A stretch of 64,000 bases of DNA from Rhodoferax ferrireducens (GTDB lineage: Bacteria; Pseudomonadota; Gammaproteobacteria; Burkholderiales; Burkholderiaceae_C), in NCBI GenBank assembly GCA_002083775.1, contig MTEI01000004.1, positions 186,001 through 250,000 on the forward strand, read 5' to 3'. Below the pieces are notes generated by a model. It was not told where the DNA came from. It saw only the letters and a list, made by a program, of their open reading frames with translations, and made no database searches. Numbering within the stretch: the first letter of the stretch is position 1; each line of letters begins with the position of its first letter. This document shows positions 1 through 64,000 of this stretch, piece by piece. The translations under genes and the position numbers were made by a program.

Positions 1-202
1 CAATATCCACCACGCCCAGCCCTTCTGCCAGCTTGACAAACCAGTGCACGGATAAGCCGCGCAACGGAAAGGTCAACCCACCTTCAGGCCCCTGGAAACT
101 CAGCACCACGATGACCAGCATCGGGCCGTACAAAAACAACACAAAGGCGGCAAAAAACAGCGCCAGAAACCAGAAACCTGCGGAGCGGTGGTCTTTGTTC
201 AT
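1..202 (-). CDS. potC: Spermidine/putrescine ABC transporter permease, PotC-like (partial)
   Basis: This is the N-terminal 67 codons of an inner-membrane permease; the rest lies beyond the left edge. The start ATG is at 202-200, two bases after the stop of the upstream permease, with an AGGAG ribosome site inside that gene's end. A hydrophobic first membrane segment (FLALFFAAFVLFLYGPML) is followed by the LSFQGPEGGLTFP stretch typical of PotC-type permeases. It would form the channel with the PotB-like partner and be driven by the PotA-like ATPase. Polyamine substrate is inferred from the family and the four-gene layout. Confidence 0.85.
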   Translation of the reverse strand, partial: MNKDHRSAGFWFLALFFAAFVLFLYGPMLVIVVLSFQGPEGGLTFPLRGLSVHWFVKLAEGLGVVDI

Positions 203-204
203 GC

Positions 205-1119
205 TCACAACTCCTTGCGAATATCAACCAGCCGGGTCAGCGCCCAGATGATCATGAGCACCAGGCTCAGCAAAATCACTGCATTGGCCGCCGCCAGCGG
301 AAATTGCAGGTACGAGGTTTGCACCTGGATGATCTTGCCCACCGAGGCGATCTGCTGGCCACCCATGACACCAATCGTCACAAAGTCACCCATGACGATG
401 GTGATGACAAAAATCGAACCGATGATGATGCCGGTGCGGCTCAACGGCACGATCACGTTCCACAGCGTTTGCCAAGCAGAGGCGCCGCTGTCGTTGGCGG
501 CTTCGATCAGACTGCGGTCGATGCGCATCATGCTGTTGAAAATCGGCACGATCATGAACATGGTGTAGAGGTGCACAAAAGCCAGCACCACCGAAAAGTC
601 CGAAAACAGCAGCCACTCAATGGGCGTGTCAATCAGCCCAATCCCTTGCAGGCTCTGGTTCACCAGCCCGTTGCGCCCGAGCAGCGGCACCCAGGAGATC
701 ATGCGAATCACGTTGCTGGTCCAGAAGGGAATCGTGCACAGCACAAACAGCAGCGTCTGCACGTTGCTGGAGCGCACGTAAAACGCCAGAAAGTACGACA
801 CGGTGAACCCGATCACCAGCGTGATCAGCCAGACCAGAAAACTGAATTTGAAGGTGGACAGGTAGGTCTTGAAGGTGACGCACATCTCGTCCGTGTTACT
901 GCAGCCGTCAAACACCGACACGTAGTTTTTGAAGGTGAAGGCAGGCAGCAGTTCGTATTCATTGAAGTCCCAAAAGCTGACCATGCCAATCAGCGCCAGC
1001 GGGACCAGGAAAAACAGCACAAACACCAGCGTGAGCGGCGCCGCCTGCCACCAAGCCGCCAGGCTGCGACCTGGAGCGGAGGTGGTGGCAGTGATAGACG
1101 GGCTCGCACTGGTGTTCAT
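205..1119 (-). CDS. potB: Spermidine/putrescine ABC transporter permease, PotB-like
   Basis: A 304-residue inner-membrane permease of the polyamine/opine transporter family. About six membrane segments are visible, starting near residue 28 after a Ser/Ala/Thr-rich cytoplasmic tail. The cytoplasmic EAA loop (EAANDSGASAWQTLWNVI), which contacts the ATPase, lies near residues 210-230. It sits third in a potA-potD-potB-potC order on the minus strand. The 158-base gap to the binding-protein gene contains a short C5/G5 palindrome (CCCCCTAGAGGGGG at 1225-1238), possibly an attenuator or mRNA-stabilising hairpin. Family assignment is firm; the exact substrate (putrescine, spermidine or another cation) is inferred. 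Confidence 0.9.
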   Translation of the reverse strand: MNTSASPSITATTSAPGRSLAAWWQAAPLTLVFVLFFLVPLALIGMVSFWDFNEYELLPAFTFKNYVSVFDGCSNTDEMCVTFKTYLSTFKFSFLVWLITLVIGFTVSYFLAFYVRSSNVQTLLFVLCTIPFWTSNVIRMISWVPLLGRNGLVNQSLQGIGLIDTPIEWLLFSDFSVVLAFVHLYTMFMIVPIFNSMMRIDRSLIEAANDSGASAWQTLWNVIVPLSRTGIIIGSIFVITIVMGDFVTIGVMGGQQIASVGKIIQVQTSYLQFPLAAANAVILLSLVLMIIWALTRLVDIRKEL

Positions 1120-1277
1120 GGTTTGGATTTAGAGTGATCAGCTAGTTAAAAAGCCACCGATGGAGTTTGCACAGCGCCAAGCCAGAAACACCGCGGAACC
1201 GGCTTAGCCGGGCCGCTGGTGTTGCCCCCTAGAGGGGGGAAAAGGCTACACGCAGTGAGCCTGGACGGGGGTGTTTC

Positions 1278-2585
1278 TTATGCAGCGACGAATTCATTCC
1301 ACTTCTGCACCATGTAATTGTTCTCATCCATCACCGCGTTCCAGCAGGCGATGCCGCCCATGCGGGCTTCGTAGCTGCCGCCGTCGCGGATCTGGCCGAC
1401 CTTGGCCAGCACGTCACCGTTGGGGCTCTTGATGTCCTGGGTGGCGGCTTTGCCTTCCATCCAGTAGGCCCACTCGTAGGCTTCCATCTTCGACTTGGCG
1501 GTGTCCAGCACGGCGCTGTAATAACCTTGGCGGTTCAGGTAAGCACCGGCCCAGCCATCCAGGAACCAGTTGATGAACTCGTAGGCGCCGTCGAGCTTGC
1601 GGCCAGACAGCGTGGCGGGCAGGCCAAAACCAGCCGCCCAGGCGCGATAACCTTCTTTGAGCGGCTGGAAGTTACAGGCAATGCCTTTGGTGCGCACGGC
1701 GGTCACGGCCGGGCTCCACATCGACTGGATCACCACTTCGCCCGAGGCCATCAGGTTCACTGACTCGTTGAAGTCTTTCCACAACGCACGGAACTGGCCC
1801 GCTTTTTTGGCTTCGATCAGGGTTTTGATGGTCAGGTCAATCTCGGCCTTGGTCATGTTGCCCTTGTCGGGGTATTTGTAGAGGCCCATGGCTTCCACCA
1901 CCATGGCGGCGTCCATGATGCCGATGCTGGGGATGTTCAAAATGGCGGCTTTACCCTTGAACTCGGGGTTCAGCAACTCTGCCCAGGAGTTGATCGGGCG
2001 CTTGATCAGATCCGGGCGGATGCCCAGTGTGTCGGCGTTGTACACGGTGGGAATCAGGCTCATGAACTGGGTCGGGCTCTTGGCAAAGACCTTGCTCTTT
2101 TCACCTTCGAGGTAAATCACCTTTTTAGGCGCGGTGCCCTGGTCGCCCACGGCCTTGCCAGCCACAGTGCCTGTGGTGAACAGCGGCGTGATCTTGTCGG
2201 CGTTCTTGATGCGTTTGACGTCAATACCCTTCAAGTTGCCGGTCGGCACGATCTTCTTCAGCGAAAAATATTCGGTGTCGATCAAATCGAAGCTGTTGGG
2301 CGCGGTGACGGCGCGTTTGGTCACGTCATCGGTGGTCACGGCCACGTACTGGATCTTGATACCGGTGTCTTTTTCAAACTTGTCACCAATCGACTTGTCC
2401 TGGTTCACGGCGGTGCCGAGGTACCGCAAGGTGATTTTTTCCTGCGCGTGCACGGCCGGGAACATGCCGGTGGCCAGAATGCCTGCGGTGCCTTTGAGCA
2501 GGCTGCGGCGGGGTACCGAGGCGCCCAGCGCCCCGTTGGCAACACCGCTGGCGATGTCGGTGATGGTTTTGGTAATGTCAGTCAT
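1278..2585 (-). CDS. Periplasmic polyamine-type substrate-binding protein with Tat signal
   Basis: A 435-residue extracellular solute-binding protein of the PotD/type 1 family. The N-terminus has a twin-arginine signal (PRRSLLKG near residue 25) after an unusually long n-region, ending in a hydrophobic stretch and an AHAQ-like cleavage site near residue 48. Tat export suggests that it folds in the cytoplasm first. The ribosome site is CTCCAGGAG-like just before the ATG. It lies between the ATPase gene and the two permease genes, as expected for the substrate receptor of this transporter. Ligand is inferred from neighbours; related proteins bind putrescine, spermidine or other organic cations. 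Confidence 0.85.
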   Translation of the reverse strand: MTDITKTITDIASGVANGALGASVPRRSLLKGTAGILATGMFPAVHAQEKITLRYLGTAVNQDKSIGDKFEKDTGIKIQYVAVTTDDVTKRAVTAPNSFDLIDTEYFSLKKIVPTGNLKGIDVKRIKNADKITPLFTTGTVAGKAVGDQGTAPKKVIYLEGEKSKVFAKSPTQFMSLIPTVYNADTLGIRPDLIKRPINSWAELLNPEFKGKAAILNIPSIGIMDAAMVVEAMGLYKYPDKGNMTKAEIDLTIKTLIEAKKAGQFRALWKDFNESVNLMASGEVVIQSMWSPAVTAVRTKGIACNFQPLKEGYRAWAAGFGLPATLSGRKLDGAYEFINWFLDGWAGAYLNRQGYYSAVLDTAKSKMEAYEWAYWMEGKAATQDIKSPNGDVLAKVGQIRDGGSYEARMGGIACWNAVMDENNYMVQKWNEFVAA

Positions 2586-2655
2586 GGCAAAAACTCCTGG
2601 AGGGCTGATGAAAATCTTCTTGCGAAGCGGGAGGGAAACAGTTCAATAAACAACA

Positions 2656-3717
2656 TCAATGCGCCAGCGCGTGTGAGGCTTCGGGTGCCCAGGTCAGCTG
2701 GACGCTCTGGCCCAGCTGATAAGGCTGCTGCTCAAACTGGTTTTCGGGCACCATCACCGAGACCTCGGCGGTGGCGTTGGCGGAGAGGGTTTTGCCGGGA
2801 TATTGCAGGCCCACCAGCACATAAGTGCCCTGGTATTCAATGTCGGAAATCACCGCGCGTTTGTTGCCCGCGCCGTCATGCAGGCCGGGTGCATCGGCGG
2901 CCATCTGCATGCGGTCGGTGCGCACGCTGATCTTGCCCACCGGGGTGTCCAACACGTTGTGCCCGCCCATGAACCGCGCCACAAATTCGCTCACCGGGCG
3001 GTTGTAAATCTCATGCGGGCTGCCCATCTGTTCAATCACGCCGTGGTTCATCACCACCATGGTGTCGGCCAGCGCCATGGCTTCTTCCTGCGAGTGGGTC
3101 ACGTGGACAAAGGTCAGGCCCAACTCTTTTTGCCAACGGCGCAACTCGGCGCGCATCTGGATGCGCAAAAACGGGTCCAAGGCGGACAGTGGCTCATCCA
3201 GCAGCAGCACTTTGGGCTGGGTGATCAAGGCGCGGGCCAGCGCCACCCGCTGCTGTTGGCCACCCGAGAGTTCGGCCGGTTTACGCTGCGCCAGGTGCCC
3301 CATGGCCACGCGCTCGAGCAAATCAGCCGCCTGCTTGTGGCGCGCGGCCTTGTCCACACCTTTCATCTTCAGGCTGAAGGCCACGTTGTCCAGCGCGCTC
3401 AGGTGCGGAAACAGCGCAAAACTCTGGAACATCATGGCGGTGCCGCGAGCGGCGGCGGGCAGGTCGGTGATGTTGCGGTCTTCCAGCAGCACGTCACCAC
3501 TGGTCACCGACTCGTGTCCGGCAATCATGCGCAGGGTGGTGCTTTTGCCGCAGCCTGACGGGCCCAGCAGACAGCAATAACTGCCGCTGGCAATGCGCAG
3601 GTTGATGCCGTCCACCGCAGGTTTGCCGTTGCCGTAGTTCTTGGTCAGTTCAACCAGTTCAACAGCGGCGTGGCCAGGGTGAAGTTTGGCGTCAGCAACA
3701 GGCGATGGGATCTTCAT
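2656..3717 (-). CDS. potA: Polyamine ABC transporter ATP-binding protein, PotA-like
   Basis: A 353-residue ATPase that powers the transporter. Walker A is GPSGCGKST (residues 52-60), the signature is LSGGQQQR (150-157), and Walker B is VLLLDEP (170-176). A C-terminal TOBE-like regulatory domain fills roughly residues 255-353. It is the first gene of a four-gene minus-strand operon, followed 70 bases later by the binding protein. The start was chosen at the first ATG; upstream bases hold a sigma-54-like -24/-12 element so close that any such transcript would be nearly leaderless, so either the start or that promoter call may be wrong. Confidence 0.92.
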   Translation of the reverse strand: MKIPSPVADAKLHPGHAAVELVELTKNYGNGKPAVDGINLRIASGSYCCLLGPSGCGKSTTLRMIAGHESVTSGDVLLEDRNITDLPAAARGTAMMFQSFALFPHLSALDNVAFSLKMKGVDKAARHKQAADLLERVAMGHLAQRKPAELSGGQQQRVALARALITQPKVLLLDEPLSALDPFLRIQMRAELRRWQKELGLTFVHVTHSQEEAMALADTMVVMNHGVIEQMGSPHEIYNRPVSEFVARFMGGHNVLDTPVGKISVRTDRMQMAADAPGLHDGAGNKRAVISDIEYQGTYVLVGLQYPGKTLSANATAEVSVMVPENQFEQQPYQLGQSVQLTWAPEASHALAH

Positions 3718-3728
3718 GCCCCATCATT

Positions 3729-3744
3729 CGCAAAACGCGTGCCA
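3729..3744 (-). promoter_or_regulatory. Candidate sigma-54 (-24/-12) promoter of potA
   Basis: Read on the minus strand the bases are TGGCACGCGTTTTGCG, an exact match to the TGGCACG-N4-TTGC consensus with GG-N10-GC spacing. The predicted start of transcription would be about base 3718, one base before the potA ATG, which is unusually close. Confidence 0.4.
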
Positions 3745-3747
3745 GGA

Positions 3748-3780
3748 TTGTGTACAAACTAAATTGGCAATTGCATACAA
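3748..3780. promoter_or_regulatory. Two near-palindromic operator-like boxes upstream of potA
   Basis: TTGTGTACAA (3748-3757) and TTGCATACAA (3771-3780) are two copies of a TTGTATACAA-like box, 23 bases apart, or about two helical turns. This arrangement suits a dimeric repressor such as a GntR-type protein. No regulator gene is adjacent, so the identity of the binder is open. Confidence 0.35.
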
Positions 3781-3875
3781 AACTGCACAGCATTGGTGCT
3801 CAATGTGGGGCCAGCCTGACCGCCAGGACTCAAAACGGGGCAGCCCCGTGCACCGAAGCGGCGATACCAGCCGCC

Positions 3876-4544
3876 TCAGGCGTCCAAATCAATCACCTGC
3901 GCCAGCGCCACGCCCTCGGGGGCTTCATAGTGCGCCAGCACGCAGGCTCGGCTGGTCCAGCGGGAAGCCAACGCCAATTGCTGCAACACGAAGCGGATGG
4001 AGGGTTTGTCCAACGCGGCAAACGGGTCGTCCAACAGGGTCACGGTGGCGCCCGCTGCGAACGCCGCCGCCAGCCAGACCTTGCGCTTGCTGCCGGTCGA
4101 GAGCATGTAGAGCGGCTTGTCCAGATACTCAGTGAGCGACAAGCCTGCCAGCAGCGCAACCCAAGTGGGTACGTCGGGCGGTACAAAGGCTGCGTAGCGC
4201 TGGCGCTGCTGATCAAAAAACTGCCGTGGGGTGAGGGCATCAAAGGCACTGGTGGCCGGGTCGATCCAAAAAACGGTTTGCCGCCAGGCTTGCGGCTGTG
4301 CGTGCGAAGTCAGACCACCTGACTGCAGACTGCCCGCCTGCAGCGCCAGATCACCCGCCACAAGCCGCAGGAGCGTGGTTTTACCCGCCCCGTCGCCGCC
4401 CAGCACCAGTGTGACCCCCGCGCCAATGTGCGCATCAAAGTTCTGGAACACCGTGTGCTGCGGGTAGGCAAAACCCAAACCCTGCACCCGCAACAAAGCA
4501 GGCTGAGGTTTGGGTGCTGGGCTGGTCAAGGGCATGGCGAGTTG
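3876..4544 (-). CDS. Lone ABC transporter ATP-binding protein
   Basis: A 222-residue single ABC ATPase domain. Walker A is GGDGAGKTT and the signature is the degenerate LSTGSKRK. Walker B runs LLDDP, with Asp where the catalytic Glu normally stands (LDEP), so hydrolysis may be altered. No permease or binding protein lies beside it. The start was placed at the ATG at 4544; a longer in-frame start at 4586 would translate a dispersed palindromic repeat (MIKGLTAINN) and is less likely. Architecture resembles the small CcmA/exporter-type ATPases, but the substrate cannot be told. It is upstream of potA on the same strand with a 158-base gap. Confidence 0.75.
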   Translation of the reverse strand, partial: QLAMPLTSPAPKPQPALLRVQGLGFAYPQHTVFQNFDAHIGAGVTLVLGGDGAGKTTLLRLVAGDLALQAGSLQSGGLTSHAQPQAWRQTVFWIDPATSAFDALTPRQFFDQQRQRYAAFVPPDVPTWVALLAGLSLTEYLDKPLYMLSTGSKRKVWLAAAFAAGATVTLLDDPFAALDKPSIRFVLQQLALASRWTSRACVLAHYEAPEGVALAQVIDLDA

Positions 4545-4561
4545 CATGATTACTATGTTAT

Positions 4562-4606
4562 TTATAGCTGTAAGCCCTTTTATCATAAGGGCTTCAGGCC
4601 AATTTT
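4562..4606. repeat. Dispersed palindromic repeat, copy 1
   Basis: Reverse-orientation copy: TATAGCTGTAAGCCC, a short loop, then ATAAGGGCTTCAGGCC. It lies just upstream of the lone ABC ATPase gene and supplies an alternative in-frame start for it. Confidence 0.8.
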
Positions 4607-4705
4607 ATACCAAACTTTCAAATTGGAACCAAGCTGCCACACAGCCTGGCTTGCCTGCCTAGAATGCGTGACTGACCCACACCACAAGCCCCACCACCCC
4701 CGAAC

Positions 4706-7027
4706 ATGATGCAGGCCACCCTGTTCCACCTCACGCTTGGCAGGCTGTTCGCAGGCTGGCTGGCGCTGTGCCTGCCCCTGGTTTGGGCGGCACCTGCCCC
4801 GCCTGCCCCAACTGTCCCGGTGCGCGAGAAGCTGACCTTGGGTGTGTTCGCCTACTTGGGCGTGGCGCAAACGCAGGCCCAGTACCAGCCTCTGGTGGAC
4901 TATCTCAACAGCACGCTGCGCGAGGAGCAGGTGGAACTGAAGGTGCTGCCACAAGCCGAGATCAACCACGGGGTGGAAAGCGGCGAGCTCGACATCGTCA
5001 CCACCAACCCGACGCACTTTTTGGTCATCCGCAACCGCTACCCGCTGACCGGGGTGATCGCCACCCGTATGTCGGAGGTGAACGGTCAACCGGTGCAGCA
5101 TCTGGCCGGCGTCATCATCACCCGGACTGATCGCCTGCACATTCGCGAGCTGGCCGATGTGCGTGGCAAGGTGGTGGCCACCCCCAGCACCCAGCACATG
5201 GGCGGGTACCGGGCGCAGGCTTATGAGCTCTACCTGGCGGGCGTCAGAATGCCTGACGACGTACGCCAGTTGCTGGAACTTGAAACCCACCAGGCAGTGG
5301 TGCATGCGGTGCTGGATGGCCGCGCCGAAGTGGGGCTGATCCGCGAGGGCGTGCTCGAACTGATGCAGCACCAGGGCCAGCTGCACAGCGGCCAGCTCAA
5401 GCTGATCCACCCACAGCAGCACGCCAACTATCCGTTCCAGGTGTCGACCCGGTTGTATCCGGAGTGGCCGGTGTTCGCCCTGCCGCATGTCTCAGACAAG
5501 GCGGTGCGGCATGTGGCAGCAGCCCTGTTTGCGCTGGAGCCAGATCACCCGGCTGCCCGCGCCGCAGGGGCCCACGGCTACACCGTGTCAGCCGACTACC
5601 TGCCGGTAGAAGCCTTGGCGCGTGCCTTGCGCCTGCCGCCGTTTGACCAGAACCTGGACGTGACCTGGCAGGACATCTGGCAAACCTGGCGGCTGGGCCT
5701 GATCACTGCAGCGGTGGCAACCCTCATCATCCTGGCGCTGGCGGCGGTGCTGGTGTGGCTGGCCAAGCGCGAGCGCCAGGCGCGCGCACGCCTGAGCCTG
5801 CTGCTCGACACCCTGGGTGAGGGCGTTTATGGCACCGACGCCAGCGGACACTGCAGCTTTATCAACCGCGCGGCACTGCACATGCTGGGTCGCACCGAAG
5901 CCGAGGTGCTGGGCCAGTCGCCACACCTGCTGTTTCACCCCCAGCGCCAGGACGGTCAGCCCTATCTGGAAGCCGAGTGCCCGATGTCGCAAACCTTGCA
6001 CGATGGCCAGGTGCGCCGCGGTGAAGAGTGGTTTGTGCACCCCACACAAGGTGGTTTCCCGGTAGGCTATGTCGTCAGCCCCATCCGCCAGGGCGGCGCC
6101 CTGATTGGCTCGGTGGTGGCGTTTCAGGACATTCACCTGCGCAAGAAGATTGAGGCCAACTTGCACCACCTGATCAAGGAGCTGACGCAGACCAACAGCC
6201 AACTCAAAGACACCCGCAACCAGCTGCTGCAGAGCGAAAAGCTGGCTGCCATAGGCCAGCTGGCGGCAGGTGTGGCGCATGAGATCAACAACCCGGTGGC
6301 CTTTGTCACCTCCAACCTGGGCACGCTGGCAAGCTACGTGCGCGACCTGTTGCGCCTGGGCGAAGTGGCCAGCACCACCCCGGCGGGCCAACAGCTGGCC
6401 ACCGAGATCGACCTGCCCTACCTGCGCCAGGACGTGACCGAACTGCTGACCGAGTCCCGCGACGGGCTGGAGCGGGTGCGCAAAATTGTGCTGGACCTGC
6501 GCAACTTCTCACGCAGCGGCGATACGCAGTGGGAGGACGCCAGCGTGAACGACTGCCTGGACGCAGCCCTGAACATCATCTGGAACGAGCTCAAGTACAA
6601 GTGCACACTGCACAAACACTATGGCGAGCTGCCGCTGATCCGCTGCAACGCCTCACAGCTCAGCCAGGTCTTCATGAACCTGCTTCTCAACGCCGCCCAG
6701 GCCATTCCTGCCCAAGGCGATATCACCCTGACCACCGAGGCAGTGACTGACCCGGCACTGGGCCGGGTGGTGCGCATCACCCTCAGCGACACCGGCACCG
6801 GCATTGCACCTGAGAACATCCAGCGCATTTTTGACCCCTTCTTCACCACCAAGCCAGTCGGCAAGGGCACTGGCTTGGGCCTGTCGCTGGTGTGGGGCAT
6901 TGTCGAGCAGCATCAGGGGCACATTGACGTAGCGAGCCAGCCAGGCCAGGGCACCACGTTTACCGTGACGCTGCCGGTCGCAACCCAGGCTCCAACGGGT
7001 GCCACAACTGCGCCAGAAACGGCCTGA
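4706..7027 (+). CDS. PhnD-like periplasmic-domain/PAS sensor histidine kinase
   Basis: A 773-residue membrane sensor. Residues 1-30 are a signal/anchor; 40-300 form a PhnD-type phosphate/phosphonate-binding fold in the periplasm; 331-352 are a membrane helix; about 362-475 are a PAS domain with INRAALHMLGRTEAEV; about 480-512 are coiled coil. The HisKA box carries the phosphorylated His (GVAHEINNP, H525). The ATPase domain has an N box (NLLLNAAQAI) and DTGTGIAPENIQRIF plus GTGLGLSL. No response regulator is adjacent, so it is an orphan kinase. Related fusions use a former transporter binding fold to sense an anion or other small ligand; the ligand here is unknown. Confidence 0.88.
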   Translation: MMQATLFHLTLGRLFAGWLALCLPLVWAAPAPPAPTVPVREKLTLGVFAYLGVAQTQAQYQPLVDYLNSTLREEQVELKVLPQAEINHGVESGELDIVTTNPTHFLVIRNRYPLTGVIATRMSEVNGQPVQHLAGVIITRTDRLHIRELADVRGKVVATPSTQHMGGYRAQAYELYLAGVRMPDDVRQLLELETHQAVVHAVLDGRAEVGLIREGVLELMQHQGQLHSGQLKLIHPQQHANYPFQVSTRLYPEWPVFALPHVSDKAVRHVAAALFALEPDHPAARAAGAHGYTVSADYLPVEALARALRLPPFDQNLDVTWQDIWQTWRLGLITAAVATLIILALAAVLVWLAKRERQARARLSLLLDTLGEGVYGTDASGHCSFINRAALHMLGRTEAEVLGQSPHLLFHPQRQDGQPYLEAECPMSQTLHDGQVRRGEEWFVHPTQGGFPVGYVVSPIRQGGALIGSVVAFQDIHLRKKIEANLHHLIKELTQTNSQLKDTRNQLLQSEKLAAIGQLAAGVAHEINNPVAFVTSNLGTLASYVRDLLRLGEVASTTPAGQQLATEIDLPYLRQDVTELLTESRDGLERVRKIVLDLRNFSRSGDTQWEDASVNDCLDAALNIIWNELKYKCTLHKHYGELPLIRCNASQLSQVFMNLLLNAAQAIPAQGDITLTTEAVTDPALGRVVRITLSDTGTGIAPENIQRIFDPFFTTKPVGKGTGLGLSLVWGIVEQHQGHIDVASQPGQGTTFTVTLPVATQAPTGATTAPETA

Positions 7028-7032
7028 AAACC

Positions 7033-8454
7033 TCAGCGGATCAAAAAGCGCAGTACCCGGTCAGCAAACTTGCCATACGGCGGCCAGAGGAATTTGAGGG
7101 TGCTAAAGCGCGTCTGGTAAAACACCGGGCGCAGTTTGGAAAAGGTCTCAAACCCTTCCCGCGCGTGGTAGTGCCCCATGCCAGAGTCGCCCACGCCGCC
7201 AAACGGCAGGTCGTGCTGGCCCACATGAAATAACGCATCGTTCACCGACACGCCACCGCTCATCACATGGTCAATCAGGTGCTGCACTTTGGCCGCGTCG
7301 TTGCTGAACGGGTAAATGGCCAGCGGGCGCGGCCCGGCGTTGATGCTGGTGACCACCTCGTCCAACTGCGCGTAGCTGCGCAGCGGCAGGATCGGCCCGA
7401 AGATTTCGCGCTGCAGCAGGATGCTGTCGGGTGGGGCGTTGAGCACGATGTGCGGCGCGATTTTGCGGGTGTCGCGGTCAAACGCCAGGCCGTCCATCAG
7501 GCTCAAAACCTGCGCGCCACGATTTCGGGCATCGTCCAGAGCCGCCAGCAGGCGCTCGAACGCCCGTTGATCGATGATGGATGTGTAGTCGGGCGAGTTC
7601 AGGCTCGGGTAACGCTTGGCCACCAGCGCGCGCGCCAGGTTGACGAAGGCGTCCACCTTGCCCGCAGGCAGCCAGGCGTGGTCTACCGTGGTGCAGATCT
7701 GCCCGGCGTTGAGCAGCTTCACAAACAAAATGCGCTCCGCCGCCAATTTCAGCGGGAAGTCGTCACAGACGATGGCTGGGGCCTTGCCACCCAGTTCCAG
7801 CGTCACCGGGCACAGATTCTGTGCGGCGGCGGCCATCACCGCGCGGCCAGTCTGGCCGGAGCCGGTGAACAGCAGGTGGTCAAACTTGAGTTGGGAAAAC
7901 TCCACCCCGACGCCACCGGTTTCGTCAAAAAACTGCAGCTTTTCGGGCGGGAAATACTTGGTCATGTGCAGTATGAGGTACGCCGCTAGATGGCGTGAGT
8001 TCTCGCTCATCTTGACCATGGCGCGGTTGCCGGCAGCAAAGATGTAGCTCAGCGGCACCATGCTCAGGTTCAGCGGAAAGTTCCACGGCACGATCACTCC
8101 CACCACCCCCAGCGGCTGCGGGATCACCCGGTTGCGGGCACCCAGAAAGTTGCGCCAGTCCACCCCCCGGCGCTGTGGGCGCATCCAGCCACGCAGTTGT
8201 TTGAGGATGTGGTCAATGCCGTCCACCGCCGGAAACACCTCAGCCAGCAGCGTCTCGTGGCGCGAGCGGTGACCGTAATCGGCACTGATGGCTGCGACCA
8301 GGGCGTCTTGGTGCTCGCGGATAAAACGCTGCAGGGTGCGCAGGTCTTGTTGGCGCTCATCCAGGCTGGGAACGGGGTGTGCCAGATAGGCCTGGCGTTG
8401 CAAGTCCAGAGCGGTCTGCAGGGCGCTGGCGGGAGGGAGGGCAATGTGCTTCAT
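7033..8454 (-). CDS. calB: Coniferyl aldehyde dehydrogenase-type aldehyde dehydrogenase
   Basis: A 473-residue NAD(P)-dependent aldehyde dehydrogenase lacking a signal peptide. Catalytic Cys254 lies in GQICTTVDH and the general-base Glu220 in TLELGGKAP; the oxyanion/cofactor motif VPWNFPLNL is at 122-130. Length, the short N-terminus and the C-terminal membrane-like PVFYQTR...LRFLIR tail fit the coniferyl aldehyde dehydrogenase subgroup, which oxidises phenylpropanoid or long-chain aldehydes to acids. It is convergent with the sensor kinase gene, with five bases between stops. Family is certain, substrate subgroup probable. Confidence 0.85.
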   Translation of the reverse strand: MKHIALPPASALQTALDLQRQAYLAHPVPSLDERQQDLRTLQRFIREHQDALVAAISADYGHRSRHETLLAEVFPAVDGIDHILKQLRGWMRPQRRGVDWRNFLGARNRVIPQPLGVVGVIVPWNFPLNLSMVPLSYIFAAGNRAMVKMSENSRHLAAYLILHMTKYFPPEKLQFFDETGGVGVEFSQLKFDHLLFTGSGQTGRAVMAAAAQNLCPVTLELGGKAPAIVCDDFPLKLAAERILFVKLLNAGQICTTVDHAWLPAGKVDAFVNLARALVAKRYPSLNSPDYTSIIDQRAFERLLAALDDARNRGAQVLSLMDGLAFDRDTRKIAPHIVLNAPPDSILLQREIFGPILPLRSYAQLDEVVTSINAGPRPLAIYPFSNDAAKVQHLIDHVMSGGVSVNDALFHVGQHDLPFGGVGDSGMGHYHAREGFETFSKLRPVFYQTRFSTLKFLWPPYGKFADRVLRFLIR

Positions 8455-8540
8455 GGTGCTGGCAGTTTAGGCCGCAAAGGCCACCTGCGCCAAGTCGACC
8501 ACCCCGTTTGAACGACCGGCTCTAACTCACGAAGAAGACT

Positions 8541-8590
8541 GTCATTGCAGATTACCGGCAACCTGGATCCCGGGTCGGGCCCGGGATGAC
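8541..8590. repeat. Intergenic GTCATTGC...GGGATGAC repeat, copy 1
   Basis: A 50-base element between the aldehyde dehydrogenase and msrA. It begins GTCATTGC, contains GGATCCCGGGTCGGGCCC, a strong palindrome, and ends GGGATGAC. A 68-base relative in the opposite orientation is at 47718-47785. Confidence 0.7.
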
Positions 8591-8604
8591 AACCTTCAAT
8601 AGCG

Positions 8605-9300
8605 TTACTTGCCGGCCAAGTCACCCCACAGGCTGCTCAGGCGAGCGTCCCGGCCGCAACTGCTGCGGTAAAACTTGTAGCGCACCGGGTTCTTCTTGTA
8701 ATAGTCCTGGTGGTAGCCCTCGGCCGGGTAGAAGTCGCTGGCCAGCAGAATTTGGGTGACCACCGGCTCCTTGAACGGCTTGGTTTTTTCCATCGCCGCC
8801 TTGGAGGCCTGGGCCTGGGTGACCTGCTCGGCATTCACCGCAAAAATGGCGGTGCGGTAGGGCGAGCCGTGGTCGCAGAACTGGCGGTCTACGGTGGTGG
8901 GGTCAATGGTGTGCCAAAAACGGTCGACCAACTGGCGGTAGCTGACCTTGACCGGGTCAAACACGATTTTCACTGCCTCGGCATGGCCGGTGGTGTGGCT
9001 GGATACCTCTTCGTAGGTGGGGTTGGCGGTTTTGCCGCCGATGTAGCCCGAGGTGGTAGAAATCACCCCCGGCACCGGGTCAAAATCTGACTCCACACAC
9101 CAGAAACAGCCGCCAGCAAAAATCGCCACCGCCTGGCCCGCAGCGGGCGGTGCTACGCCGCTGGGCACACTCGCCTGGGCATGGGCCCGGCCAGTCGCCA
9201 GCACGGCGGCGCCAAAGATCAGCAGCGCACCCAGCGCATGCAAGGTGGTGCGGCGCACATCGCGCTGCGCGGGCAAGGTGGTAGCTGCTGTGGGTTTCAT
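8605..9300 (-). CDS. msrA: Exported peptide-methionine (S)-S-oxide reductase MsrA
   Basis: A 231-residue enzyme that repairs oxidised methionine. The catalytic motif is GCFWCVE (Cys65 and Cys68), followed by GYIGG, HAEAVKIVFDP and the C-terminal YHQDYYKKNP and SSCGRD regions typical of MsrA. Residues 1-42 look like an export signal (basic RR start, hydrophobic LGALLIFGAAVLATG, AHAQ cleavage), so it probably acts in the periplasm. An in-frame start 81 bases upstream exists (9381) but would precede the signal with unlikely residues. It sits next to the photolyase block, which fits photo-oxidative repair, though co-regulation is not shown. Confidence 0.93.
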   Translation of the reverse strand: MKPTAATTLPAQRDVRRTTLHALGALLIFGAAVLATGRAHAQASVPSGVAPPAAGQAVAIFAGGCFWCVESDFDPVPGVISTTSGYIGGKTANPTYEEVSSHTTGHAEAVKIVFDPVKVSYRQLVDRFWHTIDPTTVDRQFCDHGSPYRTAIFAVNAEQVTQAQASKAAMEKTKPFKEPVVTQILLASDFYPAEGYHQDYYKKNPVRYKFYRSSCGRDARLSSLWGDLAGK

Positions 9301-9462
9301 GGGGTATCCAAAGGGCTGGCCGGCAGGGTGCTGCCGGCATCTTGGGGCAAAAGATAACTGTTTGTCAAAAACCGTGGGCATGAGCTGGCTTTGCCCGCCA
9401 GGCGCTCACCGCAGCGCGGGCTTTGATTCACAATCTGCCCGATATTTTTACCATTGGCGCGC

Positions 9463-9906
9463 ATGACTTCTTCACACACCAGTCCCACCGTTGTTACCTG
9501 GCTGGGCTATGGCGGGCTGATTCCTTTTGTGGCGCTGGCAGCGGCCAGCCTGCTGGACCCTGCCCACATCGCCACCTGGGTGCCAGGCCTGCTGGGGTAT
9601 GGCGCGGTGATTTTGAGCTTTGTCGGTGCGCTGCACTGGGCCTTTGCCATGACGCACCCGCAACTGCAGGCAGCCCCCAACCACGCGCTGTATGTCTGGA
9701 GCGTGGTGCCGTCGCTGTTGGGCTGGCTGGCTTTGATGATGGTGCCCAAGGCTGGTGTCATGCTGCTGATAGCGGGTCTGCTGGCACACTATCGGCAAGA
9801 TCTGCGCCTGGCGCGGGTGATCGAATTGCCCGCATGGTATGTGCCGCTGCGCCTGCGCCTGACCGTGGTGGCCTGCCTGTGCCTGGCGGCCGTGTTTGCC
9901 ACCTGA
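9463..9906 (+). CDS. DUF3429-family inner-membrane protein
   Basis: A 147-residue protein with about four or five membrane helices and little soluble sequence. The GALHWAFAM motif in the second helix pair is characteristic of the DUF3429 family, whose function is unknown. The ATG at 9463 was preferred over a TTG at 9454; neither has a strong ribosome site. It is the first plus-strand gene of the photolyase block, 58 bases before the small Cys-rich gene. DUF3429 genes are often seen near photolyases, which is a contextual link only. Confidence 0.7.
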   Translation: MTSSHTSPTVVTWLGYGGLIPFVALAAASLLDPAHIATWVPGLLGYGAVILSFVGALHWAFAMTHPQLQAAPNHALYVWSVVPSLLGWLALMMVPKAGVMLLIAGLLAHYRQDLRLARVIELPAWYVPLRLRLTVVACLCLAAVFAT

Positions 9907-9964
9907 GTTCCACCCAGCGACCCGTTTAGCCTGTTTGTTCAACCACCACCCAAGGAGTTACACC

Positions 9965-10165
9965 ATGACCGAGGACACACGCTGCTGCGGCACCGGCACC
10001 TGCATGATCAACGCTGAAGGTTTGTGCTGGTGTGGCCAGCGCTGGAATGGCGATGAAATGCTGCCGCCAAATTCCGAGTCAAATCAGCCTCCAGCCCCAG
10101 TAGAGAAAGGGCTGGAAGCTGCAGAAATCGAAGCAAACCAGCCCGCTGCCACCACCACGCGCTGA
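9965..10165 (+). CDS. Small Cys-rich protein preceding photolyase
   Basis: A 66-residue cytoplasmic protein with an excellent AAGGAG ribosome site seven bases before the ATG. Residues 7-23 contain CCGTGTCMINAEGLCWCG, five cysteines that could bind a metal or an iron-sulfur centre. Its tail (about residues 39-55) is encoded by a copy of the dispersed palindromic repeat and reads as low-complexity Pro/Ala/Glu. The photolyase gene starts 13 bases after its stop, so the two are probably cotranscribed. I recognise it as a conserved hypothetical of Burkholderiales but no function is known. Confidence 0.7.
   Translation: MTEDTRCCGTGTCMINAEGLCWCGQRWNGDEMLPPNSESNQPPAPVEKGLEAAEIEANQPAATTTR
10081..10128. 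repeat. Dispersed palindromic repeat, copy 2 (coding)
   Basis: Forward orientation, degenerate: CAGCCTCCAGCCCC, loop, GAAAGGGCTGGAAGCTGC. It encodes the variable tail of the small Cys-rich protein. Confidence 0.65.
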
Positions 10166-10178
10166 GCCTGCCCAGCGG

Positions 10179-11756
10179 ATGCCTTACAGCCTGGTCTGGT
10201 TCAAGCGCGACCTGCGCCTGCACGACCACGCTGCCCTGGCTGAGGCTGCCGCCCATGGGCCACTGCTGTGCCTGTATGTGATCGAACCCAGCCTGTGGGC
10301 GCAGCCGGATGCGGCGCGCCAGCACTACGAATTCATCCTGGAAAGCCTGCGCGAACTGGCCCGGGCGCTGAAAGCCCTGGGCGGTCGCCTGCATGTGCGC
10401 ACCGGCGAGGTAACCGAGGTTCTAACCCAACTGCATACTTTGGCGCCGTTCGGGCGGCTGGTGTCCCACGAAGAAACCGGCAATGCGCTCACCTTTGAGC
10501 GCGACAAAGCGGTGGCCCGCTGGTGCCGCGCACACGGTGTGGCCTGGCAAGAGTTCCCGCAGTTTGGCGTGGTGCGCCGCCTTGAAAGCCGCAACCACTG
10601 GGCAAGTCACTGGGCAGCCCACACGCAGGCGCCACAACTGCCCGGCCCCGAGCCCGGCACGCTGCAGTTTTGCCCTTCGCCCTGGCCAGCCCAGCCCGTG
10701 CCCAGCGCGCAAGACCTGGGGCTGGACGCCTATGACCCACCACAGCGCCAGCGCGGCGGGCGAAGCCTCGGGCTGGCGGTGCTGGAGAGTTTTCTGCTGG
10801 ACCGCTGCCGCCACTACCGGGGCGGGATTTCGTCGCCGCTGTCAGCGCCCAGCGCCTGCTCGCGCCTGTCACCCCACCTGAGCTTTGGCACGTTGAGCCT
10901 GCGTGAGGTGGTGCAAGCCACGGATGCCAAGCTGCTACACCTCAAAGAGCACTCTGCTTATGCAGCAAAAGGGCTGGAGGCCTTTTTGAGCCGATTGCAC
11001 TGGCACTGCCACTTTATCCAGAAGCTGGAATCTGAACCCGAGCTGGAATGGCGCAACCTGCACCGGGGTTACGACGGCCTGCGCGAGCACGACTTCAACC
11101 CGGCTCACTTGGCGGCGCTGACCGAAGGCCGCACCGGCTGGCCGATGGTGGACGCCTGCGTGGCCATGCTGCGCCAGACCGGCTGGCTGAACTTTCGCAT
11201 GCGCGCCATGCTGGTGTCGGTGGCGGCTTACCCGTTGTGGCTGCACTGGCGAGAGGTAGGTGAGTGGCTGGCGCGGCAGTTTCTGGATTACGAGCCCGGC
11301 ATCCACTGGAGCCAGCTGCAAATGCAGTCCGGCACCACCGGCATCAACACCACCCGCGTGTACAACCCGGTCAAGCAGGCGCAAGACCATGATCCACAAA
11401 GCATTTTTGTGCGCCGCTGGTGCCCGGCGCTGCGCCGCGTGCCAGACAGCTGGATTCTGGAACCCTGGCGCATGCCCGAGAGCGTGCAGCTGGCTTGCGG
11501 GGTACGCGTGTGTGCCGATGCTCCGGCGGGCGCAGCAGATGTCTGGCCGCTGCCGCTGGTCGATCTGGAAGCCGCCACCCGCGCTGCCAAAGACCGTCTG
11601 CACAGCCTGCGGCGCACGCCCGAGGTGCGTGCTGCCAAAGCCGCCATCGTAGAAAAACATGGTTCGCGCAAGGCGCGGGATGGCAACCCGCGCCGCTCGC
11701 GGGCCAATCCCGTTTCAGATAACCGCCAGATCAGTTTGTTTGACGCGCCCGAGTGA
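10179..11756 (+). CDS. Deoxyribodipyrimidine photolyase/cryptochrome family protein
   Basis: A 525-residue flavoprotein of the photolyase superfamily. The N-terminal antenna domain begins with SLVWFKRDLRLHDHAAL, and the C-terminal FAD domain carries HWSQLQMQSGTTGINT and RVYNPVKQAQDHDP. The GTTGIN variant differs from the ASTGTDA of class I CPD enzymes, so the subclass is uncertain; it could repair CPD lesions or act as a photoreceptor. A basic tail (about 490-515) is unusual and may contact DNA. Residues about 255-270 are encoded by a degenerate palindromic repeat. It follows the small Cys-rich gene closely and precedes higBA. Confidence 0.85.
   Translation: MPYSLVWFKRDLRLHDHAALAEAAAHGPLLCLYVIEPSLWAQPDAARQHYEFILESLRELARALKALGGRLHVRTGEVTEVLTQLHTLAPFGRLVSHEETGNALTFERDKAVARWCRAHGVAWQEFPQFGVVRRLESRNHWASHWAAHTQAPQLPGPEPGTLQFCPSPWPAQPVPSAQDLGLDAYDPPQRQRGGRSLGLAVLESFLLDRCRHYRGGISSPLSAPSACSRLSPHLSFGTLSLREVVQATDAKLLHLKEHSAYAAKGLEAFLSRLHWHCHFIQKLESEPELEWRNLHRGYDGLREHDFNPAHLAALTEGRTGWPMVDACVAMLRQTGWLNFRMRAMLVSVAAYPLWLHWREVGEWLARQFLDYEPGIHWSQLQMQSGTTGINTTRVYNPVKQAQDHDPQSIFVRRWCPALRRVPDSWILEPWRMPESVQLACGVRVCADAPAGAADVWPLPLVDLEAATRAAKDRLHSLRRTPEVRAAKAAIVEKHGSRKARDGNPRRSRANPVSDNRQISLFDAPE
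10945..10990. repeat. Dispersed palindromic repeat, copy 3 (coding, degenerate)
   Basis: Reverse orientation: CTTATGCAGCAAAAGGGC followed by TGGAGGCC and a T-run. It is the weakest copy; it falls inside the first photolyase gene and could be chance similarity. Confidence 0.4.
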
Positions 11757-11809
11757 CCTAATATCCATAACAGCTGACGTTTAACGCGGCACGTTATAAA
11801 ATCCAGGCC

Positions 11810-12088
11810 ATGATTCAAAGCTTCAAATGCGCTGATACCCAGGCGCTGTTTGGTGGTGCGACGGTGGCCCGGTTTGCCAACATTCGGTCAGTCGCGGAGC
11901 GCAAATTACAGATGCTGCACCGGTCCACGCGGCTGGATGATTTGCGCATTCCACCCAACAACAGACTGGAGGCTTTGAAGCGTGATCGCAATGGCCAGCA
12001 CAGCATCCGCATCAACGAACAGTGGCGCGTGTGTTTTGTGTGGACAGGAAGCGACGCCACCAATGTTGAAATTGTTGATTACCACTGA
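11810..12088 (+). CDS. higB: HigB-type toxin of a type II toxin-antitoxin system
   Basis: A 92-residue RelE/ParE-superfamily toxin of the HigB-1 (killer protein) group. Characteristic stretches are RKLQMLHRSTRLDDL, LEALKRDRNGQHSIRIN and WRVCFVW near the C-terminus. Such proteins cut mRNA on the ribosome. It is 53 bases after the first photolyase gene and 11 bases before its antitoxin, the toxin-first order typical of hig loci. Transcription is probably repressed by the antitoxin-toxin complex. Confidence 0.9.
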   Translation: MIQSFKCADTQALFGGATVARFANIRSVAERKLQMLHRSTRLDDLRIPPNNRLEALKRDRNGQHSIRINEQWRVCFVWTGSDATNVEIVDYH

Positions 12089-12099
12089 AGGAGATCTAC

Positions 12100-12423
12100 A
12101 TGGCCGAAATCACGAATGGCATGCGCCCGATCCACCCAGGTGAGATCCTGCGCGAAGAGTTTTTGCAGCCGATGGGCCTGAGCGCACACGCGCTGGCGAT
12201 GGCCTTGCAGGTGCCCGCCCCGCGCATCAACGACGTGGTGCGCGAGCGTCGCGCTGTGACAGTCGATACCGCCTTGCGCCTGGCCAAATACTTCGGCACG
12301 AGCGCTGAATTCTGGATGGGATTACAAACCGACTTTGATATGGCCACAGCGCGCGCCACGATGACCGATGCGCTGGCGCGCATTGTCACCCGGTCAGCCA
12401 CGGACGAGCTCACGCACAGCTGA
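12100..12423 (+). CDS. higA: HigA-type antitoxin, XRE-family DNA-binding
   Basis: A 107-residue antitoxin with an XRE helix-turn-helix ([21 protein letters not shown], about residues 27-47) preceded by the family hallmark [11 protein letters not shown]. The ribosome site AAGGAG is seven bases before the ATG. It would neutralise the HigB toxin and repress the pair's promoter. It sits between two photolyase genes, either a selfish module that landed in the block or a stabiliser of it. Confidence 0.92.
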
Positions 12424-12472
12424 AGCGACGAGCCAGCAAACCTTCTGCGGCCAGTCGAGAAAAATCATCGCC

Positions 12473-12655
12473 ATGAAAATGCGCAAAAAATCTGACCTGC
12501 CCAGCAAAACCTGCCCAGCGTGTGGCCTGCCATTTGGCTGGCGCAAGAAGTGGGAGCGGGATTGGGAGCAGGTGGTCTATTGCAGCGAGCGCTGCCGAAG
12601 GTCAGGCTCAAGCACACCAGGCGGCGCTAAACCCACGCCCGAGGCGGGCAAATGA
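12473..12655 (+). CDS. DUF2256 zinc-finger-like protein
   Basis: A 60-residue protein with the complete DUF2256 pattern: [18 protein letters not shown] followed by VYCSERCRR. The four cysteines (CxxC and CxxxC) suggest a zinc site. Function is unknown, but DUF2256 genes are commonly next to cryptochrome-DASH or photolyase genes, as here: the DASH gene starts 28 bases after its stop. Start was placed at the ATG at 12473, giving the usual family length. Confidence 0.85.
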
Positions 12656-12683
12656 AAAGCCGGGACGGCCCAAGACCCGCAGC

Positions 12684-14120
12684 ATGGCACCCCTGATTTA
12701 CTGGTTTCGTAACGACCTGCGCCTGACTGACGCGCCTGCGCTGGCGTTTGCTGTCCAACTGGCGCAGCGCACTGGCCAGACGCTGCTGCCGGTGTTTTGC
12801 CAAGCCCCACCGGAAACCACCCGCTGGGGTTTTGCGCGCGTAGGCCCGCACCGCCAGCGCTATTTGCGCGCCACGCTGGACGATCTGGCCGCGCGTTTGC
12901 AGGCACATGGCAGCCGACTGCTTGAGCTGTTCGGCGCACCCGCCACCACACTGCCCGCGTTGTGCCAAGCGCTACGTGCCACCCACGTCGTCTGCGAAGA
13001 CATTGCTGCGCCCGAAGAGCAAGCTGAGGTGGTGGCGTTGCGCGCAGCTGGTCTGACGGTGGAGGCGGTGTGGCAATCCAGCCTGCTTGAACCCGCGCAA
13101 CTGCCGTTTGCCCCAAGCGACTTGCCCGAGGTGTTCACCAGCTTTCGCCAACTGGTGGAAAAAACCTCTACAGTCCCGCCCAAGCCGCTGCCCGAGCCCG
13201 CTGCGCTGCCAGCACTACCGCCGCTGAACACACCCGAATTGCATCAGTTTTACAAAGAAAATCAGGCTCTAGCCCATACAGTTAAAGGGCTGACAGCTAC
13301 AGTTAATGAAGTCACTGAGGTGCGCTCGTCTTTCCCCTACCACCTGCCCGAATGGGCTGGCGGCGAAAGTACGGCGCTGGCGCACCTGCAGCGCTACCTG
13401 GCCGCCAAACTGCCGCACAGTTACAAAGCCACGCGCAACCAGCTCAGCGGTACCGACTTTTCCAGCAAGTTCTCGCCCTGGCTGGCCAGCGGGGCACTGT
13501 CAGCGCGCACCGTTTATGCCGAACTCAAGTCCTTTGAGGCCGAATTCGGTGCCAACGATGGCAGCTACTGGCTGTGGTTTGAGCTGCTGTGGCGCGACTA
13601 CTTTCGCCTGCTGCACCTGAAATACGCTGCCCGGCTCTACCACGCCGAGGGTTTGCGCGGGGCGCAGGCCACCCAGATCAGCCCGGACAGGGATGCGGCC
13701 CGGCCCCGGCGCAACCCAGCCGCCACGCCAGCGCCCAGGTCAAGCCACAACCCGCCGTTCTTACCCTTCCCCAGCGCCGACGCGCCAATCCTGCAGCGCT
13801 GGTGCCAAGGTAACACTGGCACGACAATGGTGGATGCCGCCATGCGCGAGCTGAGCGGCAGCGGCTACCTGTCCAACCGCCTGCGCCAGGTGGTGGCGAG
13901 TTTCTGGATTCACGAACTGAAAGGCGACTGGCGCGCTGGCGCCGCCTGGTTCGAGTCGCAACTGGTGGACTATGACGTCTATAACAACACCGGCAACTGG
14001 CTCTACATCGCCGGCCTGGGTACCGACCCGCGCGGCGGGCGCCACTTTGACGTGGCCAAACAAACACGCGAACATGACCCTGATGGCAGTTACCAAAAGC
14101 TGTGGCTGGGTCTTGGCTGA
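12684..14120 (+). CDS. Cryptochrome DASH
   Basis: A 478-residue photolyase-superfamily protein. Residues 4-12 (LIYWFRNDL) open the antenna domain; the FAD domain has FSSKFSPWLASGALSART, SYWLWFELLWRDYFR, and WCQGNTGTTMVDAAMREL then YLSNRLRQ, all diagnostic of the DASH group. DASH proteins bind FAD and a folate and repair CPDs mainly in single-stranded DNA; some also signal. Residues about 192-208 (QALAHTVKGLTATVNEV) are encoded by a palindromic repeat in the interdomain linker. The ATG at 12684 was preferred because it begins the conserved strand directly. Confidence 0.93.
   Translation: MAPLIYWFRNDLRLTDAPALAFAVQLAQRTGQTLLPVFCQAPPETTRWGFARVGPHRQRYLRATLDDLAARLQAHGSRLLELFGAPATTLPALCQALRATHVVCEDIAAPEEQAEVVALRAAGLTVEAVWQSSLLEPAQLPFAPSDLPEVFTSFRQLVEKTSTVPPKPLPEPAALPALPPLNTPELHQFYKENQALAHTVKGLTATVNEVTEVRSSFPYHLPEWAGGESTALAHLQRYLAAKLPHSYKATRNQLSGTDFSSKFSPWLASGALSARTVYAELKSFEAEFGANDGSYWLWFELLWRDYFRLLHLKYAARLYHAEGLRGAQATQISPDRDAARPRRNPAATPAPRSSHNPPFLPFPSADAPILQRWCQGNTGTTMVDAAMRELSGSGYLSNRLRQVVASFWIHELKGDWRAGAAWFESQLVDYDVYNNTGNWLYIAGLGTDPRGGRHFDVAKQTREHDPDGSYQKLWLGLG
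13257..13305. repeat. Dispersed palindromic repeat, copy 4 (coding)
   Basis: Forward orientation: GGCTCTAGCCC, loop, TTAAAGGGCTGACAGCTA. It lies in frame in the cryptochrome DASH gene, in the linker between the two domains. Confidence 0.8.
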
Positions 14121-14353
14121 GTCGCCTGGCCGACAACGTTCAGTCTGAAAATGAATATTTGCCGCAAGAGGCATAAAGGCGGCTCAAGCCGGGCACACTT
14201 TCGCCACGAGATAACCAACAGATAGGGAAAACGCGGGTTGACTTGAATCGCCAGCCGGTCATCGAGTAAGGCATTTGATCGCCGTCAGCTGACCAAGCCC
14301 AGGCAAGCGGGTAACAATGGCCAACTTTCTCTTCGACCACCAAGGCCATTTGT
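14121..14353. other. Gap between cry-DASH and alcohol dehydrogenase
   Basis: 233 bases with no convincing gene, hairpin or repeat. It presumably contains the promoter of the alcohol dehydrogenase gene; I could not pick a confident promoter. Confidence 0.5.
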
Positions 14354-15427
14354 ATGCAGACCCCAATTTCCACCACCGTCAAAGCCTTTGGTACCCACGC
14401 CAGCAACCAGCCACTGGGTCCGATGGCCATCACCCGGCGGGCCTTGCACGCTGACGATGTGCAGATCGACATCAGCTACTGCGGCGTCTGCCATTCCGAC
14501 CTGCACACCGTGCGCAACGAGTGGAACAACACCCTGTATCCGTCGGTTCCCGGCCACGAGATCGTTGGCCGCGTGGTGGCCATCGGCGCGCAGGTGACCC
14601 AATTCAAGACCGGTGATCTGGTCGGTGTGGGCTGCATGGTGGACAGCTGCGGCCACTGCCCGCCTTGCCACGAGGGCGAGGAGCAGTATTGCGACAACGG
14701 TTTTACCGGCACCTACAACGGCCCGCTGTTCGGGGGCGAGAACACCCTTGGCGGCTACGCCCAGTCCATCGTCGTCAAAGAGGCCTTTGTCTTGCACATC
14801 CGCCACGCGGAAAAAGACCTGGCCGGTGTCGCGCCCTTGCTGTGTGCCGGTATCACCACCTATTCCCCGCTGCGCCACTGGGGCGTGGGGCCGGGCAAGA
14901 AGGTGGGGATCGTCGGGCTGGGCGGCCTGGGTCACATGGGTGTCAAACTGGCGCACGCCATGGGCGCCCACGTGGTGCTGTTCACAACCTCGCCCGCCAA
15001 AGTGGCAGACGGTTTGCGCCTGGGTGCCGACGAGGTGTGCATTTCCACCGACCCCGAGCAGCTGGCACGCCTGGCCGGTCAGCTTGACTTCATCCTGAAC
15101 ACGGTCGCCGCCCCGCATCAGCTCGACACCTACCTTCAATTGCTCAAGCGTGATGGCACGATGACGCTGGTGGGCGCACCGGCCGAGCCGCATCCTTCCC
15201 CCAGCGTGTTCGGCCTGATCCTGAAGCGCCGCAGTCTGGCCGGCTCGCTCATTGGCGGCATTCGCGAGACGCAAGAGATGCTCGACTTCTGCGCCGCGCA
15301 TGGCATCGTCTCCGAGATTGAAATGATCCCGATGCAGGCCATCAACACGGCCTATGAGCGCATGCTCAAAAGCGACGTGCGTTACCGCTTCGTCATCGAC
15401 ATGGCATCGCTCGATCACCCAGCCTGA
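14354..15427 (+). CDS. Zinc-dependent NAD(P)-linked alcohol dehydrogenase (YahK/AdhA type)
   Basis: A 357-residue medium-chain dehydrogenase. Catalytic zinc ligands are in CGVCHSDLH and GHEIVGRV; structural zinc cysteines are in CGHCPPCHEGEEQYC. The Rossmann motif is GLGGLGHMG near residue 195. This subgroup reduces aldehydes, including cinnamyl-type aldehydes, with NADPH. It lies 10 bases before the cyclophilin-like gene, so these two and the iron-sulfur photolyase may form one operon. Link to light damage is contextual only. Confidence 0.93.
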   Translation: MQTPISTTVKAFGTHASNQPLGPMAITRRALHADDVQIDISYCGVCHSDLHTVRNEWNNTLYPSVPGHEIVGRVVAIGAQVTQFKTGDLVGVGCMVDSCGHCPPCHEGEEQYCDNGFTGTYNGPLFGGENTLGGYAQSIVVKEAFVLHIRHAEKDLAGVAPLLCAGITTYSPLRHWGVGPGKKVGIVGLGGLGHMGVKLAHAMGAHVVLFTTSPAKVADGLRLGADEVCISTDPEQLARLAGQLDFILNTVAAPHQLDTYLQLLKRDGTMTLVGAPAEPHPSPSVFGLILKRRSLAGSLIGGIRETQEMLDFCAAHGIVSEIEMIPMQAINTAYERMLKSDVRYRFVIDMASLDHPA

Positions 15428-15437
15428 AATCCCGGCG

Positions 15438-15869
15438 ATGCAGCGCCTGCCAACCTTGCTGACCGGCCTGCTGGCGCTGGCCGCCAGCGCCGCTCTGGCA
15501 GGGCCAGCCCAGACCCTGCAGATTCATCTGACGATCGACGGCCAGCAGTTGACCGCCACCCTGACCGACAGCCCCACCACGCGCGACTTCATCGCCCAAT
15601 TGCCGCTGACGCTAAAGCTCGACGACTACGCCGCCACCGAAAAAATCGCCTATCTGCCGAAAAAACTCACCACGCAAGGCGCGCCAGCGGGTATTGACCC
15701 CGCACCAGGTGACGTCACCTACTACGCCCCGTGGGGCAACCTGGCCATCTTTTACCGGGACTTTGGTTACTCCACCAGCTTGATCAAGCTGGGCCGCATC
15801 GACACCGGCATCGGCGCACTGGCCGTCCGCGGCACGGTGACCATCACCATCGCGCCCGCCGGGAAATAA
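15438..15869 (+). CDS. Secreted cyclophilin-like fold protein
   Basis: A 143-residue protein with a clear Sec signal (RLPTLLTGLLALAASAALAGP, cleavage near residue 21). The mature part matches the cyclophilin-like family: LDDYAATEKIAYLP, GDVTYYAPWGNLAIFY and LIKLGRIDTG. These small beta-barrels usually lack proline isomerase activity and their role is unknown; some bind small ligands. The start follows the dehydrogenase stop by 10 bases and the photolyase start follows its stop by four bases. Confidence 0.8.
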   Translation: MQRLPTLLTGLLALAASAALAGPAQTLQIHLTIDGQQLTATLTDSPTTRDFIAQLPLTLKLDDYAATEKIAYLPKKLTTQGAPAGIDPAPGDVTYYAPWGNLAIFYRDFGYSTSLIKLGRIDTGIGALAVRGTVTITIAPAGK

Positions 15870-15873
15870 GCCA

Positions 15874-17442
15874 ATGGCCAGCCGCAGCGAAACCCCGCCC
15901 GCCCACACCCTGCGCCTGATCCTGGGCGACCAGCTCAACCCGCTGCACCCCTGGTTTGCCCAAGTGGATGCGGGCGTGGTGTATGCGCTGATGGAAATCC
16001 GCCAGGAAACCGATTACGTGCTGCACCACGCACAAAAGGTCATCGCCATTTTTTCGGGCATGCGCGACCTGGCGCGGCAGTTGCTGGAGGCTGGTCACCG
16101 CGTGCACTACCTGAGCATCAACGACCCGGCCAACGAGCAAAGTCTGCCCGGCAATTTGAGTGCACTCTTCACCGTCTACCAACCCCAAGTCTTTGAGTAC
16201 CAGGATCCCGATGAGTACCGGCTGGATCAGCAGTTGCAAGCCTTTTGTGCCTCCAGCCCTTATGCAGAAAGGGTGAGTAGCTCTCAGGTCGATAGCGCTC
16301 ACTTTTACACCCAGCGCCACGAGGTGGCCGAATTGTTTAGCCAGCGCAAGCAGTGGCTGATGGAAACCTTTTACCGCCACATGCGCAAACGCCACCAGGT
16401 GCTGATCGACGGGGCTGGCAAACCCGCAGGCGGCCAATGGAACTTTGACGCCGAGAACCGCAAACCCTGGAAGGGCATCCCGCCCGAGCCGCCCGACCTG
16501 CGCCCACGCCACGACCACAGCGCGCTCTGGGCCACCATTCAGGCGGCAGGCGTGCAGAGTTTTGGCGAGCCCGCTGCCGACAACTTCCGCTGGCCACTCA
16601 ATCGCGCCGAGGCGTTGCAACAACTGGAGCACTTCGTCACCCACGCCCTGCCCCATTTTGGCGACTATGAAGATGCCATGAGCCGCAAAGCCCAGCGCCT
16701 GTTCCACTCGCTGCTCTCGTTTGCGATGAACGTGAAGATGTTGAACCCGCGTGAAGTGGTCAGCCGGGTGGAGGCCGAGTGGCGCGCTGGCCGCGTGGAA
16801 TTGGCTGCCGCCGAAGGGTTTATCCGCCAGATCATCGGCTGGCGCGAATACATCCGGGGCATATACTGGGCGCAGATGCCGGGTTATGACGAGCGCAACT
16901 TCTTTGCGCACACCACGCCGTTGCCTCAATGGTTCTGGACGGGTGACACGCGCATGAACTGCCTGGCCGCCGCCATTGGTGGCTCGCTGCAAAACGCTCA
17001 TGCGCACCACATTCAGCGGCTGATGGTGATTGGCAACTTTGCCCTGCTGGCCGGACTGGATGTGCAGGCGCTGCACCGCTGGTACCTGGGTGTGTACATC
17101 GATGCGTTTGAATGGGTGGAACTGCCCAACACGCTGGGCATGAGCCAGTTTGCCGACGGCGGCCTGCTGGCCACCAAACCGTATGTGAGCAGCGCCGCCT
17201 ACATCGACCGCATGAGCGACTACTGCAAAGGCTGCGCGTATGACAAAAAACAGCGCCTGGGTGACTCAGCTTGCCCGTTCAACGCGCTGTATTGGGACTT
17301 TTACCAGCGCAATACCGCCAGGCTGGAACGCAACCCGCGTATTGGCATGGCCTACCAGCAACTCGCCCGCATGGACGCAGCTACGCTGGAGGCATTGCAA
17401 GTGCGCGCCACCCAGATACGTGGGCAGCTGAATGCACTTTGA
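15874..17442 (+). CDS. phrB: Iron-sulfur bacterial cryptochrome/photolyase (PhrB-like, 6-4 type)
   Basis: A 522-residue cryptochrome/photolyase-related protein. The N-terminal domain starts LRLILGDQLN; the FAD domain contains QIIGWREYIRGIYW. Four cysteines at 363, 451, 454 and 467 (in NCLAA, YCKGC and SACPFN) have exactly the spacing of the 4Fe-4S ligands known for Agrobacterium PhrB. That group repairs (6-4) photoproducts and carries a lumazine antenna. A palindromic repeat encodes residues about 124-138 (SSPYAERVSSSQV). It is the last gene of the photolyase block and starts four bases after the cyclophilin-like gene. Confidence 0.93.
   Translation: MASRSETPPAHTLRLILGDQLNPLHPWFAQVDAGVVYALMEIRQETDYVLHHAQKVIAIFSGMRDLARQLLEAGHRVHYLSINDPANEQSLPGNLSALFTVYQPQVFEYQDPDEYRLDQQLQAFCASSPYAERVSSSQVDSAHFYTQRHEVAELFSQRKQWLMETFYRHMRKRHQVLIDGAGKPAGGQWNFDAENRKPWKGIPPEPPDLRPRHDHSALWATIQAAGVQSFGEPAADNFRWPLNRAEALQQLEHFVTHALPHFGDYEDAMSRKAQRLFHSLLSFAMNVKMLNPREVVSRVEAEWRAGRVELAAAEGFIRQIIGWREYIRGIYWAQMPGYDERNFFAHTTPLPQWFWTGDTRMNCLAAAIGGSLQNAHAHHIQRLMVIGNFALLAGLDVQALHRWYLGVYIDAFEWVELPNTLGMSQFADGGLLATKPYVSSAAYIDRMSDYCKGCAYDKKQRLGDSACPFNALYWDFYQRNTARLERNPRIGMAYQQLARMDAATLEALQVRATQIRGQLNAL
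16243..16285. repeat. Dispersed palindromic repeat, copy 5 (coding)
   Basis: Forward orientation, very well kept: GCCTCCAGCCCTTATGCA then GAAAGGGTGAGTAGCTCT. It lies in frame inside the iron-sulfur photolyase gene. Confidence 0.85.
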
Positions 17443-17445
17443 GAG

Positions 17446-17495
17446 CCAAATTGGCCTCTAGCCCTTTTCTGTAAAGGGCTGATAGCTACTATAAA
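17446..17495. repeat. Dispersed palindromic repeat, copy 6
   Basis: Forward orientation and close to consensus: AATTGGCCTCTAGCCC, loop, GTAAAGGGCTGATAGCTA. It starts four bases after the iron-sulfur photolyase stop and could act as a weak transcription terminator. Confidence 0.9.
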
Positions 17496-17541
17496 TAGAG
17501 TATTTTGGCGGTCTGCTGCGTTTCAAGGCGCGGCGATATCG

Positions 17542-17817
17542 CTACCGCACGCGCCGCTGCTCACGCAGCATGAACAGGTACAAGCCCTCCACCTTTTCAC
17601 GCGCCCAAGGCGTTTTGCGCAAAAACTTCAGGCTCGATGCCACGCTGGGGTCCAGCGCAAAACAGCGCACCGGAACACGCTGCGCCAACCCGTCCCAGCC
17701 ATAAAAATCTGCCAGCTGCGTCACCATGGCCTCCAGCGTCACGCCATGCAAGGGATTGCGCGGCTGCGTGGCGGGCTTGGGTGCTGGGGCGCCCGAGGGC
17801 AAAGTTGGATCAGACAT
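17542..17817 (-). CDS. VF530 family DNA-binding-like protein (DUF2132)
   Basis: A 91-residue cytoplasmic protein. After a Pro-rich N-terminus (residues 1-25) comes the VF530 domain: [30 protein letters not shown] and [25 protein letters not shown]. Members form small helical domains of unknown role. Start at the ATG at 17817 gives the usual family length; a longer frame to 17904 has no support. It is divergent from the hemerythrin-GGDEF gene. Confidence 0.85.
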
Positions 17818-17894
17818 GCCCGCATTTTGACCCGAGTTGATGCAACAATGCCTACCTTGAGGTGCAAGAAAACACACAAAAGAAAGTCGATGCG

Positions 17895-19013
17895 ATGCAA
17901 GCATTTCGTTGGGATCCGTGCTTTTTGACGGGGCTGCCGACCGTTGATGAGCAACACCACTACCTGGTGGACATCATCAACCAATTTGGCGCTGCGTTGA
18001 TGCGCCCGGCTGGTGCCAGCACGGACGAGATTGAGGCGCTGTTTCAGGAGCTCTCAGGCTACACGCTTTATCACTTCAGGGAAGAAGAAGCGCTGATGGA
18101 ACAGCGCGGTGTGTACACCAGCCACATCGACCACCACCGCCACGAGCACGCCCAGTTTATGCAGGACGTGACCCGCATGCACGCCAGCATGGCGGGTGAT
18201 GACCGCGAGGCCGCCACTGCGCTGTTGAACTTTCTGTGCAACTGGCTGGCTTTTCACATTTTGGGCACCGACCGCCTCATGACCTGGCTGATGCAAGCCG
18301 CCCAAGCCGGCACACCGGTACAGGACGCCTTGGAGGCGTTCAACAAAACCCGCGACCCGGCCACCGCCACGCTGCTGCAAGCCATGCACCAGCTGGTGCA
18401 TCAGTTGTCAGACCGCAGCCGAGCCCTGTTTGAGCTGAACCAGACGCTGGAAGCCCGTGTGGCGGAGCGCACGCAAGCCCTGTCAGCGCTAAACCAGCGG
18501 CTGGAAACCATCGCCATGACCGACGTGCTGACCAACCTGCCCAACCGCCGCCAGGCCATGCAGGTGCTGGAGCGCGAATGGCAAGCCGCCACCCACAGCG
18601 GCGCGCCACTGGCCTGCATGATGATCGACGCCGATGGCTTCAAGAAAATCAACGACAGCTTTGGTCACGATGCTGGCGACACCGTGCTGCGTGAGTTGGC
18701 CCGCTGCCTGCAACATGCGGTGCGCAACGACGACATGGTGTGCCGCCTGGGTGGCGACGAGTTTCTGATCATCTGCGCCAACACCCCGCTGCAAGGCGCA
18801 CTCAAAACCGCCGAAAAGGTGCGCAGCGAGGTTGCAGCGCTGCGCGTGCCCGCCGGTGACGGGCTCTGGATGGGCAGTATCAGCGTTGGAGTCGCGGTGC
18901 GCCAGCCCGACATGCCCAGCTTTGAAGCCCTGCTGAAAGCTGCTGACAAAGGCGTCTACACCGCCAAGGCCCGCGGCAGAAACTGCGTGGCAAGTGGGCA
19001 TTCAGGGGACTGA
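17895..19013 (+). CDS. Bacteriohemerythrin-GGDEF diguanylate cyclase
   Basis: A 372-residue soluble protein joining an oxygen- or redox-sensing di-iron hemerythrin domain (about 5-135) to a GGDEF domain (about 205-365). Iron ligands visible are His21/22, H60xxxE64, the HIDHHRHEH cluster near 77-85 and H121xxxxD126. A coiled coil (175-205) links the domains. The active site GGDEF is intact (286-290), and the inhibitory RxxD site (277-280) is present five residues upstream, so it should make c-di-GMP with feedback control. A GTG start at 17862 is possible. No signal peptide is present. Confidence 0.92.
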
Positions 19014-19123
19014 ACTGGCAGTAAACTTGTATTGCAAGCACTCGTACCACAGAAGTCCACCGTATTAACTGGCATCGCCGCTGACCTGGCAAACCCGCTT
19101 TTTCACGTTACATAGGAAATATC

Positions 19124-19300
19124 ATGGGAAATAACAACACCAGCGTTTCTCGCTTTTTCGTGGCAGTCATTGCCCTTGTCCTGGTTGCCGCTTATGTGGC
19201 CACACAAAAACTGCCATTGATCTGGCATTTATTGGATTTGATGGCGTTTTTTGCTGTGTTGCTTGTGAATGTTCCGGCGTCCAAACGCCAGTCCAACTGA
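19124..19300 (+). CDS. Small two-helix membrane protein
   Basis: A 58-residue open frame with an AGGAAA ribosome site before its ATG. It reads MGNNNTSVSR, then a hydrophobic helix (FFVAVIALVLVAAYVAT), a short QKLPLIWH turn, a second hydrophobic helix (LLDLMAFFAVLLVNVP) and a basic tail (ASKRQSN). This is a typical small inner-membrane protein. No family was recognised. It lies between the hemerythrin-GGDEF gene and the chemoreceptor gene, whose stop faces it eight bases away. Confidence 0.55.
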   Translation: MGNNNTSVSRFFVAVIALVLVAAYVATQKLPLIWHLLDLMAFFAVLLVNVPASKRQSN

Positions 19301-19308
19301 TCATTTTG

Positions 19309-20865
19309 TCAAACTGGAGCGGCAATCTGCGCCAGTTTGAAAATGTCGACCATTTGCGACAGTCGCTCGGCCTGGGCTTTCAGGTTTTCTGAGGCGGCGG
19401 CACTTTGCTCAACCAGCGCGGCGTTTTGCTGCGTCATCTGGTCAAGCGCCCGAATGGCGTCGCTGATGTCCTGAATTTCACGGTTTTGCTCGGTTGAGGC
19501 GGTGGTAATGCCTGCGATCACCTCGGTGACGCGCTGCACGCTGCTCACAATGTCATGCATGGCATCCCCTGCCCGGTCAACCAGCGTGGTGCCGGCAGCC
19601 ACTTTGCCCACGCTGGCTTCGATCAGTGCCTTGATTTCACGCGCCGCCTGCGCGCTGCGCTGGGCCAGGTGCCGCACCTCGGTGGCCACCACGGCAAAAC
19701 CGCGGCCCTGTTCACCGGCGCGGGCCGCTTCCACCGCCGCATTGAGCGCCAGAATATTGGTCTGAAAGGCAATGCCATCGATCACGCCAATGATGTCGCT
19801 GATCTGTTTGGAGCTGTGGTGAATGTCCTGCATGGTGCTGACCACCTCGGACACCACCAGGCCGCCGCGCTGTGCCATGCCCGAGGCGTCCACTGCCAGC
19901 TGATTGGCGCGGCTGGCGGCCTCAGTGCTTTGTTTCACCGCTTCGGTCAGCACGTCCACACTTTGCGAGGTCTTGAGCAGGTTGGCGGCGGCATCTTCGG
20001 TGCGATTCGACAAATCCAGGGTGCCGCTGGCGATTTCGGCGCTGGCCAGGTGGATGGCGCTGGCCGACTCATGCACCAGTGACATGTGCGACGAGAGCTC
20101 CTGGGCCATGCGGGTCATGGCCAGCATCAGTTGACCCAGTTCATCTTGGGTGGCGGGCAGGTGCTGATCGGTCAGGTCGCTGGCCGCAATGCGCTCTGCC
20201 GCCACCACGGCAGCAAGCAGCGAGGGCACAATGCTGTGAATGGTCAGGTAGGCCATGATGGCCCCAACTGCCACCGCCAGCCCCCCCAGGCCCCAGAGCG
20301 TGACCAAGGCGTTGCGATAGGTGACAGATGCCGACTGCGCAGAATTTGCAGAGTCTGACTGGATGGTGTCGATCTGCTTGTCCAGCGCAGCCACCAGGGT
20401 CAGCTGAGCCGGGCGGAACTGGCTGCGCACGGCCTCACCGGCAGCGGCGTTGTCCTGGTTCAGGGAATGCTCAATAACGGCATCCAGTGCGGTTTTCAAG
20501 GCAATTTCCAGCGGCTCAAGACGCTGCAGCGCCTGCTGGGTCTGCGGATCCGGAAAACCACTTTGCAGGTCACTGCGGATTTTGGCGTATTGCTTGGCCA
20601 CGTCTTTCATGCGCTTGAGCTCAGACTTTTTGAAAGAGATGTCGTCTTGCATCACCACATCACGGATGGCCAGTGACTGGTCGCGCACCAAATCGCGCAG
20701 ACCAATGGCCAAACGCAACTTGCGCGCGTCGATTTCAACAATTTGTTGCAGATTGTTGTCCACCACACCCATGCGATTCACTGCCAGAAACGTGAGCGCC
20801 AGCAACAGCAACAGCACCACGCTGAACCCCGCTATCAGACGCGTGCCGATTTTGAGCGCACCCAT
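19309..20865 (-). CDS. Methyl-accepting chemotaxis protein with 4-helix-bundle sensor
   Basis: A 518-residue membrane chemoreceptor. Membrane helix 1 is about 10-30; a four-helix-bundle periplasmic domain (residues 31-185) contains [25 protein letters not shown]; helix 2 is about 190-210, followed by HAMP. The conserved signalling tip is [25 protein letters not shown]. There is no C-terminal CheR-tethering pentapeptide. It starts eight bases after the secreted sensor gene's stop, so the two are cotranscribed and may work as a receptor pair. The adjacent urea uptake genes suggest a nitrogen ligand, an inference. Confidence 0.92.
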
Positions 20866-20873
20866 GGGCGTGC

Positions 20874-21443
20874 CTAGTCTGCGGTCACGCTGCCATGCAG
20901 GATGCCAATGGCTTGTCCGCCGTCCAGCACGGGCACAGACACTTGCACACTCTTGATCTGGGTGGTGGGATCGGGTTTGATGTCGTTGTCGGTCCAAACC
21001 TGGCCTTTCAGGGCATTGATCGCGCTGCCCCGGCTGCCACTGTTGAACAGCAGGGTTTTGCTGCTGCCAGCGATCAGATTGGCTTTTTGGTCACGCAAAA
21101 ACAGCTTGTTGAGGTTTTTGTCGGCCTCCCACTTCTGGATAAGCTGGCCAGCGGGGCTGTTTAACGTGGCCAGCACAATGGGGTCTTTGTCGTCCAGGTC
21201 GTTCCATTTGGCATTGTTCATGCCTGGCAATAGGCCACCCTTGGCATTGGCTTCCTTGGTGGCAGCCAAAATGGTCGGATTGGCAGCCCATTCCACCAAT
21301 TGTTTCTGGTACTTGGCCACCTTGGCCTGCATGGCGGCTGGCAAGTCGGCGGCTTGCGCCAGGCTATTGCCCAAAACCAGGCACAAACCCAGCGCGGTAG
21401 CACTTGCCCATTGACTGAAACGGGGGGATTTGGTGTTGATCAT
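20874..21443 (-). CDS. Secreted Cache/PDC-type sensor protein
   Basis: A 189-residue protein with a signal peptide (residues 1-32, ending AQAADLP) and no membrane helix after it. The mature part resembles a single Cache/PDC sensor domain: [37 protein letters not shown] and [21 protein letters not shown], the last being the usual Cache end strand. A GGAG site precedes the ATG at 21443. It sits eight bases before the chemoreceptor gene and is transcribed away from urtA. Free-standing Cache proteins next to chemoreceptors are plausible ligand-presenting partners; no direct evidence here. Confidence 0.75.
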
Positions 21444-21716
21444 GATGATTCTCCGTTGGTTGAGAGTGACCGTTCTGGATACCGGGGTCAGGCATAGCGC
21501 GTCAAACACATAGTGACACACGCTGACGCGCTGAAATTTTAGGGCACCTTGTCAGGCTGTTTGAAACAATCCAACGCTGCGCTGCCATACGCCACTAGGC
21601 GTATTTCCGAAAGTTGCGTGCGTCCCTAAAGTCACGCCATCGCTGATCCAAAACCTGCAGAAAACAGCAGGCCACCACCAGCGACACCGGTCTTATCAAC
21701 TTTTGGAGTAGCCCAC
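21444..21716. other. Divergent control region between sensor gene and urtA
   Basis: 273 bases separating the minus-strand sensor gene from urtA. It holds the ATACGCC/GGCGTAT inverted repeat annotated separately and a GGAG ribosome site for urtA. No clear sigma-54 element was found. Confidence 0.5.
21587..21604. promoter_or_regulatory. Inverted repeat upstream of urtA
   Basis: ATACGCCACTAGGCGTAT: seven-base perfect arms with a four-base centre, 112 bases before the urtA start. The size and symmetry suit a response-regulator or LuxR-family dimer. The binder is unknown. Confidence 0.5.
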
Positions 21717-22991
21717 ATGTCACTTTCAAACTCACGTCGCTTTACCCTCAAGGCACTGTCGGTCGCCGCTGCGCTGTCGACCCTGTCTGCCCTGCCCGCA
21801 CGCGCTGCCGACACCATCAAGGTCGGTGTGCTGCACAGCCTGTCCGGCACCATGGCCATCTCGGAAACCGTGTTGAAAGACACCGTGCTGATGGCCATTG
21901 ACGAGATCAATGCCAAGGGTGGCGTGCTCGGCAAGAAGCTGGAGCCTGTGGTGGTGGACATTGCTTCTGACTGGCCATTGGCTGCAGAAAAGGCCAAACA
22001 GCTCGTCAGCCAAGACAAGGTGGCCGTGACCTTTGGTTGCTGGACGTCGTCTTGCCGCAAATCCGTGTTGCCGATTTATGAAGAGGTCAACGCCCTGCTG
22101 TATTACCCCGTGCAGTACGAAGGCGAAGAACTGTCAAAGAACGTGTTCTACACCGGTGCTGCGCCCAACCAACAGGCCATTCCGGCGGTCGACTACCTGA
22201 TGAGCAAAGACGGCGGCGGGGCCAAGCGCTGGGTGTTGTTGGGAACGGACTACGTTTACCCCCGCACCACCAACAAGATTCTGCGCGCCTACCTCAAGAG
22301 CAAGGGTGTGGCTGACAAGGACATCGACGAAAAGTACACCCCGTTTGGTCACTCGGATTACCAGACCATCGTGGCTGACATCAAAAAGTTCAGCGCTGGT
22401 GGCAAGACCGCTGTGGTGTCCACCATCAACGGTGACTCCAATGTGCCGTTCTACAAAGAGCTTGGCAATGCCGGCTTGAAGGCCAAGGACGTGCCCGTTG
22501 TCGCTTTCTCCGTGGGTGAAGAAGAACTGCGCGGTGTGGATGCCAAGCCGCTGGTAGGCCATCTGGCCGCCTGGAACTACTTCATGAGTATCAAGAACCC
22601 GACCAACACCGAGTTCATCAAAAAGTGGACAACTTATGCCAAGGCCAAGAATGTTGCCGGCCACAAAGACAAACCTTTGACCAACGACCCGATGGAAGCC
22701 ACCTACATCGGTATCAACATGTGGAAGCAAGCGGTTGAAAAAGCCAAGTCCACCGACACCGACAAGGTGATTGCCGCGATGGCCGGCCAGACCTTCAAGG
22801 CACCTAGCGGCATCATGAGCAAGATGGATGAGAAGAACCACCACCTGCACAAGAGCGTGTTCATCGGCGAGATCAAGGCAGACGGCCAGTTCAATGTGGT
22901 CTGGAAGACACCTGGCCCCGTCAAGGCCAAACCCTGGTCGCCTTACGTTGAAGGCAATGCCGGTAAGCCCGACGAACCAGCGAAGAAGTAA
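21717..22991 (+). CDS. urtA: Urea ABC transporter substrate-binding protein UrtA
   Basis: A 424-residue periplasmic receptor of the leucine/amide-binding fold. Signal peptide residues 1-30 (SRRFTLKALSVAAALSTL, cleavage after ARAA). Family marks include TIKVGVLHSLSGTMAISE, TFGCWTSSCRKSVLP, YYPVQYEGEE and YTGAAPNQQAIPAVDY, all characteristic of UrtA/FmdD/AmiC proteins. With UrtBC and UrtDE it forms a high-affinity urea importer. The RR at the start of the signal makes Tat export possible. GGAG precedes the ATG. The operon continues with urtB after 177 bases. Confidence 0.95.
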   Translation: MSLSNSRRFTLKALSVAAALSTLSALPARAADTIKVGVLHSLSGTMAISETVLKDTVLMAIDEINAKGGVLGKKLEPVVVDIASDWPLAAEKAKQLVSQDKVAVTFGCWTSSCRKSVLPIYEEVNALLYYPVQYEGEELSKNVFYTGAAPNQQAIPAVDYLMSKDGGGAKRWVLLGTDYVYPRTTNKILRAYLKSKGVADKDIDEKYTPFGHSDYQTIVADIKKFSAGGKTAVVSTINGDSNVPFYKELGNAGLKAKDVPVVAFSVGEEELRGVDAKPLVGHLAAWNYFMSIKNPTNTEFIKKWTTYAKAKNVAGHKDKPLTNDPMEATYIGINMWKQAVEKAKSTDTDKVIAAMAGQTFKAPSGIMSKMDEKNHHLHKSVFIGEIKADGQFNVVWKTPGPVKAKPWSPYVEGNAGKPDEPAKK

Positions 22992-23168
22992 GAAGCTACT
23001 GCGCGGGCCAATCTGAGGCTTGTAGTGCTCGCCGTACGAGAGTACGGCTGCGCGCTTCAAGCCCCACCTTGACCCGCTCGTGACGCTTCTTCCTTTCTTC
23101 GCAAACCCTTTCTCAAAGAAATTGCAGCGTGGGCACTGGCCACCGTGCCCACCCTACAGGTTCTGACT

Positions 23169-24740
23169 ATGCTCAAAAAACTTCTTTTATCTGCTTTACT
23201 TTTTATAGCTGTAAGCGCTTATGCCATAACGGCTGAAGAGGTAAAAGGCATCACAGTGGGTGAGACCGATAGCCGCGTCGAAGCGCTGGGCAAAGCCATG
23301 CTTACCGCAGACGACAAAACGGCTGCCTTCCTGCAAGCGCTGTCTGACGACGCGGTCAAGGTCGCGGGCGACAAAGTGCTGGTACTCAAGGGGGACAAAG
23401 CCTTTGATGCCGTCACCGATGTGGAAACCCCGCTGCCCGACGATGCCGAGGACGTGATCAACAACAACCGCATGCGCGGAGAGATTGACTCGGCACTCGC
23501 AGCGCTAAAGCTGTTTTCGCCAGACGACAAAGTGCGTGCCGCAGCAGTGAAACAACTCCAGAGCGACGCAGATGAAACCAAGCTGCCGCTGATCGAAAAA
23601 GCCCTGGCTACCGAGCAAAACACCGCCATCAAGGACCAACTTGGCATGGTGCGCGCCGCCGCCCTGCTGGGCAGTGAAGACAAAACCAAACGCCTCGAAG
23701 CCGCCAAATTGCTCGCCACCAGCGGCCAGGCCAACACCAAAACCATGCTGCTGGCCCGGCTGGAGGCCGAGACCGAGCCAGATGTCAAGGCCGCCCTGAG
23801 TGCCGCGCTGCGCCAGGTCGAATCTGCTCTGGCCTGGGGCGACAAGCTGGGCGCCATGTTCAGCGGTATCAGTCTGGGATCGATCCTGTTGCTGGTGGCG
23901 TTGGGCCTGGCCATCACCTACGGGCTGATGGGTGTGATCAACATGGCGCACGGCGAACTGATGATGATTGGCGCCTACGCGACTTATGTGGTGCAGGGCT
24001 TGTTCAGAACCTACCTGCCCGACGCATTTGACTGGTATTTGCTGGCGGCTGTGCCGGTAGCGTTTCTCGCTTCGGCTTTGATGGGTGCGATTCTGGAGCG
24101 CAGCGTGATCCGTTTTTTGTATGGCCGCCCGTTGGAAACCTTGCTGGCTACCTGGGGTATCAGCCTGATGCTGATGCAACTGGTGCGTACGATTTTTGGT
24201 GCGCAAAACGTCGGGGTGGAAAACCCGGCGTGGATGAGTGGTGGTGTGCAAGTGCTGGGTAACCTGTCGCTTCCCTACAACCGGCTGGTGATCATCGGTT
24301 TTGCGTTTTTTGTTCTGGGCAGTGTGGCCTGGCTGATTGGCCGGACACGACTCGGCCTGTTTGTGCGCGGTGTCACGCAAAACCGCCCGATTGCGTCGTG
24401 CATGGGTGTGAACACCGCGCGCATTGACACCTACGCCTTCGCTTTGGGATCGGGCATTGCCGGGCTGGCGGGATGCGCCTTGAGCCAGGTCGGCAATGTG
24501 GGGCCGGACCTGGGCCAGAGCTACATCGTGGACTCGTTCATGGTGGTGGTGCTGGGCGGTGTCGGACAACTGGCGGGCACGGTGTATGCCGCGCTGGGTC
24601 TGGGCATTCTGAACAAATTTCTGGAGGGCTGGGTGGGCGCAGTGCTTGCCAAGATTGCACTGCTGGTGTTCATCATCATTTTTATTCAAAAGCGCCCACA
24701 GGGCATCTTCGCGATGAAAGGCCGCTCGGCGGAAGCTTGA
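23169..24740 (+). CDS. urtB: Urea ABC transporter permease UrtB
   Basis: A 523-residue permease with the usual UrtB plan: signal peptide, an extra periplasmic domain of about 200 residues with HEAT-like helical repeats, then eight or so membrane helices from about residue 232 (MFSGISLGSILLLVALGLAITYGLMG). The signal peptide (LLFIAVSAYAITAEE) is encoded by a copy of the dispersed palindromic repeat, which seems to have been adopted as export signal. The in-frame ATG at 23169 is preferred over one 24 bases upstream. It pairs with UrtC, whose start follows two bases after the stop. Confidence 0.95.
   Translation: MLKKLLLSALLFIAVSAYAITAEEVKGITVGETDSRVEALGKAMLTADDKTAAFLQALSDDAVKVAGDKVLVLKGDKAFDAVTDVETPLPDDAEDVINNNRMRGEIDSALAALKLFSPDDKVRAAAVKQLQSDADETKLPLIEKALATEQNTAIKDQLGMVRAAALLGSEDKTKRLEAAKLLATSGQANTKTMLLARLEAETEPDVKAALSAALRQVESALAWGDKLGAMFSGISLGSILLLVALGLAITYGLMGVINMAHGELMMIGAYATYVVQGLFRTYLPDAFDWYLLAAVPVAFLASALMGAILERSVIRFLYGRPLETLLATWGISLMLMQLVRTIFGAQNVGVENPAWMSGGVQVLGNLSLPYNRLVIIGFAFFVLGSVAWLIGRTRLGLFVRGVTQNRPIASCMGVNTARIDTYAFALGSGIAGLAGCALSQVGNVGPDLGQSYIVDSFMVVVLGGVGQLAGTVYAALGLGILNKFLEGWVGAVLAKIALLVFIIIFIQKRPQGIFAMKGRSAEA
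23199..23241. repeat. Dispersed palindromic repeat, copy 7 (coding, urtB signal peptide)
   Basis: Reverse orientation: TTTTATAGCTGTAAGCGC, loop, ATAACGGCTGAAGAGG. It closely matches copy 1 and forms codons 11-25 of urtB. Confidence 0.8.
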
Positions 24741-24742
24741 TC

Positions 24743-25879
24743 ATGAGCGCACCTATGAAACCTGTTTCCTTGCCCGAACCCATGCCCCTGCTGAGCCGCA
24801 CTGGCTGGGCGGCCTTTCTGGTGGCCCTGATCCTGGTGAGCGGCTTGGCCCCCATCCTGAACCTGTGGGTGCCACAAACCAGCGTGTTCCACATGAGTGA
24901 TTTTGCTGTGGGTGTGCTGGGCCGCATCATGTGTTACGCGATCTGTGCGCTGGCGATGGACCTGATCTGGGGGTTTACCGGCATCCTGAGCTTGGGTCAT
25001 GGGCTGTTTTTTGCGCTGGGCGGCTATGTCATGGGCATGTACCTGATGCGCCAGATTGGCACGGACGGCAACTACAAAAGTGAGCTGCCCGACTTCATGG
25101 TATTTCTGGACTGGAAAGAGCTGCCCTGGCACTGGACATTCAGCGATAGTTTTATCGCCACGCTGTTCCTGATCGTTGCGGTGCCGGGTTTGGTGGCGTT
25201 TGTGTTTGGCTACTTTGCCTTCCGCTCACGCATCAAGGGGGTGTATTTTTCGATCATCACCCAGGCCATGACCTTTGCCGCCATGTTGCTGTTTTTCCGC
25301 AACGAAACCGGTTTTGGTGGCAACAACGGCTTTACCGACTTCAAACGCATTCTGGAGATTCCGATTGCCACACCGTCCATGCGCATGACACTCTTTGTGC
25401 TGACCGGCCTAACGCTGCTGGGTTTCTTTTTGATGGCGCGCTGGCTGATCAACAGCAAGTTTGGCCGGGTGTTGCAGGCGGTGCGTGACGCCGAAACGCG
25501 GGTGATGTTCAGCGGCTACAACCCGCTGGGCTACAAGCTGACCATCTGGACCATTTCGGCCATGATGTGTGGTGTGGCAGGTGCCTTGTATGTGCCGCAG
25601 GTGGGCATCATCAACCCGAGCGAAATGAGTCCGGCGAATTCGATCGAGATTGCCATCTGGGCAGCGGTCGGCGGGCGCGCCACGCTGATCGGGCCGATTC
25701 TGGGTGCATTCATCGTCAGCGGTGCGAAAAGCTGGCTCACCGTGGCCTACCCCGAGTTCTGGTTGTACTTTTTGGGTACTTTGTTCATTGGTGTGACCCT
25801 GTTCCTGCCGGATGGTGTGGTCGGGCTGGTGAAACGCCTGAAACAAGCGGCCACGGCCAAGTCAGGAGACAAAGCATGA
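24743..25879 (+). CDS. urtC: Urea ABC transporter permease UrtC
   Basis: A 378-residue inner-membrane permease of the branched-chain amino acid/urea group with about ten hydrophobic segments. Recognisable stretches are YAICALAMDLIWGFTGILSLGHG, FFRNETGFGGNNGFTDFK and VGGRATLIGPILGAFIVSG. It starts two bases after urtB and overlaps urtD by ATGA, so translation is coupled. With UrtB it forms the urea channel. Confidence 0.95.
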   Translation: MSAPMKPVSLPEPMPLLSRTGWAAFLVALILVSGLAPILNLWVPQTSVFHMSDFAVGVLGRIMCYAICALAMDLIWGFTGILSLGHGLFFALGGYVMGMYLMRQIGTDGNYKSELPDFMVFLDWKELPWHWTFSDSFIATLFLIVAVPGLVAFVFGYFAFRSRIKGVYFSIITQAMTFAAMLLFFRNETGFGGNNGFTDFKRILEIPIATPSMRMTLFVLTGLTLLGFFLMARWLINSKFGRVLQAVRDAETRVMFSGYNPLGYKLTIWTISAMMCGVAGALYVPQVGIINPSEMSPANSIEIAIWAAVGGRATLIGPILGAFIVSGAKSWLTVAYPEFWLYFLGTLFIGVTLFLPDGVVGLVKRLKQAATAKSGDKA

Positions 25880-26757
25880 CGCCCGAGCTTATGGAGCAAA
25901 GCGCCCGCCACTTGGATGCCTACCGCGCTGCGCACCCCGCCAGAACTGGCAGCACCGAGTCTGGCGGCCGCGAGGCTGGTTTCTCGCGCTTGGCCGTCCC
26001 CGGTGAAGTGGATATCACCCACGGACGAATCCTGTACCTGGAGGAGGTCAGTGTGAGTTTTGACGGCTTCAAGGCCATCAACAAACTCAGCCTGGACATC
26101 GCGCCCGGTGAATTGCGCTGCATCATTGGCCCCAACGGTGCCGGCAAGACCACCATGATGGACATCATCACCGGCAAGACCCGCCCAGACGCGGGCCGGG
26201 TGTTTTTCGGCAGCACGATCGATCTGCTGCGCTACAAGGAGGCCGAGATTGCCCAGATGGGCATTGGCCGCAAGTTCCAGAAACCCACGGTGTTTGAACA
26301 GCTCACGGTGTTTGAAAACCTGGAACTGGCCTTGAAAACCAACAAGGCGGTGACCTCTTCCATGCTGTTCAAACTGGATTCAGTGCAGAGCGACCGCTTG
26401 GCCGAGGTGTTGCACACGATCCACCTGACAGACAGCGTGTCACGCCAGGCCGGGTATTTGAGCCACGGGCAGAAGCAGTGGCTGGAGATCGGCATGTTGC
26501 TGATGCAGGACCCCAAATTGCTGCTGCTCGATGAACCGGTGGCGGGCATGACCGACGAGGAAACCGAACGCACGGCTGAGCTGTTTTTGTCACTCAAAGG
26601 CAAGCATTCATTGATGGTGGTTGAGCATGACATGAGTTTCATCAACACCATCTCCGACATCGTGACGGTGTTGTGTGATGGATCGGTGTTGGCGCAGGGG
26701 ACGTTGGCGCAGGTGCAGGCGGATGAGAGGGTGATTGAGGTGTATCTTGGACGCTAG
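25876..26757 (+). CDS. urtD: Urea ABC transporter ATP-binding protein UrtD
   Basis: A 293-residue ATPase. Walker A is GPNGAGKTT, the signature is the UrtD-type LSHGQKQW, and Walker B is LLLLDEP followed by VAGMTDEET. An N-terminal extension of about 40 residues precedes the ABC core. Its ATG overlaps the urtC stop. The partner ATPase gene urtE does not follow directly: 750 bases of repeat DNA intervene, so expression of UrtE may be uncoupled from UrtD. Confidence 0.95.
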   Translation: MTPELMEQSARHLDAYRAAHPARTGSTESGGREAGFSRLAVPGEVDITHGRILYLEEVSVSFDGFKAINKLSLDIAPGELRCIIGPNGAGKTTMMDIITGKTRPDAGRVFFGSTIDLLRYKEAEIAQMGIGRKFQKPTVFEQLTVFENLELALKTNKAVTSSMLFKLDSVQSDRLAEVLHTIHLTDSVSRQAGYLSHGQKQWLEIGMLLMQDPKLLLLDEPVAGMTDEETERTAELFLSLKGKHSLMVVEHDMSFINTISDIVTVLCDGSVLAQGTLAQVQADERVIEVYLGR

Positions 26758-26784
26758 GCTGATGACCGGGATGTGCGCCCGGCG

Positions 26785-27415
26785 GCGCTTGTTTGCCGGG
26801 TGTGGCCCGGCGGCCACTCACTTTCTTTTGCTTCGCCAAAAGAAAGTAAGCAAAGAAAAGGCGACCCCACTGTCTGCGACCCGCAGCTTTGCTGCGGGCA
26901 ACCTGAGTTGCGACGGCTTGGCGGGGAACCGCTCGAACTCGCTACGCTCAGACAATCGCGGTTCCTTTTCCCGCCAAACCGCCACAACTCAGGCGCATAC
27001 AGAAGGGGTTGGGGGCAGGCTGCTCGTGGCGCTGCGAGCCACCTTGCCGGACTCCGTTACCCATGATTGCAAATTAAATCCCGTCACCGTCAGCGCCAGC
27101 GATATCCCATCCCCTTTTTGCCACAACATAGGCATCAACAGCGCCGCGTGCATTTGCAATGCCCGGCGCAGCCGGGCGAGCAGTGCACTGCCTTGCGCCG
27201 TGGTGCGTCGGCGAGTAGCGCAGGGCTGGGCGGATCAGGGCTCGCGATTGTTTGAGGCGATAGCCGAGTTCGAGCGAGACCCCGCCCAGACCGAGCAACG
27301 CAGCGTGCCCGAAGCTCCGCTTCGGGACGACGCATTCGGCTCGCCTTTCTTTTGGGTACTTTTCTTTGGCGAAGCAAAGAAAAGTGCCTCGCCCGCCGGG
27401 GCGAGACCCGGCCAG
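26785..27415. repeat. Inverted pair of hairpin-rich repeats splitting urtD and urtE
   Basis: Two diverged copies of a roughly 210-base unit face each other (about 26785-26996 and 27195-27415). Each unit has, in order, a GCCGGG/CCCGGC hairpin, a T-rich hairpin with loop CTTCGC (26821-26846; 27358-27385), a second hairpin with eight-base arms (26880-26898; 27308-27326) and a CTCGAACTCG...CAATCGCG tail. The arms differ between copies but stay paired. The middle (27000-27190) has no gene; several frames stay open by composition only. I recall similar unnamed repeats in Comamonadaceae genomes. Confidence 0.75.
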
Positions 27416-27507
27416 CGTGCGCCGCACAAAACATACACATCAACAACATCAACGGCTACTCGACCGTCGGGGCAAGACCCGACCCCCGTCCGGGAAGGAA
27501 CCACTCC

Positions 27508-28200
27508 ATGCTGACCGCCACCAACATCAACCAGTACTACGGTGGTTCCCACATCCTGCGCGACATGCGCCTGAGCGCTGAATTAGGCAAAGTCACCGTC
27601 ATCCTGGGCCGCAACGGGGTCGGCAAAACCACCCTACTCAAAAGCCTGATGGGCCTGATCCCGATCAAGACGGGCGCTATTGAATTTGACGGTAAATCCA
27701 TCCAGAACGCCACGCCTTACGAACGCGCGCGCGCCGGCATTGGTTTTGTGCCGCAAGGCCGGGAAATCTTCGCCCGCCTGACGGTGGAAGAAAACCTGCG
27801 CATGGGCCTGGCCTACAAACCGGCCAGCACGCCGATTCCACCGGAGTTGTTTGAACTGTTCCCGGTGCTCAAGCAAATGCTGCAGCGCCGCGGTGGCGAC
27901 CTGTCTGGCGGACAGCAGCAGCAGCTGGCCATTGCCCGAGCCCTGGCGGCGGGTCCCAAGCTGCTGATGCTTGACGAGCCCACCGAGGGCATCCAGCCCA
28001 GCATCATCAAGGACATTGGCCGCGTGATTCGGATGCTGGCCGACCGGGGTGACATGGCCATCGTGCTGGTGGAGCAGTATTACGACTTTGCCCAGGAGCT
28101 GGCTGACAACTATGTGGTGATGGAGCGTGGTGCCATCAAGGCGCAGGGGCCGGGTGCCAGCATGGAAGCGGATGGCGTGCGGCAGATGGTAGCGATCTAG
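27508..28200 (+). CDS. urtE: Urea ABC transporter ATP-binding protein UrtE
   Basis: A 230-residue ATPase of the LivF type. Walker A is GRNGVGKTT, signature LSGGQQQQ and Walker B LLMLDEPTEGIQP. The ATG at 27508 has an AAGGAA ribosome site and gives the standard length; longer frames run into the upstream repeat. It is the last gene of the urea transporter set, displaced from urtD by the inverted repeat pair. Confidence 0.95.
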   Translation: MLTATNINQYYGGSHILRDMRLSAELGKVTVILGRNGVGKTTLLKSLMGLIPIKTGAIEFDGKSIQNATPYERARAGIGFVPQGREIFARLTVEENLRMGLAYKPASTPIPPELFELFPVLKQMLQRRGGDLSGGQQQQLAIARALAAGPKLLMLDEPTEGIQPSIIKDIGRVIRMLADRGDMAIVLVEQYYDFAQELADNYVVMERGAIKAQGPGASMEADGVRQMVAI

Positions 28201-28245
28201 CTTTTACCGGCAGCGCAGGCCGGACAAGCACGCCGCCACCAAAAG

Positions 28246-29229
28246 CTATTTTTGCTTCAACGCATCCTTCTCGGCATTCAGGTAGGCCCCAACAGCATTC
28301 AGGCGGTTGGCCAGGCTGAAGGCAGGCAAGTCCTTGAACTCTGACCAGTCAATGGCTTCGTAAGCTTCTTCAAAACTCTGCATGTTGGCCACGGCCTCAG
28401 CCATCTGCTCGGACAGGTAGCTGAGGTAGCGGCGGGTCAGTTCAATGTCTTTCTCCGGCGCGTACGACACAGCACCGTGACCGGGAATAGCGACCTTGGG
28501 CGGCGTTTCGGTCATGCGCTGCAGCCCTTTAAGCCAGAGTTTGGGGTCAGCGTCACCCACAAATGGCACCCGGCCGGTAAAAAACAGGTCACCGGTGAAC
28601 AACACACCCAGCTCTTCCACCCGCATCATCATGTCGTCAGGCGCGTGGGCCCCCAGGCCGTCGATCAGCGTGAAGTGATAGCGCCCCAGCTTGAAGGTCT
28701 CGTTTTGGGTTGGCGTGATCCTGGCCATGCGCGAGGCCAAGATCAGGTGCGTGTCGTCGCTGACCCAGGGAAACAGGTCCTGGCGGCGCTGCTCCAAGCG
28801 GCGGGTGGTGTTGTCACCCTTGAACACCACCACCGAGGTCGGGTGGGCAATGATCTCCACCCCCGGCCCGGCAAACGACTGGATGCCGTAAAAATGGTCA
28901 GCGTGGTAGTGCGACACCACCAAAATCTTCACCTTCTCACCGCTGGCCGCCTCGATGAGCTGGCGCATCTTGGCACCCAGCGCCGGTGTGCCCAGCGTGT
29001 CAAAAACCACCAGCCCCTCGCCCGTGGCCACCGCGCCGGCGTTGGAGATGAAACCGGCATTAGCCGAGCTGGCGGCACCCGACTGGCCCTGGACGAAATA
29101 CACGTCTTTGCCAACTTTTTGCACTTCCATGGGTGGCAGGCCATCCGACGCCGCGCCCGCCCATGTGCCAAACCCCAGCCCCAAAGCCACAACACCCGCG
29201 CGCAGAGCCTGTTGAATCAGATGCAGCAT
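28246..29229 (-). CDS. Exported MBL-fold metallohydrolase
   Basis: A 327-residue metallo-beta-lactamase-fold protein with a signal peptide (residues 1-27, VVALGLGFGTWAGAAS). The zinc-binding motif is HYHADHF near residue 107, with further ligands in DGLGAHAPDD, FTGDLFF and IPGHG. Members include sulfur-oxidation and quinoprotein-relay hydrolases, but nothing nearby identifies the substrate. It is convergent with urtE. Confidence 0.85.
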   Translation of the reverse strand: MLHLIQQALRAGVVALGLGFGTWAGAASDGLPPMEVQKVGKDVYFVQGQSGAASSANAGFISNAGAVATGEGLVVFDTLGTPALGAKMRQLIEAASGEKVKILVVSHYHADHFYGIQSFAGPGVEIIAHPTSVVVFKGDNTTRRLEQRRQDLFPWVSDDTHLILASRMARITPTQNETFKLGRYHFTLIDGLGAHAPDDMMMRVEELGVLFTGDLFFTGRVPFVGDADPKLWLKGLQRMTETPPKVAIPGHGAVSYAPEKDIELTRRYLSYLSEQMAEAVANMQSFEEAYEAIDWSEFKDLPAFSLANRLNAVGAYLNAEKDALKQK

Positions 29230-29369
29230 GACAACCCCTTTTGATTTAAGTCATGGAATATGCGCCCTGAATAGCGCTAGCGCCAGTGGGGAAAACCATC
29301 AATTTATTCGGAATCACTGATATATCTAGCTGAAATCCGCCCCATTTGCCTCATCGCCAGCCCAGCGGC

Positions 29370-30236
29370 TCAGGCGCTGCGCGCTACCGCCCCGCCCTGC
29401 AGCTTCTGCGCATGCGCTTCGTTGTGCAGCGACAGTAGCCCCTGCATCACATCCCCCACCACAATCACGCTGGGGCTGGCGAGCTGGTCACGCTCAATCG
29501 TGGTGCACAGGTTTTCCAGCGTGCACACGGCGTGGCGCTGGTTTGGCAGGCTCACGTTCTGGATGATGGCCACTGGCGTGTGCGCGGGCAAGCCTTGCAG
29601 CAGCGCCTGCTGGATTTGCCCAGCACCCTTTACCCCCATGTAAATCACCAGGGTGAGCCGCGCCACCTGGGCAGTGTGCGCCAGCAGGGCAAAGTCGGTG
29701 CCGCTGCTGCCGGGTTTGGCGTGGCCGGTGACAAACACCACGCCATGGGCATGGTCGCGGTGCGTGAGCGGTACGCCCAGCGAGGTCACGCCCGCCAGCC
29801 CGGCGGTGATGCCGTTGACCACCTCCACCTGCACACCAGCGGCTTGTAAATGCTCCACCTCTTCACCGCCGCGGCCAAACACAAACGGGTCGCCGCCTTT
29901 GAGCCGCACCACGTGCTCACCTTCGCGCACCGCCGTCAGGATGAGCTTTTCAATGAACGCTTGTGGTGTCGATTGGCAACCACCGCGTTTGCCCACCCAC
30001 ACGATGCGTGCACCGGGCGGGGCCAGCGCCACCACCTCGTCGCTCACCAAGTCATCCACCAGCAGCACGGTGGCAGACTGGATGGCTTTGACGGCCTTCA
30101 CGGTCAGCAAATCCGGGTCGCCCGGGCCGGCACCGACCAGGGTGCAGCGGCCAGAGTTCGACCCTGTGCGGGGGGGCAGCTGCCCGGTCTGGCGAGCCCA
30201 GGTGCGACTTGCCAGGCTGAATGGATGAATAGTCAT
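29370..30236 (-). CDS. cobA: Uroporphyrinogen-III C-methyltransferase (CobA/SUMT)
   Basis: A 288-residue SAM-dependent methylase making precorrin-2, the first step to siroheme. Motifs are LVGAGPGDPDLLT, VRLKGGDPFVFGRGGEE, GITAGLAG and the GVPLTHRDHA region. Siroheme is the cofactor of the nitrite reductase NirB encoded upstream in the same operon. Its ATG overlaps the ybiB stop by four bases. An extended open frame to 30683 is spurious because it runs through ybiB. No CysG dehydrogenase/chelatase domain is fused, so those steps must be encoded elsewhere. Confidence 0.95.
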   Translation of the reverse strand: MTIHPFSLASRTWARQTGQLPPRTGSNSGRCTLVGAGPGDPDLLTVKAVKAIQSATVLLVDDLVSDEVVALAPPGARIVWVGKRGGCQSTPQAFIEKLILTAVREGEHVVRLKGGDPFVFGRGGEEVEHLQAAGVQVEVVNGITAGLAGVTSLGVPLTHRDHAHGVVFVTGHAKPGSSGTDFALLAHTAQVARLTLVIYMGVKGAGQIQQALLQGLPAHTPVAIIQNVSLPNQRHAVCTLENLCTTIERDQLASPSVIVVGDVMQGLLSLHNEAHAQKLQGGAVARSA

Positions 30237-31147
30237 GGTGTCGTCCTGGTGGTGTGGCAGAGCTGCACGATACGCGCGACTTGCTGGGCAATGGGTTGTG
30301 GCACTGGCACTTGGCCTGCCAGCACGGCTTGAATCCACTGCGCGGTGGCGGTGGCATCTGGCGCGGGCAGGCTGGGCAAGGCAGCCAACGCACCGGCCTG
30401 AGCCTCTTGCACTTGGGCGGCGTGGCCGTGGCGAATGGCGGTCATGGCCGGGGTACGACGTGCGTCGGCGACCGGCTCGCCTTCGGTACCGCGCAGCAGC
30501 AAGGCGTTGGCCAGCGTCAGCTCCTGCGTGGCGGCCATCGACACGGCGTATTCCGGATGCGTGTAGCTGCCCACCACCACGGCGGGGTGGGTGCAGGGGT
30601 TCATGAGTTTGACCAGGCTGTGCGCGCTGTTGCGCAGACCCACCACCTGGCGCACGTCCAGCAGGCGCGCCAAGCCGGGGCACAGCAGGGTGGTGGGCAC
30701 AAACTGCACTGTGCCTGGTTCTGCGTTTTTTATAGCTGTCTGCGAATGTACAGCAAGGACTTGAAGCACTTTTTGTGCTGAAACACGGCTTGGCTCGGTG
30801 CTGTGGCCGTGCACCACCACGGCGAGACCTTCACGCGCCAGCAGCAGTGCCAGCAGCGGGGTGAGCACCGGTAGCTTGCGTGCGCCGTTGTAGCTGGGCA
30901 GCACCACCGTGGAGACGTTGGCATTGGGGATTTTGTGCAGGCGGGTGTCCAGCGCGTCCAGAAAACCCGCCATCTCCAGCGGGGTTTCACCCTTGATACG
31001 CATCGCCAACACAAACGCGCCCAATTCCAGGTCGCTCACTGCGCCGTCCAGCACCAAGCCCATCAGATCAGCGGCCTGGGCGCGGTTCAGCGAACGTGCA
31101 CCCTCTTTGCCGCGACCGATGTCCTTGATGTAATGGCTAATACTCAT
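30233..31147 (-). CDS. ybiB: YbiB-like protein, anthranilate phosphoribosyltransferase fold
   Basis: A 304-residue protein of the TrpD2/YbiB group: the fold of glycosyltransferase family 3 without a tryptophan pathway role. Conserved parts are HYIKDIGRGKEGARSL, IKGETPLEMAGFLDAL and PSYNGARKLPVLTPLLALLL. E. coli YbiB binds nucleic acid non-specifically. In betaproteobacteria it often sits at the end of nitrate assimilation operons, as here between nasA and cobA. A palindromic repeat encodes residues about 125-141. Confidence 0.88.
   Translation of the reverse strand: MSISHYIKDIGRGKEGARSLNRAQAADLMGLVLDGAVSDLELGAFVLAMRIKGETPLEMAGFLDALDTRLHKIPNANVSTVVLPSYNGARKLPVLTPLLALLLAREGLAVVVHGHSTEPSRVSAQKVLQVLAVHSQTAIKNAEPGTVQFVPTTLLCPGLARLLDVRQVVGLRNSAHSLVKLMNPCTHPAVVVGSYTHPEYAVSMAATQELTLANALLLRGTEGEPVADARRTPAMTAIRHGHAAQVQEAQAGALAALPSLPAPDATATAQWIQAVLAGQVPVPQPIAQQVARIVQLCHTTRTTP
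30726..30775. repeat. Dispersed palindromic repeat, copy 8 (coding)
   Basis: Reverse orientation and diverged: TTTTATAGCTGTCTGC, then AAGGACTTGAAGCAC and a T-run. It is in frame inside ybiB. Confidence 0.6.
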
Positions 31148-31227
31148 GAACTTGATTGTGGGGTAAGGGTGATAACCAGTCGTTATGAGCTTATGCCAGC
31201 CTGGTGCGGACTGTCAGCGGCATCCGC

Positions 31228-34128
31228 TCACGCTGGCACCGCAACCGATACCGGCATTTGCTGCACCAGACGCTGCAACTGCGGAATACACGAGCCACAG
31301 TTCGTGCCGCATTGCAGCGTACCCTGCAGTGCTGCCAACCGATCAGAAGGCGCGGCATCGCAGGTGCTTAAAAAGTCCTTAATCGCCACGTCAGTCACAT
31401 TGAAACAGGTGCACACCTGATGCCCGTTGGACGCCACCGGCACCGGCGGCGTGGCACCGGGTGCCAGCAGGGCCTGGCCAAACTGCTGGGCAGGCAGGCC
31501 GTCTTTGAGCAGGGTGGTGATCCACGCTTGGGCACTGGTATCCCCCGCCAGCATGAAACCTTCCAGCCGCTTTTGCCCACCGTCCTGCACCAGGTTGACA
31601 GCCCGGCGCTGGCCACGTTTTACATCGGCATAACGCAGGATGTCCTCGCCATCCAGTCCCAGAGCGGCTTCCACCTGGCAAAGCAGCCCCTCCCCCGGCG
31701 ATTGGGCATGGGCAGCGCGGAAAAGCATACCGGTGCGCTCACGCCCAAACGGCACGCAGGTGGCAAAAGCCAGTTGTGGCATCAGCGCCACCAGTTGGGC
31801 GCGGGCGGTATGCGCAGATTCTGGCGGCAACCAGGCCAGCGCCAGCAGGGTCCAAGGCAGGTCGGCTTTTTCCACCTTGACAGCAGCATGTTTGAACTCG
31901 GGCTGTTTGGAGGTGGGGCAATAGGCCGAGGTGGTCAACGCGTTGACACCCGCCAGCGGCTGGCCGTTTGCGCCCTGCCCGCTCAGCACCTCGCTGCCCC
32001 AATGCATGGCCATGAACACTTGGGTAGCGGCCAACTCGTCACCGGCTTGCACCGGCACCAGCAGCGAACCGCGTTTGCTGGTGACGCGCACCAGTTCACC
32101 GTCAACAAAACCTTTGCGTGACATGTCTTGCGGGTGCATTTGCAGCACCGGCTCGGGCACATGGCCAAACAAACGGCCCAGCGTGCCGGTGCGGCTCATG
32201 CCGTGCCACTGGTCACGCAGGCGGCCGGTATTGAGCGAAAACGGATAAGCAGACACGCGCGCTTCGGCCAGCGGCTGCCAGGCCACGGCGGCAAAGCGCG
32301 CACGACCGTCTGGGGTGGGAAACTGGCCGTCTTCATACAAACGGGCTTGACCCAGCGCCAGCCCTGCTGCCAAACGAGCTGGCACGTCAGCGGCGCGCGA
32401 TGGCCACTGTTGCGGACCGTGGCTGTCCAGCAGGTCGTAGCTCAGGCCGGTGATGTCCAGGTCACGGCCACGGGTGCTTTCGCGGTGCTCTTCCCAGACC
32501 TGCTGAACTGTGCTGTACGGGAAAATCGTCGGCTGACGGGGGCGCAACACCGCTTCCAGCCGCTGGCCGATCTGCTGGGCAATCAACCAGTCGGGCCGTG
32601 GGCCGTCGTCGGGGAAGTCCGGGTGAAGCGGCGCGGGCACGGCGGCGCGCATGCGGCTGATGCAGCGCTCACTGTTGGTGACGGTGCCGTCTTTTTCGCC
32701 CCAGGTGCTGGCGGGCAGCAGCAGGTCGGCATAGGCGCAGGTGGCAGTCGTCGCAAAGGCTTCCTGCACGATGACAAATTCGGCACGCTCCAGCGCACGG
32801 CGCACGGTGGTCTGGTCGGGCATCGATTGCGCCGGGTTGGTGCAGATGATCCACAGCGCTTTGACTTCACCATCGGCGGCTGCCTGAAACATCTCCACCG
32901 CCGTGCGACCGGGCTGCTCGGGCACGCTGGGCACGCCCCACAACGCCGCCACTTCGGCGCGGTGCGCGGGGTTGGCCAGGTCGCGGTGGGCGCTGAGCAA
33001 GTTGGCCAAACCACCCACTTCGCGCCCGCCCATGGCGTTGGGCTGGCCGGTCAAGCTGAACGGCCCGGCACCCACTTGCCCGATCTGCCCGGTGGCCAGG
33101 TGCAGGTTGATCAGTGCCGCGTTTTTGGCGCTACCGCTGCTGGACTGGTTCAGGCCCTGGCAATACAGGCTGAGGGTGGGTGAGCGCTTGCGGCCATCGC
33201 GCCCCAAAAATGTGCTGACCGGGGTGCTGCCGGTGGTGCCTGCCAGCCCGGCCCCATCCAGCCCGGCCAGCCAGCGGGCGGCGGTCAGCAAGTCGGCTTT
33301 GGGCAAGCCACACAGCGCTGCCACATGCTCGGGCGTGAACTCGCGCACGGCTGCTTTGAGCGCGTCAAACCCGCTGGTGTGGGCTTCAATATAGGAACCA
33401 TCGACCCAGCCCTCCCACAGCATGATGTGCAGCAAACCGTGAAACAGCGCGATGTCGGTGCCGGGTTGCAGTGGCAAGTGCAGGTCGGCCTGGGCGGCGG
33501 TATCAGTGCGACGCGGGTCGGCCACGATGATTTTCATGGCCGGGTTAGCGGCCTTGGCGTCTTCAACGCGCCGGAACAAAATCGGGTGCGCCCAGGCGGT
33601 GTTGCTGCCGGCAATGAACAGCGTTTGAGCCTGGTGGATGTCGTCGTAGCAGGCGGGTGGTGAGTCGGCGCCCAGCGTCATCTTGTAGCCGGCCACCGCG
33701 CTGCTCATGCACAGGCGCGAATTGGTGTCGATCTGGTTGGTGCCCAACAAGCCTTTGACCAGTTTGTTGAACACGTAATAGTCTTCGGTGAGCAGCTGCC
33801 CGCTGACATACACGCCCAGCGCGTCGGGGCCGTGCTGCTGCACGATGGCGATGAGCCGCTCGGTGGCATGGTCCAGCGCGGTGGCCCAGTTGGTGGGCTG
33901 CGGTGCGGTACCCCGGCTGGCACGCATTTGTGGCACCAGCAGCCGCGTCTGACGCGCCAGCGGCGCGCTGGTGGTGTGGGCCAGCGTGGCGCCTTTGGTG
34001 CACAGCCGCCCGAAATTAGCCGGGTGATCCGGGTCACCTTTGATGCCGGTGATCTGGTTGCCCTGCGACTGGATGATGACCCCGCAGCCCACACCGCAAT
34101 AAGGGCAAACCGAGCGTGTTTCCGTCAT
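31228..34128 (-). CDS. nasA: Assimilatory nitrate reductase catalytic subunit NasA
   Basis: A 966-residue cytoplasmic molybdopterin enzyme reducing nitrate to nitrite. The N-terminal 4Fe-4S cysteines are C8, C11, C15 and C43 (CPYCGVGC...LCTKG). The molybdopterin domains include LYCQGLNQSSSGSAKNAAL. A C-terminal BFD-like [2Fe-2S] domain has CTCFNV (906, 908) and CGTNCGSC (to 947), as in NasA proteins of this type. No separate NasB/NasC electron-donor gene is present in the window, so the reductant source is unresolved. It follows nirD by 41 bases. Confidence 0.95.
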   Translation of the reverse strand: MTETRSVCPYCGVGCGVIIQSQGNQITGIKGDPDHPANFGRLCTKGATLAHTTSAPLARQTRLLVPQMRASRGTAPQPTNWATALDHATERLIAIVQQHGPDALGVYVSGQLLTEDYYVFNKLVKGLLGTNQIDTNSRLCMSSAVAGYKMTLGADSPPACYDDIHQAQTLFIAGSNTAWAHPILFRRVEDAKAANPAMKIIVADPRRTDTAAQADLHLPLQPGTDIALFHGLLHIMLWEGWVDGSYIEAHTSGFDALKAAVREFTPEHVAALCGLPKADLLTAARWLAGLDGAGLAGTTGSTPVSTFLGRDGRKRSPTLSLYCQGLNQSSSGSAKNAALINLHLATGQIGQVGAGPFSLTGQPNAMGGREVGGLANLLSAHRDLANPAHRAEVAALWGVPSVPEQPGRTAVEMFQAAADGEVKALWIICTNPAQSMPDQTTVRRALERAEFVIVQEAFATTATCAYADLLLPASTWGEKDGTVTNSERCISRMRAAVPAPLHPDFPDDGPRPDWLIAQQIGQRLEAVLRPRQPTIFPYSTVQQVWEEHRESTRGRDLDITGLSYDLLDSHGPQQWPSRAADVPARLAAGLALGQARLYEDGQFPTPDGRARFAAVAWQPLAEARVSAYPFSLNTGRLRDQWHGMSRTGTLGRLFGHVPEPVLQMHPQDMSRKGFVDGELVRVTSKRGSLLVPVQAGDELAATQVFMAMHWGSEVLSGQGANGQPLAGVNALTTSAYCPTSKQPEFKHAAVKVEKADLPWTLLALAWLPPESAHTARAQLVALMPQLAFATCVPFGRERTGMLFRAAHAQSPGEGLLCQVEAALGLDGEDILRYADVKRGQRRAVNLVQDGGQKRLEGFMLAGDTSAQAWITTLLKDGLPAQQFGQALLAPGATPPVPVASNGHQVCTCFNVTDVAIKDFLSTCDAAPSDRLAALQGTLQCGTNCGSCIPQLQRLVQQMPVSVAVPA

Positions 34129-34169
34129 GGTGTGTCTTTCTGGCGTCTGCTGGCGGTGAGGTGGTGGCG

Positions 34170-34553
34170 TCAGGCGCAGGCCGAGTGCCGTGCTGGACCG
34201 GCGACCGGGCGCGTCAGGTCGGTAGCGTGGCTGGCTAGCTCGGCGGTATTCAGAAACACCTGGCCGTTTTCCATCTTGACGCTGAATTTGGGCGTGCAGC
34301 CCACGTCCGGTGCAGCGGCTTCACCGCTGCCCAGGCCAATCGTCCAGTTGTGCAGCGGGCAAGCCACACTGGTGCCAAACACAATGCCCTGGCTCAGTGG
34401 GCCACCTTTGTGCGGGCAACGGTCCAGCAGGGCAAAGACTTCATCTTTGTCGTTGCGGAACAGCGCCACGTCCAGACCGTGGGTTCGGGTGACGCGGCGC
34501 GAACCCAGAGCCGGGATGTCGCTGAGGCTGCAGATGGCGGTCCAGTCATTCAT
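34170..34553 (-). CDS. nirD: Nitrite reductase small subunit NirD
   Basis: A 127-residue Rieske-fold subunit of the NADH-dependent assimilatory nitrite reductase. The [2Fe-2S] ligands C46, H48, C65 and H68 in CPHKGG and CPLHNW are all present, whereas many NirD proteins have lost them. The ATG at 34553 was chosen because residues before it derive from a palindromic repeat. It lies 93 bases after nirB. Confidence 0.93.
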   Translation of the reverse strand: MNDWTAICSLSDIPALGSRRVTRTHGLDVALFRNDKDEVFALLDRCPHKGGPLSQGIVFGTSVACPLHNWTIGLGSGEAAAPDVGCTPKFSVKMENGQVFLNTAELASHATDLTRPVAGPARHSACA

Positions 34554-34560
34554 ATTGCTA

Positions 34561-34606
34561 TTTCTTTCGTAGCTATTGACGTTTATGGAATAAGGGCTAA
34601 AGGCAT
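34561..34606. repeat. Dispersed palindromic repeat, copy 9
   Basis: Reverse orientation: TAGCTATTGACGTTTATG then AATAAGGGCTAAAGGC. It sits in the nirB-nirD gap just before the nirD start. Confidence 0.75.
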
Positions 34607-34646
34607 AAAACACTTATAAAACACATGGGAGCCAGGGCCGTGCACT

Positions 34647-37103
34647 TCAGGCGCTCAGCGCCTGGAACTGCCGCGTATCCACCGACGCCTTGTCAAACTC
34701 AAACCATGGGTCGGGCTCGCCATCCAGCGCAAACTGCAGTTGCTCCCACAGCGCTCTACGCCCAGCGTGGTCATCGACGATTTTTTTCTTCACGTAATCC
34801 AGCCCGACGCGGTTGACGTAATGCACAGTGCGCTCCAGGTACCAGCCCTCTTGGCGGTACAACTCGCAAAACGCACCGGTGAATTCCATCACTTCGGCAG
34901 CCGTTTTCACCTTCACCAAGAAGTGCGCCACCTCGGTCTTGATGCCGCCATTGCCGGCCACGTACATCTCCCAGCCGGAATCCACGCCAATGATGCCGAC
35001 GTCCTTAATGCCCGCCTCGGCGCAGTTGCGCGGGCAGCCGCTCACGGCGAACTTGACCTTGTGCGGTGCGTACATACGCCACATGGCACGCTCCAGGTCT
35101 TTGCCCATTTGTGTGCTGTCTTGGGTGCCCATGCGGCACCATTCGCTGCCGACACAGGTCTTTACCGTACGGAGCGCCTTGGCGTAGGCGTGGCCTGAGG
35201 GCATGCCGATGTCTTTCCAGAGGTTGACCAGGTCTTCTTTTTTGACCCCCAGCAAGTCGATGCGCTGGCCACCGGTGACTTTTACCGTGGGTATCTGGTA
35301 CTTGTCCACCGCATCGGCAATGCGGCGCAGTTCGCTGGACGTGGTCTCACCGCCCCACATGCGCGGGATCACGCTGTAGGTACCATCTTTCTGGATGTTG
35401 GCGTGGCTGCGCTCGTTGATGAAGCGGCTTTGCGGGTCGTCTTTGGCCTCTTTGGGCCAGGTGCTGATCAGGTAATAGTTGACCGCTGGGCGGCAGCTGG
35501 CGCAGCCGTTGGGGGTTTTCCAGTCCATAAAGGCAAACACATCGGCGATTTTGAGCAGCTTGTTGGCTTTGATGGCGTCACGCACCGCCTGATGGCCGTG
35601 GTCGGTACAGCCGCACATGGCCTTGGTTTTGGGCGTGGCCGAGTAGTCGGCACCGGCGGTGAAGATCAGCAGTTGTTCCACCAGGCCGGTGCAAGAACCA
35701 CACGACGCGCTGGCCTTGGTGTGTTTGCGCACCTCATCGAGCGTAAACAGGCCTTTTTCCTTGATGGTTTTGCAGATGGTGCCTTTGGTGACGCCGTTGC
35801 AACCGCACACTTCGTCGCTGTCAGCCATCGCGGCGGCCTTGCTTTGGCCCTGGTGCCCCACGTCGCCCACATTACTTTCGCCAAACATCAGCTTGTCGCG
35901 GATGTCGGCAATCGGTCGGCCGTCGCGCAGCAGCTTGAAGTACCAGCTACCGTCCACCGTGTCGCCGTACAGGCAGGCACCGACCAGTTTGTCGTCTTTG
36001 AGCACCAGCTTCTTGTACACCCCGCCTTTGGGGTCGCTCATGACGATTTCGTCAAAGCCCTCGCCGCCCACAAAGTTGCCCGCTGAAAACAGGTCGATGC
36101 CGGTGACCTTGAGTTTGGTCGAGGTCAGTGAACCCAGATAACGCCCGATGCCAAACTGAGCCAGATGGTTGGCTGCCACCTTGGCCTGCTCAAACAGTGG
36201 CGCCACCAGTCCATACGCGACACCCCGGTGCGCGGCGCATTCACCCACGCTATAGATGCGCGCATCGGTGATGGTTTGCAGCGTGTCGCTGACCACAATG
36301 CCTTTGTCGCAGTGCAGGTGCATGCTTTGCGCCAGCTCAGTATTCGGGCGGATACCGACCGCCATGACCACCAGATCAGCTGGAACCACGCTACCATCCT
36401 TGAAGCGCACTGCGCCCACCCTGCCTGGGCTGGAGGCCGATTCACTGGGTAAAAAGCATTCGGTTTGCGCGCCCATCAAGAAGTTCAGGCCACGCTCTGC
36501 TAGCAACTTTTGCAGCAGCTTGCCGGCTACCACGTCGAGCTGGCGCTCCATCAGCGTCGGCATTACATGCACCACGCTCACCGTCATACCCCGGCGCATC
36601 AGGCCGTTGGCGGCTTCCAGGCCCAACAGGCCGCCGCCAATTACTACCGCGTGCTGGTAGGTTTTGGCCGCGTCGATCATCGCGTTGGTGTCGGCAATGT
36701 CGCGGTAGGCAATCACGCCCGCCAGGTCTTTGCCCGGCAGCGGCAGTATGAACGGGTTGGAGCCGGTGCACAGCAACAAGCGGTCGTATTCCGCGCTCAC
36801 CGTGTCGCCCGCAGCATTTTCGGCAAACACCACACGTTTGACCCGGTCCACCGAGGTGACGCGCCAACCGGCGTGCAGGGTGATGTGGTTATCGGTGTAC
36901 CACTCAAACGGGTTCAGGATGATCTCGTCGAGCGTCTGCTCCCCGGCCAACACGGGCGACAGCAAAATGCGGTTGTAGTTGGGGTGCGGCTCAGCACCAA
37001 ACACGGTGATGTCGTACAGATCCGGGGCGATTTTCAGCAGCTCTTCCAGCGTGCGTACACCGGCCATGCCGTTGCCAACCATCACCAGTTTCATCTTTTT
37101 CAT
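34647..37103 (-). CDS. nirB: Nitrite reductase large subunit NirB
   Basis: An 818-residue NADH-dependent siroheme nitrite reductase producing ammonium. In order: FAD/NAD domain (KLVMVGNGMAG, LLLCTGSNPF), two BFD-type [2Fe-2S] segments (CGCNGVTKG...CGSC; CGCTDHG...CASC), and the siroheme/4Fe-4S site CVGSEWC...CPRNC. The ATG at 37103 has GAGGAAA six bases upstream; an ATG six codons earlier is less well placed. It follows the GAF gene by about 20 bases and is upstream of nirD. Siroheme supply is provided by cobA at the operon end. Confidence 0.96.
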   Translation of the reverse strand: MKKMKLVMVGNGMAGVRTLEELLKIAPDLYDITVFGAEPHPNYNRILLSPVLAGEQTLDEIILNPFEWYTDNHITLHAGWRVTSVDRVKRVVFAENAAGDTVSAEYDRLLLCTGSNPFILPLPGKDLAGVIAYRDIADTNAMIDAAKTYQHAVVIGGGLLGLEAANGLMRRGMTVSVVHVMPTLMERQLDVVAGKLLQKLLAERGLNFLMGAQTECFLPSESASSPGRVGAVRFKDGSVVPADLVVMAVGIRPNTELAQSMHLHCDKGIVVSDTLQTITDARIYSVGECAAHRGVAYGLVAPLFEQAKVAANHLAQFGIGRYLGSLTSTKLKVTGIDLFSAGNFVGGEGFDEIVMSDPKGGVYKKLVLKDDKLVGACLYGDTVDGSWYFKLLRDGRPIADIRDKLMFGESNVGDVGHQGQSKAAAMADSDEVCGCNGVTKGTICKTIKEKGLFTLDEVRKHTKASASCGSCTGLVEQLLIFTAGADYSATPKTKAMCGCTDHGHQAVRDAIKANKLLKIADVFAFMDWKTPNGCASCRPAVNYYLISTWPKEAKDDPQSRFINERSHANIQKDGTYSVIPRMWGGETTSSELRRIADAVDKYQIPTVKVTGGQRIDLLGVKKEDLVNLWKDIGMPSGHAYAKALRTVKTCVGSEWCRMGTQDSTQMGKDLERAMWRMYAPHKVKFAVSGCPRNCAEAGIKDVGIIGVDSGWEMYVAGNGGIKTEVAHFLVKVKTAAEVMEFTGAFCELYRQEGWYLERTVHYVNRVGLDYVKKKIVDDHAGRRALWEQLQFALDGEPDPWFEFDKASVDTRQFQALSA

Positions 37104-37123
37104 GCTCTTTTCCTCAGTCACCG

Positions 37124-38011
37124 TTAAAGGGTCAGGCCAAGTACGGCCGTCACGCGGCCCTGCAGGCCCACCGGGATCAGCAAGGTTTGCTCAAGCAGCT
37201 GGGGCAAACCCGTGCTGAAAACCTGTCCCGCCGGGCTGGTGTCAAAACCCAGCTTGTCATCCGAGGTGGGCAACACCGCACCGCTGTCTTCCGAAAAACC
37301 AAAGCTGTGGGCCAGATGGGACTGCAAGGCATCAGGTGCCCACACATCGACACGGCGGGCAATCGGGGTGGCCAGGGCACTCAAAAAGGCCAGCACATAG
37401 GTTTGGCCGTCGGCACTGCCGCAGGGCACGGCAAAGCCCCGGTTGATGCCAACTTTGACGGCGCTGTCGGCGCGCAAAAAGCCCGAACCCCGACCCAGGT
37501 CGGGCATGAACACCGGCGCTTGGCTGCCCCAGGCGCGCCCGGGCAAACCGGTGCCAGCCCGAAAGCTGGTGCTGCGCGACAAAAACTCAAACGTGTCGCC
37601 AGTGGTGCCGTAGTAGCCGTCTTGCAGCGTCAGGTCAACACCCTCCTCGGGGTCGTTGTGCCACAGCTCGATGGCACCGGCGTGCTCGTCGTCGTCACCA
37701 CAAAACAGCACGCTGACGGCGCGTAACTGGTCGCCGACAAAGCTGGGCAGGGCCACTGCGCTGGTCAGGCCATGCGCTTTGGCAGCGGCGGCGCGGCGAA
37801 ACAACGGCACCTGCAATTGCGTCAGCATCACCGGGTGCCCAGCCTCCCAGGCCTGGCCGGGCAAGCCTTCGCCCCGCCCAAAACACAGGTTCTGGCTGCT
37901 GGCTTGCAGGCGTTTGGCCTCGCCGTAAAAGCCGCCGCCAAATTCCAGCAAGCTGTTGCTGGCATCAGGCAGCCAGAACTCCACGGCACGGATAAAGGTT
38001 TTTTTGGTCAT
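37124..38011 (-). CDS. Double GAF-domain protein of the nitrate operon
   Basis: A 295-residue soluble protein made of two repeated GAF-like halves. Each contains a GxGLPGxAW signature: GRGEGLPGQAW in the first half and AGTGLPGRAW in the second. No output domain is attached. It lies between the nitrate transporter ATPase and nirB. GAF proteins in this position are common in betaproteobacterial nitrate operons and may sense nitrate, nitrite or redox state, but the ligand is unknown. Confidence 0.75.
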   Translation of the reverse strand: MTKKTFIRAVEFWLPDASNSLLEFGGGFYGEAKRLQASSQNLCFGRGEGLPGQAWEAGHPVMLTQLQVPLFRRAAAAKAHGLTSAVALPSFVGDQLRAVSVLFCGDDDEHAGAIELWHNDPEEGVDLTLQDGYYGTTGDTFEFLSRSTSFRAGTGLPGRAWGSQAPVFMPDLGRGSGFLRADSAVKVGINRGFAVPCGSADGQTYVLAFLSALATPIARRVDVWAPDALQSHLAHSFGFSEDSGAVLPTSDDKLGFDTSPAGQVFSTGLPQLLEQTLLIPVGLQGRVTAVLGLTL

Positions 38012-38029
38012 GGGAAAGTCCGTGTCAGG

Positions 38030-38866
38030 TCAGGCAGCTTTTTCAACATGGCTTTGCCGGGTGTACAAAAAGTCGATCACCGCTTTGCGGTACTGCACGT
38101 ACTGGCGGTCTTCGGCCAGGGCGACGCGGTTGCGCGGGCGTGGCAGCTTGACGCTCAGCACCTCGCCAATGGTGGCGCTGGGGCCGTTGGTCATCATCAC
38201 GATCTTGTCGGAGAGCAGCACCGCCTCATCCACGTCGTGCGTGACCATCACCACCGTCGCCTTGGTTTTGGCCACAATTTCCAGCAACTCGTCTTGCAGC
38301 TTGGCGCGGGTCAGCGCGTCGAGCGCGCCAAAGGGCTCGTCCATCAGCAGCACTTTGGGCTCCATGGCCAGAGCGCGGGCAATGCCCACACGCTGTTTCA
38401 TGCCGCCAGAGATTTCGCCAGGGCGCTTTTGTGACGCTGCCGTCAGCCCCACCAGGTCCAGCGCGGCCTGGGTGCGTGCAATGAGCTGTGCCTTGTTTTC
38501 CGACGGTGCACCGGTCGATTTGTTGGCCGCACCAAACACACGCTCCACCCCAAGATACACATTCTCAAAACACGTCAGCCACGGCAGCAGCGAATGGTTC
38601 TGGAACACCACCGCCCGGTCCGGCCCCGGGCCGGCAATCTCGCGGTTGGCGCACAGCAGGTGGCCCTGGGTGGGAATAGTCAGCCCGGCAATCAGGTTCA
38701 GCAGGGTCGATTTGCCGCAACCCGAGTGGCCGATCAGCGCCACAAATTCGCCCTTGGCTACGCTGAGGTTGATGTTTTGCAAGGCACAAAACGGGCCTTT
38801 TTTGGTCTTGAAAACTTGCTCAACACCGGCGATGTCGATGAACTTGGTGGTCTGGTTGTCGTGCAT
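38030..38866 (-). CDS. nrtD: Nitrate ABC transporter ATP-binding protein (NrtD/NasD-like)
   Basis: A 278-residue ATPase: Walker A GHSGCGKST, signature ISGGMKQR, Walker B VLLMDEPFGALD. The C-terminal part (PRPRNRVALAEDRQYVQYRKAVIDFLY) is typical of nitrate/cyanate transporters. The ATG at 38866 follows AAGGAT. It drives the NrtB permease encoded 96 bases upstream and precedes the GAF gene by 18 bases. Confidence 0.93.
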   Translation of the reverse strand: MHDNQTTKFIDIAGVEQVFKTKKGPFCALQNINLSVAKGEFVALIGHSGCGKSTLLNLIAGLTIPTQGHLLCANREIAGPGPDRAVVFQNHSLLPWLTCFENVYLGVERVFGAANKSTGAPSENKAQLIARTQAALDLVGLTAASQKRPGEISGGMKQRVGIARALAMEPKVLLMDEPFGALDALTRAKLQDELLEIVAKTKATVVMVTHDVDEAVLLSDKIVMMTNGPSATIGEVLSVKLPRPRNRVALAEDRQYVQYRKAVIDFLYTRQSHVEKAA

Positions 38867-38961
38867 GTTGATCCTTGGAATGCAAAATTGGATGCGTCTA
38901 AACGGTTGGGGACAGAGCAAAATTTCGCTACGTGTAAATTTTTGGTCCGTCCTGCAAAGTC

Positions 38962-39894
38962 TCAGGATTTCACTTCCTCAAACGTGAACGCGGTGGCGAT
39001 CTTCACCAGCGCGTATTCCAGAATCAGCCCGACGATGCCAATCACGAAGATGGCGATGATGATGTTTTTGACGTTCAGGTTGTTCCACTCGTCCCACACC
39101 CAGAAACCGATGCCGACACCGCCGGTCAACATCTCGGCCGCCACAATCACCAACCACGCCGTGCCCACCGCCAAGCGTACGCCGGTCAACATGTACGGCA
39201 GCACCGAGGGGAACAAAATCTTGGTAACGATCTTCCACTCGCTCAAATTCAGCACCCTCGCCACGTTCATGTAGTCCTGCGGCACCCGTTGCACACCCAC
39301 CGCGGTGTTGATGATCATGGGCCAGATGCTGCAGATAAAAATGGTCCAGATCGCCGCCGGATTCGCGCCCTTGAACACCAGCAGACCAATCGGCAGCCAG
39401 GCCAGCGGGGACACCGGGCGCAGCAGGCTGATGAGCGGGTTGAACATGCGGCTCAAAAACTCAAAGCGCCCCACCGCAAACCCCACCGGAATACCCACCA
39501 CCGCTGCCAGCCCGAAGCCGATGGCCACACGCTCCAGCGAGGCCAGAATGTTCCAGCCCACGCCCTGGTCATTGGGGCCGTTGCGGTAAAACGGGTCGCT
39601 GAAAATCACCACCGCTTGTTTGAACGTGTCGATGGGCGACGGAATGCTGCTGGCGGTGCTGATGCTCACCAGCGCCCACAAGCCAACCAGCAGGCCCAGC
39701 CCCATCAGCGGCGGCAAAACCGCAAGCCACAAACCGCGCCAGTCATACGCCGCTTTTTGCGAGACGTTTGGGGCTGTAGCCCCCTGCTTATCTGAGGGAG
39801 AAGCTATAGATTTCATAAAATTCCGAACAACAATGGGCACATCAGCTGTTGCGTCTGAAGCGTCCAAGGGCGAGTGAAAAACGGCGCTGACCAT
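38962..39894 (-). CDS. nrtB: Nitrate ABC transporter permease NrtB
   Basis: A 310-residue inner-membrane permease with six or seven helices; the first is LWLAVLPPLMGLGLLVGLWAL. It has the NrtB-type PISLLRPVSPLAWLPIGLLVF segment and an EAA-like loop (RVLNLSEWKIVTKILFPSVLP). An AGGAG site precedes the ATG at 39894. The cytoplasmic N-terminus, residues about 26-42 (IASPSDKQGATAPN), is encoded by a palindromic repeat, so this tail is probably dispensable. Confidence 0.93.
   Translation of the reverse strand: MVSAVFHSPLDASDATADVPIVVRNFMKSIASPSDKQGATAPNVSQKAAYDWRGLWLAVLPPLMGLGLLVGLWALVSISTASSIPSPIDTFKQAVVIFSDPFYRNGPNDQGVGWNILASLERVAIGFGLAAVVGIPVGFAVGRFEFLSRMFNPLISLLRPVSPLAWLPIGLLVFKGANPAAIWTIFICSIWPMIINTAVGVQRVPQDYMNVARVLNLSEWKIVTKILFPSVLPYMLTGVRLAVGTAWLVIVAAEMLTGGVGIGFWVWDEWNNLNVKNIIIAIFVIGIVGLILEYALVKIATAFTFEEVKS
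39769..39818. repeat. Dispersed palindromic repeat, copy 10 (coding)
   Basis: Forward orientation: GGGGCTGTAGCCCC, TGCTTATCTGAGGG, AGAAGCTATAGATTTC. It is in frame in the N-terminal tail of nrtB. Confidence 0.75.
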
Positions 39895-39926
39895 GGTTGT
39901 GCTCCTTGGGTGGGTGGGTGCAGGTG

Positions 39927-41171
39927 TCAGGCCTTGACCTTGAAACCGTCGGCGTACTTTTTGGGGTCTTTGCCGTCCCAGACCACACCGTCCATCAGCT
40001 TGCTGGTGCGCATGTCGCTCTTGGGCAGCGGGGTCTTGCTGGCAGCGGCGGCCTGTTTGTAGATGTCGATCTGGTTGATCTGTTTGGCCACCGCCAGGTA
40101 GTCCGGGTGGTCTTTGAGCAAGCCCCAGCGTTTGTGCTGCGTCAGGAACCACATGCCGTCGCTCAGGTACGGGAAGTTCACCGCGCCGTCGTTGAAAAAC
40201 TTCATGTAGTTCGGGTCGTCCCAAGTCTTGCCCAGACCGTTCTGGTAACGCCCCAGAATGCGCTGGTTGATGGCATCGACGCTGGTGTTGACGTAGCTTT
40301 TGGCGGCGATGGTTTCGGCCATCTTGTTTTTGTTCTGCAGGCCCGAGTCAATCCACTTGCCAGCTTCCAGAATCGCGGCGGTCACCGCGCGGGCGGTGTT
40401 AGGGTATTTCTTGACAAAGTCGCCGGTGGTGCCCAGCACCTTTTCGGGGTGGTCTTTCCACACATCCTGGCTGGTAGTGGCAGTCACACCAATGCCGTCA
40501 ATGATGGCGCGGTGGTTCCACGGTTCACCCACGCTGAAGCCGTCCATGTTGCCGACACGCATGTTGGCCACCATTTGGGGTGGCGGCACGGTGATCACCT
40601 TGGCGTCTTTCATCGGGTTGATGCCGTTGGCCGCCATCCAGTAATACAACCACATGGCGTGCGTGCCGGTGGGGAAGGTTTGCGCAAAGGTGTATTCGCG
40701 CTTTTCAGCAGCCATGAGCTTGGCCAGGCTGGGGCCATCGACCGCGCCTTTGTCAGCCAGCTTCTTGCTCAAGGTGATGGCCTGGCCGTTGTTGTTCAGA
40801 GTCATCAACACCGCCATGTCTTTTTTGGCGCCACCAATACCCAGGTGCACGCCGTAGATCAGGCCGTACAACACATGGGCAAAGTCCAGCTCACCGGTGG
40901 TGAGTTTGTCGCGCACACCGGCCCAGCTGGCTTCTTTGGTCGGGATGATCTTGACGCCGTATTTTTTGTCCAGACCCAACTCAGAAGCCATCACCACGCT
41001 GGCGCAGTCGGTCAGCGGGATGAAACCGATCTTGACCTCGGTTTTTTCCGGGGCATCGGAGCCGGCGGCATACACCATCGAGCGTAGCGCGGGGCTGATG
41101 CCCGCCACACCCACCGCCGCAGTTTGCAACACCGTACGGCGGCTGAGGCTGGGTTTCAGAAGATCGGTCAT
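39927..41171 (-). CDS. nrtA: Nitrate ABC transporter substrate-binding protein NrtA
   Basis: A 414-residue CmpA/NrtA-family receptor with a Tat-type signal (LSRRTVLQTAAVGVAG). Characteristic stretches are VKIGFIPLTDCASVVMA, TGTHAMWLYYWMAANGINP, PPPQMVANMRVGNMDGFSVGEPWN and HPDYLAVAKQINQID. It binds nitrate in the periplasm for NrtBD. AGAGGA precedes the ATG. It is the first gene after a 400-base leader with a terminator and ANTAR-type hairpin, so expression should need antitermination by NasT. Confidence 0.95.
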   Translation of the reverse strand: MTDLLKPSLSRRTVLQTAAVGVAGISPALRSMVYAAGSDAPEKTEVKIGFIPLTDCASVVMASELGLDKKYGVKIIPTKEASWAGVRDKLTTGELDFAHVLYGLIYGVHLGIGGAKKDMAVLMTLNNNGQAITLSKKLADKGAVDGPSLAKLMAAEKREYTFAQTFPTGTHAMWLYYWMAANGINPMKDAKVITVPPPQMVANMRVGNMDGFSVGEPWNHRAIIDGIGVTATTSQDVWKDHPEKVLGTTGDFVKKYPNTARAVTAAILEAGKWIDSGLQNKNKMAETIAAKSYVNTSVDAINQRILGRYQNGLGKTWDDPNYMKFFNDGAVNFPYLSDGMWFLTQHKRWGLLKDHPDYLAVAKQINQIDIYKQAAAASKTPLPKSDMRTSKLMDGVVWDGKDPKKYADGFKVKA

Positions 41172-41206
41172 GGCAAAGTCCTCTTAAAGTTTCAAAAATG
41201 GAAAAC

Positions 41207-41267
41207 AAAAAAGGCGTCCTCACGTGGCACAACGCTTGTAAGTAAGCGGTGTGCCCGTGGGGACGCC
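41207..41267 (-). terminator. Intrinsic terminator in the nrtA leader
   Basis: On the minus strand GGCGTCC pairs with GGACGCC over a nested inner stem (GGCACA with TGTGCC, CGCTT with AAGCG), followed directly by six T residues at 41212-41207. It ends transcription 36 bases before nrtA unless read through. Confidence 0.9.
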
Positions 41268-41282
41268 TTTGTCCTGTGTGCC

Positions 41283-41335
41283 CTGAACGCCACCCGCCGT
41301 TGGGTGAGGTTCAGAGCGTGACCGTTGCCGGTCGC
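41283..41335 (-). promoter_or_regulatory. ANTAR-type antiterminator hairpins for NasT
   Basis: Minus-strand RNA forms two adjacent hairpins just before the terminator. The second (41314-41283) has stem CTGAAC...GTTCAG and CACCC/GGGTG closed by the hexaloop AACGGC (41301-41296), which has the A at position 1 and G at position 4 expected for ANTAR targets. The first (41335-41316) has a GACC/GGTC stem but its loop GGCAAC does not fit that rule. Confidence 0.7.
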
Positions 41336-41346
41336 ATTAACATCCA

Positions 41347-41362
41347 CGCAAAGTCTGTGCCA
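41347..41362 (-). promoter_or_regulatory. Sigma-54 (-24/-12) promoter of the nitrate operon
   Basis: Minus-strand TGGCACAGACTTTGCG has GG-N10-GC spacing and matches the consensus at all key bases. The predicted transcription start (about 41336) falls exactly at the foot of the first leader hairpin, which supports the call. Confidence 0.7.
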
Positions 41363-41392
41363 GTTAAAATCAAGGCTCTTTTACTATGTATT

Positions 41393-41440
41393 CAATAGCT
41401 GTTAACTCTCTATTTATAAGGGCTAGAGGCCATTTTTATA
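41393..41440. repeat. Dispersed palindromic repeat, copy 11
   Basis: Reverse orientation: AATAGCTGTTAACTCTC then TATAAGGGCTAGAGGCC and a T-run. It lies between nasT and the sigma-54 promoter. Confidence 0.85.
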
Positions 41441-41473
41441 TAAAACTTAGTGGCAGCACTGGATTTGTGCACT

Positions 41474-41489
41474 GCACCAAAGCAGGTGC
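41474..41489. promoter_or_regulatory. NtrC-like site upstream of the nitrate operon promoter
   Basis: GCACC-N6-GGTGC, an inverted repeat close to the NtrC consensus (which normally has five centre bases). It is about 120 bases upstream of the sigma-54 element, a usual enhancer distance. Confidence 0.4.
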
Positions 41490-41571
41490 TTGCGGGCTGA
41501 TTCGGCACCCAACTTGACCGCAGGCACTGACGCTTTGCTACCAGTGCGCGTTCACAGTGCACCTCAGGCCG

Positions 41572-42198
41572 TCAGCCCAGCAAGTCCACCACATCCAGCA
41601 TGCGCTGCGCCACTTCGACGAGTTTGAGATTTTTGTCCATGGCGGTTTTGCGCAGCCGGGCGTAAGCGGCTTCTTCAGACAATTGCTGGCGCTCCATCAG
41701 CAAAGCCTTGGCGCGGTCGATCACCTTGCGGCCTTTGATCTCGGCTTTGGCATCGGCCAGCTCGGCCAGCAGCGCCTGCTCGTGCTCAAAACGCGCCAGC
41801 GCCACGTCCAGAATCGGGCGGATGCGCTCAGGCTGCAGCCCGGCCACGATGTAAGCCGACACGCCTGCCGCCACCGCCGCACGTGCGTTGGCGGTGTCCT
41901 GGTCGTTGGTGAACATGACGATGGGGCGGCGCGCATCGCGCGTGGCCATCACCACATGCTCCAGCGCATCGCGCGCGTCACTCTCGGCATCCACAATGAT
42001 CATGTCGGGCTGCAGTTGGGCAATGCGCTCGGCCAGAAACACGTCGGCGGGTAGCGTGGCAATCAGGTTGAAGCCGTTTTCCAGCAGGCCAATGCGCAGG
42101 CTGCGCGAACGCTCTGCCTGGGTGCGGGCGTAGTCGTCGTCAGATACAGCCGTTTCCAGGTCGGGAGCCACCACCACAATTCGCAAGGCAGGATTCAT
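41572..42198 (-). CDS. nasT: Nitrate-responsive ANTAR antiterminator NasT
   Basis: A 208-residue regulator: receiver-like domain (residues 5-125, with the Asp70 region DMIIVDAESDARD) and a C-terminal ANTAR RNA-binding domain (about 145-205: KGRKVIDRAKALLMERQQLSEEAAYARLRKTAM). It would bind the leader hairpins of the nrtA operon and allow read-through of the terminator. Its usual partner NasS, which holds NasT until nitrate binds, is not encoded beside it or elsewhere in the window. Start at 42198 gives the normal length; a longer frame to 42483 overlaps the neighbour. Confidence 0.9.
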   Translation of the reverse strand: MNPALRIVVVAPDLETAVSDDDYARTQAERSRSLRIGLLENGFNLIATLPADVFLAERIAQLQPDMIIVDAESDARDALEHVVMATRDARRPIVMFTNDQDTANARAAVAAGVSAYIVAGLQPERIRPILDVALARFEHEQALLAELADAKAEIKGRKVIDRAKALLMERQQLSEEAAYARLRKTAMDKNLKLVEVAQRMLDVVDLLG

Positions 42199-42210
42199 GG
42201 CTGGTGTTGG

Positions 42211-42226
42211 TGCAAGATTCAAGCCA
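42211..42226 (-). promoter_or_regulatory. Candidate sigma-54 element upstream of nasT
   Basis: Minus-strand TGGCTTGAATCTTGCA keeps GG-N10-GC and TTGCA. The predicted start would be only two bases before the nasT ATG, so the call is tentative. Confidence 0.3.
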
Positions 42227-42340
42227 TGCGCCATATTCTTGCCCACAAATAGAGGAGGCAGGCCCTCCAAGGCGATGGTCACCGTTGCCATGCCAGAGGT
42301 GACCGTGCACAGGTTAGACGCTGACAAGTCCTTGGGCCGC

Positions 42341-43339
42341 TCAATCCGCAGGCTGGCAAAGTGCTGGCGCGCCTTGGCCTCTGCGCCAGCATGGGCTGGC
42401 CACTGTGTGATCCAGGCTAGGAATGCCGTCCATATTGATCGCGGCCACGCGGGTGTCAAAACTATGCACGCCCTGCTTGTCAAGCCGCAGGCGCAGCACC
42501 CAGCCTTGGCGCTGGCGGTTGTTGTCGGTTTCTTTCATGACAAAGTTGCCCACGCTGTAGATGATGGGTTTGCCCTGGTAGTGCTCGATCTCTTGCGTGA
42601 CGTGCGGGTGGCCGCCAATCACCACGTCTGCGCCTGCGTCAATCATCAGGTGGGCCAGTTGGCGCTGGCGGGCGTTGGAAGTCAGCTCGTTTTCCCAGCC
42701 CCAGTGCATGACCGGGATGACCAGATCGGTCTTGTAAAACGAACGCGCCCGTCGGATGTCGGCCACCACTTGTTCGTCTTCACTCCAGGCCACACCGGGA
42801 GCGTTGTGGTCGGCCTCAAAACTGCGCGGCATGAATTCGTTGTAGCCCAGCAGGGCAATGCGCAGGCCCTTGCGCTCAAGGATCAGCGGCGTGTGCGCTT
42901 CGGACAGGTTGTGACCGCCGCCAAACTGGCCCAACTGCACGCCGTTCAGTAGCCCAAGCATCTCGACAAAGGCCTCGCGGCCAAAGTCGCCCGAGTGGTT
43001 GTTGGCCAGCGCCAGCGCGTCAAAGTGGCGTTTGAGCACCGGCAGCGCGCGCGGGTGTGCGCGGAAGGTGTAGTTTTTGTCGCCCGCCGAGCCAAGCGTG
43101 GCCACCACACATTCCAGATTGCCCAGGCGGATGTCGGCGCCCTTGAATACGCCTGCAAAAGAGGCGAACGGGTCTTCTCCCTGCTGAATCATCTCGCCTG
43201 CCTTGTCATCCAGCACGATATCACCGGCAAACACCAGACTGACTGGCGCGGTGTTGTCAGCAGCAACACTGGTTGCGCAGCCCAGCAGAAAAACCACTGC
43301 TAGCCAGCGATGAACCAAAGACGTGACGCTGCGGCTCAT
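42341..43339 (-). CDS. CapA-family protein, probable lipoprotein
   Basis: A 332-residue protein of the CapA/PgsA metallophosphatase-like family associated with poly-gamma-glutamate or capsule synthesis. Motifs: FAGDIVLDD, GNLECVVA, LALANNHSGDFG, VIPVMHWGWENE and GGHPHVTQ. The signal ends VVFLLGC, a lipobox with Cys21, suggesting attachment to a membrane. Its start overlaps the stop of the next upstream gene (ATGA). No other capsule genes are nearby, so the polymer role is doubtful. Confidence 0.85.
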   Translation of the reverse strand: MSRSVTSLVHRWLAVVFLLGCATSVAADNTAPVSLVFAGDIVLDDKAGEMIQQGEDPFASFAGVFKGADIRLGNLECVVATLGSAGDKNYTFRAHPRALPVLKRHFDALALANNHSGDFGREAFVEMLGLLNGVQLGQFGGGHNLSEAHTPLILERKGLRIALLGYNEFMPRSFEADHNAPGVAWSEDEQVVADIRRARSFYKTDLVIPVMHWGWENELTSNARQRQLAHLMIDAGADVVIGGHPHVTQEIEHYQGKPIIYSVGNFVMKETDNNRQRQGWVLRLRLDKQGVHSFDTRVAAINMDGIPSLDHTVASPCWRRGQGAPALCQPAD

Positions 43340-43743
43340 GGCTGTACCCCTTGCAAGGTGCAGCTGTAAATCAGCTCGCGCTCCACCGGTCCTGTGTACA
43401 GATGCTGCGTGCCGGTCAGGGCATACGGCGTGGCACCGGCCTGAAACGGGGGCAAAAATACCGCCTCATGGACCAGCAGCGGCTGGCGGCGGGTGTCCAG
43501 GTAGGCGTAGAGCTTGACATAGTCCACCCGGCTGCCCTGCCCGACCATCACCGGCTTGAACCAGAAGCGCCCGCCAATATCCACTGAGGCCACCGGGTAC
43601 GGGTCTGCCACCGGCTCTGTTTCAATGGTCTGTGTGCTGCCGGCATACGTCACATCGCAATGCAAGAGCGGCGCCGCCCAGACAGGCAACGCCAGCAGCC
43701 ACGCGGACACAACCAGGGGTATGAAAGAATGAAAGTTCAGCAT
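43336..43743 (-). CDS. Small secreted protein, unknown function
   Basis: A 135-residue protein with a Sec signal (FIPLVVSAWLLALPVWA, cleavage near residue 23). The mature part begins PLLHCDVTYAGST and contains two cysteines (C28 and C129) that could form a disulfide. No family was recognised. It overlaps the CapA-like gene by four bases, so the two are translationally coupled and probably act together outside the cytoplasm. An ATG three codons upstream is possible. Confidence 0.65.
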   Translation of the reverse strand: MLNFHSFIPLVVSAWLLALPVWAAPLLHCDVTYAGSTQTIETEPVADPYPVASVDIGGRFWFKPVMVGQGSRVDYVKLYAYLDTRRQPLLVHEAVFLPPFQAGATPYALTGTQHLYTGPVERELIYSCTLQGVQP

Positions 43744-43850
43744 GGCGGGCATTCTCGGTGAAGTTCTGACATAGACATCTGCAGGCGGCCAACCCGGCAA
43801 GATCGCGTTATCCCAGATAGACTGCGCCCCCCATCCATAACGAAAAATGC

Positions 43851-44744
43851 ATGCCAAAAATGCAGACACGCTTGCTCATTGCTGCATTGATCTCGCTGGC
43901 ATTACACGCGCTGCTGGCCGCTTGGGTGATTGGCTTGCAACCGCCGAGCCCCGTTGAACCAGAAGCGCCCAAGCCTTTGCAACTCAGCGTGGCCGATGAA
44001 CCCGCTGAAAAGCCGATAACAAACACCGATACCAACCAACCGGCCCGTCCGCGTCCCCAGCCGCCATCTGCAAAACCACTGCAACCCGCCCGCAAAAAGC
44101 CCACCCAAGAGTTCACTGCGGCCAGCCAGGCTGCGCCATCGTCCCAAGCACCCGCCTCCATGGCAGCACCACCGCCGCCCACCGCGGATGACTGGCAAAT
44201 GGCCGCCACCTACACGCTGAAAAACAGCAAGCGCTACCGGTACAACTGGGGCCAACAGGTGCGCAGCATGATGGGCACCGCTGTTGAGGGGCCGCAACAA
44301 GGCTACGTCCGATTTCGTATTGAAATTGCGCCAGACGGCAAACTGGCCCGGATCGACACACTGTGGTCCACCTCCGAGCAGGCCGAAAAACTGGCCAGAC
44401 AAGCCATTGCCGCCATGCCACCGCTGCCACCTACTCCCACCGGGCAAGCGCTGGTTTTTGAGCAGACCATCGCCTTCGTGCCCTTTGATTCAGGCTGGCC
44501 GCCGATTTACAAAAACGATTGTTTGCCTGACCGACCCGCGTTCAAGAACCCGTTTGTGTGGGACGGCAAATCGCCTCAACCTGACTCGCGCGTTGTCGCC
44601 CAGAGGCTTGCGCCGCCAGAGAAACCCGCCGCAAATCCTGACTGCCCCAGTGATGCCCAACCGGACTCCCTTGAGGCAGAGGCGGCTGACATCAAACGCC
44701 AGCTGGATTTCTGGGGCGCCCTGCCCTTGAATGGCGTGAAATGA
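43851..44744 (+). CDS. TonB-like energy transducer protein
   Basis: A 297-residue protein with one N-terminal membrane anchor (LIAALISLALHALLAAWVIGL), a long Pro/Ala/Glu-rich periplasm-spanning region (about 30-120) and a TonB-like C-terminal domain (GYVRFRIEIAPDGKLARIDTL...ARQAIAAMPPLPPTP). A further 80-residue Pro-rich tail after that domain is unusual. No ExbBD or TonB-dependent receptor gene is adjacent. It is divergent from the secreted-protein gene at 43743. Confidence 0.75.
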   Translation: MPKMQTRLLIAALISLALHALLAAWVIGLQPPSPVEPEAPKPLQLSVADEPAEKPITNTDTNQPARPRPQPPSAKPLQPARKKPTQEFTAASQAAPSSQAPASMAAPPPPTADDWQMAATYTLKNSKRYRYNWGQQVRSMMGTAVEGPQQGYVRFRIEIAPDGKLARIDTLWSTSEQAEKLARQAIAAMPPLPPTPTGQALVFEQTIAFVPFDSGWPPIYKNDCLPDRPAFKNPFVWDGKSPQPDSRVVAQRLAPPEKPAANPDCPSDAQPDSLEAEAADIKRQLDFWGALPLNGVK

Positions 44745-44749
44745 CCTTG

Positions 44750-44878
44750 TTACCGCTTTGGCGAATTGGAGCTGAGCCGCATCAAGGCCACACCAGCGGC
44801 AATCAGGTGGGTGTTACCCGCCTAGGTGGCATCACAGCGCAGCAGCGGTGCTGCAACGGCAGCGCTGCCAAACAGCAT
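44750..44878 (-). other. Possible decayed membrane-protein remnant
   Basis: In the gap before the Mrr-like gene, one minus-strand frame reads MLFGSAAVAAPLLRC, an internal TAG, then NTHLIAAGVALMRLSSNS and a stop. It resembles the end of a hydrophobic protein interrupted by a stop codon. Evidence is composition only. Confidence 0.2.
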
Positions 44879-44904
44879 CCTTTGTCAGCAAGAGCGGGCC
44901 GGCT

Positions 44905-45477
44905 TTACACATCGCTCAGAATCAGAACCGCCAGCTCTTGACCCGAGACCAGCGTGATGCTGTTTTCTTTGGCAAAAGACCGCGCCTGGTCAGAAACTGC
45001 GCCCAGGCTGATGTAGCTACAGAAATCGGCGTCGTGCTTCTGTTTGGCGGCCACCAGTTCACGCAACGGTTCGATGCCGTGGGCGGCAGCCTTCCAGCGT
45101 TTGCAGCTCACCAGGGTGGTGCTGCCTGACAACGTCAATTTGAAGTCTGCCGCCGGGCCAGGCAACACAGCCACCTGAAAACTCTGGCGCTTATAGGCTT
45201 GCTGCAACACGGCCGAAAAATCCCGCCAGGGCATCCCGCCTGCTCGTTCAAGCGCCTGTGCCACACGTGCCGGGTTGGGCGCTTGCCACTGTTGCCAGGC
45301 GCGGTACAGGCCAATCCCCAAAAAGGGAAACGCACCCATCATGCCAAAGGGCCGGTATTCGGTGGGCAACAGCGCCACGGAGGCCATCACAAACACCAGC
45401 ACAATCAACAAGCTGGTCCACCAGGGTGAGCGCAGCAGCACGGCAAACAGCGAGTTGGGGGACATCTTCCATTTCAT
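44905..45477 (-). CDS. Membrane-anchored Mrr-like nuclease-domain protein
   Basis: A 190-residue protein with two N-terminal membrane helices (LLIVLVFVMASVALLP and FGMMGAFPFLGIGLY) and a C-terminal Mrr-type restriction-endonuclease-like domain. The core reads ADFKLTLSGSTTLVSCKRWK: the Asp and Lys of the D-(E/Q)xK site are present, but the middle residue is Ser rather than Gln or Glu. The family is widespread and its role is unclear; DNA quality control is one idea. It follows ureD in the place where urease subunit genes would be expected. Confidence 0.75.
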   Translation of the reverse strand: MKWKMSPNSLFAVLLRSPWWTSLLIVLVFVMASVALLPTEYRPFGMMGAFPFLGIGLYRAWQQWQAPNPARVAQALERAGGMPWRDFSAVLQQAYKRQSFQVAVLPGPAADFKLTLSGSTTLVSCKRWKAAAHGIEPLRELVAAKQKHDADFCSYISLGAVSDQARSFAKENSITLVSGQELAVLILSDV

Positions 45478-45544
45478 AGGGTCACACGGGGTCTCTCAAG
45501 TGGCGAAAACCCGCAGTGTAGAGGCGTCATCGGCAGGATGAGGC

Positions 45545-46375
45545 TCAGGTGGACCAGATGCGCGGGCTGACCGCTGGCAGCTGCCAAACATGCGCACGCC
45601 AGCTCACCCACACCTGGCGCAGCAGGTGCATGGCAGGCTCCACCAGCGGCGACAACACACGCAGCACCATCACCTGCGGATGCGGGCAGGTCACGCCCGC
45701 CATGCGGCTCAACGGGTGCACGGCCACCAGGTTGCGCGCCAGCTCCAGCCCGGCCTCGCGACGCTGGCGCGCCAGCGGGCTGCCCGCCACAAAAAACAGC
45801 GAGGCCATACAACGCTGCCCTGCCAGACCCAGCGGGCCGTTCATCAGGCGGGTGTCCGCAGCATCCACCAAACCGCGCTCCAGCCATACCCCAGGCACTT
45901 CAATGTGCTGCAAAAAACTGCCTTGCTCAAACGGCAGCGCCGCGCTGGGCAGGCCCAACGCGGTCACATCCCAGCCCATGAACTCGGCCTGTGGTGCCAG
46001 CGCCAGCGTCAGGCGGTTTTCGGCGCGGCACTGGTTATAGGCCAGTGCTTCCAGCGGCAGCCATTCCAGCCGCGCCTGGTCACTCAGGGTGATGTGCGTG
46101 CGCTGAAGCGCCAGCTCATGCGCCGAGCGGTAAAAACGGGTGGCGCCGGGTGTGGTGATCAGGCCATGGGCGCTGCCGCAGGCGTTGATGGTCATGTCCA
46201 GCGTGTCGCCACCCACCAGGCCGCCGGGCGGGTGCACCAGCACGTTGTGGCAGATGGCGTCACCTTCGGGGTACAGGCTTTGCAGCACCCGCAGCGGGCC
46301 AGTGTGACTGTGGCGCGCCACAGTGCGGTTCTGTTCAACGCTGTAGTTGATGTCGAGTTGGGCGTGCCAGGTCAT
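45545..46375 (-). CDS. ureD: Urease accessory protein UreD
   Basis: A 276-residue urease maturation chaperone. Family stretches: QSLYPEGDAICHNVLVHPPGG, GGDTLDMTI, TTPGATRFYRS and WLPLEALAYNQCRAENRLTLAL. UreD forms the nickel-delivery complex with UreF and UreG on apo-urease. None of ureABC or ureEFG lies downstream; an Mrr-like gene does instead. Either the remaining urease genes are elsewhere in the genome or the cluster is broken. Upstream come a deaminase and an ABC transporter on the same strand. Confidence 0.95.
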   Translation of the reverse strand: MTWHAQLDINYSVEQNRTVARHSHTGPLRVLQSLYPEGDAICHNVLVHPPGGLVGGDTLDMTINACGSAHGLITTPGATRFYRSAHELALQRTHITLSDQARLEWLPLEALAYNQCRAENRLTLALAPQAEFMGWDVTALGLPSAALPFEQGSFLQHIEVPGVWLERGLVDAADTRLMNGPLGLAGQRCMASLFFVAGSPLARQRREAGLELARNLVAVHPLSRMAGVTCPHPQVMVLRVLSPLVEPAMHLLRQVWVSWRAHVWQLPAVSPRIWST

Positions 46376-46424
46376 GGGGCAAGTTTAGGTGGCACCACTG
46401 GCAGCCAACAGCAGCAAAGCCAGG

Positions 46425-46916
46425 TCAGGTTGTCCAGAAGCTGATGTGCAGCGCGGCGATTTCAGCCTCCACCTCAGCCACCGGGCCCAGCACTTGAATG
46501 GCTTTTTGCCCGGCGGCAAACACACTGCTGCAAGGCAAATCCAGCGTGGGGTTCTCGGCGTGGTTACCGGTGAGTTCCAGCAGGTGCCGCTCGGTCATGC
46601 CAAACACCAGATTGCCAATGTGGGCCCAGTACTGGGTGCCCGCGCACATGGCGCAGGGTTCCACCGTGGTCACCAGAGTGCATTGCCATAAAAATTCAGG
46701 AGCGTACTTCTGAGCTGCCATGCGGGCTAGAACCGCTTCGGCATGGTTGATTGCATCCACATTGCCCTGCTCGGCCAGCACGGTTTCACCATCGGGCGCG
46801 ACCAGGATCGCGCCAAACGGATGGTGTCCCTGCGCCAAGGCACGTCGCGCCACCTCATTGGCACGCCGCAGGTGGCAGCTCACCTGCTCGGGGGTCATGG
46901 CCAAGGCCACGGTCAA
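46425..46916 (-). CDS. Nucleoside/nucleobase deaminase
   Basis: A 163-residue zinc deaminase of the cytidine/guanine deaminase superfamily. The catalytic HAE (His58, Glu60) and PCAMC (Cys88, Cys91) are intact. It probably releases ammonia from a nucleobase such as guanine, cytosine or a related ring. Its ATG overlaps the permease stop, coupling it to the transporter, whose cargo may be its substrate. ureD follows 49 bases later. Confidence 0.88.
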   Translation of the reverse strand: MTVALAMTPEQVSCHLRRANEVARRALAQGHHPFGAILVAPDGETVLAEQGNVDAINHAEAVLARMAAQKYAPEFLWQCTLVTTVEPCAMCAGTQYWAHIGNLVFGMTERHLLELTGNHAENPTLDLPCSSVFAAGQKAIQVLGPVAEVEAEIAALHISFWTT

Positions 46917-47680
46917 TGCCCTTGCGAGCCGCGGTGCGCCCAGCCGGTGGTGTGTTTTTCGATCACGCTGAACAGCTCGTACATCACCATGGCCATCGCG
47001 CCCACCACCACCAGCCCGGCAAAGGCCAAGCCCATCTGCATGCTCGAGCCTGCCGAGATCAGCAAATAGCCGATGCCTTCATTGGCGGCCGTCATCTCGC
47101 TGACCGTGGTACCAACAAACGCCAGCGTGATCGCGACCTTGAGCGAACCATAAAAATATGGCATGGAGCGCGGCAAACCCACTTTCACCAGCACGTCCCA
47201 GCGTTTGGCCCCCAGCACGCGCAGCACATCTTCCAGCTCTGGCTCCAGCGTGGCCAGGCCGGTGGCAATGTTGACCATGATCGGGAAAAAGCTGATCAGA
47301 AACGCGGTCAGGATGGCCGGGCCCACACCAATGCCAAACCACACCACCAAAATCGGCACGAACGCGGCCTTGGGCAAGGCGTTGAACGCTGTCATCAGCG
47401 GGTAAACAGCGGCATAGGCCAGGCGCGAGCTGCCAATCACAAACCCCAGCAGCACACCCACCACAATGGCAATGCCAAAACCGACCATCGTCACCCAGAA
47501 CGTGCGCCAGGCGTGGCCGGCAATCACATCGCGAAATTCCCAGAACTGCGTCCAGATGCGCCACGGGCTGGGGAAGATAAATTCAGAGACATTGAATGCC
47601 GAACACAATACCTGCCACAGCACGATCACCGTCACCAGCAGCAACCAGGGCGACCAGATTTCCATTTGTTTTTTGTTCAT
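46913..47680 (-). CDS. ABC transporter permease, NMT1/taurine-type system
   Basis: A 255-residue permease with about six helices, first WLLLVTVIVLWQVLCSAF. The EAA-type loop is LEDVLRVLGAKRWDVLVKVGLP. Relatives carry pyrimidine precursors, taurine, nitrate or riboflavin. It overlaps the deaminase gene, suggesting a nucleobase-like substrate. The ATG at 47680 was selected; a longer frame reads through an intergenic repeat. Confidence 0.88.
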   Translation of the reverse strand: MNKKQMEIWSPWLLLVTVIVLWQVLCSAFNVSEFIFPSPWRIWTQFWEFRDVIAGHAWRTFWVTMVGFGIAIVVGVLLGFVIGSSRLAYAAVYPLMTAFNALPKAAFVPILVVWFGIGVGPAILTAFLISFFPIMVNIATGLATLEPELEDVLRVLGAKRWDVLVKVGLPRSMPYFYGSLKVAITLAFVGTTVSEMTAANEGIGYLLISAGSSMQMGLAFAGLVVVGAMAMVMYELFSVIEKHTTGWAHRGSQGH

Positions 47681-47717
47681 GGTGTCACCAGCAAGATCGA
47701 TATGAAAAATCAGTTTT

Positions 47718-47785
47718 GTCATCCCGGGCTTGACCCGGGATCCACGAATCCGGAGGCATGGATTGCGGATCGAGTCCGCAATGAC
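47718..47785. repeat. Intergenic GTCATTGC...GGGATGAC repeat, copy 2
   Basis: A 68-base element in reverse orientation: GTCATCCCGGGCTTGACC at one end, GATTGCGGATCGAGTCCG and CAATGAC at the other. It contains two strong palindromes (CCCGGG region and GCGGA/TCCGC) and is related to 8541-8590. Confidence 0.8.
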
Positions 47786-47809
47786 AGATAAAGACGCGGG
47801 CCATACCAC

Positions 47810-48637
47810 TCATTGCGGCACCGGTGCACCAGTTTGGCGCATGGCGCCAATGTGGCCACGCAGCTCATGCACCATGTCGCTGAATTCCTTGGTGTAGGTG
47901 ATTTCCAGATCCCGCGGGCGGGGCAAGTCAATCTCGCGGCGCACCACAAAGCGGCCCGGGCTCTTGCTCATCACGTACACCGTGTCGGCCAGGAACACGC
48001 TTTCACGCAGGTCATGGGTGACCAGGATCACGTTGAATTGCTGTTCAGTCCACAAATCGCGCAGGATGCACCACAACTCTTCACGCGTGAAGGCATCGAG
48101 CGCGCCAAACGGCTCATCGAGCAGCAGCATCTTGGGCTCGTGGATCAGCGCGCGGCAGATGCTGGCGCGCTGCTGCATGCCGCCCGAGAGCTGCCAAGGG
48201 AATTTGTCCTCGTAGCCGCCCAGACCGACTTTTTGCAGCAGCTTGCGCGCGCGTTCTTCGTATTCCTTGCGTTTGGCCTTGAAGCTGCTGCGGTAGGGTT
48301 CCACAATTTCCAGTGGCAGCAGCACGTTGTCTACCGTGGTGCGCCAAGGCAACAGGCTGGGTGCTTGAAATGCCATGCCGCTGATCTTGAGCGGCCCGGT
48401 CACCGGCTGCTGGTCAATCAGGATCTTGCCCATCGACGGCATCTTCAGCCCCGTGGCCAGCTTCATGAAAGTGCTCTTGCCACAGCCCGACGGCCCGACG
48501 ATGGCGATGAACTCACCTTGGCGCACCTTCAGGTCGATGGCCTCCACGGCAAACTGGTTTTCGACCAGCAGTTCGTGGTTGTAAGCCAGCCAGACGTCTG
48601 AAAAATCAACAAACCACGGAGACGGCTCTTTTTGCAT
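47810..48637 (-). CDS. ABC transporter ATP-binding protein, NMT1/taurine-type system
   Basis: A 275-residue ATPase: Walker A GPSGCGKST, signature LSGGMQQR, Walker B MLLLDEPFGALDAFT. The C-terminal PRPRDLEITYTKEF is typical of the nitrate/taurine/pyrimidine group. It lies between the binding protein and the permease, separated from each by about 70-130 bases of repeat-bearing DNA, so the operon has been expanded by repeats. Confidence 0.9.
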   Translation of the reverse strand: MQKEPSPWFVDFSDVWLAYNHELLVENQFAVEAIDLKVRQGEFIAIVGPSGCGKSTFMKLATGLKMPSMGKILIDQQPVTGPLKISGMAFQAPSLLPWRTTVDNVLLPLEIVEPYRSSFKAKRKEYEERARKLLQKVGLGGYEDKFPWQLSGGMQQRASICRALIHEPKMLLLDEPFGALDAFTREELWCILRDLWTEQQFNVILVTHDLRESVFLADTVYVMSKSPGRFVVRREIDLPRPRDLEITYTKEFSDMVHELRGHIGAMRQTGAPVPQ

Positions 48638-48648
48638 TTTTATATAAG

Positions 48649-48695
48649 AAATTGGCCTCTAGCCCTTATCTATAAAGGGCGAGTAGCTATACAAA
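48649..48695. repeat. Dispersed palindromic repeat, copy 12
   Basis: Forward orientation and the best consensus copy: AATTGGCCTCTAGCCC, TTATCTATAAAGGGC, GAGTAGCTATAC. It lies between the binding-protein and ATPase genes. Confidence 0.95.
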
Positions 48696-48705
48696 AAGGA
48701 CTAAC

Positions 48706-49734
48706 TTACTTCTTGGGCAGCACGTCAAGCGCGGCCTTGGCTGGCAAAAAGCTGCCATTCCACACCAGATCGGGGTTGACACGGGTTTTGGTGTTGAAAG
48801 CATCCGACACCTGGCTGGCCATGAGCGACAAACGTGGCCCATTGACTTGGCCAAACCCCTCGGCACGGGCATTAGGGCTGTTGATGACGGTGTCGATGGC
48901 GAGCTGCAGGCGGCGGGTTTCCAGCGGCACATTGACGATGCCGTCTCGCGCTTTCACATCAGCAATCGCCGCACTGGGGTTGCCAATCACGTCTTTGGCG
49001 CCCTTGGCAAAAGCCTCCAGAAACGCCTTGATCGCCCCCGGGTTCTCTTTCACCATTTTGGGGCTGGCAATGATGGCGTTGCCATACAGCTTGACGCCGT
49101 AGCTAGGGTAAGGCAACACAGTCACGTCTTCAGCCTTGACGCCACGTGCTTCCAGGTTGAGCAGCGAGGTGAAGGTGAACCCGGTGATGGCGTCCACATC
49201 GCCGCGCACCAGCATGGTTTCACGCAGCGGGGGGTCCATGGCGGTCCAGGTCACGCCGGTGATGTTGTTGGCCTTGGAAAAGATCGGGAAGGCGCGCCGG
49301 CCGGCGTCAAACACCGGGGCCCCGAGCTTTTTGCCGTTCAGGTCAGCCGGGGTCTTGATGCCAGACTTCTTCAAAGCCATGACCGACGCCGGCGTGTCGT
49401 TGTAAACCATCATCACCGCCACCGGTTTGTTGGGCGCGTCGGGGTTGTTGGCGTGGAACTCCATCAACGCGGCGAGGTCGGCAAAACCCATGTCGTAAGC
49501 ACCCGAGGCCACGCGGGTGACCGTGCCGCCCGAGCCGTTGCCGGCATCCACCGCCACATCCAGCCCGGCAGCCTTGAAATAACCCTTGGCCACAGGCGTC
49601 AAAAACAGGGCGCTGGGGCCTTCAAAGCGCCAGTCCAGCTGGAACTTGATCGACGTGGTCTGCGCCTGCGCCTGCCCAAACAAAGAGGCAGCTGCCAGAA
49701 CCAGGGAAGTATGGAGAAAAGTGCGTTTGTGCAT
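48706..49734 (-). CDS. ABC transporter substrate-binding protein, NMT1/THI5-like
   Basis: A 342-residue periplasmic receptor with signal peptide (LHTSLVLAAASLFGQAQA, cleavage near residue 26). The mature N-terminus SIKFQLDWRFEGPSALFLTP and YDMGFADLAALMEFHA match NMT1/THI5-like proteins, which bind pyrimidine precursors, riboflavin-like or other ring compounds. It heads the transporter-deaminase-ureD series. The ATG at 49734 was chosen to start the signal. Confidence 0.88.
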   Translation of the reverse strand: MHKRTFLHTSLVLAAASLFGQAQAQTTSIKFQLDWRFEGPSALFLTPVAKGYFKAAGLDVAVDAGNGSGGTVTRVASGAYDMGFADLAALMEFHANNPDAPNKPVAVMMVYNDTPASVMALKKSGIKTPADLNGKKLGAPVFDAGRRAFPIFSKANNITGVTWTAMDPPLRETMLVRGDVDAITGFTFTSLLNLEARGVKAEDVTVLPYPSYGVKLYGNAIIASPKMVKENPGAIKAFLEAFAKGAKDVIGNPSAAIADVKARDGIVNVPLETRRLQLAIDTVINSPNARAEGFGQVNGPRLSLMASQVSDAFNTKTRVNPDLVWNGSFLPAKAALDVLPKK

Positions 49735-49814
49735 GTGGGCCTCGTTAAATAAAGCAGGTTGATTCAAGTCAACAAAGCAATAACGATGCCAGCCAAAACC
49801 CCGCGAGGGCCGCG

Positions 49815-52523
49815 TCAACCGGTCGACACCCAACTTTTCAAACGCGGCCCCAGCGTGTCCTCGGGTTCGGGTTTGCCAAACAGGTAGCCCTGCAGCACAT
49901 CGCACTGGTGCGCGGCCAGAAAATCGCGCTGGGCGGGCGTCTCCACCCCTTCAGCCACCACCTGCAAGCCCAGGCTGTGCGCCAGCGCCAGGGTGGCGGC
50001 AGAGATGGCGGCGTCGTTGGGGTCGGTTTCGATGTCGCGCACAAACTCGCGATCGAGCTTCAAAACCTGGATCGGCAGACGCTTCAAGTAGGCCAGGGAC
50101 GAGTAACCGGTGCCAAAGTCATCAATCGCCAGGCTGAGCCCCAGCGCGCGCAGCGCCTGCAGCTGCTCAATGGCGGCCTGCGGGTCGCTCATGGCCACCG
50201 ATTCAGTCACTTCCAGCTCCAGGTCTTCACCGCACAACTGGTTGGCCTGCATGGCCGCTTGCACCTGCGCCACCAGCGCGGGTTCGCGCAGCTGGTGCGC
50301 CGACAAATTGACCGCCACGCGCAAGTGTTCAAGACCCTGCTGGCGCCACAGCGCACGCTGACGGCAGGCCTGCTCAATCACCCAGCGGCCCAGCGGCAGG
50401 ATCAGCCCGGTTTCTTCGGCCAGCGGGATGAACAAGGCTGGCGATACCAGGCCACGCGTCGGGTGGTGCCAGCGGATCAGCGCCTCCACACCACACACGC
50501 TGGCATCACGGGTACGCACCTGCGGCTGGTAATACAGCTCAAACTGTTGCTCGTCAAGGGCGCGGCGCAAGTCACGCTCCAGCTCCAGCCGGTCACCGGC
50601 GCGGGCGGTCATGGCGGCATTGAAATACTGGATGTTGTTGCGCCCCTGCTCTTTGGCCGCATACATGGCGGTGTCGGCGTTTTTCATCAGGCTGTCGACA
50701 TCTTCGCCATCTTGCGGGAACAGCGCGATACCGATGCTGGGGCTGGTGTGCTGCACACCTTGTGGCAGCTCATAGGGCAGCGCCAGTGTCTCCAGAATTT
50801 TTTGCGCCACACTGGCCACATCGGCCACGCCTTCCAGGCTGCTGAGCACCACCACAAACTCGTCACCGCCCTGGCGCGCCACGATGTCGCTCTCACGCAC
50901 GCTGGCCAGCAGGCGCCGCGCCACTTCTATCAGCAGCAGGTCGCCCACGTGGTGGCCCATAGCGTCGTTGATGGCCTTGAAACGGTCCAGATCAATGAAC
51001 AGCACGGCCAGCTTTTCGTCAGAACGCCGTGCCGACAACAAGGCCTGGTCAAGACGGGTTTCCAGGGTGTAACGGTTGAACAGGCCAGTCAGCGTGTCGT
51101 GGCGGGCCAGATGCTCAATGCGCGCCTGAGCCGCCTTGCGCTCGCTGATGTCCTGCACCACCAGCATCAGCTCGTTGGCGGGCAAGCGCACGGTGTCGAC
51201 CTCAATCCACAAATTCAGCCGGGCGTCCTGATAATTCACCGATTCCAGCGTGTGGGTCTGGCCCGTGCTCTGCGTGTCGCGCAGCGCAGCCAGGATGCCA
51301 CTGCCCTCCACCCCCGGCAAAACACGGCTGATGGGGCGCTGCAGCACCTCTTGGCGGTTCATCCCGATGATGCGTTCGCCGCGCGCGTTGAAATCAACAA
51401 AGTCAAAGTCGCCAACCACATCACTGGGTTGCAGCACAGCCACACCGTCGGTCATGCTGCCCAGCATGGCGCGAAAGCGGGCCTCCTGTGCCGCCAGCAC
51501 GCCTTCAGTCTGCAGAAAGCGCCGCGCCAGCAGCAGTGCCATGCCCCCCGAGAGCATGACAAACACCACAAACGCCAGCCAGGTCAGCCGCACCGCCTGG
51601 CGCGCCGGGGCCAGCGCTTCCGCACTGTCCATCTTGACCACCATGCCCCAACGCAGCGCGGGCAGGTAGCGCCAGGCTGCAGCCACCTCGATGCCCACAT
51701 AGTCGCGGGCAAGCCCCTGGCCATGCTGCCCGGCCAGCGCCTGCTGCATCGGCTCGGCACTGTTCACCAGCGGGATGCGATAGCTGTAAGGCGCACCATC
51801 CACCCGGCTCAAGGGGGCGGTGTAGAGCACCTCCTGCCCCACGCGTTGGGCCAGCACGGTCTCGCCGCTTTGGCCCAGGCCGGTGCGGTCCAGCACCACC
51901 GGCATCAGCGTATCCAGACTCAGCTGCAGGGCCAGGGCGCCTATGGCGCGGCCCTGCGCCAGCACCGGCGTGACCAGAAACGCAGACACCTCATCGCCCG
52001 ACGGCGCATAAGGCGCAAACGGGCTCAGGTCGGTGTGCAGCGAGGTCATGGCCTGGCGGTAGGCCTGTGCCAGCAGGGTCATCTGATACGGCCCGCGCAG
52101 CAGGTTGGTGCCCAGGTCGGCTTCGCGCCGGACGGAAAACACCACATTGCCATCCAGATCAATCAGCAGCAGGTGGTGGTAAAGATGGGGGTCAGCCAGG
52201 TCAGCCAGGCGCTGGCGAAAGCGCTGGTCCAGCGCCCGACGGTCTGCCACGTTGGGCCCGCCAGACGCCTGCACCAGCGACTGCAAGGCCTCATGCACCA
52301 CCGCGCTGCGCGCTTGCGAGCGTGCATCGTCCAGGCGCTCCTCTACAAAGTTGTTGATCTGATCGGTTTTTTTGTCGGCAATGGTAGAGACGTTTTGCAG
52401 CACGGTATGGGTCAACGTGCGGTCAAACGTGGTCAGGTAAAACCAGGCCAACCCGGCCATGGGCATCACCGCCACCAGCAAAAAGCCAAGTACCAGGCGA
52501 ACACTGAGCGGGAGCTTCTTCAT
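49815..52523 (-). CDS. Membrane GGDEF-EAL c-di-GMP enzyme with Cache and PAS domains
   Basis: A 902-residue sensor: membrane helix (residues 8-30), periplasmic double-Cache domain (about 35-310), helix (about 325-345), PAS (about 358-480), GGDEF and EAL. GGDEF is intact with the RxxD inhibitory site (RESD, five residues before). EAL residues are also intact (VEALIRWHHP, NLSAHQL, EVTES, IDDFGTGYSSL, VAEGVET), so both synthesis and breakdown of c-di-GMP are possible. Its ATG overlaps the stop of a UrtA-like binding-protein gene, so the two are translated together and probably form one sensing unit. Confidence 0.93.
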   Translation of the reverse strand: MKKLPLSVRLVLGFLLVAVMPMAGLAWFYLTTFDRTLTHTVLQNVSTIADKKTDQINNFVEERLDDARSQARSAVVHEALQSLVQASGGPNVADRRALDQRFRQRLADLADPHLYHHLLLIDLDGNVVFSVRREADLGTNLLRGPYQMTLLAQAYRQAMTSLHTDLSPFAPYAPSGDEVSAFLVTPVLAQGRAIGALALQLSLDTLMPVVLDRTGLGQSGETVLAQRVGQEVLYTAPLSRVDGAPYSYRIPLVNSAEPMQQALAGQHGQGLARDYVGIEVAAAWRYLPALRWGMVVKMDSAEALAPARQAVRLTWLAFVVFVMLSGGMALLLARRFLQTEGVLAAQEARFRAMLGSMTDGVAVLQPSDVVGDFDFVDFNARGERIIGMNRQEVLQRPISRVLPGVEGSGILAALRDTQSTGQTHTLESVNYQDARLNLWIEVDTVRLPANELMLVVQDISERKAAQARIEHLARHDTLTGLFNRYTLETRLDQALLSARRSDEKLAVLFIDLDRFKAINDAMGHHVGDLLLIEVARRLLASVRESDIVARQGGDEFVVVLSSLEGVADVASVAQKILETLALPYELPQGVQHTSPSIGIALFPQDGEDVDSLMKNADTAMYAAKEQGRNNIQYFNAAMTARAGDRLELERDLRRALDEQQFELYYQPQVRTRDASVCGVEALIRWHHPTRGLVSPALFIPLAEETGLILPLGRWVIEQACRQRALWRQQGLEHLRVAVNLSAHQLREPALVAQVQAAMQANQLCGEDLELEVTESVAMSDPQAAIEQLQALRALGLSLAIDDFGTGYSSLAYLKRLPIQVLKLDREFVRDIETDPNDAAISAATLALAHSLGLQVVAEGVETPAQRDFLAAHQCDVLQGYLFGKPEPEDTLGPRLKSWVSTG

Positions 52524-53827
52524 GGTGCCGCCACCGTCACCACCACGTGGGGCACCGCCGATGCGGTGGCGGCATCGGCAAGTAACGCGGCCAGCAGCGC
52601 TTGCCATTCAGAGCGCGATCGATAGCCCGGCCAAGGCGTGGGGCGCACCAGCTCGGTGGCGCTTTGCACCGGGTCAAACTGGCCATCCGGACGTGCCACG
52701 CCAATGTTGACCGTGCGCCAGACATGGCGCGTGGCGGCGTCAACCGCCACAATGCCCGAGGGCCCGGCCAGGCTTTGGCGGCCCATGGCCTGGTTGACGC
52801 GCAACGGGTCTGCCGTGCTGCTTTCGCGCACCGCATTGGCCCACAACATCACATTGTTGTAACTCGCCTCCACCGGGTCGCTGGTGACCCGGTCGGCCCC
52901 ATAGCGCGCCCGATAGGCCGCCACAAAACGCAGATTGGCGGGCGTCGCCAGGTTCTGGAAATAGCTCCACACGGCGTAGTGGTAGGGGTGAAACACTGCC
53001 GGACCCATGGCATGCAGCTCGCTTTCGGACAGGCTAAACGACACCATCGGCATGGTGTTGGTTCGGGCCTTGAGTGCTTTGAGAAAGTGCAGGTTGCTGT
53101 CGCCGTTGAGGGTGTTGAGGATCACATCGGGATGCAGGCGCTCCATATCTTGCACCAGCGCATCAAAATTGCTGTGGCCCAGGGGGAAGTAGTGCTCCGC
53201 CAGCACCACGCCAGCGGCGGATGCAGCCACGTCCTTGATCAGCATGTTGGCAGCGCGGGGAAACACATAGTCCGACCCCACAAGGTAAATGCGCCGCCCC
53301 AGGTTGGTCATGGCCCAGTGCGCCCCCGGAATCACCTGCTGGTTGGGTGCCGCGCCGGTGTAGATGATGTTGGGCGACTGCTCCAGCCCTTCATACTGCA
53401 CGGCATAAAACATCAGGTGCCCGTGTTGCTCCACCACCGGTTTCACGGCCTTGCGGCAGGCTGAGGTCCAGCAGGCAAACAGCACGCTGACTTTTTCTGT
53501 GCTGATCAGGCGCTGGGCCTCGGCGGCGGCCTGGCCCCAGTTGGAGGCGCTGTCTGCCACCAGCAGTTCGATCGGGCGGCCCAGCAAGCCGCCCTGCGCG
53601 TTGAGCTCCTCCACTGCCAACCGCACGGCATCCACCAGCGGCTGCTCACTGGTGGCCATGGAGCCTGTGAGCGCATGCACAACCCCCACCCGGATCGGTA
53701 GCGGCGCCTTGGGCGGCAGCCACAGCAGCGCACCCGCCAGCAAGATCAGCAAGGTCAGCAGGACGCCAGCCAGCTGCGCCTGACGTAGCCACGCAGGGCG
53801 GGTTTGGCCGGGATGAAAGTGAGTCAA
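52520..53827 (-). CDS. UrtA/AmiC-like binding protein, probably membrane-anchored
   Basis: A 435-residue protein closely related to the urea/short-amide receptors: IRVGVVHALTGSMATSEQ, LFACWTSACRKAVKPVVEQ, FYAVQYEGLEQSPN and YTGAAPNQQVIPGAHWAM parallel UrtA at 21717. Residues about 18-36 (AGVLLTLLILLAGALLWLP) form a signal or membrane anchor without a clear cleavage site. The start is a TTG at 53827 with GGAG five bases upstream, because no ATG or GTG is suitably placed. It has no transporter genes nearby and overlaps the GGDEF-EAL gene by ATGA, implying a signalling rather than uptake role. Confidence 0.82.
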   Translation of the reverse strand: MTHFHPGQTRPAWLRQAQLAGVLLTLLILLAGALLWLPPKAPLPIRVGVVHALTGSMATSEQPLVDAVRLAVEELNAQGGLLGRPIELLVADSASNWGQAAAEAQRLISTEKVSVLFACWTSACRKAVKPVVEQHGHLMFYAVQYEGLEQSPNIIYTGAAPNQQVIPGAHWAMTNLGRRIYLVGSDYVFPRAANMLIKDVAASAAGVVLAEHYFPLGHSNFDALVQDMERLHPDVILNTLNGDSNLHFLKALKARTNTMPMVSFSLSESELHAMGPAVFHPYHYAVWSYFQNLATPANLRFVAAYRARYGADRVTSDPVEASYNNVMLWANAVRESSTADPLRVNQAMGRQSLAGPSGIVAVDAATRHVWRTVNIGVARPDGQFDPVQSATELVRPTPWPGYRSRSEWQALLAALLADAATASAVPHVVVTVAAP

Positions 53828-54015
53828 ACAGATCTCCGGGGGAATCGAACCAACGACGACATTGAACCGCGCAGTGTCGCATTGCGCTGGCGTCTTGCCA
53901 ACAGGCAGGCTTGTAAAAAATACTGGCAACACTGACCTGCCTTTGGGCGGCCAGGGATCCAGCCCCAGGCACGATTGGCTATCATCCTCCGGCCACATCA
54001 ACCAGGGTGCCAAAC

Positions 54016-54438
54016 ATGCTTATCCGCATCATTTATGTCAGCAAGGCGGTCGGGCCGCAAACCACCACCATGACCAATGCCATCCTGCAGAAATCGCAAG
54101 CCTGGAACCAGGCCAATGACATCACGGGTGTGCTTTGCCAGGGACAGGGCGTGTTTTTACAGGCACTGGAAGGCGAGCGCCGCACGGTGACTGACCTGTA
54201 TGCGCGCATCCATGCTGATCAGCGACACACGAATGTGGAAATGCTGCACTGTGAAAGCATTGTCAAAAGACGCTATGCAAATTGGTCCATGGCCCACGTC
54301 AGCTTGTCTGATGTTGACCCGGAAACAACCATCGACTGGCCGGAATTTGACCCCTACGGCATCACCGGGCTGCTGGTGATGGCGCGCATTGATGACTTGC
54401 TGGCCTCTGGCACCGTCATTCAAAGCCGGACGCCCTGA
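54016..54438 (+). CDS. Single-domain BLUF blue-light photoreceptor
   Basis: A 140-residue FAD-binding BLUF protein. All photocycle residues are at AppA-like spacing: Tyr7, Asn31, Gln49, Trp90 and Met92 (RIIYVSK, NQANDITG, GVFLQALEG, NWSMAHV). About 45 residues follow the core and carry no recognised output domain, so it must act by binding a partner. It is divergent from the UrtA-like/GGDEF-EAL pair across 188 bases and 15 bases ahead of a radical SAM gene. A GTG start at 54007 is possible. Confidence 0.93.
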   Translation: MLIRIIYVSKAVGPQTTTMTNAILQKSQAWNQANDITGVLCQGQGVFLQALEGERRTVTDLYARIHADQRHTNVEMLHCESIVKRRYANWSMAHVSLSDVDPETTIDWPEFDPYGITGLLVMARIDDLLASGTVIQSRTP

Positions 54439-54453
54439 AAAAAGCCTGCCCTG

Positions 54454-55422
54454 ATGACGCCACCCCCTTCCTGCGCTTTCGGCCCGCGCCGCTACCGCAG
54501 TTGGAACGAATACGTCAAAACCCGCTACGGCGGACGGGTGCAAAAGGTGTCGGTGCTGGCGGGCTTCACATGCCCGAACCGTGACGGGCTGATTGGCAAA
54601 GGCGGCTGCACCTTTTGCAACAACGACGGCTTCACGCCAGGCTACTTGGAGCCGCAGCAAAGCATCACCGCGCAGTTGGACCACGGGCTGGACTTTTTGC
54701 GCAGGCGTTACCCCGGCACCCAGCGCTACATGGCCTACTTTCAGAGCTACAGCAACACCTACGGCGAGCTGGGGAGGCTGCAAGGTTGTTTTGAGGAAGC
54801 GCTGGCGCACCCGGCCATCACCGGGCTGGCCATTGGCACGCGGCCGGACTGCCTGCCGGATAACGTGCTGGACTATCTGGCCGAATTGGCCCGCAGCGTC
54901 ATCATCGAGCTGGAGATTGGCGTCGAATCCTGCAACGACGCGACTCTTGCGCGAGTGAACCGCGGCCACACCTTTGCCACCAGTGCCGATGCCATCGAAC
55001 GATCCGCAGCGCGTGGCCTGGAAGTGACTGCGCACGTGTTGCTGGGCTTGCCCGGTGAGTCAACCGAGAGCATGCTGGACGGCGCGCGGCTGTTGTCAGC
55101 CTTGCCAATCCATGCGCTCAAATTGCATCAGCTGCAAGTGGTGCGCGGCACCGTGCTGGCGCGCGACTGGCAGCGCGATCCGGAATCTGTGCCGCTGCTG
55201 GGCGAGGAAGAATGCATCAGCCTGCTGGCCGATTTCATCGAGCGCCTGTCGCCGCGCATCCTGTTGCAGCGTGTCGGCAGCGAGGTGCCGCCGTCTCAAA
55301 AACTGGCCCCTGAGTGGAATGTGCGCCTGTCTGAACTGGCCCCGCGCCTTTCAGCCGAGTTGGCACGCCGGGGCACCTGGCAGGGGTGCCGACACGTCGC
55401 TACAGGCCAATTTCAGGCATAA
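54454..55422 (+). CDS. Radical SAM protein, TIGR01212/YhcC family
   Basis: A 322-residue radical S-adenosylmethionine enzyme. The cluster cysteines C40, C52 and C55 lie in FTCPNRDGLIGKGGCTFC, the spacing typical of YhcC proteins. Other marks: YFQSYSNTYGEL, IGTRPDCLPD, ELEIGVES and HVLLGLPGES. The reaction is unknown; a role in RNA or protein modification is suspected for the family. It is the second gene of a short plus-strand run with the BLUF gene. Confidence 0.92.
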   Translation: MTPPPSCAFGPRRYRSWNEYVKTRYGGRVQKVSVLAGFTCPNRDGLIGKGGCTFCNNDGFTPGYLEPQQSITAQLDHGLDFLRRRYPGTQRYMAYFQSYSNTYGELGRLQGCFEEALAHPAITGLAIGTRPDCLPDNVLDYLAELARSVIIELEIGVESCNDATLARVNRGHTFATSADAIERSAARGLEVTAHVLLGLPGESTESMLDGARLLSALPIHALKLHQLQVVRGTVLARDWQRDPESVPLLGEEECISLLADFIERLSPRILLQRVGSEVPPSQKLAPEWNVRLSELAPRLSAELARRGTWQGCRHVATGQFQA

Positions 55423-55604
55423 ATGGCTTACAACGCGCCGTAACGCCCAGCGCGGTGGTGGGTGCCCAGAGTCTGCCGGACCATACCTGGGTTCATGTGG
55501 TTTGAAACCGTATCTGTTTGACGCGAAGCAAAGCAAGTCGACATGTCTGGTCACAAAATGTACTTGGCTTCACTGCCTTGTTCAAAGAAAAGCAAAACAC
55601 AGTC

Positions 55605-57356
55605 ATGGACACCACGCAACAAAGTAGTTCCTGGAACCACATGCAACTATGCCGAAATTCCATCGAACTCGGCAACTTCCTCAGAACGCAAAAAGTTCAC
55701 CACCTGAAGCTGGGGCAGTTTTTGCTGAATGAAAAATTGCTCACCAACGAAACCTTACGCAGCGCACTGAACCAGCAGAGACTTTCTCCCAACCAGAAAC
55801 TCGGTGAAATTCTGATCGCGATGCACGCCATTTCGAAAGAAGACCTGGACCGCCTGATTCTGGAGACACTGGATCTGCCCAAGGCGGTACTTGGAGATTT
55901 TGATTTCGACACCAAAATTACGTCATTGGTGCCAGTTGAGCTTGCGCGTAACTTGTACGTCATGCCGCTCATGATTCATGAAGACACGCTGATCCTGGCG
56001 ACCGCCGCTGTACAAAATGTGGAATCGTCAAAGCTGCTGCGCTTCACGGTGGGTCATCCGGTTCAATTTGTCATATCTTCGCGCGAAGAGATTGCCAAAG
56101 CGATCGAGACCAACTACCAGGAGTTTCAGAAAGTCCAGGAATTTAATATTCACGCACCAGAAGTCACTGACGAACAGCGCATCTGGCGAGATGCAGAAGA
56201 GATGGCCAACCAGGCGCCTCTGGTACAGCTGGTCAACTCCATTATTCTCGATGCGATCAACCAACACGCCTCGGATATTCATATTCGTCCGAGTGAAAAG
56301 TCATTTGAACTGTTGTACCGCATTGATGGCAGCTTGCTCTCGATACGTCAGTTCAACCATAGCCTATTGCCTGCCATGGTCAGCCGCATCAAGATATTGT
56401 CGCGTCTGAATATTGCAGAACACAGGTTGGCACAAGACGGTCGCATTCGCATCCATGACAAATTGCAATCGGTTGATTTGCGTATTTCAATCATTCCGGT
56501 GCAATACGGCGAGAGCATTGTGATTCGCATTTTGAATAAAAACCAGGGGCTGCGCTCAATCCACGAAATTGGCTTCAAACCTAGCGACAAAGAGCGGCTT
56601 ATAGACTTGATCAAACGCAGTTACGGCATCATATTGGTCACTGGGCCCACCGGGTCAGGAAAATCAACTACCTTGTATGCAACGCTTCAAGAAGTTGAAA
56701 AGGACAACATTAACGTGATCACAGTGGAAGACCCGATCGAATATGAATTGTCCGACACGAGGCAAATTCAGATCAATCCGGCGATTAATTTTGGTTTTCC
56801 CCAAGCCTTGAGACATATCCTGCGGCATGACCCTGATGTCATCATGATCGGTGAAATGCGCGATGTGGAGACTTGCAAGATAGCGGTAGAAAGCGCCTTG
56901 ACCGGCCATCTGGTTTTTAGCACCTTGCATACCAATGATGCCGCCAGTACGCTGGTGCGGTTGATGGAGATTGGCATCGCGCCGTACCTGGTCCGCTCTG
57001 CCGTCATCGGCGTGCTGGCGCAGCGGCTGGTACGCCGGAATTGCCCCGATTGTCTGCAAGAGGAGACCGTTTCTGCTTTGATGCGGAAAAATCTTTTACT
57101 CGATGAACATGAAAAGTTTTATCGCGGCACGGGATGCAAAAGCTGCCGTCAGACCGGATTCAAGGGGCGGCTGGCAATTTATGAATTGCTGATCATGGAT
57201 GAAGAATTGCGTGCACAAATCGGCGCCGGTGTTGCCAGCGATGCATATCGTCAGCTGGCATTGAAGAACGGCATGATCAGCTTGCCGGCCAATGGTGTTG
57301 AACAAGCGCGGGCCAAACTGGTATCGATTGCTGAGGTATACAGGGCCTGCATGTAA
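55605..57356 (+). CDS. PilB/GspE-type secretion ATPase with MshEN-like N-terminus
   Basis: A 583-residue hexameric-type assembly ATPase. The N-terminal region holds two tandem repeats (KLGQFLLNEKLLTNETL from residue 35 and KLGEILIAMHAISKEDL from residue 65) resembling MshEN, a c-di-GMP-binding module, although Lys replaces the usual Arg. The ATPase core has GPTGSGKST, Asp box TVEDPIEYEL, Walker B VIMIGEMRD and a tetracysteine zinc site (CPDC...CKSC). No pilin, PilC or secretin genes are near. Codon use is less GC-rich than neighbours, which hints at separate acquisition. Confidence 0.9.
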   Translation: MDTTQQSSSWNHMQLCRNSIELGNFLRTQKVHHLKLGQFLLNEKLLTNETLRSALNQQRLSPNQKLGEILIAMHAISKEDLDRLILETLDLPKAVLGDFDFDTKITSLVPVELARNLYVMPLMIHEDTLILATAAVQNVESSKLLRFTVGHPVQFVISSREEIAKAIETNYQEFQKVQEFNIHAPEVTDEQRIWRDAEEMANQAPLVQLVNSIILDAINQHASDIHIRPSEKSFELLYRIDGSLLSIRQFNHSLLPAMVSRIKILSRLNIAEHRLAQDGRIRIHDKLQSVDLRISIIPVQYGESIVIRILNKNQGLRSIHEIGFKPSDKERLIDLIKRSYGIILVTGPTGSGKSTTLYATLQEVEKDNINVITVEDPIEYELSDTRQIQINPAINFGFPQALRHILRHDPDVIMIGEMRDVETCKIAVESALTGHLVFSTLHTNDAASTLVRLMEIGIAPYLVRSAVIGVLAQRLVRRNCPDCLQEETVSALMRKNLLLDEHEKFYRGTGCKSCRQTGFKGRLAIYELLIMDEELRAQIGAGVASDAYRQLALKNGMISLPANGVEQARAKLVSIAEVYRACM

Positions 57357-57439
57357 CCAAGGGCAGGCACACTGACTTGCAAACTGGCGCAAACAATATT
57401 AGATTCAGGCATTACTTCTCAGTGATAGGTGGCAACAAT

Positions 57440-58474
57440 ATGAAAACCATCGAGGCCTATTTCAAAGCGGCAATCAAGGCAAATGCATCAGACGTGCACC
57501 TTGTTTCAGGCCAGATGGCCGCCATGCGCGTGGACGGCCAGTTGCGACTGATGGAAGATGTGCCGTTGTCTGCCAATGTATTGCAAGAGGAGATCTTTGC
57601 GATACTCACGCCGCACCAGCACCAGCGATACACGGAATCGCTTGAACTGGACATAAGTCACTCGCTCGATGATGTGCGCTTTCGGATCAACCTTCATCAG
57701 CAGTCAGGCGCCATCGGACTTGCCGCCCGATTGATTCCAAAAATCATCCCTTCTCCTCAGGATTTACGCCTTGGATCACAAATCACTGAATTGACGAAAC
57801 TCCTTGATGGCCTGGTGCTGGTCGTTGGACCAACAGGCCATGGCAAATCCACAACCATTGCCTCTCTCCTCGAGGAAATCAACAAGACCAGGGCAGCGCA
57901 CATCGTCACCATCGAAGACCCGGTGGAGTTCGTTTTCGATGGAAAACAATCCCTCATTGAGCAACGTGAAATTGGTGTGGACACGCATTCATTTGCGCAG
58001 GCGCTGAAGTACGTCCTGCGGCAAGACCCCAATGTGATTCTGGTCGGGGAAATGCGTGATCCGGAGACCATCTCGATGGCCTTGACGGCCGCCGAAACCG
58101 GGCATCTGGTCTTTTCCACCCTGCACACACCCAGCGCTGCCGAGGCAGTGGAACGCATTGTCGATGTGTTCGAGGGTGCCCGGCAAAAGCAGGTGCTGGC
58201 GCAACTTTCAGCGGTTCTGCGTGTCGTGGTGGCCCAACAACTGCTCCCTAAACTGGGTGGTGGCAGGGTGGCGGCATACGAAATTCTGGTGAATACAGCT
58301 GCCGTATCGAACCTGATCAGGGAAAACGATATTCCCCAAATCCGCAACGCCATCACCACCGGTGCCCAGCATGGCATGCTGACCATGGACAACTCGATCA
58401 AGGCGCTATTCGATAGAGGCTTGATCGATGCGACCGTCGCCATGCATCGCGTCGCGCGTCAGCGAAAGGTCTGA
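57440..58474 (+). CDS. PilT-type retraction ATPase
   Basis: A 344-residue PilT-family ATPase. The N-terminal part has ASDVHLVSGQMAAMRVDG; Walker A is GPTGHGKST, with His in place of the usual Ser; the Asp box is TIEDPVEFVF; Walker B is VILVGEMRDPET; and the AAETGHLVFSTLHT motif is intact. It lies 83 bases after the PilB-type gene. Together they look like an extension/retraction motor pair, but no pilus genes are in the window. Confidence 0.9.
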   Translation: MKTIEAYFKAAIKANASDVHLVSGQMAAMRVDGQLRLMEDVPLSANVLQEEIFAILTPHQHQRYTESLELDISHSLDDVRFRINLHQQSGAIGLAARLIPKIIPSPQDLRLGSQITELTKLLDGLVLVVGPTGHGKSTTIASLLEEINKTRAAHIVTIEDPVEFVFDGKQSLIEQREIGVDTHSFAQALKYVLRQDPNVILVGEMRDPETISMALTAAETGHLVFSTLHTPSAAEAVERIVDVFEGARQKQVLAQLSAVLRVVVAQQLLPKLGGGRVAAYEILVNTAAVSNLIRENDIPQIRNAITTGAQHGMLTMDNSIKALFDRGLIDATVAMHRVARQRKV

Positions 58475-58605
58475 TTCACAAGGTCGATGAACTTTTCAAC
58501 CAGCGCGAGGCACGCTGTTGGGTATGCCCTGGTGGTCTTCCACTACCGCTGCATGGTGCGTTCTTCCTCTCGCACCCGAGCGCTGCCTGTCGGCCCGCTT
58601 GGTCG

Positions 58606-59487
58606 TCAAACCGCCACTTCCCCCAGCCGCCCATCCCGCATGTCGCTCAGCGCCTGGTAAATCTCTTGCTGGGTGTTCATGACAAACGGGCCGTATTGGG
58701 CAATCGGCTCCTTGAGCGGTTGGCCAGAAATCAGCAGCACCTTGGCATCCGCCGTGGCGTCGATCACCACGCCATCCGCCTCGGGTGAATTGGCCAGCAA
58801 AGCCATGCGCTGCACCGGCACAGTCTGGCCCGCGATGGTCACCTCGCCGCGATGCACATAAACGAAGGCGTTGTGGCCTGCAGGGACCAATTGCTCAAAA
58901 CGCGCCCCGGCAGGCAAAAACACATCCAGATACAGCGGCGCGGTGGCTTCGCGTGTCACGGCACCGGTCACACCCTGGCTGCTACCGGCGATCACCGTCA
59001 CGGCCACACCCTGCCCGGTGGTGTAGCGCGGCAGGTCGGCGGCCTTGAAGTCGCGGTACCAAGGCGCGCACATCTTGTCGCGTGCGGGCAGGTTCAGCCA
59101 GAGCTGGAAACCTTCCATCACGCCATCTTCCTGCTGCGGGATTTCGGAGTGGATCACGCCGCGCCCGGCCGTCATCCACTGCACGCCACCGTTTTCCAGC
59201 AGCCCTTCGTGGCCCGCGCTGTCGCGGTGCAACATGCGCCCGGCAATCATGTAGGTGATGGTCTCAAAACCGCGATGCGGGTGGTCCGGGAAACCGGCGA
59301 TGTAGTCGTCGGGCTGGTCGCTGCCAAAGGCATCCAGCATCAAAAACGGGTCCAGCCGCTGCTGCAGGTTGTGCGTCAGTACCCGCGTGAGTTTCACGCC
59401 CGCTCCGTCCGAGGTGACTTGGCCAGCCACCAGGCGCTCGACGCTGCGGGGGTGCTGAACGGTGGCGCTTGTCAAACTGGTGTCCAT
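58606..59487 (-). CDS. Pirin family protein
   Basis: A 293-residue bicupin of the pirin family. The N-terminal cupin contains the metal-binding FPDHPHRGFETITY with a later HRDSAGHEG and GRGVIHSEIP. Bacterial pirins include quercetinase-like dioxygenases and regulators; which applies is unknown. It follows azoR on the same strand with 67 bases between them, mostly repeat copy 13. A quinone/flavonoid detoxification context with AzoR is reasonable. Confidence 0.93.
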   Translation of the reverse strand: MDTSLTSATVQHPRSVERLVAGQVTSDGAGVKLTRVLTHNLQQRLDPFLMLDAFGSDQPDDYIAGFPDHPHRGFETITYMIAGRMLHRDSAGHEGLLENGGVQWMTAGRGVIHSEIPQQEDGVMEGFQLWLNLPARDKMCAPWYRDFKAADLPRYTTGQGVAVTVIAGSSQGVTGAVTREATAPLYLDVFLPAGARFEQLVPAGHNAFVYVHRGEVTIAGQTVPVQRMALLANSPEADGVVIDATADAKVLLISGQPLKEPIAQYGPFVMNTQQEIYQALSDMRDGRLGEVAV

Positions 59488-59500
59488 AAATAATCCTCTA

Positions 59501-59548
59501 TTAATAGCTGCTGGCCCTTATGCATAAAGGGCTAGAGGCCAATTTGAC
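59501..59548. repeat. Dispersed palindromic repeat, copy 13
   Basis: Reverse orientation, near consensus: TTAATAGCTGCTGGCCC, TTATGCATAAAGGGC, TAGAGGCCAATTT. It fills most of the azoR-pirin gap. Confidence 0.95.
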
Positions 59549-59554
59549 ACATGA

Positions 59555-60154
59555 TCAAACCAAGGCGGCATTCAGATCAAGCTCGGCCTGGGCAAAAGCT
59601 TTCTCAACCGCTTCGGGGCCCATCGCCAGGCCTTCAGCATAGATGAAGTGCACGTTGGTCATACCCAAAAAGCCCAGGATGGCTTTCAGGTAGGGCACTT
59701 GCGAGTCGTTGGCGGTGTCACGGTATAAGCCGCCACGCGCCAGCGCCACATACACCGTCTTGCCGGTGAGCAGGCCTTCGGGGCCGTTGGCGGTGTAGCG
59801 AAAGGTCACGCCTGAGCGGGCAATCGCATCCAACCAGCTCTTGAGCTGCACCGGGATGCCAAAGTTGTACATCGGCACACCCAGCACGATGACGTCGTGC
59901 GCCTGGATTTCAGCAATCAGCGCGTCGTCCAGCGCCACGCGGGTCGCCTGCTCGGGGCTGCGTTGCTCGGCCGGGGTGAACAGCGCGCCCAGCGCAGCCT
60001 CGTCCAGTGCCGGGTGCGGTGTGGCACCCAGGTCGCGCAGGGTGAGGCGGGCACCGGGGTTGGCCGCTTGCAGGCGCGCCACGATGTTATTGGCCACGCG
60101 GGTGGAGTTGGAGTCCTGGCGGCGGGCACTGGCGTTGATTTGCAGAATGTTCAT
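59555..60154 (-). CDS. azoR: FMN-dependent NADH azoreductase AzoR
   Basis: A 199-residue flavodoxin-fold enzyme that reduces quinones and azo compounds with NADH. Motifs: [15 protein letters not shown] for FMN phosphate, [14 protein letters not shown] near residue 92, and LARGGLY. AAGGAA precedes the ATG. It is divergent from a LysR regulator gene whose start overlaps an inverted repeat, the usual arrangement for inducible control by that regulator. Confidence 0.94.
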
Positions 60155-60243
60155 GGCGTTTCCTTCATGGAGGTGGATGGGTTACGGACGGTTGAACTGT
60201 ATTTGGATTTAATCTACCTGAGAATCCCATGAGATGGGTATCA

Positions 60244-60263
60244 TTGTTCTATAAATGGAACAA
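60244..60263. promoter_or_regulatory. Inverted repeat in the azoR-LysR divergent region
   Basis: TTGTTC-N8-GAACAA (extending by one more pair to ATTGTTC/GAACAAT). It overlaps the LysR start codon at 60255, suggesting autorepression. A second smaller palindrome CCCATGAGATGGG is at 60226-60238. Confidence 0.6.
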
Positions 60264-61193
60264 TTAGCCACTCACATCGACCCCAACGACCTGCTGGTGT
60301 TTGCCCGCGTGGCCGATCTGGGCAGCTTCAGCAAGGCCGCTGAGCGCCTGGGCTGGCCCAAATCGACCGTGTCGCGGCGCATCACCACCCTGGAAACCCA
60401 GCTCGGTGAACGCCTGCTGCTGCGCACCACCCGCCGCCAGACGCTCACCGAATTTGGCCAGCAGCTGCTGGACCACGCCCGCCAGGTGGTGCTGGAGGTG
60501 GATGCGGTGAGCGCCCTGCGCGAGCATCGGCAAGCGCTGCCCAGCGGGCGGCTGCGCGTCTCCATGCCCAGCGACTTTGCCAATTTGCTGCTGGTGGACG
60601 CACTCGCCGCCTTTGTGGCCATGCACCCCGGCATCACGCTGGAGCTGGATTTGTCACCACGGCGGGTCGACCTGTTGGGTGAAGGTTTTGACGTGGCGGT
60701 ACGCATGGGCAACCTGCCCGACGACAACCTGCTGACAGCGCGCCGCCTGACGCAGTTTTCCAATGGCTTGTACGCCGCGCCCAGCTACCTGGCCGAACAT
60801 GGCGACCCCCTCACCCCTGCCGATCTGGCGCAGCACCATGCGGTGCGTCTGCTGGGGGGCAATGGCGAACCGGTGGGCTGGACGCTGGCGCGGGGCGACG
60901 AGCGCTGGCAAGGCCTGCCACCCGGGCGCGTTAACGCCAATTCACCCGAGCTGTTGATTCGCCTGGCGCGCGCCGGGGTGGGGTTGGCGGCGGTGCCGGA
61001 CTATTTTGCGTTGCCCGATGTGCGACAGGGGTCACTGCGCCGGGTGCTGCCCGACTGGTGCCTGCCCAGCATCACCGCCTGGGCGGTGTTCCCAGGGCGC
61101 AAACTCATGCCCGCCAAAACGCGGGTGTTTCTGGACATGCTGCAAACCACGCTGGCGGCCACGGACACCGCCACCGCGCGCAGCGCCTTATAA
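60255..61193 (+). CDS. LysR-family transcriptional regulator
   Basis: A 312-residue regulator with N-terminal winged helix (DLLVFARVADLGSFSKAAERLGWPKSTVSRRI, residues 12-43) and a C-terminal effector domain. It is divergent from azoR and probably controls it in response to a quinone- or aromatic-type inducer. The start lies inside a 20-base inverted repeat with no room for a ribosome site, so the mRNA may be leaderless or the frame may begin slightly later. Its end overlaps the YitT gene end by six bases. Confidence 0.92.
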   Translation: MEQLATHIDPNDLLVFARVADLGSFSKAAERLGWPKSTVSRRITTLETQLGERLLLRTTRRQTLTEFGQQLLDHARQVVLEVDAVSALREHRQALPSGRLRVSMPSDFANLLLVDALAAFVAMHPGITLELDLSPRRVDLLGEGFDVAVRMGNLPDDNLLTARRLTQFSNGLYAAPSYLAEHGDPLTPADLAQHHAVRLLGGNGEPVGWTLARGDERWQGLPPGRVNANSPELLIRLARAGVGLAAVPDYFALPDVRQGSLRRVLPDWCLPSITAWAVFPGRKLMPAKTRVFLDMLQTTLAATDTATARSAL

Positions 61194-61904
61194 GGCGACA
61201 TACCTTTCCTTGCGGTGGTTGGTGGCCAGCGTCTGGTTCAGCATCACCGCGCCCAGCACCGACAGCGCCACATGCTGCCAGTCCAGCACGGCAAACGAGC
61301 CCAGCAGCACCAGCGCATCCATGGCCATCTGCACCCGCCCGGCACGCCAGCCAAAGCGGTCCTGCAAATACAGCGCCAGCACATTGAAGCCGCCCAGACT
61401 GGCGCGGTGGCGAAACAGCATCAAAATGCCCACCCCCATCAGCAGCCCACCCATCACCGCAGTAAACACGGGCGACAGCACACCAAAACTCACCAGCTTG
61501 GGCAGCAGCGTCACCAGCCCTGACAGCAGGCCCACAGCCAGCACAGTTTTCAGCGTGAAGGCCCGCCCCATACGCCGCCAGGCCAGCACGTAAAACGGCA
61601 CATTCACCAAAAACAGCACCGCGCCAAAGTTCCAGCCCAAGGTGTAGTGGATCAGCAAGGCCAGCCCGGTGGTGCCGCCCGTCAGCAAGCCGGTGTTGCC
61701 GAACATCAGCACACCAAAGGCCACAAACAAGGTGCCGGTGAACAGCGCCTGCACGTCTTCAAACGGCTGGTGGTGCAGCGTGGTCTGGCGGCTGCCCTGC
61801 GGTAGATGGCTGGCGCTGGGCGACTGGTTGGTCGCCTCAGGAACTTCAACTACGGCAGGCCCGCAGGTCAGGCAAGGGGTGGGCATCGGCATGGTGTGCA
61901 ACAA
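61188..61904 (-). CDS. YitT-family membrane protein
   Basis: A 238-residue inner-membrane protein with five hydrophobic helices from about residue 50 (VQALFTGTLFVAFGVLMFGN, LLTGGTTGLALLIHYTLGW). The LTGGTTGLALLIHY motif identifies the YitT family, of unknown transport or regulatory role. The N-terminal 45 residues are hydrophilic and include CLTCG. It is convergent with the LysR gene and divergent from the Lrp gene. Confidence 0.85.
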   Translation of the reverse strand: MLHTMPMPTPCLTCGPAVVEVPEATNQSPSASHLPQGSRQTTLHHQPFEDVQALFTGTLFVAFGVLMFGNTGLLTGGTTGLALLIHYTLGWNFGAVLFLVNVPFYVLAWRRMGRAFTLKTVLAVGLLSGLVTLLPKLVSFGVLSPVFTAVMGGLLMGVGILMLFRHRASLGGFNVLALYLQDRFGWRAGRVQMAMDALVLLGSFAVLDWQHVALSVLGAVMLNQTLATNHRKERYVAL

Positions 61905-62000
61905 GGTTCAGGGTGTCTGGTAACAAAAAGTGGTTGCCTGCATGGTAGCCAGAAGGGCATGCAGCAGGTTTGCAATTTGCTGGGCATTGAGCTGCTTATG

Positions 62001-62015
62001 TGCATAATTTATGCA
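62001..62015. promoter_or_regulatory. Palindrome at the Lrp-family gene start
   Basis: TGCATAATTTATGCA, a perfect 7-1-7 palindrome whose last base is the A of the ATG at 62015. It is a good candidate for autoregulatory binding by the Lrp protein. Confidence 0.55.
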
Positions 62016-62515
62016 TGAATAAATCATTGATTGAAGATTCCTTGCCTGATAAGTTTGATATTGCGCTTTTAGCTGCGCTGCAGCAGAACGCCAGCGCCAC
62101 CCACCAGCAGTTGGGCGAGGCGGTGCACCTGTCGCCCTCGCAGGTGAGCCGGCGCATTGCCCGGCTGCAGGCCAGCGGCATCATCCAGCGCACCGTGGTG
62201 CTGCTGGACCCGGCGCGCATCGGGCTGGGTGTGCGCGCCATCAGCTACGTCACGCTGGCGCGCCACGGCGAGGATGAAGGCGCGCTGTTTGAGCGCGAGA
62301 TTGCGGCATTTCCCGAGGTGCTGGAGTGTTTTGCGGTGACCGGCGAGTCAGACTACATCCTGCAGATCGTGGCGGCCAGCTTGAGTGATTTGTCGGAATC
62401 GGTACTGCGCCGCCTCACCCGCATCAAAGGGGTGCACAGCATCCGCTCCAACATCGTGTTGCAAAGCATCAAAAGCAGTACCGAGCTGCCGCTGGGCCAG
62501 CTGGGCCGCGGCTGA
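62015..62515 (+). CDS. Lrp/AsnC-family transcriptional regulator
   Basis: A 166-residue regulator. The helix-turn-helix (ATHQQLGEAVHLSPSQVSRRIARLQASGII) is at about residues 28-57 and the RAM effector domain contains SYVTLARHGEDEGALFEREI and GESDYILQIV. Such proteins bind amino acids and control their metabolism. A GTG at 62000 would add five residues. It is divergent from the YitT gene, which may be its target. Confidence 0.92.
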   Translation: MNKSLIEDSLPDKFDIALLAALQQNASATHQQLGEAVHLSPSQVSRRIARLQASGIIQRTVVLLDPARIGLGVRAISYVTLARHGEDEGALFEREIAAFPEVLECFAVTGESDYILQIVAASLSDLSESVLRRLTRIKGVHSIRSNIVLQSIKSSTELPLGQLGRG

Positions 62516-62620
62516 GACCGCTCACGGGTTCCTACATACCGTGGCAGCACCAAAAAACCATAGCTAAAGTAGGCGAACAGGACTATGCTGTAAACACTGC
62601 ATTTGCCCTGCTGCTGCACC

Positions 62621-64000
62621 ATGCCTTCCCCTTTCCAAACCACAGCCCAACGCAAACAAAATGCGTTGCCGTGGTTACTTTTGGCGCTGGTTCTGGCTGT
62701 TCTGGGGGCAGTCATGGCAGCGGCACAGTGGCGCGATCATCGCGGAGTGGAACGGGCCGAGCGCGAACAGCTGCGCACCCAGGTGCGGGTGGCCGACGAG
62801 TTATTAACCACCCAAATCGAATCTGCCGACGCGGCGCTGCGCACCATGCTCGACAGCATGGAACGCTGGCGTGGCCCCAATGGCTACCTGCCCTTTGCCC
62901 ATGAGCACTTGCAGCGCGTTGCCAAGATGATGCCCGGCGCACGCACTTTTGCGGTGTTTGACACCCAGGGCGTCTGCCAGCTGTGCAACCGGGGCGAACT
63001 GTTGGGTAAAGACTTTTCCAAGCGTGACTATTTTCAGCAAGCAGCTGCAGACCGCAGCGGGGCCAAGCTGCATATTCCGCCACCCTACGAGACGGTATTG
63101 GGCGTCTGGACGGTAACCATCTCACGCGCCATCATCCGTCCCAATGGGCAATTTGGCGGTGTGGTGGTGGCCACCTTGTCGCCAGACTATTTTGAGTCGC
63201 TGCTCAAAGACCTGCGCTATGCGCCTGACATGCGCTTGAGCCTGGTGCATGACAGTGCACAAATTTATGTCACCTCTCCCCCCACGGTTGCCATTTACGG
63301 CACTAACCGGGCCACCGGGCGCAACTTCCTTCAAGCCCATCTGCAAGCGGGCCAGCCCGAAAGCGAGCACACCGGTATAGGCCTTGATGGCACGCAGCGC
63401 ATGGCCATGACCCGTACCATCGGGCTGGAGAACCTCAACACCACGCACGGATTTGTGGCGGTAGCCTCGCGCGATGTGGACGCCGTTTTCGCACCGTGGC
63501 GCTCTACCAGCCTCATGCTGCTGTGGATCTGGCTGGCGGTGGCGGTGCTGTCGGCTTGGGCACTGCTGCGGCACCAGCGCAGTGCCGCAGCGCTTGGCAA
63601 AAAAGCACTGGTTGCCGAACAGTCCCTGCGCTACAGCAATGCGCGTTTTGAGCAACTGGCGCAAACCATTCCCTGCATGCTGTTTGACTACGACGTGTCT
63701 GCCTCTGGCGCCATTCGGGTGACCTACGTCGGGCCTTACAGCCAGACACTGGTTGGCATCGCCCCCGAGGTGCTGCTGACCGACTACGCGCAATATGTGC
63801 AGCACATTCACGAGGAAGACCGGCCCGCCTACCAGGCCATCGTGGACGGTGCCATAACCACGCGCATGGGTTATGAGTGCGAGTACCGTTTTTGGCTGCC
63901 CACCGGCGAACTGCGCTGGCTAAAAACCACCGCCACGCCCGGCACATCCGCCGAGGGTAGCGGTGTCACCCACTTCAGCGGCTTTGTCATTGACGTCACC
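62621..64000 (+). CDS. Cache-PAS membrane sensor (partial)
   Basis: The first 460 codons of a sensor cut by the right edge. Residues about 15-36 are a membrane helix; about 40-290 are a periplasmic double-Cache-like domain (LLTTQIESADAALRTMLDSME, GKDFSKRDYFQQAAAD, VTISRAIIRPNGQFGGVVVATLSPDYF). A second helix is about 300-322, then a PAS domain (FEQLAQTIPCMLFDYDV, HIHEEDRPAYQAI, YECEYRFWLPTGELRWL). The output domain lies outside the window; GGDEF or histidine kinase are the likely options. It starts about 105 bases after the Lrp gene. Confidence 0.85.
   Translation, partial: MPSPFQTTAQRKQNALPWLLLALVLAVLGAVMAAAQWRDHRGVERAEREQLRTQVRVADELLTTQIESADAALRTMLDSMERWRGPNGYLPFAHEHLQRVAKMMPGARTFAVFDTQGVCQLCNRGELLGKDFSKRDYFQQAAADRSGAKLHIPPPYETVLGVWTVTISRAIIRPNGQFGGVVVATLSPDYFESLLKDLRYAPDMRLSLVHDSAQIYVTSPPTVAIYGTNRATGRNFLQAHLQAGQPESEHTGIGLDGTQRMAMTRTIGLENLNTTHGFVAVASRDVDAVFAPWRSTSLMLLWIWLAVAVLSAWALLRHQRSAAALGKKALVAEQSLRYSNARFEQLAQTIPCMLFDYDVSASGAIRVTYVGPYSQTLVGIAPEVLLTDYAQYVQHIHEEDRPAYQAIVDGAITTRMGYECEYRFWLPTGELRWLKTTATPGTSAEGSGVTHFSGFVIDVT

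Follow-up and report, generated by a model that had tools for sequence, protein, structure and literature searches.

A dispersed, dyad-symmetric DNA element with lineage-specific letters in Rhodoferax and related Comamonadaceae

Why does one palindrome recur through a 64,000-nucleotide stretch of a Rhodoferax ferrireducens contig (hereafter the window), inside genes as well as between them? A preliminary description had listed 13 copies of about 45 bp. We scanned with a weight matrix of 70 columns, derived from the 31 exact-core copies found in the source genome, only one of which (48638) comes from the window, and with a covariance model (R1) trained on 38 copies, 8 of them in the window. Most comparisons below involve the source genome itself (G000), a sister species (G054) and another Rhodoferax (G010). 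The repeat is a dispersed, dyad-symmetric DNA element with a unit length of about 65–70 bp, longer than first reported and far more numerous. All 13 reported sites score above the maximum of the shuffled window (20 shuffles: best 9.3 bits, mean 2.5), but only ten are strong by matrix score; the remaining three (10945, 30726, 39769) must be taken as weak, degenerate or chance. R1 recovers nine of the 13 at E<1e-4, one of which, 34552 (the ninth; E=5e-6), lies outside its training set, and the three weak sites are absent from its match list for the window up to E=10. One further place in the window, not among the 13, reaches 15.4 bits with the matrix. The copies lie in both orientations, as had been claimed:

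4547–4616, minus strand: element copy that overlaps an ABC-transporter ATPase ORF (3876–4586, minus strand) at its 5' end; 69.9 bits with R1 (training copy), 61.9 bits with the matrix (held out)
10070–10139, plus strand: element copy within a small Cys-rich ORF (read by eye), in its C-terminal tail, common to G054; 41.6 bits (matrix)
13248–13317, plus strand: element copy in frame in a photolyase, between its PF00875 and PF03441 domains, common to G054; 57.7 bits (matrix)
16232–16301, plus strand: in-frame element copy within a DPRP photolyase-related protein, common to G054 and G032; 47.0 bits (matrix); about 8 of 11 genus orthologs have a copy that can be made out by eye
17437–17506, plus strand: element copy at the DPRP gene's stop codon, missing from G054 (112 vs 37 bp); 68.9 bits (matrix)
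23188–23257, minus strand: element copy near the 5' end of a gene called at 23169–24740, common to G054 and G010; 33.8 bits (matrix), only E=7.8 with R1, yet equally placed in both those genomes
34552–34621, minus strand: element copy at a Rieske ORF's 5' end (ORF 34170–34613, minus strand); 49.4 bits (matrix)
41378–41447, minus strand: intergenic element copy; 63.4 bits with R1 (training copy), 70.7 bits with the matrix
48638–48707, plus strand: element copy filling the 68 bp that separate an NMT1 substrate-binding gene from an ABC ATPase gene, common to G054; 81.7 bits (matrix, in whose training set it stands)
59487–59556, minus strand: element copy filling the 67 bp between Flavodoxin_2 and pirin genes, common to G054; 59.1 bits (matrix)
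10945–10990, minus strand: copy within a photolyase gene, weak, degenerate or chance; 13.7 bits (matrix)
30726–30771, minus strand: weak, degenerate or chance copy; 16.8 bits (matrix)
39769–39814, plus strand: weak, degenerate or chance copy; 13.5 bits (matrix)

On a wider scale, a matrix scan of 370,629 bp from the source genome finds 66 copies of at least 25 bits, about one per 5.6 kb, and we put the number in the whole Rhodoferax-like genome at hundreds. The same scan of two controls, one shuffled and one reversed copy of a 200-kb block, gave no match of 20 bits or more. R1 detects the element in 48 of 150 family genomes; at least 150 copies stand among the candidate matches, 150 of the 1,713 candidates having been scored. 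A search of the window against Rfam gave no match above the gathering score. Among 72,556 plasmid records one element query had no match and another had three partial matches, and viral contigs yielded one match to the exact core pattern.

Going by our own crude gene finder, 31 of the 66 copies in the 370.6 kb lie wholly within genes, and the other 35 fall between genes or across a gene end, although only about 14% of the sequence was called non-coding. Copies in co-directional gaps run with the genes in 15 cases and against them in 9, and those inside genes are split 15 to 16 between the same and the opposite strand. None of the 15 same-strand copies uses the frame with the stop, an avoidance that gene calling itself partly forces. 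The seven copies first reported as in frame comprise four strong ones (10070, 13248, 16232 and 23188) and the three weak sites. For the photolyase copy at 16232, the one site examined in depth, the expected length difference between orthologs with and without the insert is missing: most family orthologs lacking the copy are only about 4 residues shorter, three genus relatives lacking it are of equal length, and, on these sequences, the copy is not a 45–70 bp insertion.

Elsewhere the element was inserted as a unit, as seen from empty junctions between aroB and dgt and from another junction, 71 bp long in G000 but 12 bp in G010. A copy occupies 37 of 76 aroB-dgt junctions, always in one orientation, and 34 of the 39 junctions without one have a gap of at most 28 bp. 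The threshold here, 5 bits, was chosen after viewing a gap between 5.7 and -7.4 bits; gap lengths were counted as far as the point where the Dgt alignment begins, which need not coincide with the start codon; and the names aroB and dgt, like ureB and ureC, are our reading of the translations and not a database result. The one clean empty junction inspected shows no target duplication, though its sequence is too diverged for certainty. The junction can serve as a filled-or-empty marker for Comamonadaceae genomes. Some Rhodoferax records, among them L212 (the nearest named relative), L215 and L228, lack the aroB-dgt copy, which calls for losses or repeated gains.

The traceable copies are mostly old. 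Only 22 of the 66 could be anchored in G054, and 19 of these are common to both species, with spacing equal within 3 bp at 12 of the 19 and with the A/T subtype left of GGCC agreeing in all 17 scorable pairs. In G010 only nine could be anchored; eight are shared, two of these copies being weak (16.2 and 20.2 bits), and one is absent. The observation that was to refute the first description is half made: relatives do carry the same nucleotides at several sites, though through the age of the element and not through accidental likeness. With 44 of 66 copies unanchored in G054 and only nine anchored in G010, the rest may have spread recently.

Within these old copies, the parts have fared differently. 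Across the 19 G000–G054 pairs, the two arms are 91% and 91% identical and the AGCTAT block 89%, compared with 51% in the loop, 53% in the spacer, 51% in columns 66–70 and 64% at four-fold sites (9,025 sites in 53 genes). Each pair had to hold a recognisable copy on both sides (at least 25 and at least 12 bits), so the arm identity is inflated, and random non-orthologous pairs are themselves 87%, 79% and 81% identical in the arms and AGCTAT. We infer that selection keeps the half-sites alike. Replacement or gene conversion of the hairpin centre was considered on eight ungapped ortholog pairs, whose loops were 41% identical, near random, and was dropped: the 51% in 19 pairs against 40% in random pairs shows that some memory is kept, so ordinary drift suffices. 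A three-hairpin array, formed of GCTAT/ATAGC and ATTT/AAAT blocks with 7-nt loops, paired no more than shuffles did, and only the dyad was therefore retained.

The arms also differ between lineages. We scored columns 27 and 41, both of which were masked during the search. GCCC/GGGC (CG) occurs in 51 of 66 copies of G000 and 45 of 53 of G054, with GCGC/GCGC (GC) in none; G010 has GC in 58 of 74 copies and CG in none, and eight other genera have GC in 19 of 23. Columns 41 and 27 are the most divergent between G000 and G010 (JS 0.59 and 0.55; next highest, 0.15). The difference extends to shared sites: of eight common to G000 and G010, five change from CG to GC, two from CC to GC and one from CG to CC, and none is unchanged. 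CG was also found in two of three copies of G158 and is therefore not limited to one clade. This mirror-placed, two-letter swap suggests that the element is still being read by something in the cell, although ectopic gene conversion of the arms could be another source of the dialects.

We propose, at a probability of roughly one half, an old, once-mobile non-coding element that is now kept as the recognition site of a putative trans-acting factor. The element, of about 65–70 bp and spread through chromosomes of Rhodoferax and related Comamonadaceae, would have as its core an inverted repeat, left GGCCTCTAGCCCTT and right, on the other strand, ATAGCTnnnAGCCCTT, with a free 7-nt spacer between. 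The putative factor reading these half-sites would most simply be a homodimeric DNA-binding protein acting on double-stranded DNA, or alternatively a Y1/RAYT-type enzyme (RAYT, REP-associated tyrosine transposase) acting on an extruded hairpin. If its specificity shifted, most copies in a genome would follow, giving the GCCC/GGGC and GCGC/GCGC dialects with C/C intermediates. Dispersed bacterial palindromes are usually taken as selfish or as loose structural sites; the traceable copies here behave like binding sites co-evolving genome-wide with something in trans. The long-standing question of why genomes keep such repeats thereby becomes testable, as the dialects predict a factor with matching, species-specific binding.

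A REP-like element of a new sequence class, mobilised by a resident single-copy RAYT and kept by continuing transposition, carries some weight but seems unlikely. The source genome does hold an NF047646 REP_Tyr_transpos protein; a copy abuts the 3' end of the RAYT gene, in constant orientation, in G000, G010, G179, L216, L222 and L223, and lies just upstream of the gene in G069 and L273; and further RAYT loci retain GCTATYAATTTTGAT-like letters in their 3' flanks. Read on the gene's strand, 28 of 120 such flanks reach at least 10 bits, against 0.32% of 7,764 background windows, which are mostly coding. However, these RAYT loci are orthologous to one another, and their 3' copies may therefore go back to a single old insertion; 19 of the 22 anchorable copies are old. 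RAYT is found in 142 of 150 family genomes, the element in 48; being nearly universal, RAYT does not discriminate by its presence as an explanation of the element's distribution. Several of 11 loci read have the RAYT's own flanking GGGGTCAGA repeat.

The comparison with published REPs also shows differences. In the accessible part of PMC3733652, GTAG/CGTC REPs, Rickettsia palindromic elements included, are likewise short, many-copy palindromes beside and inside genes that can supply stop codons; compared with what that part describes, our element has no conserved tag and has AGCTAT and AAAT blocks outside the hairpin as well as arm dialects. GTAG stands at its expected place (columns 46–49) in 13/66, 8/53 and 11/74 copies of G000, G054 and G010, and CGTC anywhere in 9/66, 3/53 and 8/74. 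TIR-flanked RAYT genes, termed 'TIRYT' and having a common GGGGWSAS (PMC3733652, in part), resemble the resident RAYT family in that several of its loci have GGGGTCAGA repeats and an element-like 3' flank; the element sequence is unlike those flanking repeats.

The preliminary description had likened the copies to Rickettsia palindromic elements. That likeness holds for a dispersed palindrome inserted as a unit, with filled and empty junctions, and tolerated inside genes; open-frame insertion finds no support as its hallmark, with 35 of 66 copies outside genes or over a gene end, and the CGTC tag given for the Rickettsia elements in the portion of PMC3733652 consulted is absent. A selfish insertion of MITE or RPE-like type, mobilised by an IS transposase, tolerated in frame and alike through recent common origin, is improbable for the element at large. 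It would account for those junctions, for the 31 in-gene copies and for the 44 not traced to the sister species, but the consensus has, by eye, no terminal inverted repeats, and, as to a full-length IS with element ends, 2.9 Mb of partly redundant sequence gave two spaced half-element pairs against 110 complete copies (lone halves number 30 left and 59 right). Against selfish insertion also stand the copies common to species, the arms more alike than four-fold sites (in score-selected pairs) and the near absence of plasmid or viral matches.

We found no earlier description of the element in the literature searched, in agreement with the first report; the papers listed as containing its sequence words looked unrelated by their titles, and PMC2755013 and PMC5374385 mention only CRISPR repeats. 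The BRE element, as far as the text seen of PMC3110155 goes, measures about 90 bp, has 69% GC in Bordetella, lies partly in tandem and reaches at most 29 copies. Like ours it occurs in Betaproteobacteria including Comamonadaceae, sometimes within genes; its description sets it apart from our element of 65–70 bp, whose collected matches have 27–54% GC.

We also give little credence to an RNA hairpin that would act within operons on mRNA stability, processing or attenuation. In the window, two copies exactly fill short gaps between co-directional genes, and both-side arm changes exceed shuffles slightly in G000 (7 vs 3.3) and G054 (8 vs 4.1), which leaves room for hairpin pairing, though not in G010 (8 vs 8.8). 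But copies take both orientations (15 vs 9 in co-directional gaps, 15 vs 16 in genes), and folds of seven sequences gave weak z-scores up to +0.2, apart from one of -3.1. The aroB-dgt orthologs (36 of the 37 junction copies, L263 being dropped as its contig is shared with L156) gave no covariation: 57.3% paired vs 57.4% in shuffles, and 22 both-side changes vs 25.8. A dyad DNA site with a trans-acting factor is favoured because covariation within genomes is weak.

Very improbable is a DNA-uptake-type signal: like Neisseriaceae DUS dialects, as far as the available part of PMC3630211 describes them, the motif is genome-wide, in and outside genes, on both strands and with lineage-specific letters mostly uniform per genome (51/66, 45/53 and 58/74 copies), but unlike DUS it is a long, 65–70 bp dyad element inserted as a unit at about one copy per 5.6 kb.

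Returning to the recognition-site reading, we tentatively see in Comamonadaceae hundreds of dyad sites for a putative dimeric factor of drifted specificity, with the same letter changed in both half-sites at conserved positions inside and between genes, dialects outside the uptake systems known to us, and a translated element that may have seeded DUF1010 in apparent integron cassettes. DUF1010 (PF06231), a Pfam family of unknown function and the name of a protein family rather than of a repeat, is explained in part as translated repeat: its N-terminal third is the translated element. Four of the 21 loci fetched match only model positions from 20 on, and in the other 17 a copy lies at or directly beside the match.

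The repeat is real, old and widespread, and it stays in place where it can be traced. We matched the exact core GGCCTCTAGCCCTTAT-N4-AAAGGGC at 31 sites in the 4.47-Mb source genome (G000; 14 forward, 17 reverse), and the same pattern read backwards gave no match there. These 31 copies served to build a weight matrix of 70 columns, and the search ignored columns 27 and 41. At 25 bits or more, the matrix found 66 copies in 370,629 bp of G000 (two contiguous blocks, with 28 and 38 copies); at 20 bits or more, it found none in a shuffled or reversed version of the second block (200 kb). By extrapolation, the whole genome would have about 800 copies. The preliminary description had reported 13 copies in the window; at those positions ten score as strong and three as weak. 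The consensus of the 66 G000 copies is atTTata.g.cAAATtgGCCTCTAGCCCTTAT..a.aAAGGGCTaatAGCTATtaAttt.gtAGtaat, in which two half-sites form a central inverted repeat around seven variable bases, and the AAAT and AGCTAT blocks are external to it. A covariance model from G000 copies was positive in 48 of 150 sampled family genomes (44 of 141 genera), probably a lower bound because the model is tuned to the letters of its own genome. Our literature search, whose coverage took in few subscription journals, found no prior description of the element; BRE, in the portion of PMC3110155 consulted, is unlike it in length and GC.

Comparison of junctions bears on the insertion and age of the element. At a junction read as aroB-dgt, we compared 76 loci (at least two on the same contig). 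The gap holds the element in 37, in one orientation throughout. Among the remaining 39, the genes overlap or lie at most 28 bp apart in 34, and a long gap free of the element separates them in five. Named carriers include Rhodoferax, Polaromonas, Curvibacter and one Acidovorax record, and named non-carriers include Ramlibacter, Caenimonas and Variovorax, as well as three Rhodoferax records (L212, L215, L228). This gap (L142:13570-13639), filled or empty across the 76 loci, is a possible phylogenetic marker. At a junction read as ureB-ureC, G000 and its sister species (G054) have a copy and another Rhodoferax (G010) has only 12 bp. At these two sites, therefore, the element is old and was either inserted whole or lost precisely.

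In G054, 19 of the 66 G000 copies are shared, 3 are absent (most clearly copy 17437, 112 vs 37 bp) and 44 could not be anchored; spacing is equal within 3 bp in 12 of the 19. Across these pairs, which were entered only if a copy was recognisable on both sides (a caveat on arm identity), each arm matches at 91% of positions, AGCTAT at 89%, the loop at 51%, the spacer at 53% and the columns right of AGCTAT at 51–65%; four-fold sites in 53 genes are 64% identical. Random copy pairs are already 79–87% identical in the arms and AGCTAT blocks, because all copies stay near one consensus. Despite both caveats, a partner is missing for only 3 of 22 anchorable copies. To the left of GGCC, copies are of an A-rich or a T-rich subtype, and all 17 pairs that could be scored agree in it, which speaks for vertical descent.

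Columns 27 and 41 differ by lineage. They read CG in 51 of 66 G000 copies and 45 of 53 in G054, with GC in neither genome; G010, of the same genus, has GC in 58 of 74 copies and never CG, and eight other genera together have GC in 19 of their 23 copies. CC accounts for 10, 6 and 14 copies in G000, G054 and G010. Between G000 and G010, no remaining column shows a difference of similar size. Nine G000 copies could be anchored in G010, eight shared and one absent; the shared sites (two G010 copies being weak) comprise five CG<->GC, two CC<->GC and one CG<->CC change, with none unchanged. Two sites common to G000 and a further genome, G032, read CG vs CC. These cross-species pairs look vertical, since several have odd letters in common outside the arms. 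Because the two columns are equivalent positions of the half-sites, the pair fits a symmetric reader just as well as it fits a hairpin. We consider the best account to be a site read by a putative factor (probability about 0.5).

The main rival account, which we regard as rather unlikely, is that the element is a REP mobilised by the resident REP-associated tyrosine transposase (RAYT). G000 encodes a RAYT of 234 residues, which is a candidate mover or reader. The closest named relative of the gene is from Rhodoferax sp. U2-2l (87%), so the source organism is probably a Rhodoferax. An element copy directly adjoins the 3' end of the gene, in identical orientation, in G000, G010, G179, L216, L222 and L223, and lies just upstream in G069 and L273. 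On the gene's strand, 28 of 120 3' flanks reach at least 10 bits, vs 0.32% in a background of 7,764 windows, most of them coding; 3 of 120 upstream flanks do so at 10 bits. However, the RAYT loci are orthologs of one another, 142 of 150 family genomes have RAYT, and the gene carries a separate GGGGTCAGA repeat of its own at several of 11 loci, in which it resembles the TIR-flanked RAYT genes in the consulted part of PMC3733652. At RAYT loci (L142:9437-10141 and its flanks; L143-L152, L162-L191), the gene is flanked by a repeat unrelated to the element, with GATGTGTCCC...AATTGGAATCTGACCCCAATT-like letters 3' and, in several loci, GGGGTCAGATTCCAATT 5'.

Hairpin pairing as the main constraint is disfavoured relative to a site read by a factor, because we found no covariation in 36 aroB-dgt orthologs (19 being C/C), none between arms within G010 copies, a small excess in G000 and G054, and one notable RNA fold among seven (z -3.1). 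With G000, G054 and G010 pooled, both-side arm changes numbered 81 vs 42.6, and 23 vs 14.7 without the 27/41 switch; the pooled excess is mostly that switch.

The in-house gene finder, which called 85.6% of the 370,629 bp coding, placed 31 of the 66 copies within genes, 31 between genes and 4 across a gene end. By the same calls, 16 in-gene copies oppose the gene's strand and 15 lie on it; the frame where CTAG would supply a stop codon is used by none of these 15, a result partly forced by gene calling. Two co-directional gene gaps, of 67 and 68 bp, are each filled exactly by one window copy. Copy 16232, in a DPRP photolyase-related protein, speaks against a simple likeness to Rickettsia palindromic elements (RPEs) inserting into open frames: the element is visible by eye in about 8 of 11 genus orthologs, with 42–51 extra bases in two of these, the three without it are equal in length, and orthologs outside the genus are mostly shorter by about 4 residues, so this site is no clean element-sized insert.

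Plasmid records gave no match to a G000 copy and, with a copy reading GC at columns 27 and 41 as query, three partial matches among 72,556; viral contigs gave one match to the exact-core pattern. One plasmid match lies within a DUF1010 gene. An element copy lies at the match or directly beside it in 17 of 21 DUF1010 loci (L337:1442-1684; L338-L357), and in the remaining four the match is confined to model positions from 20 on. The N-terminal third of Pfam DUF1010 (PF06231) is a translated element copy. On a plasmid of Vibrio anguillarum, one DUF1010 gene adjoins resistance cassettes and the integrase of a class 1 integron, and in G179 and G200 successive DUF1010 matches at about 320 bp form a series that looks like integron cassettes.

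The window also holds other inverted repeats:
8555-8592 and 47716-47753, a pair of 38 nt, 84% complementary, unrelated to the element
26812-27393, two nested pairs of 61 and 65 nt, 74–77% complementary, spaced 323–460 nt
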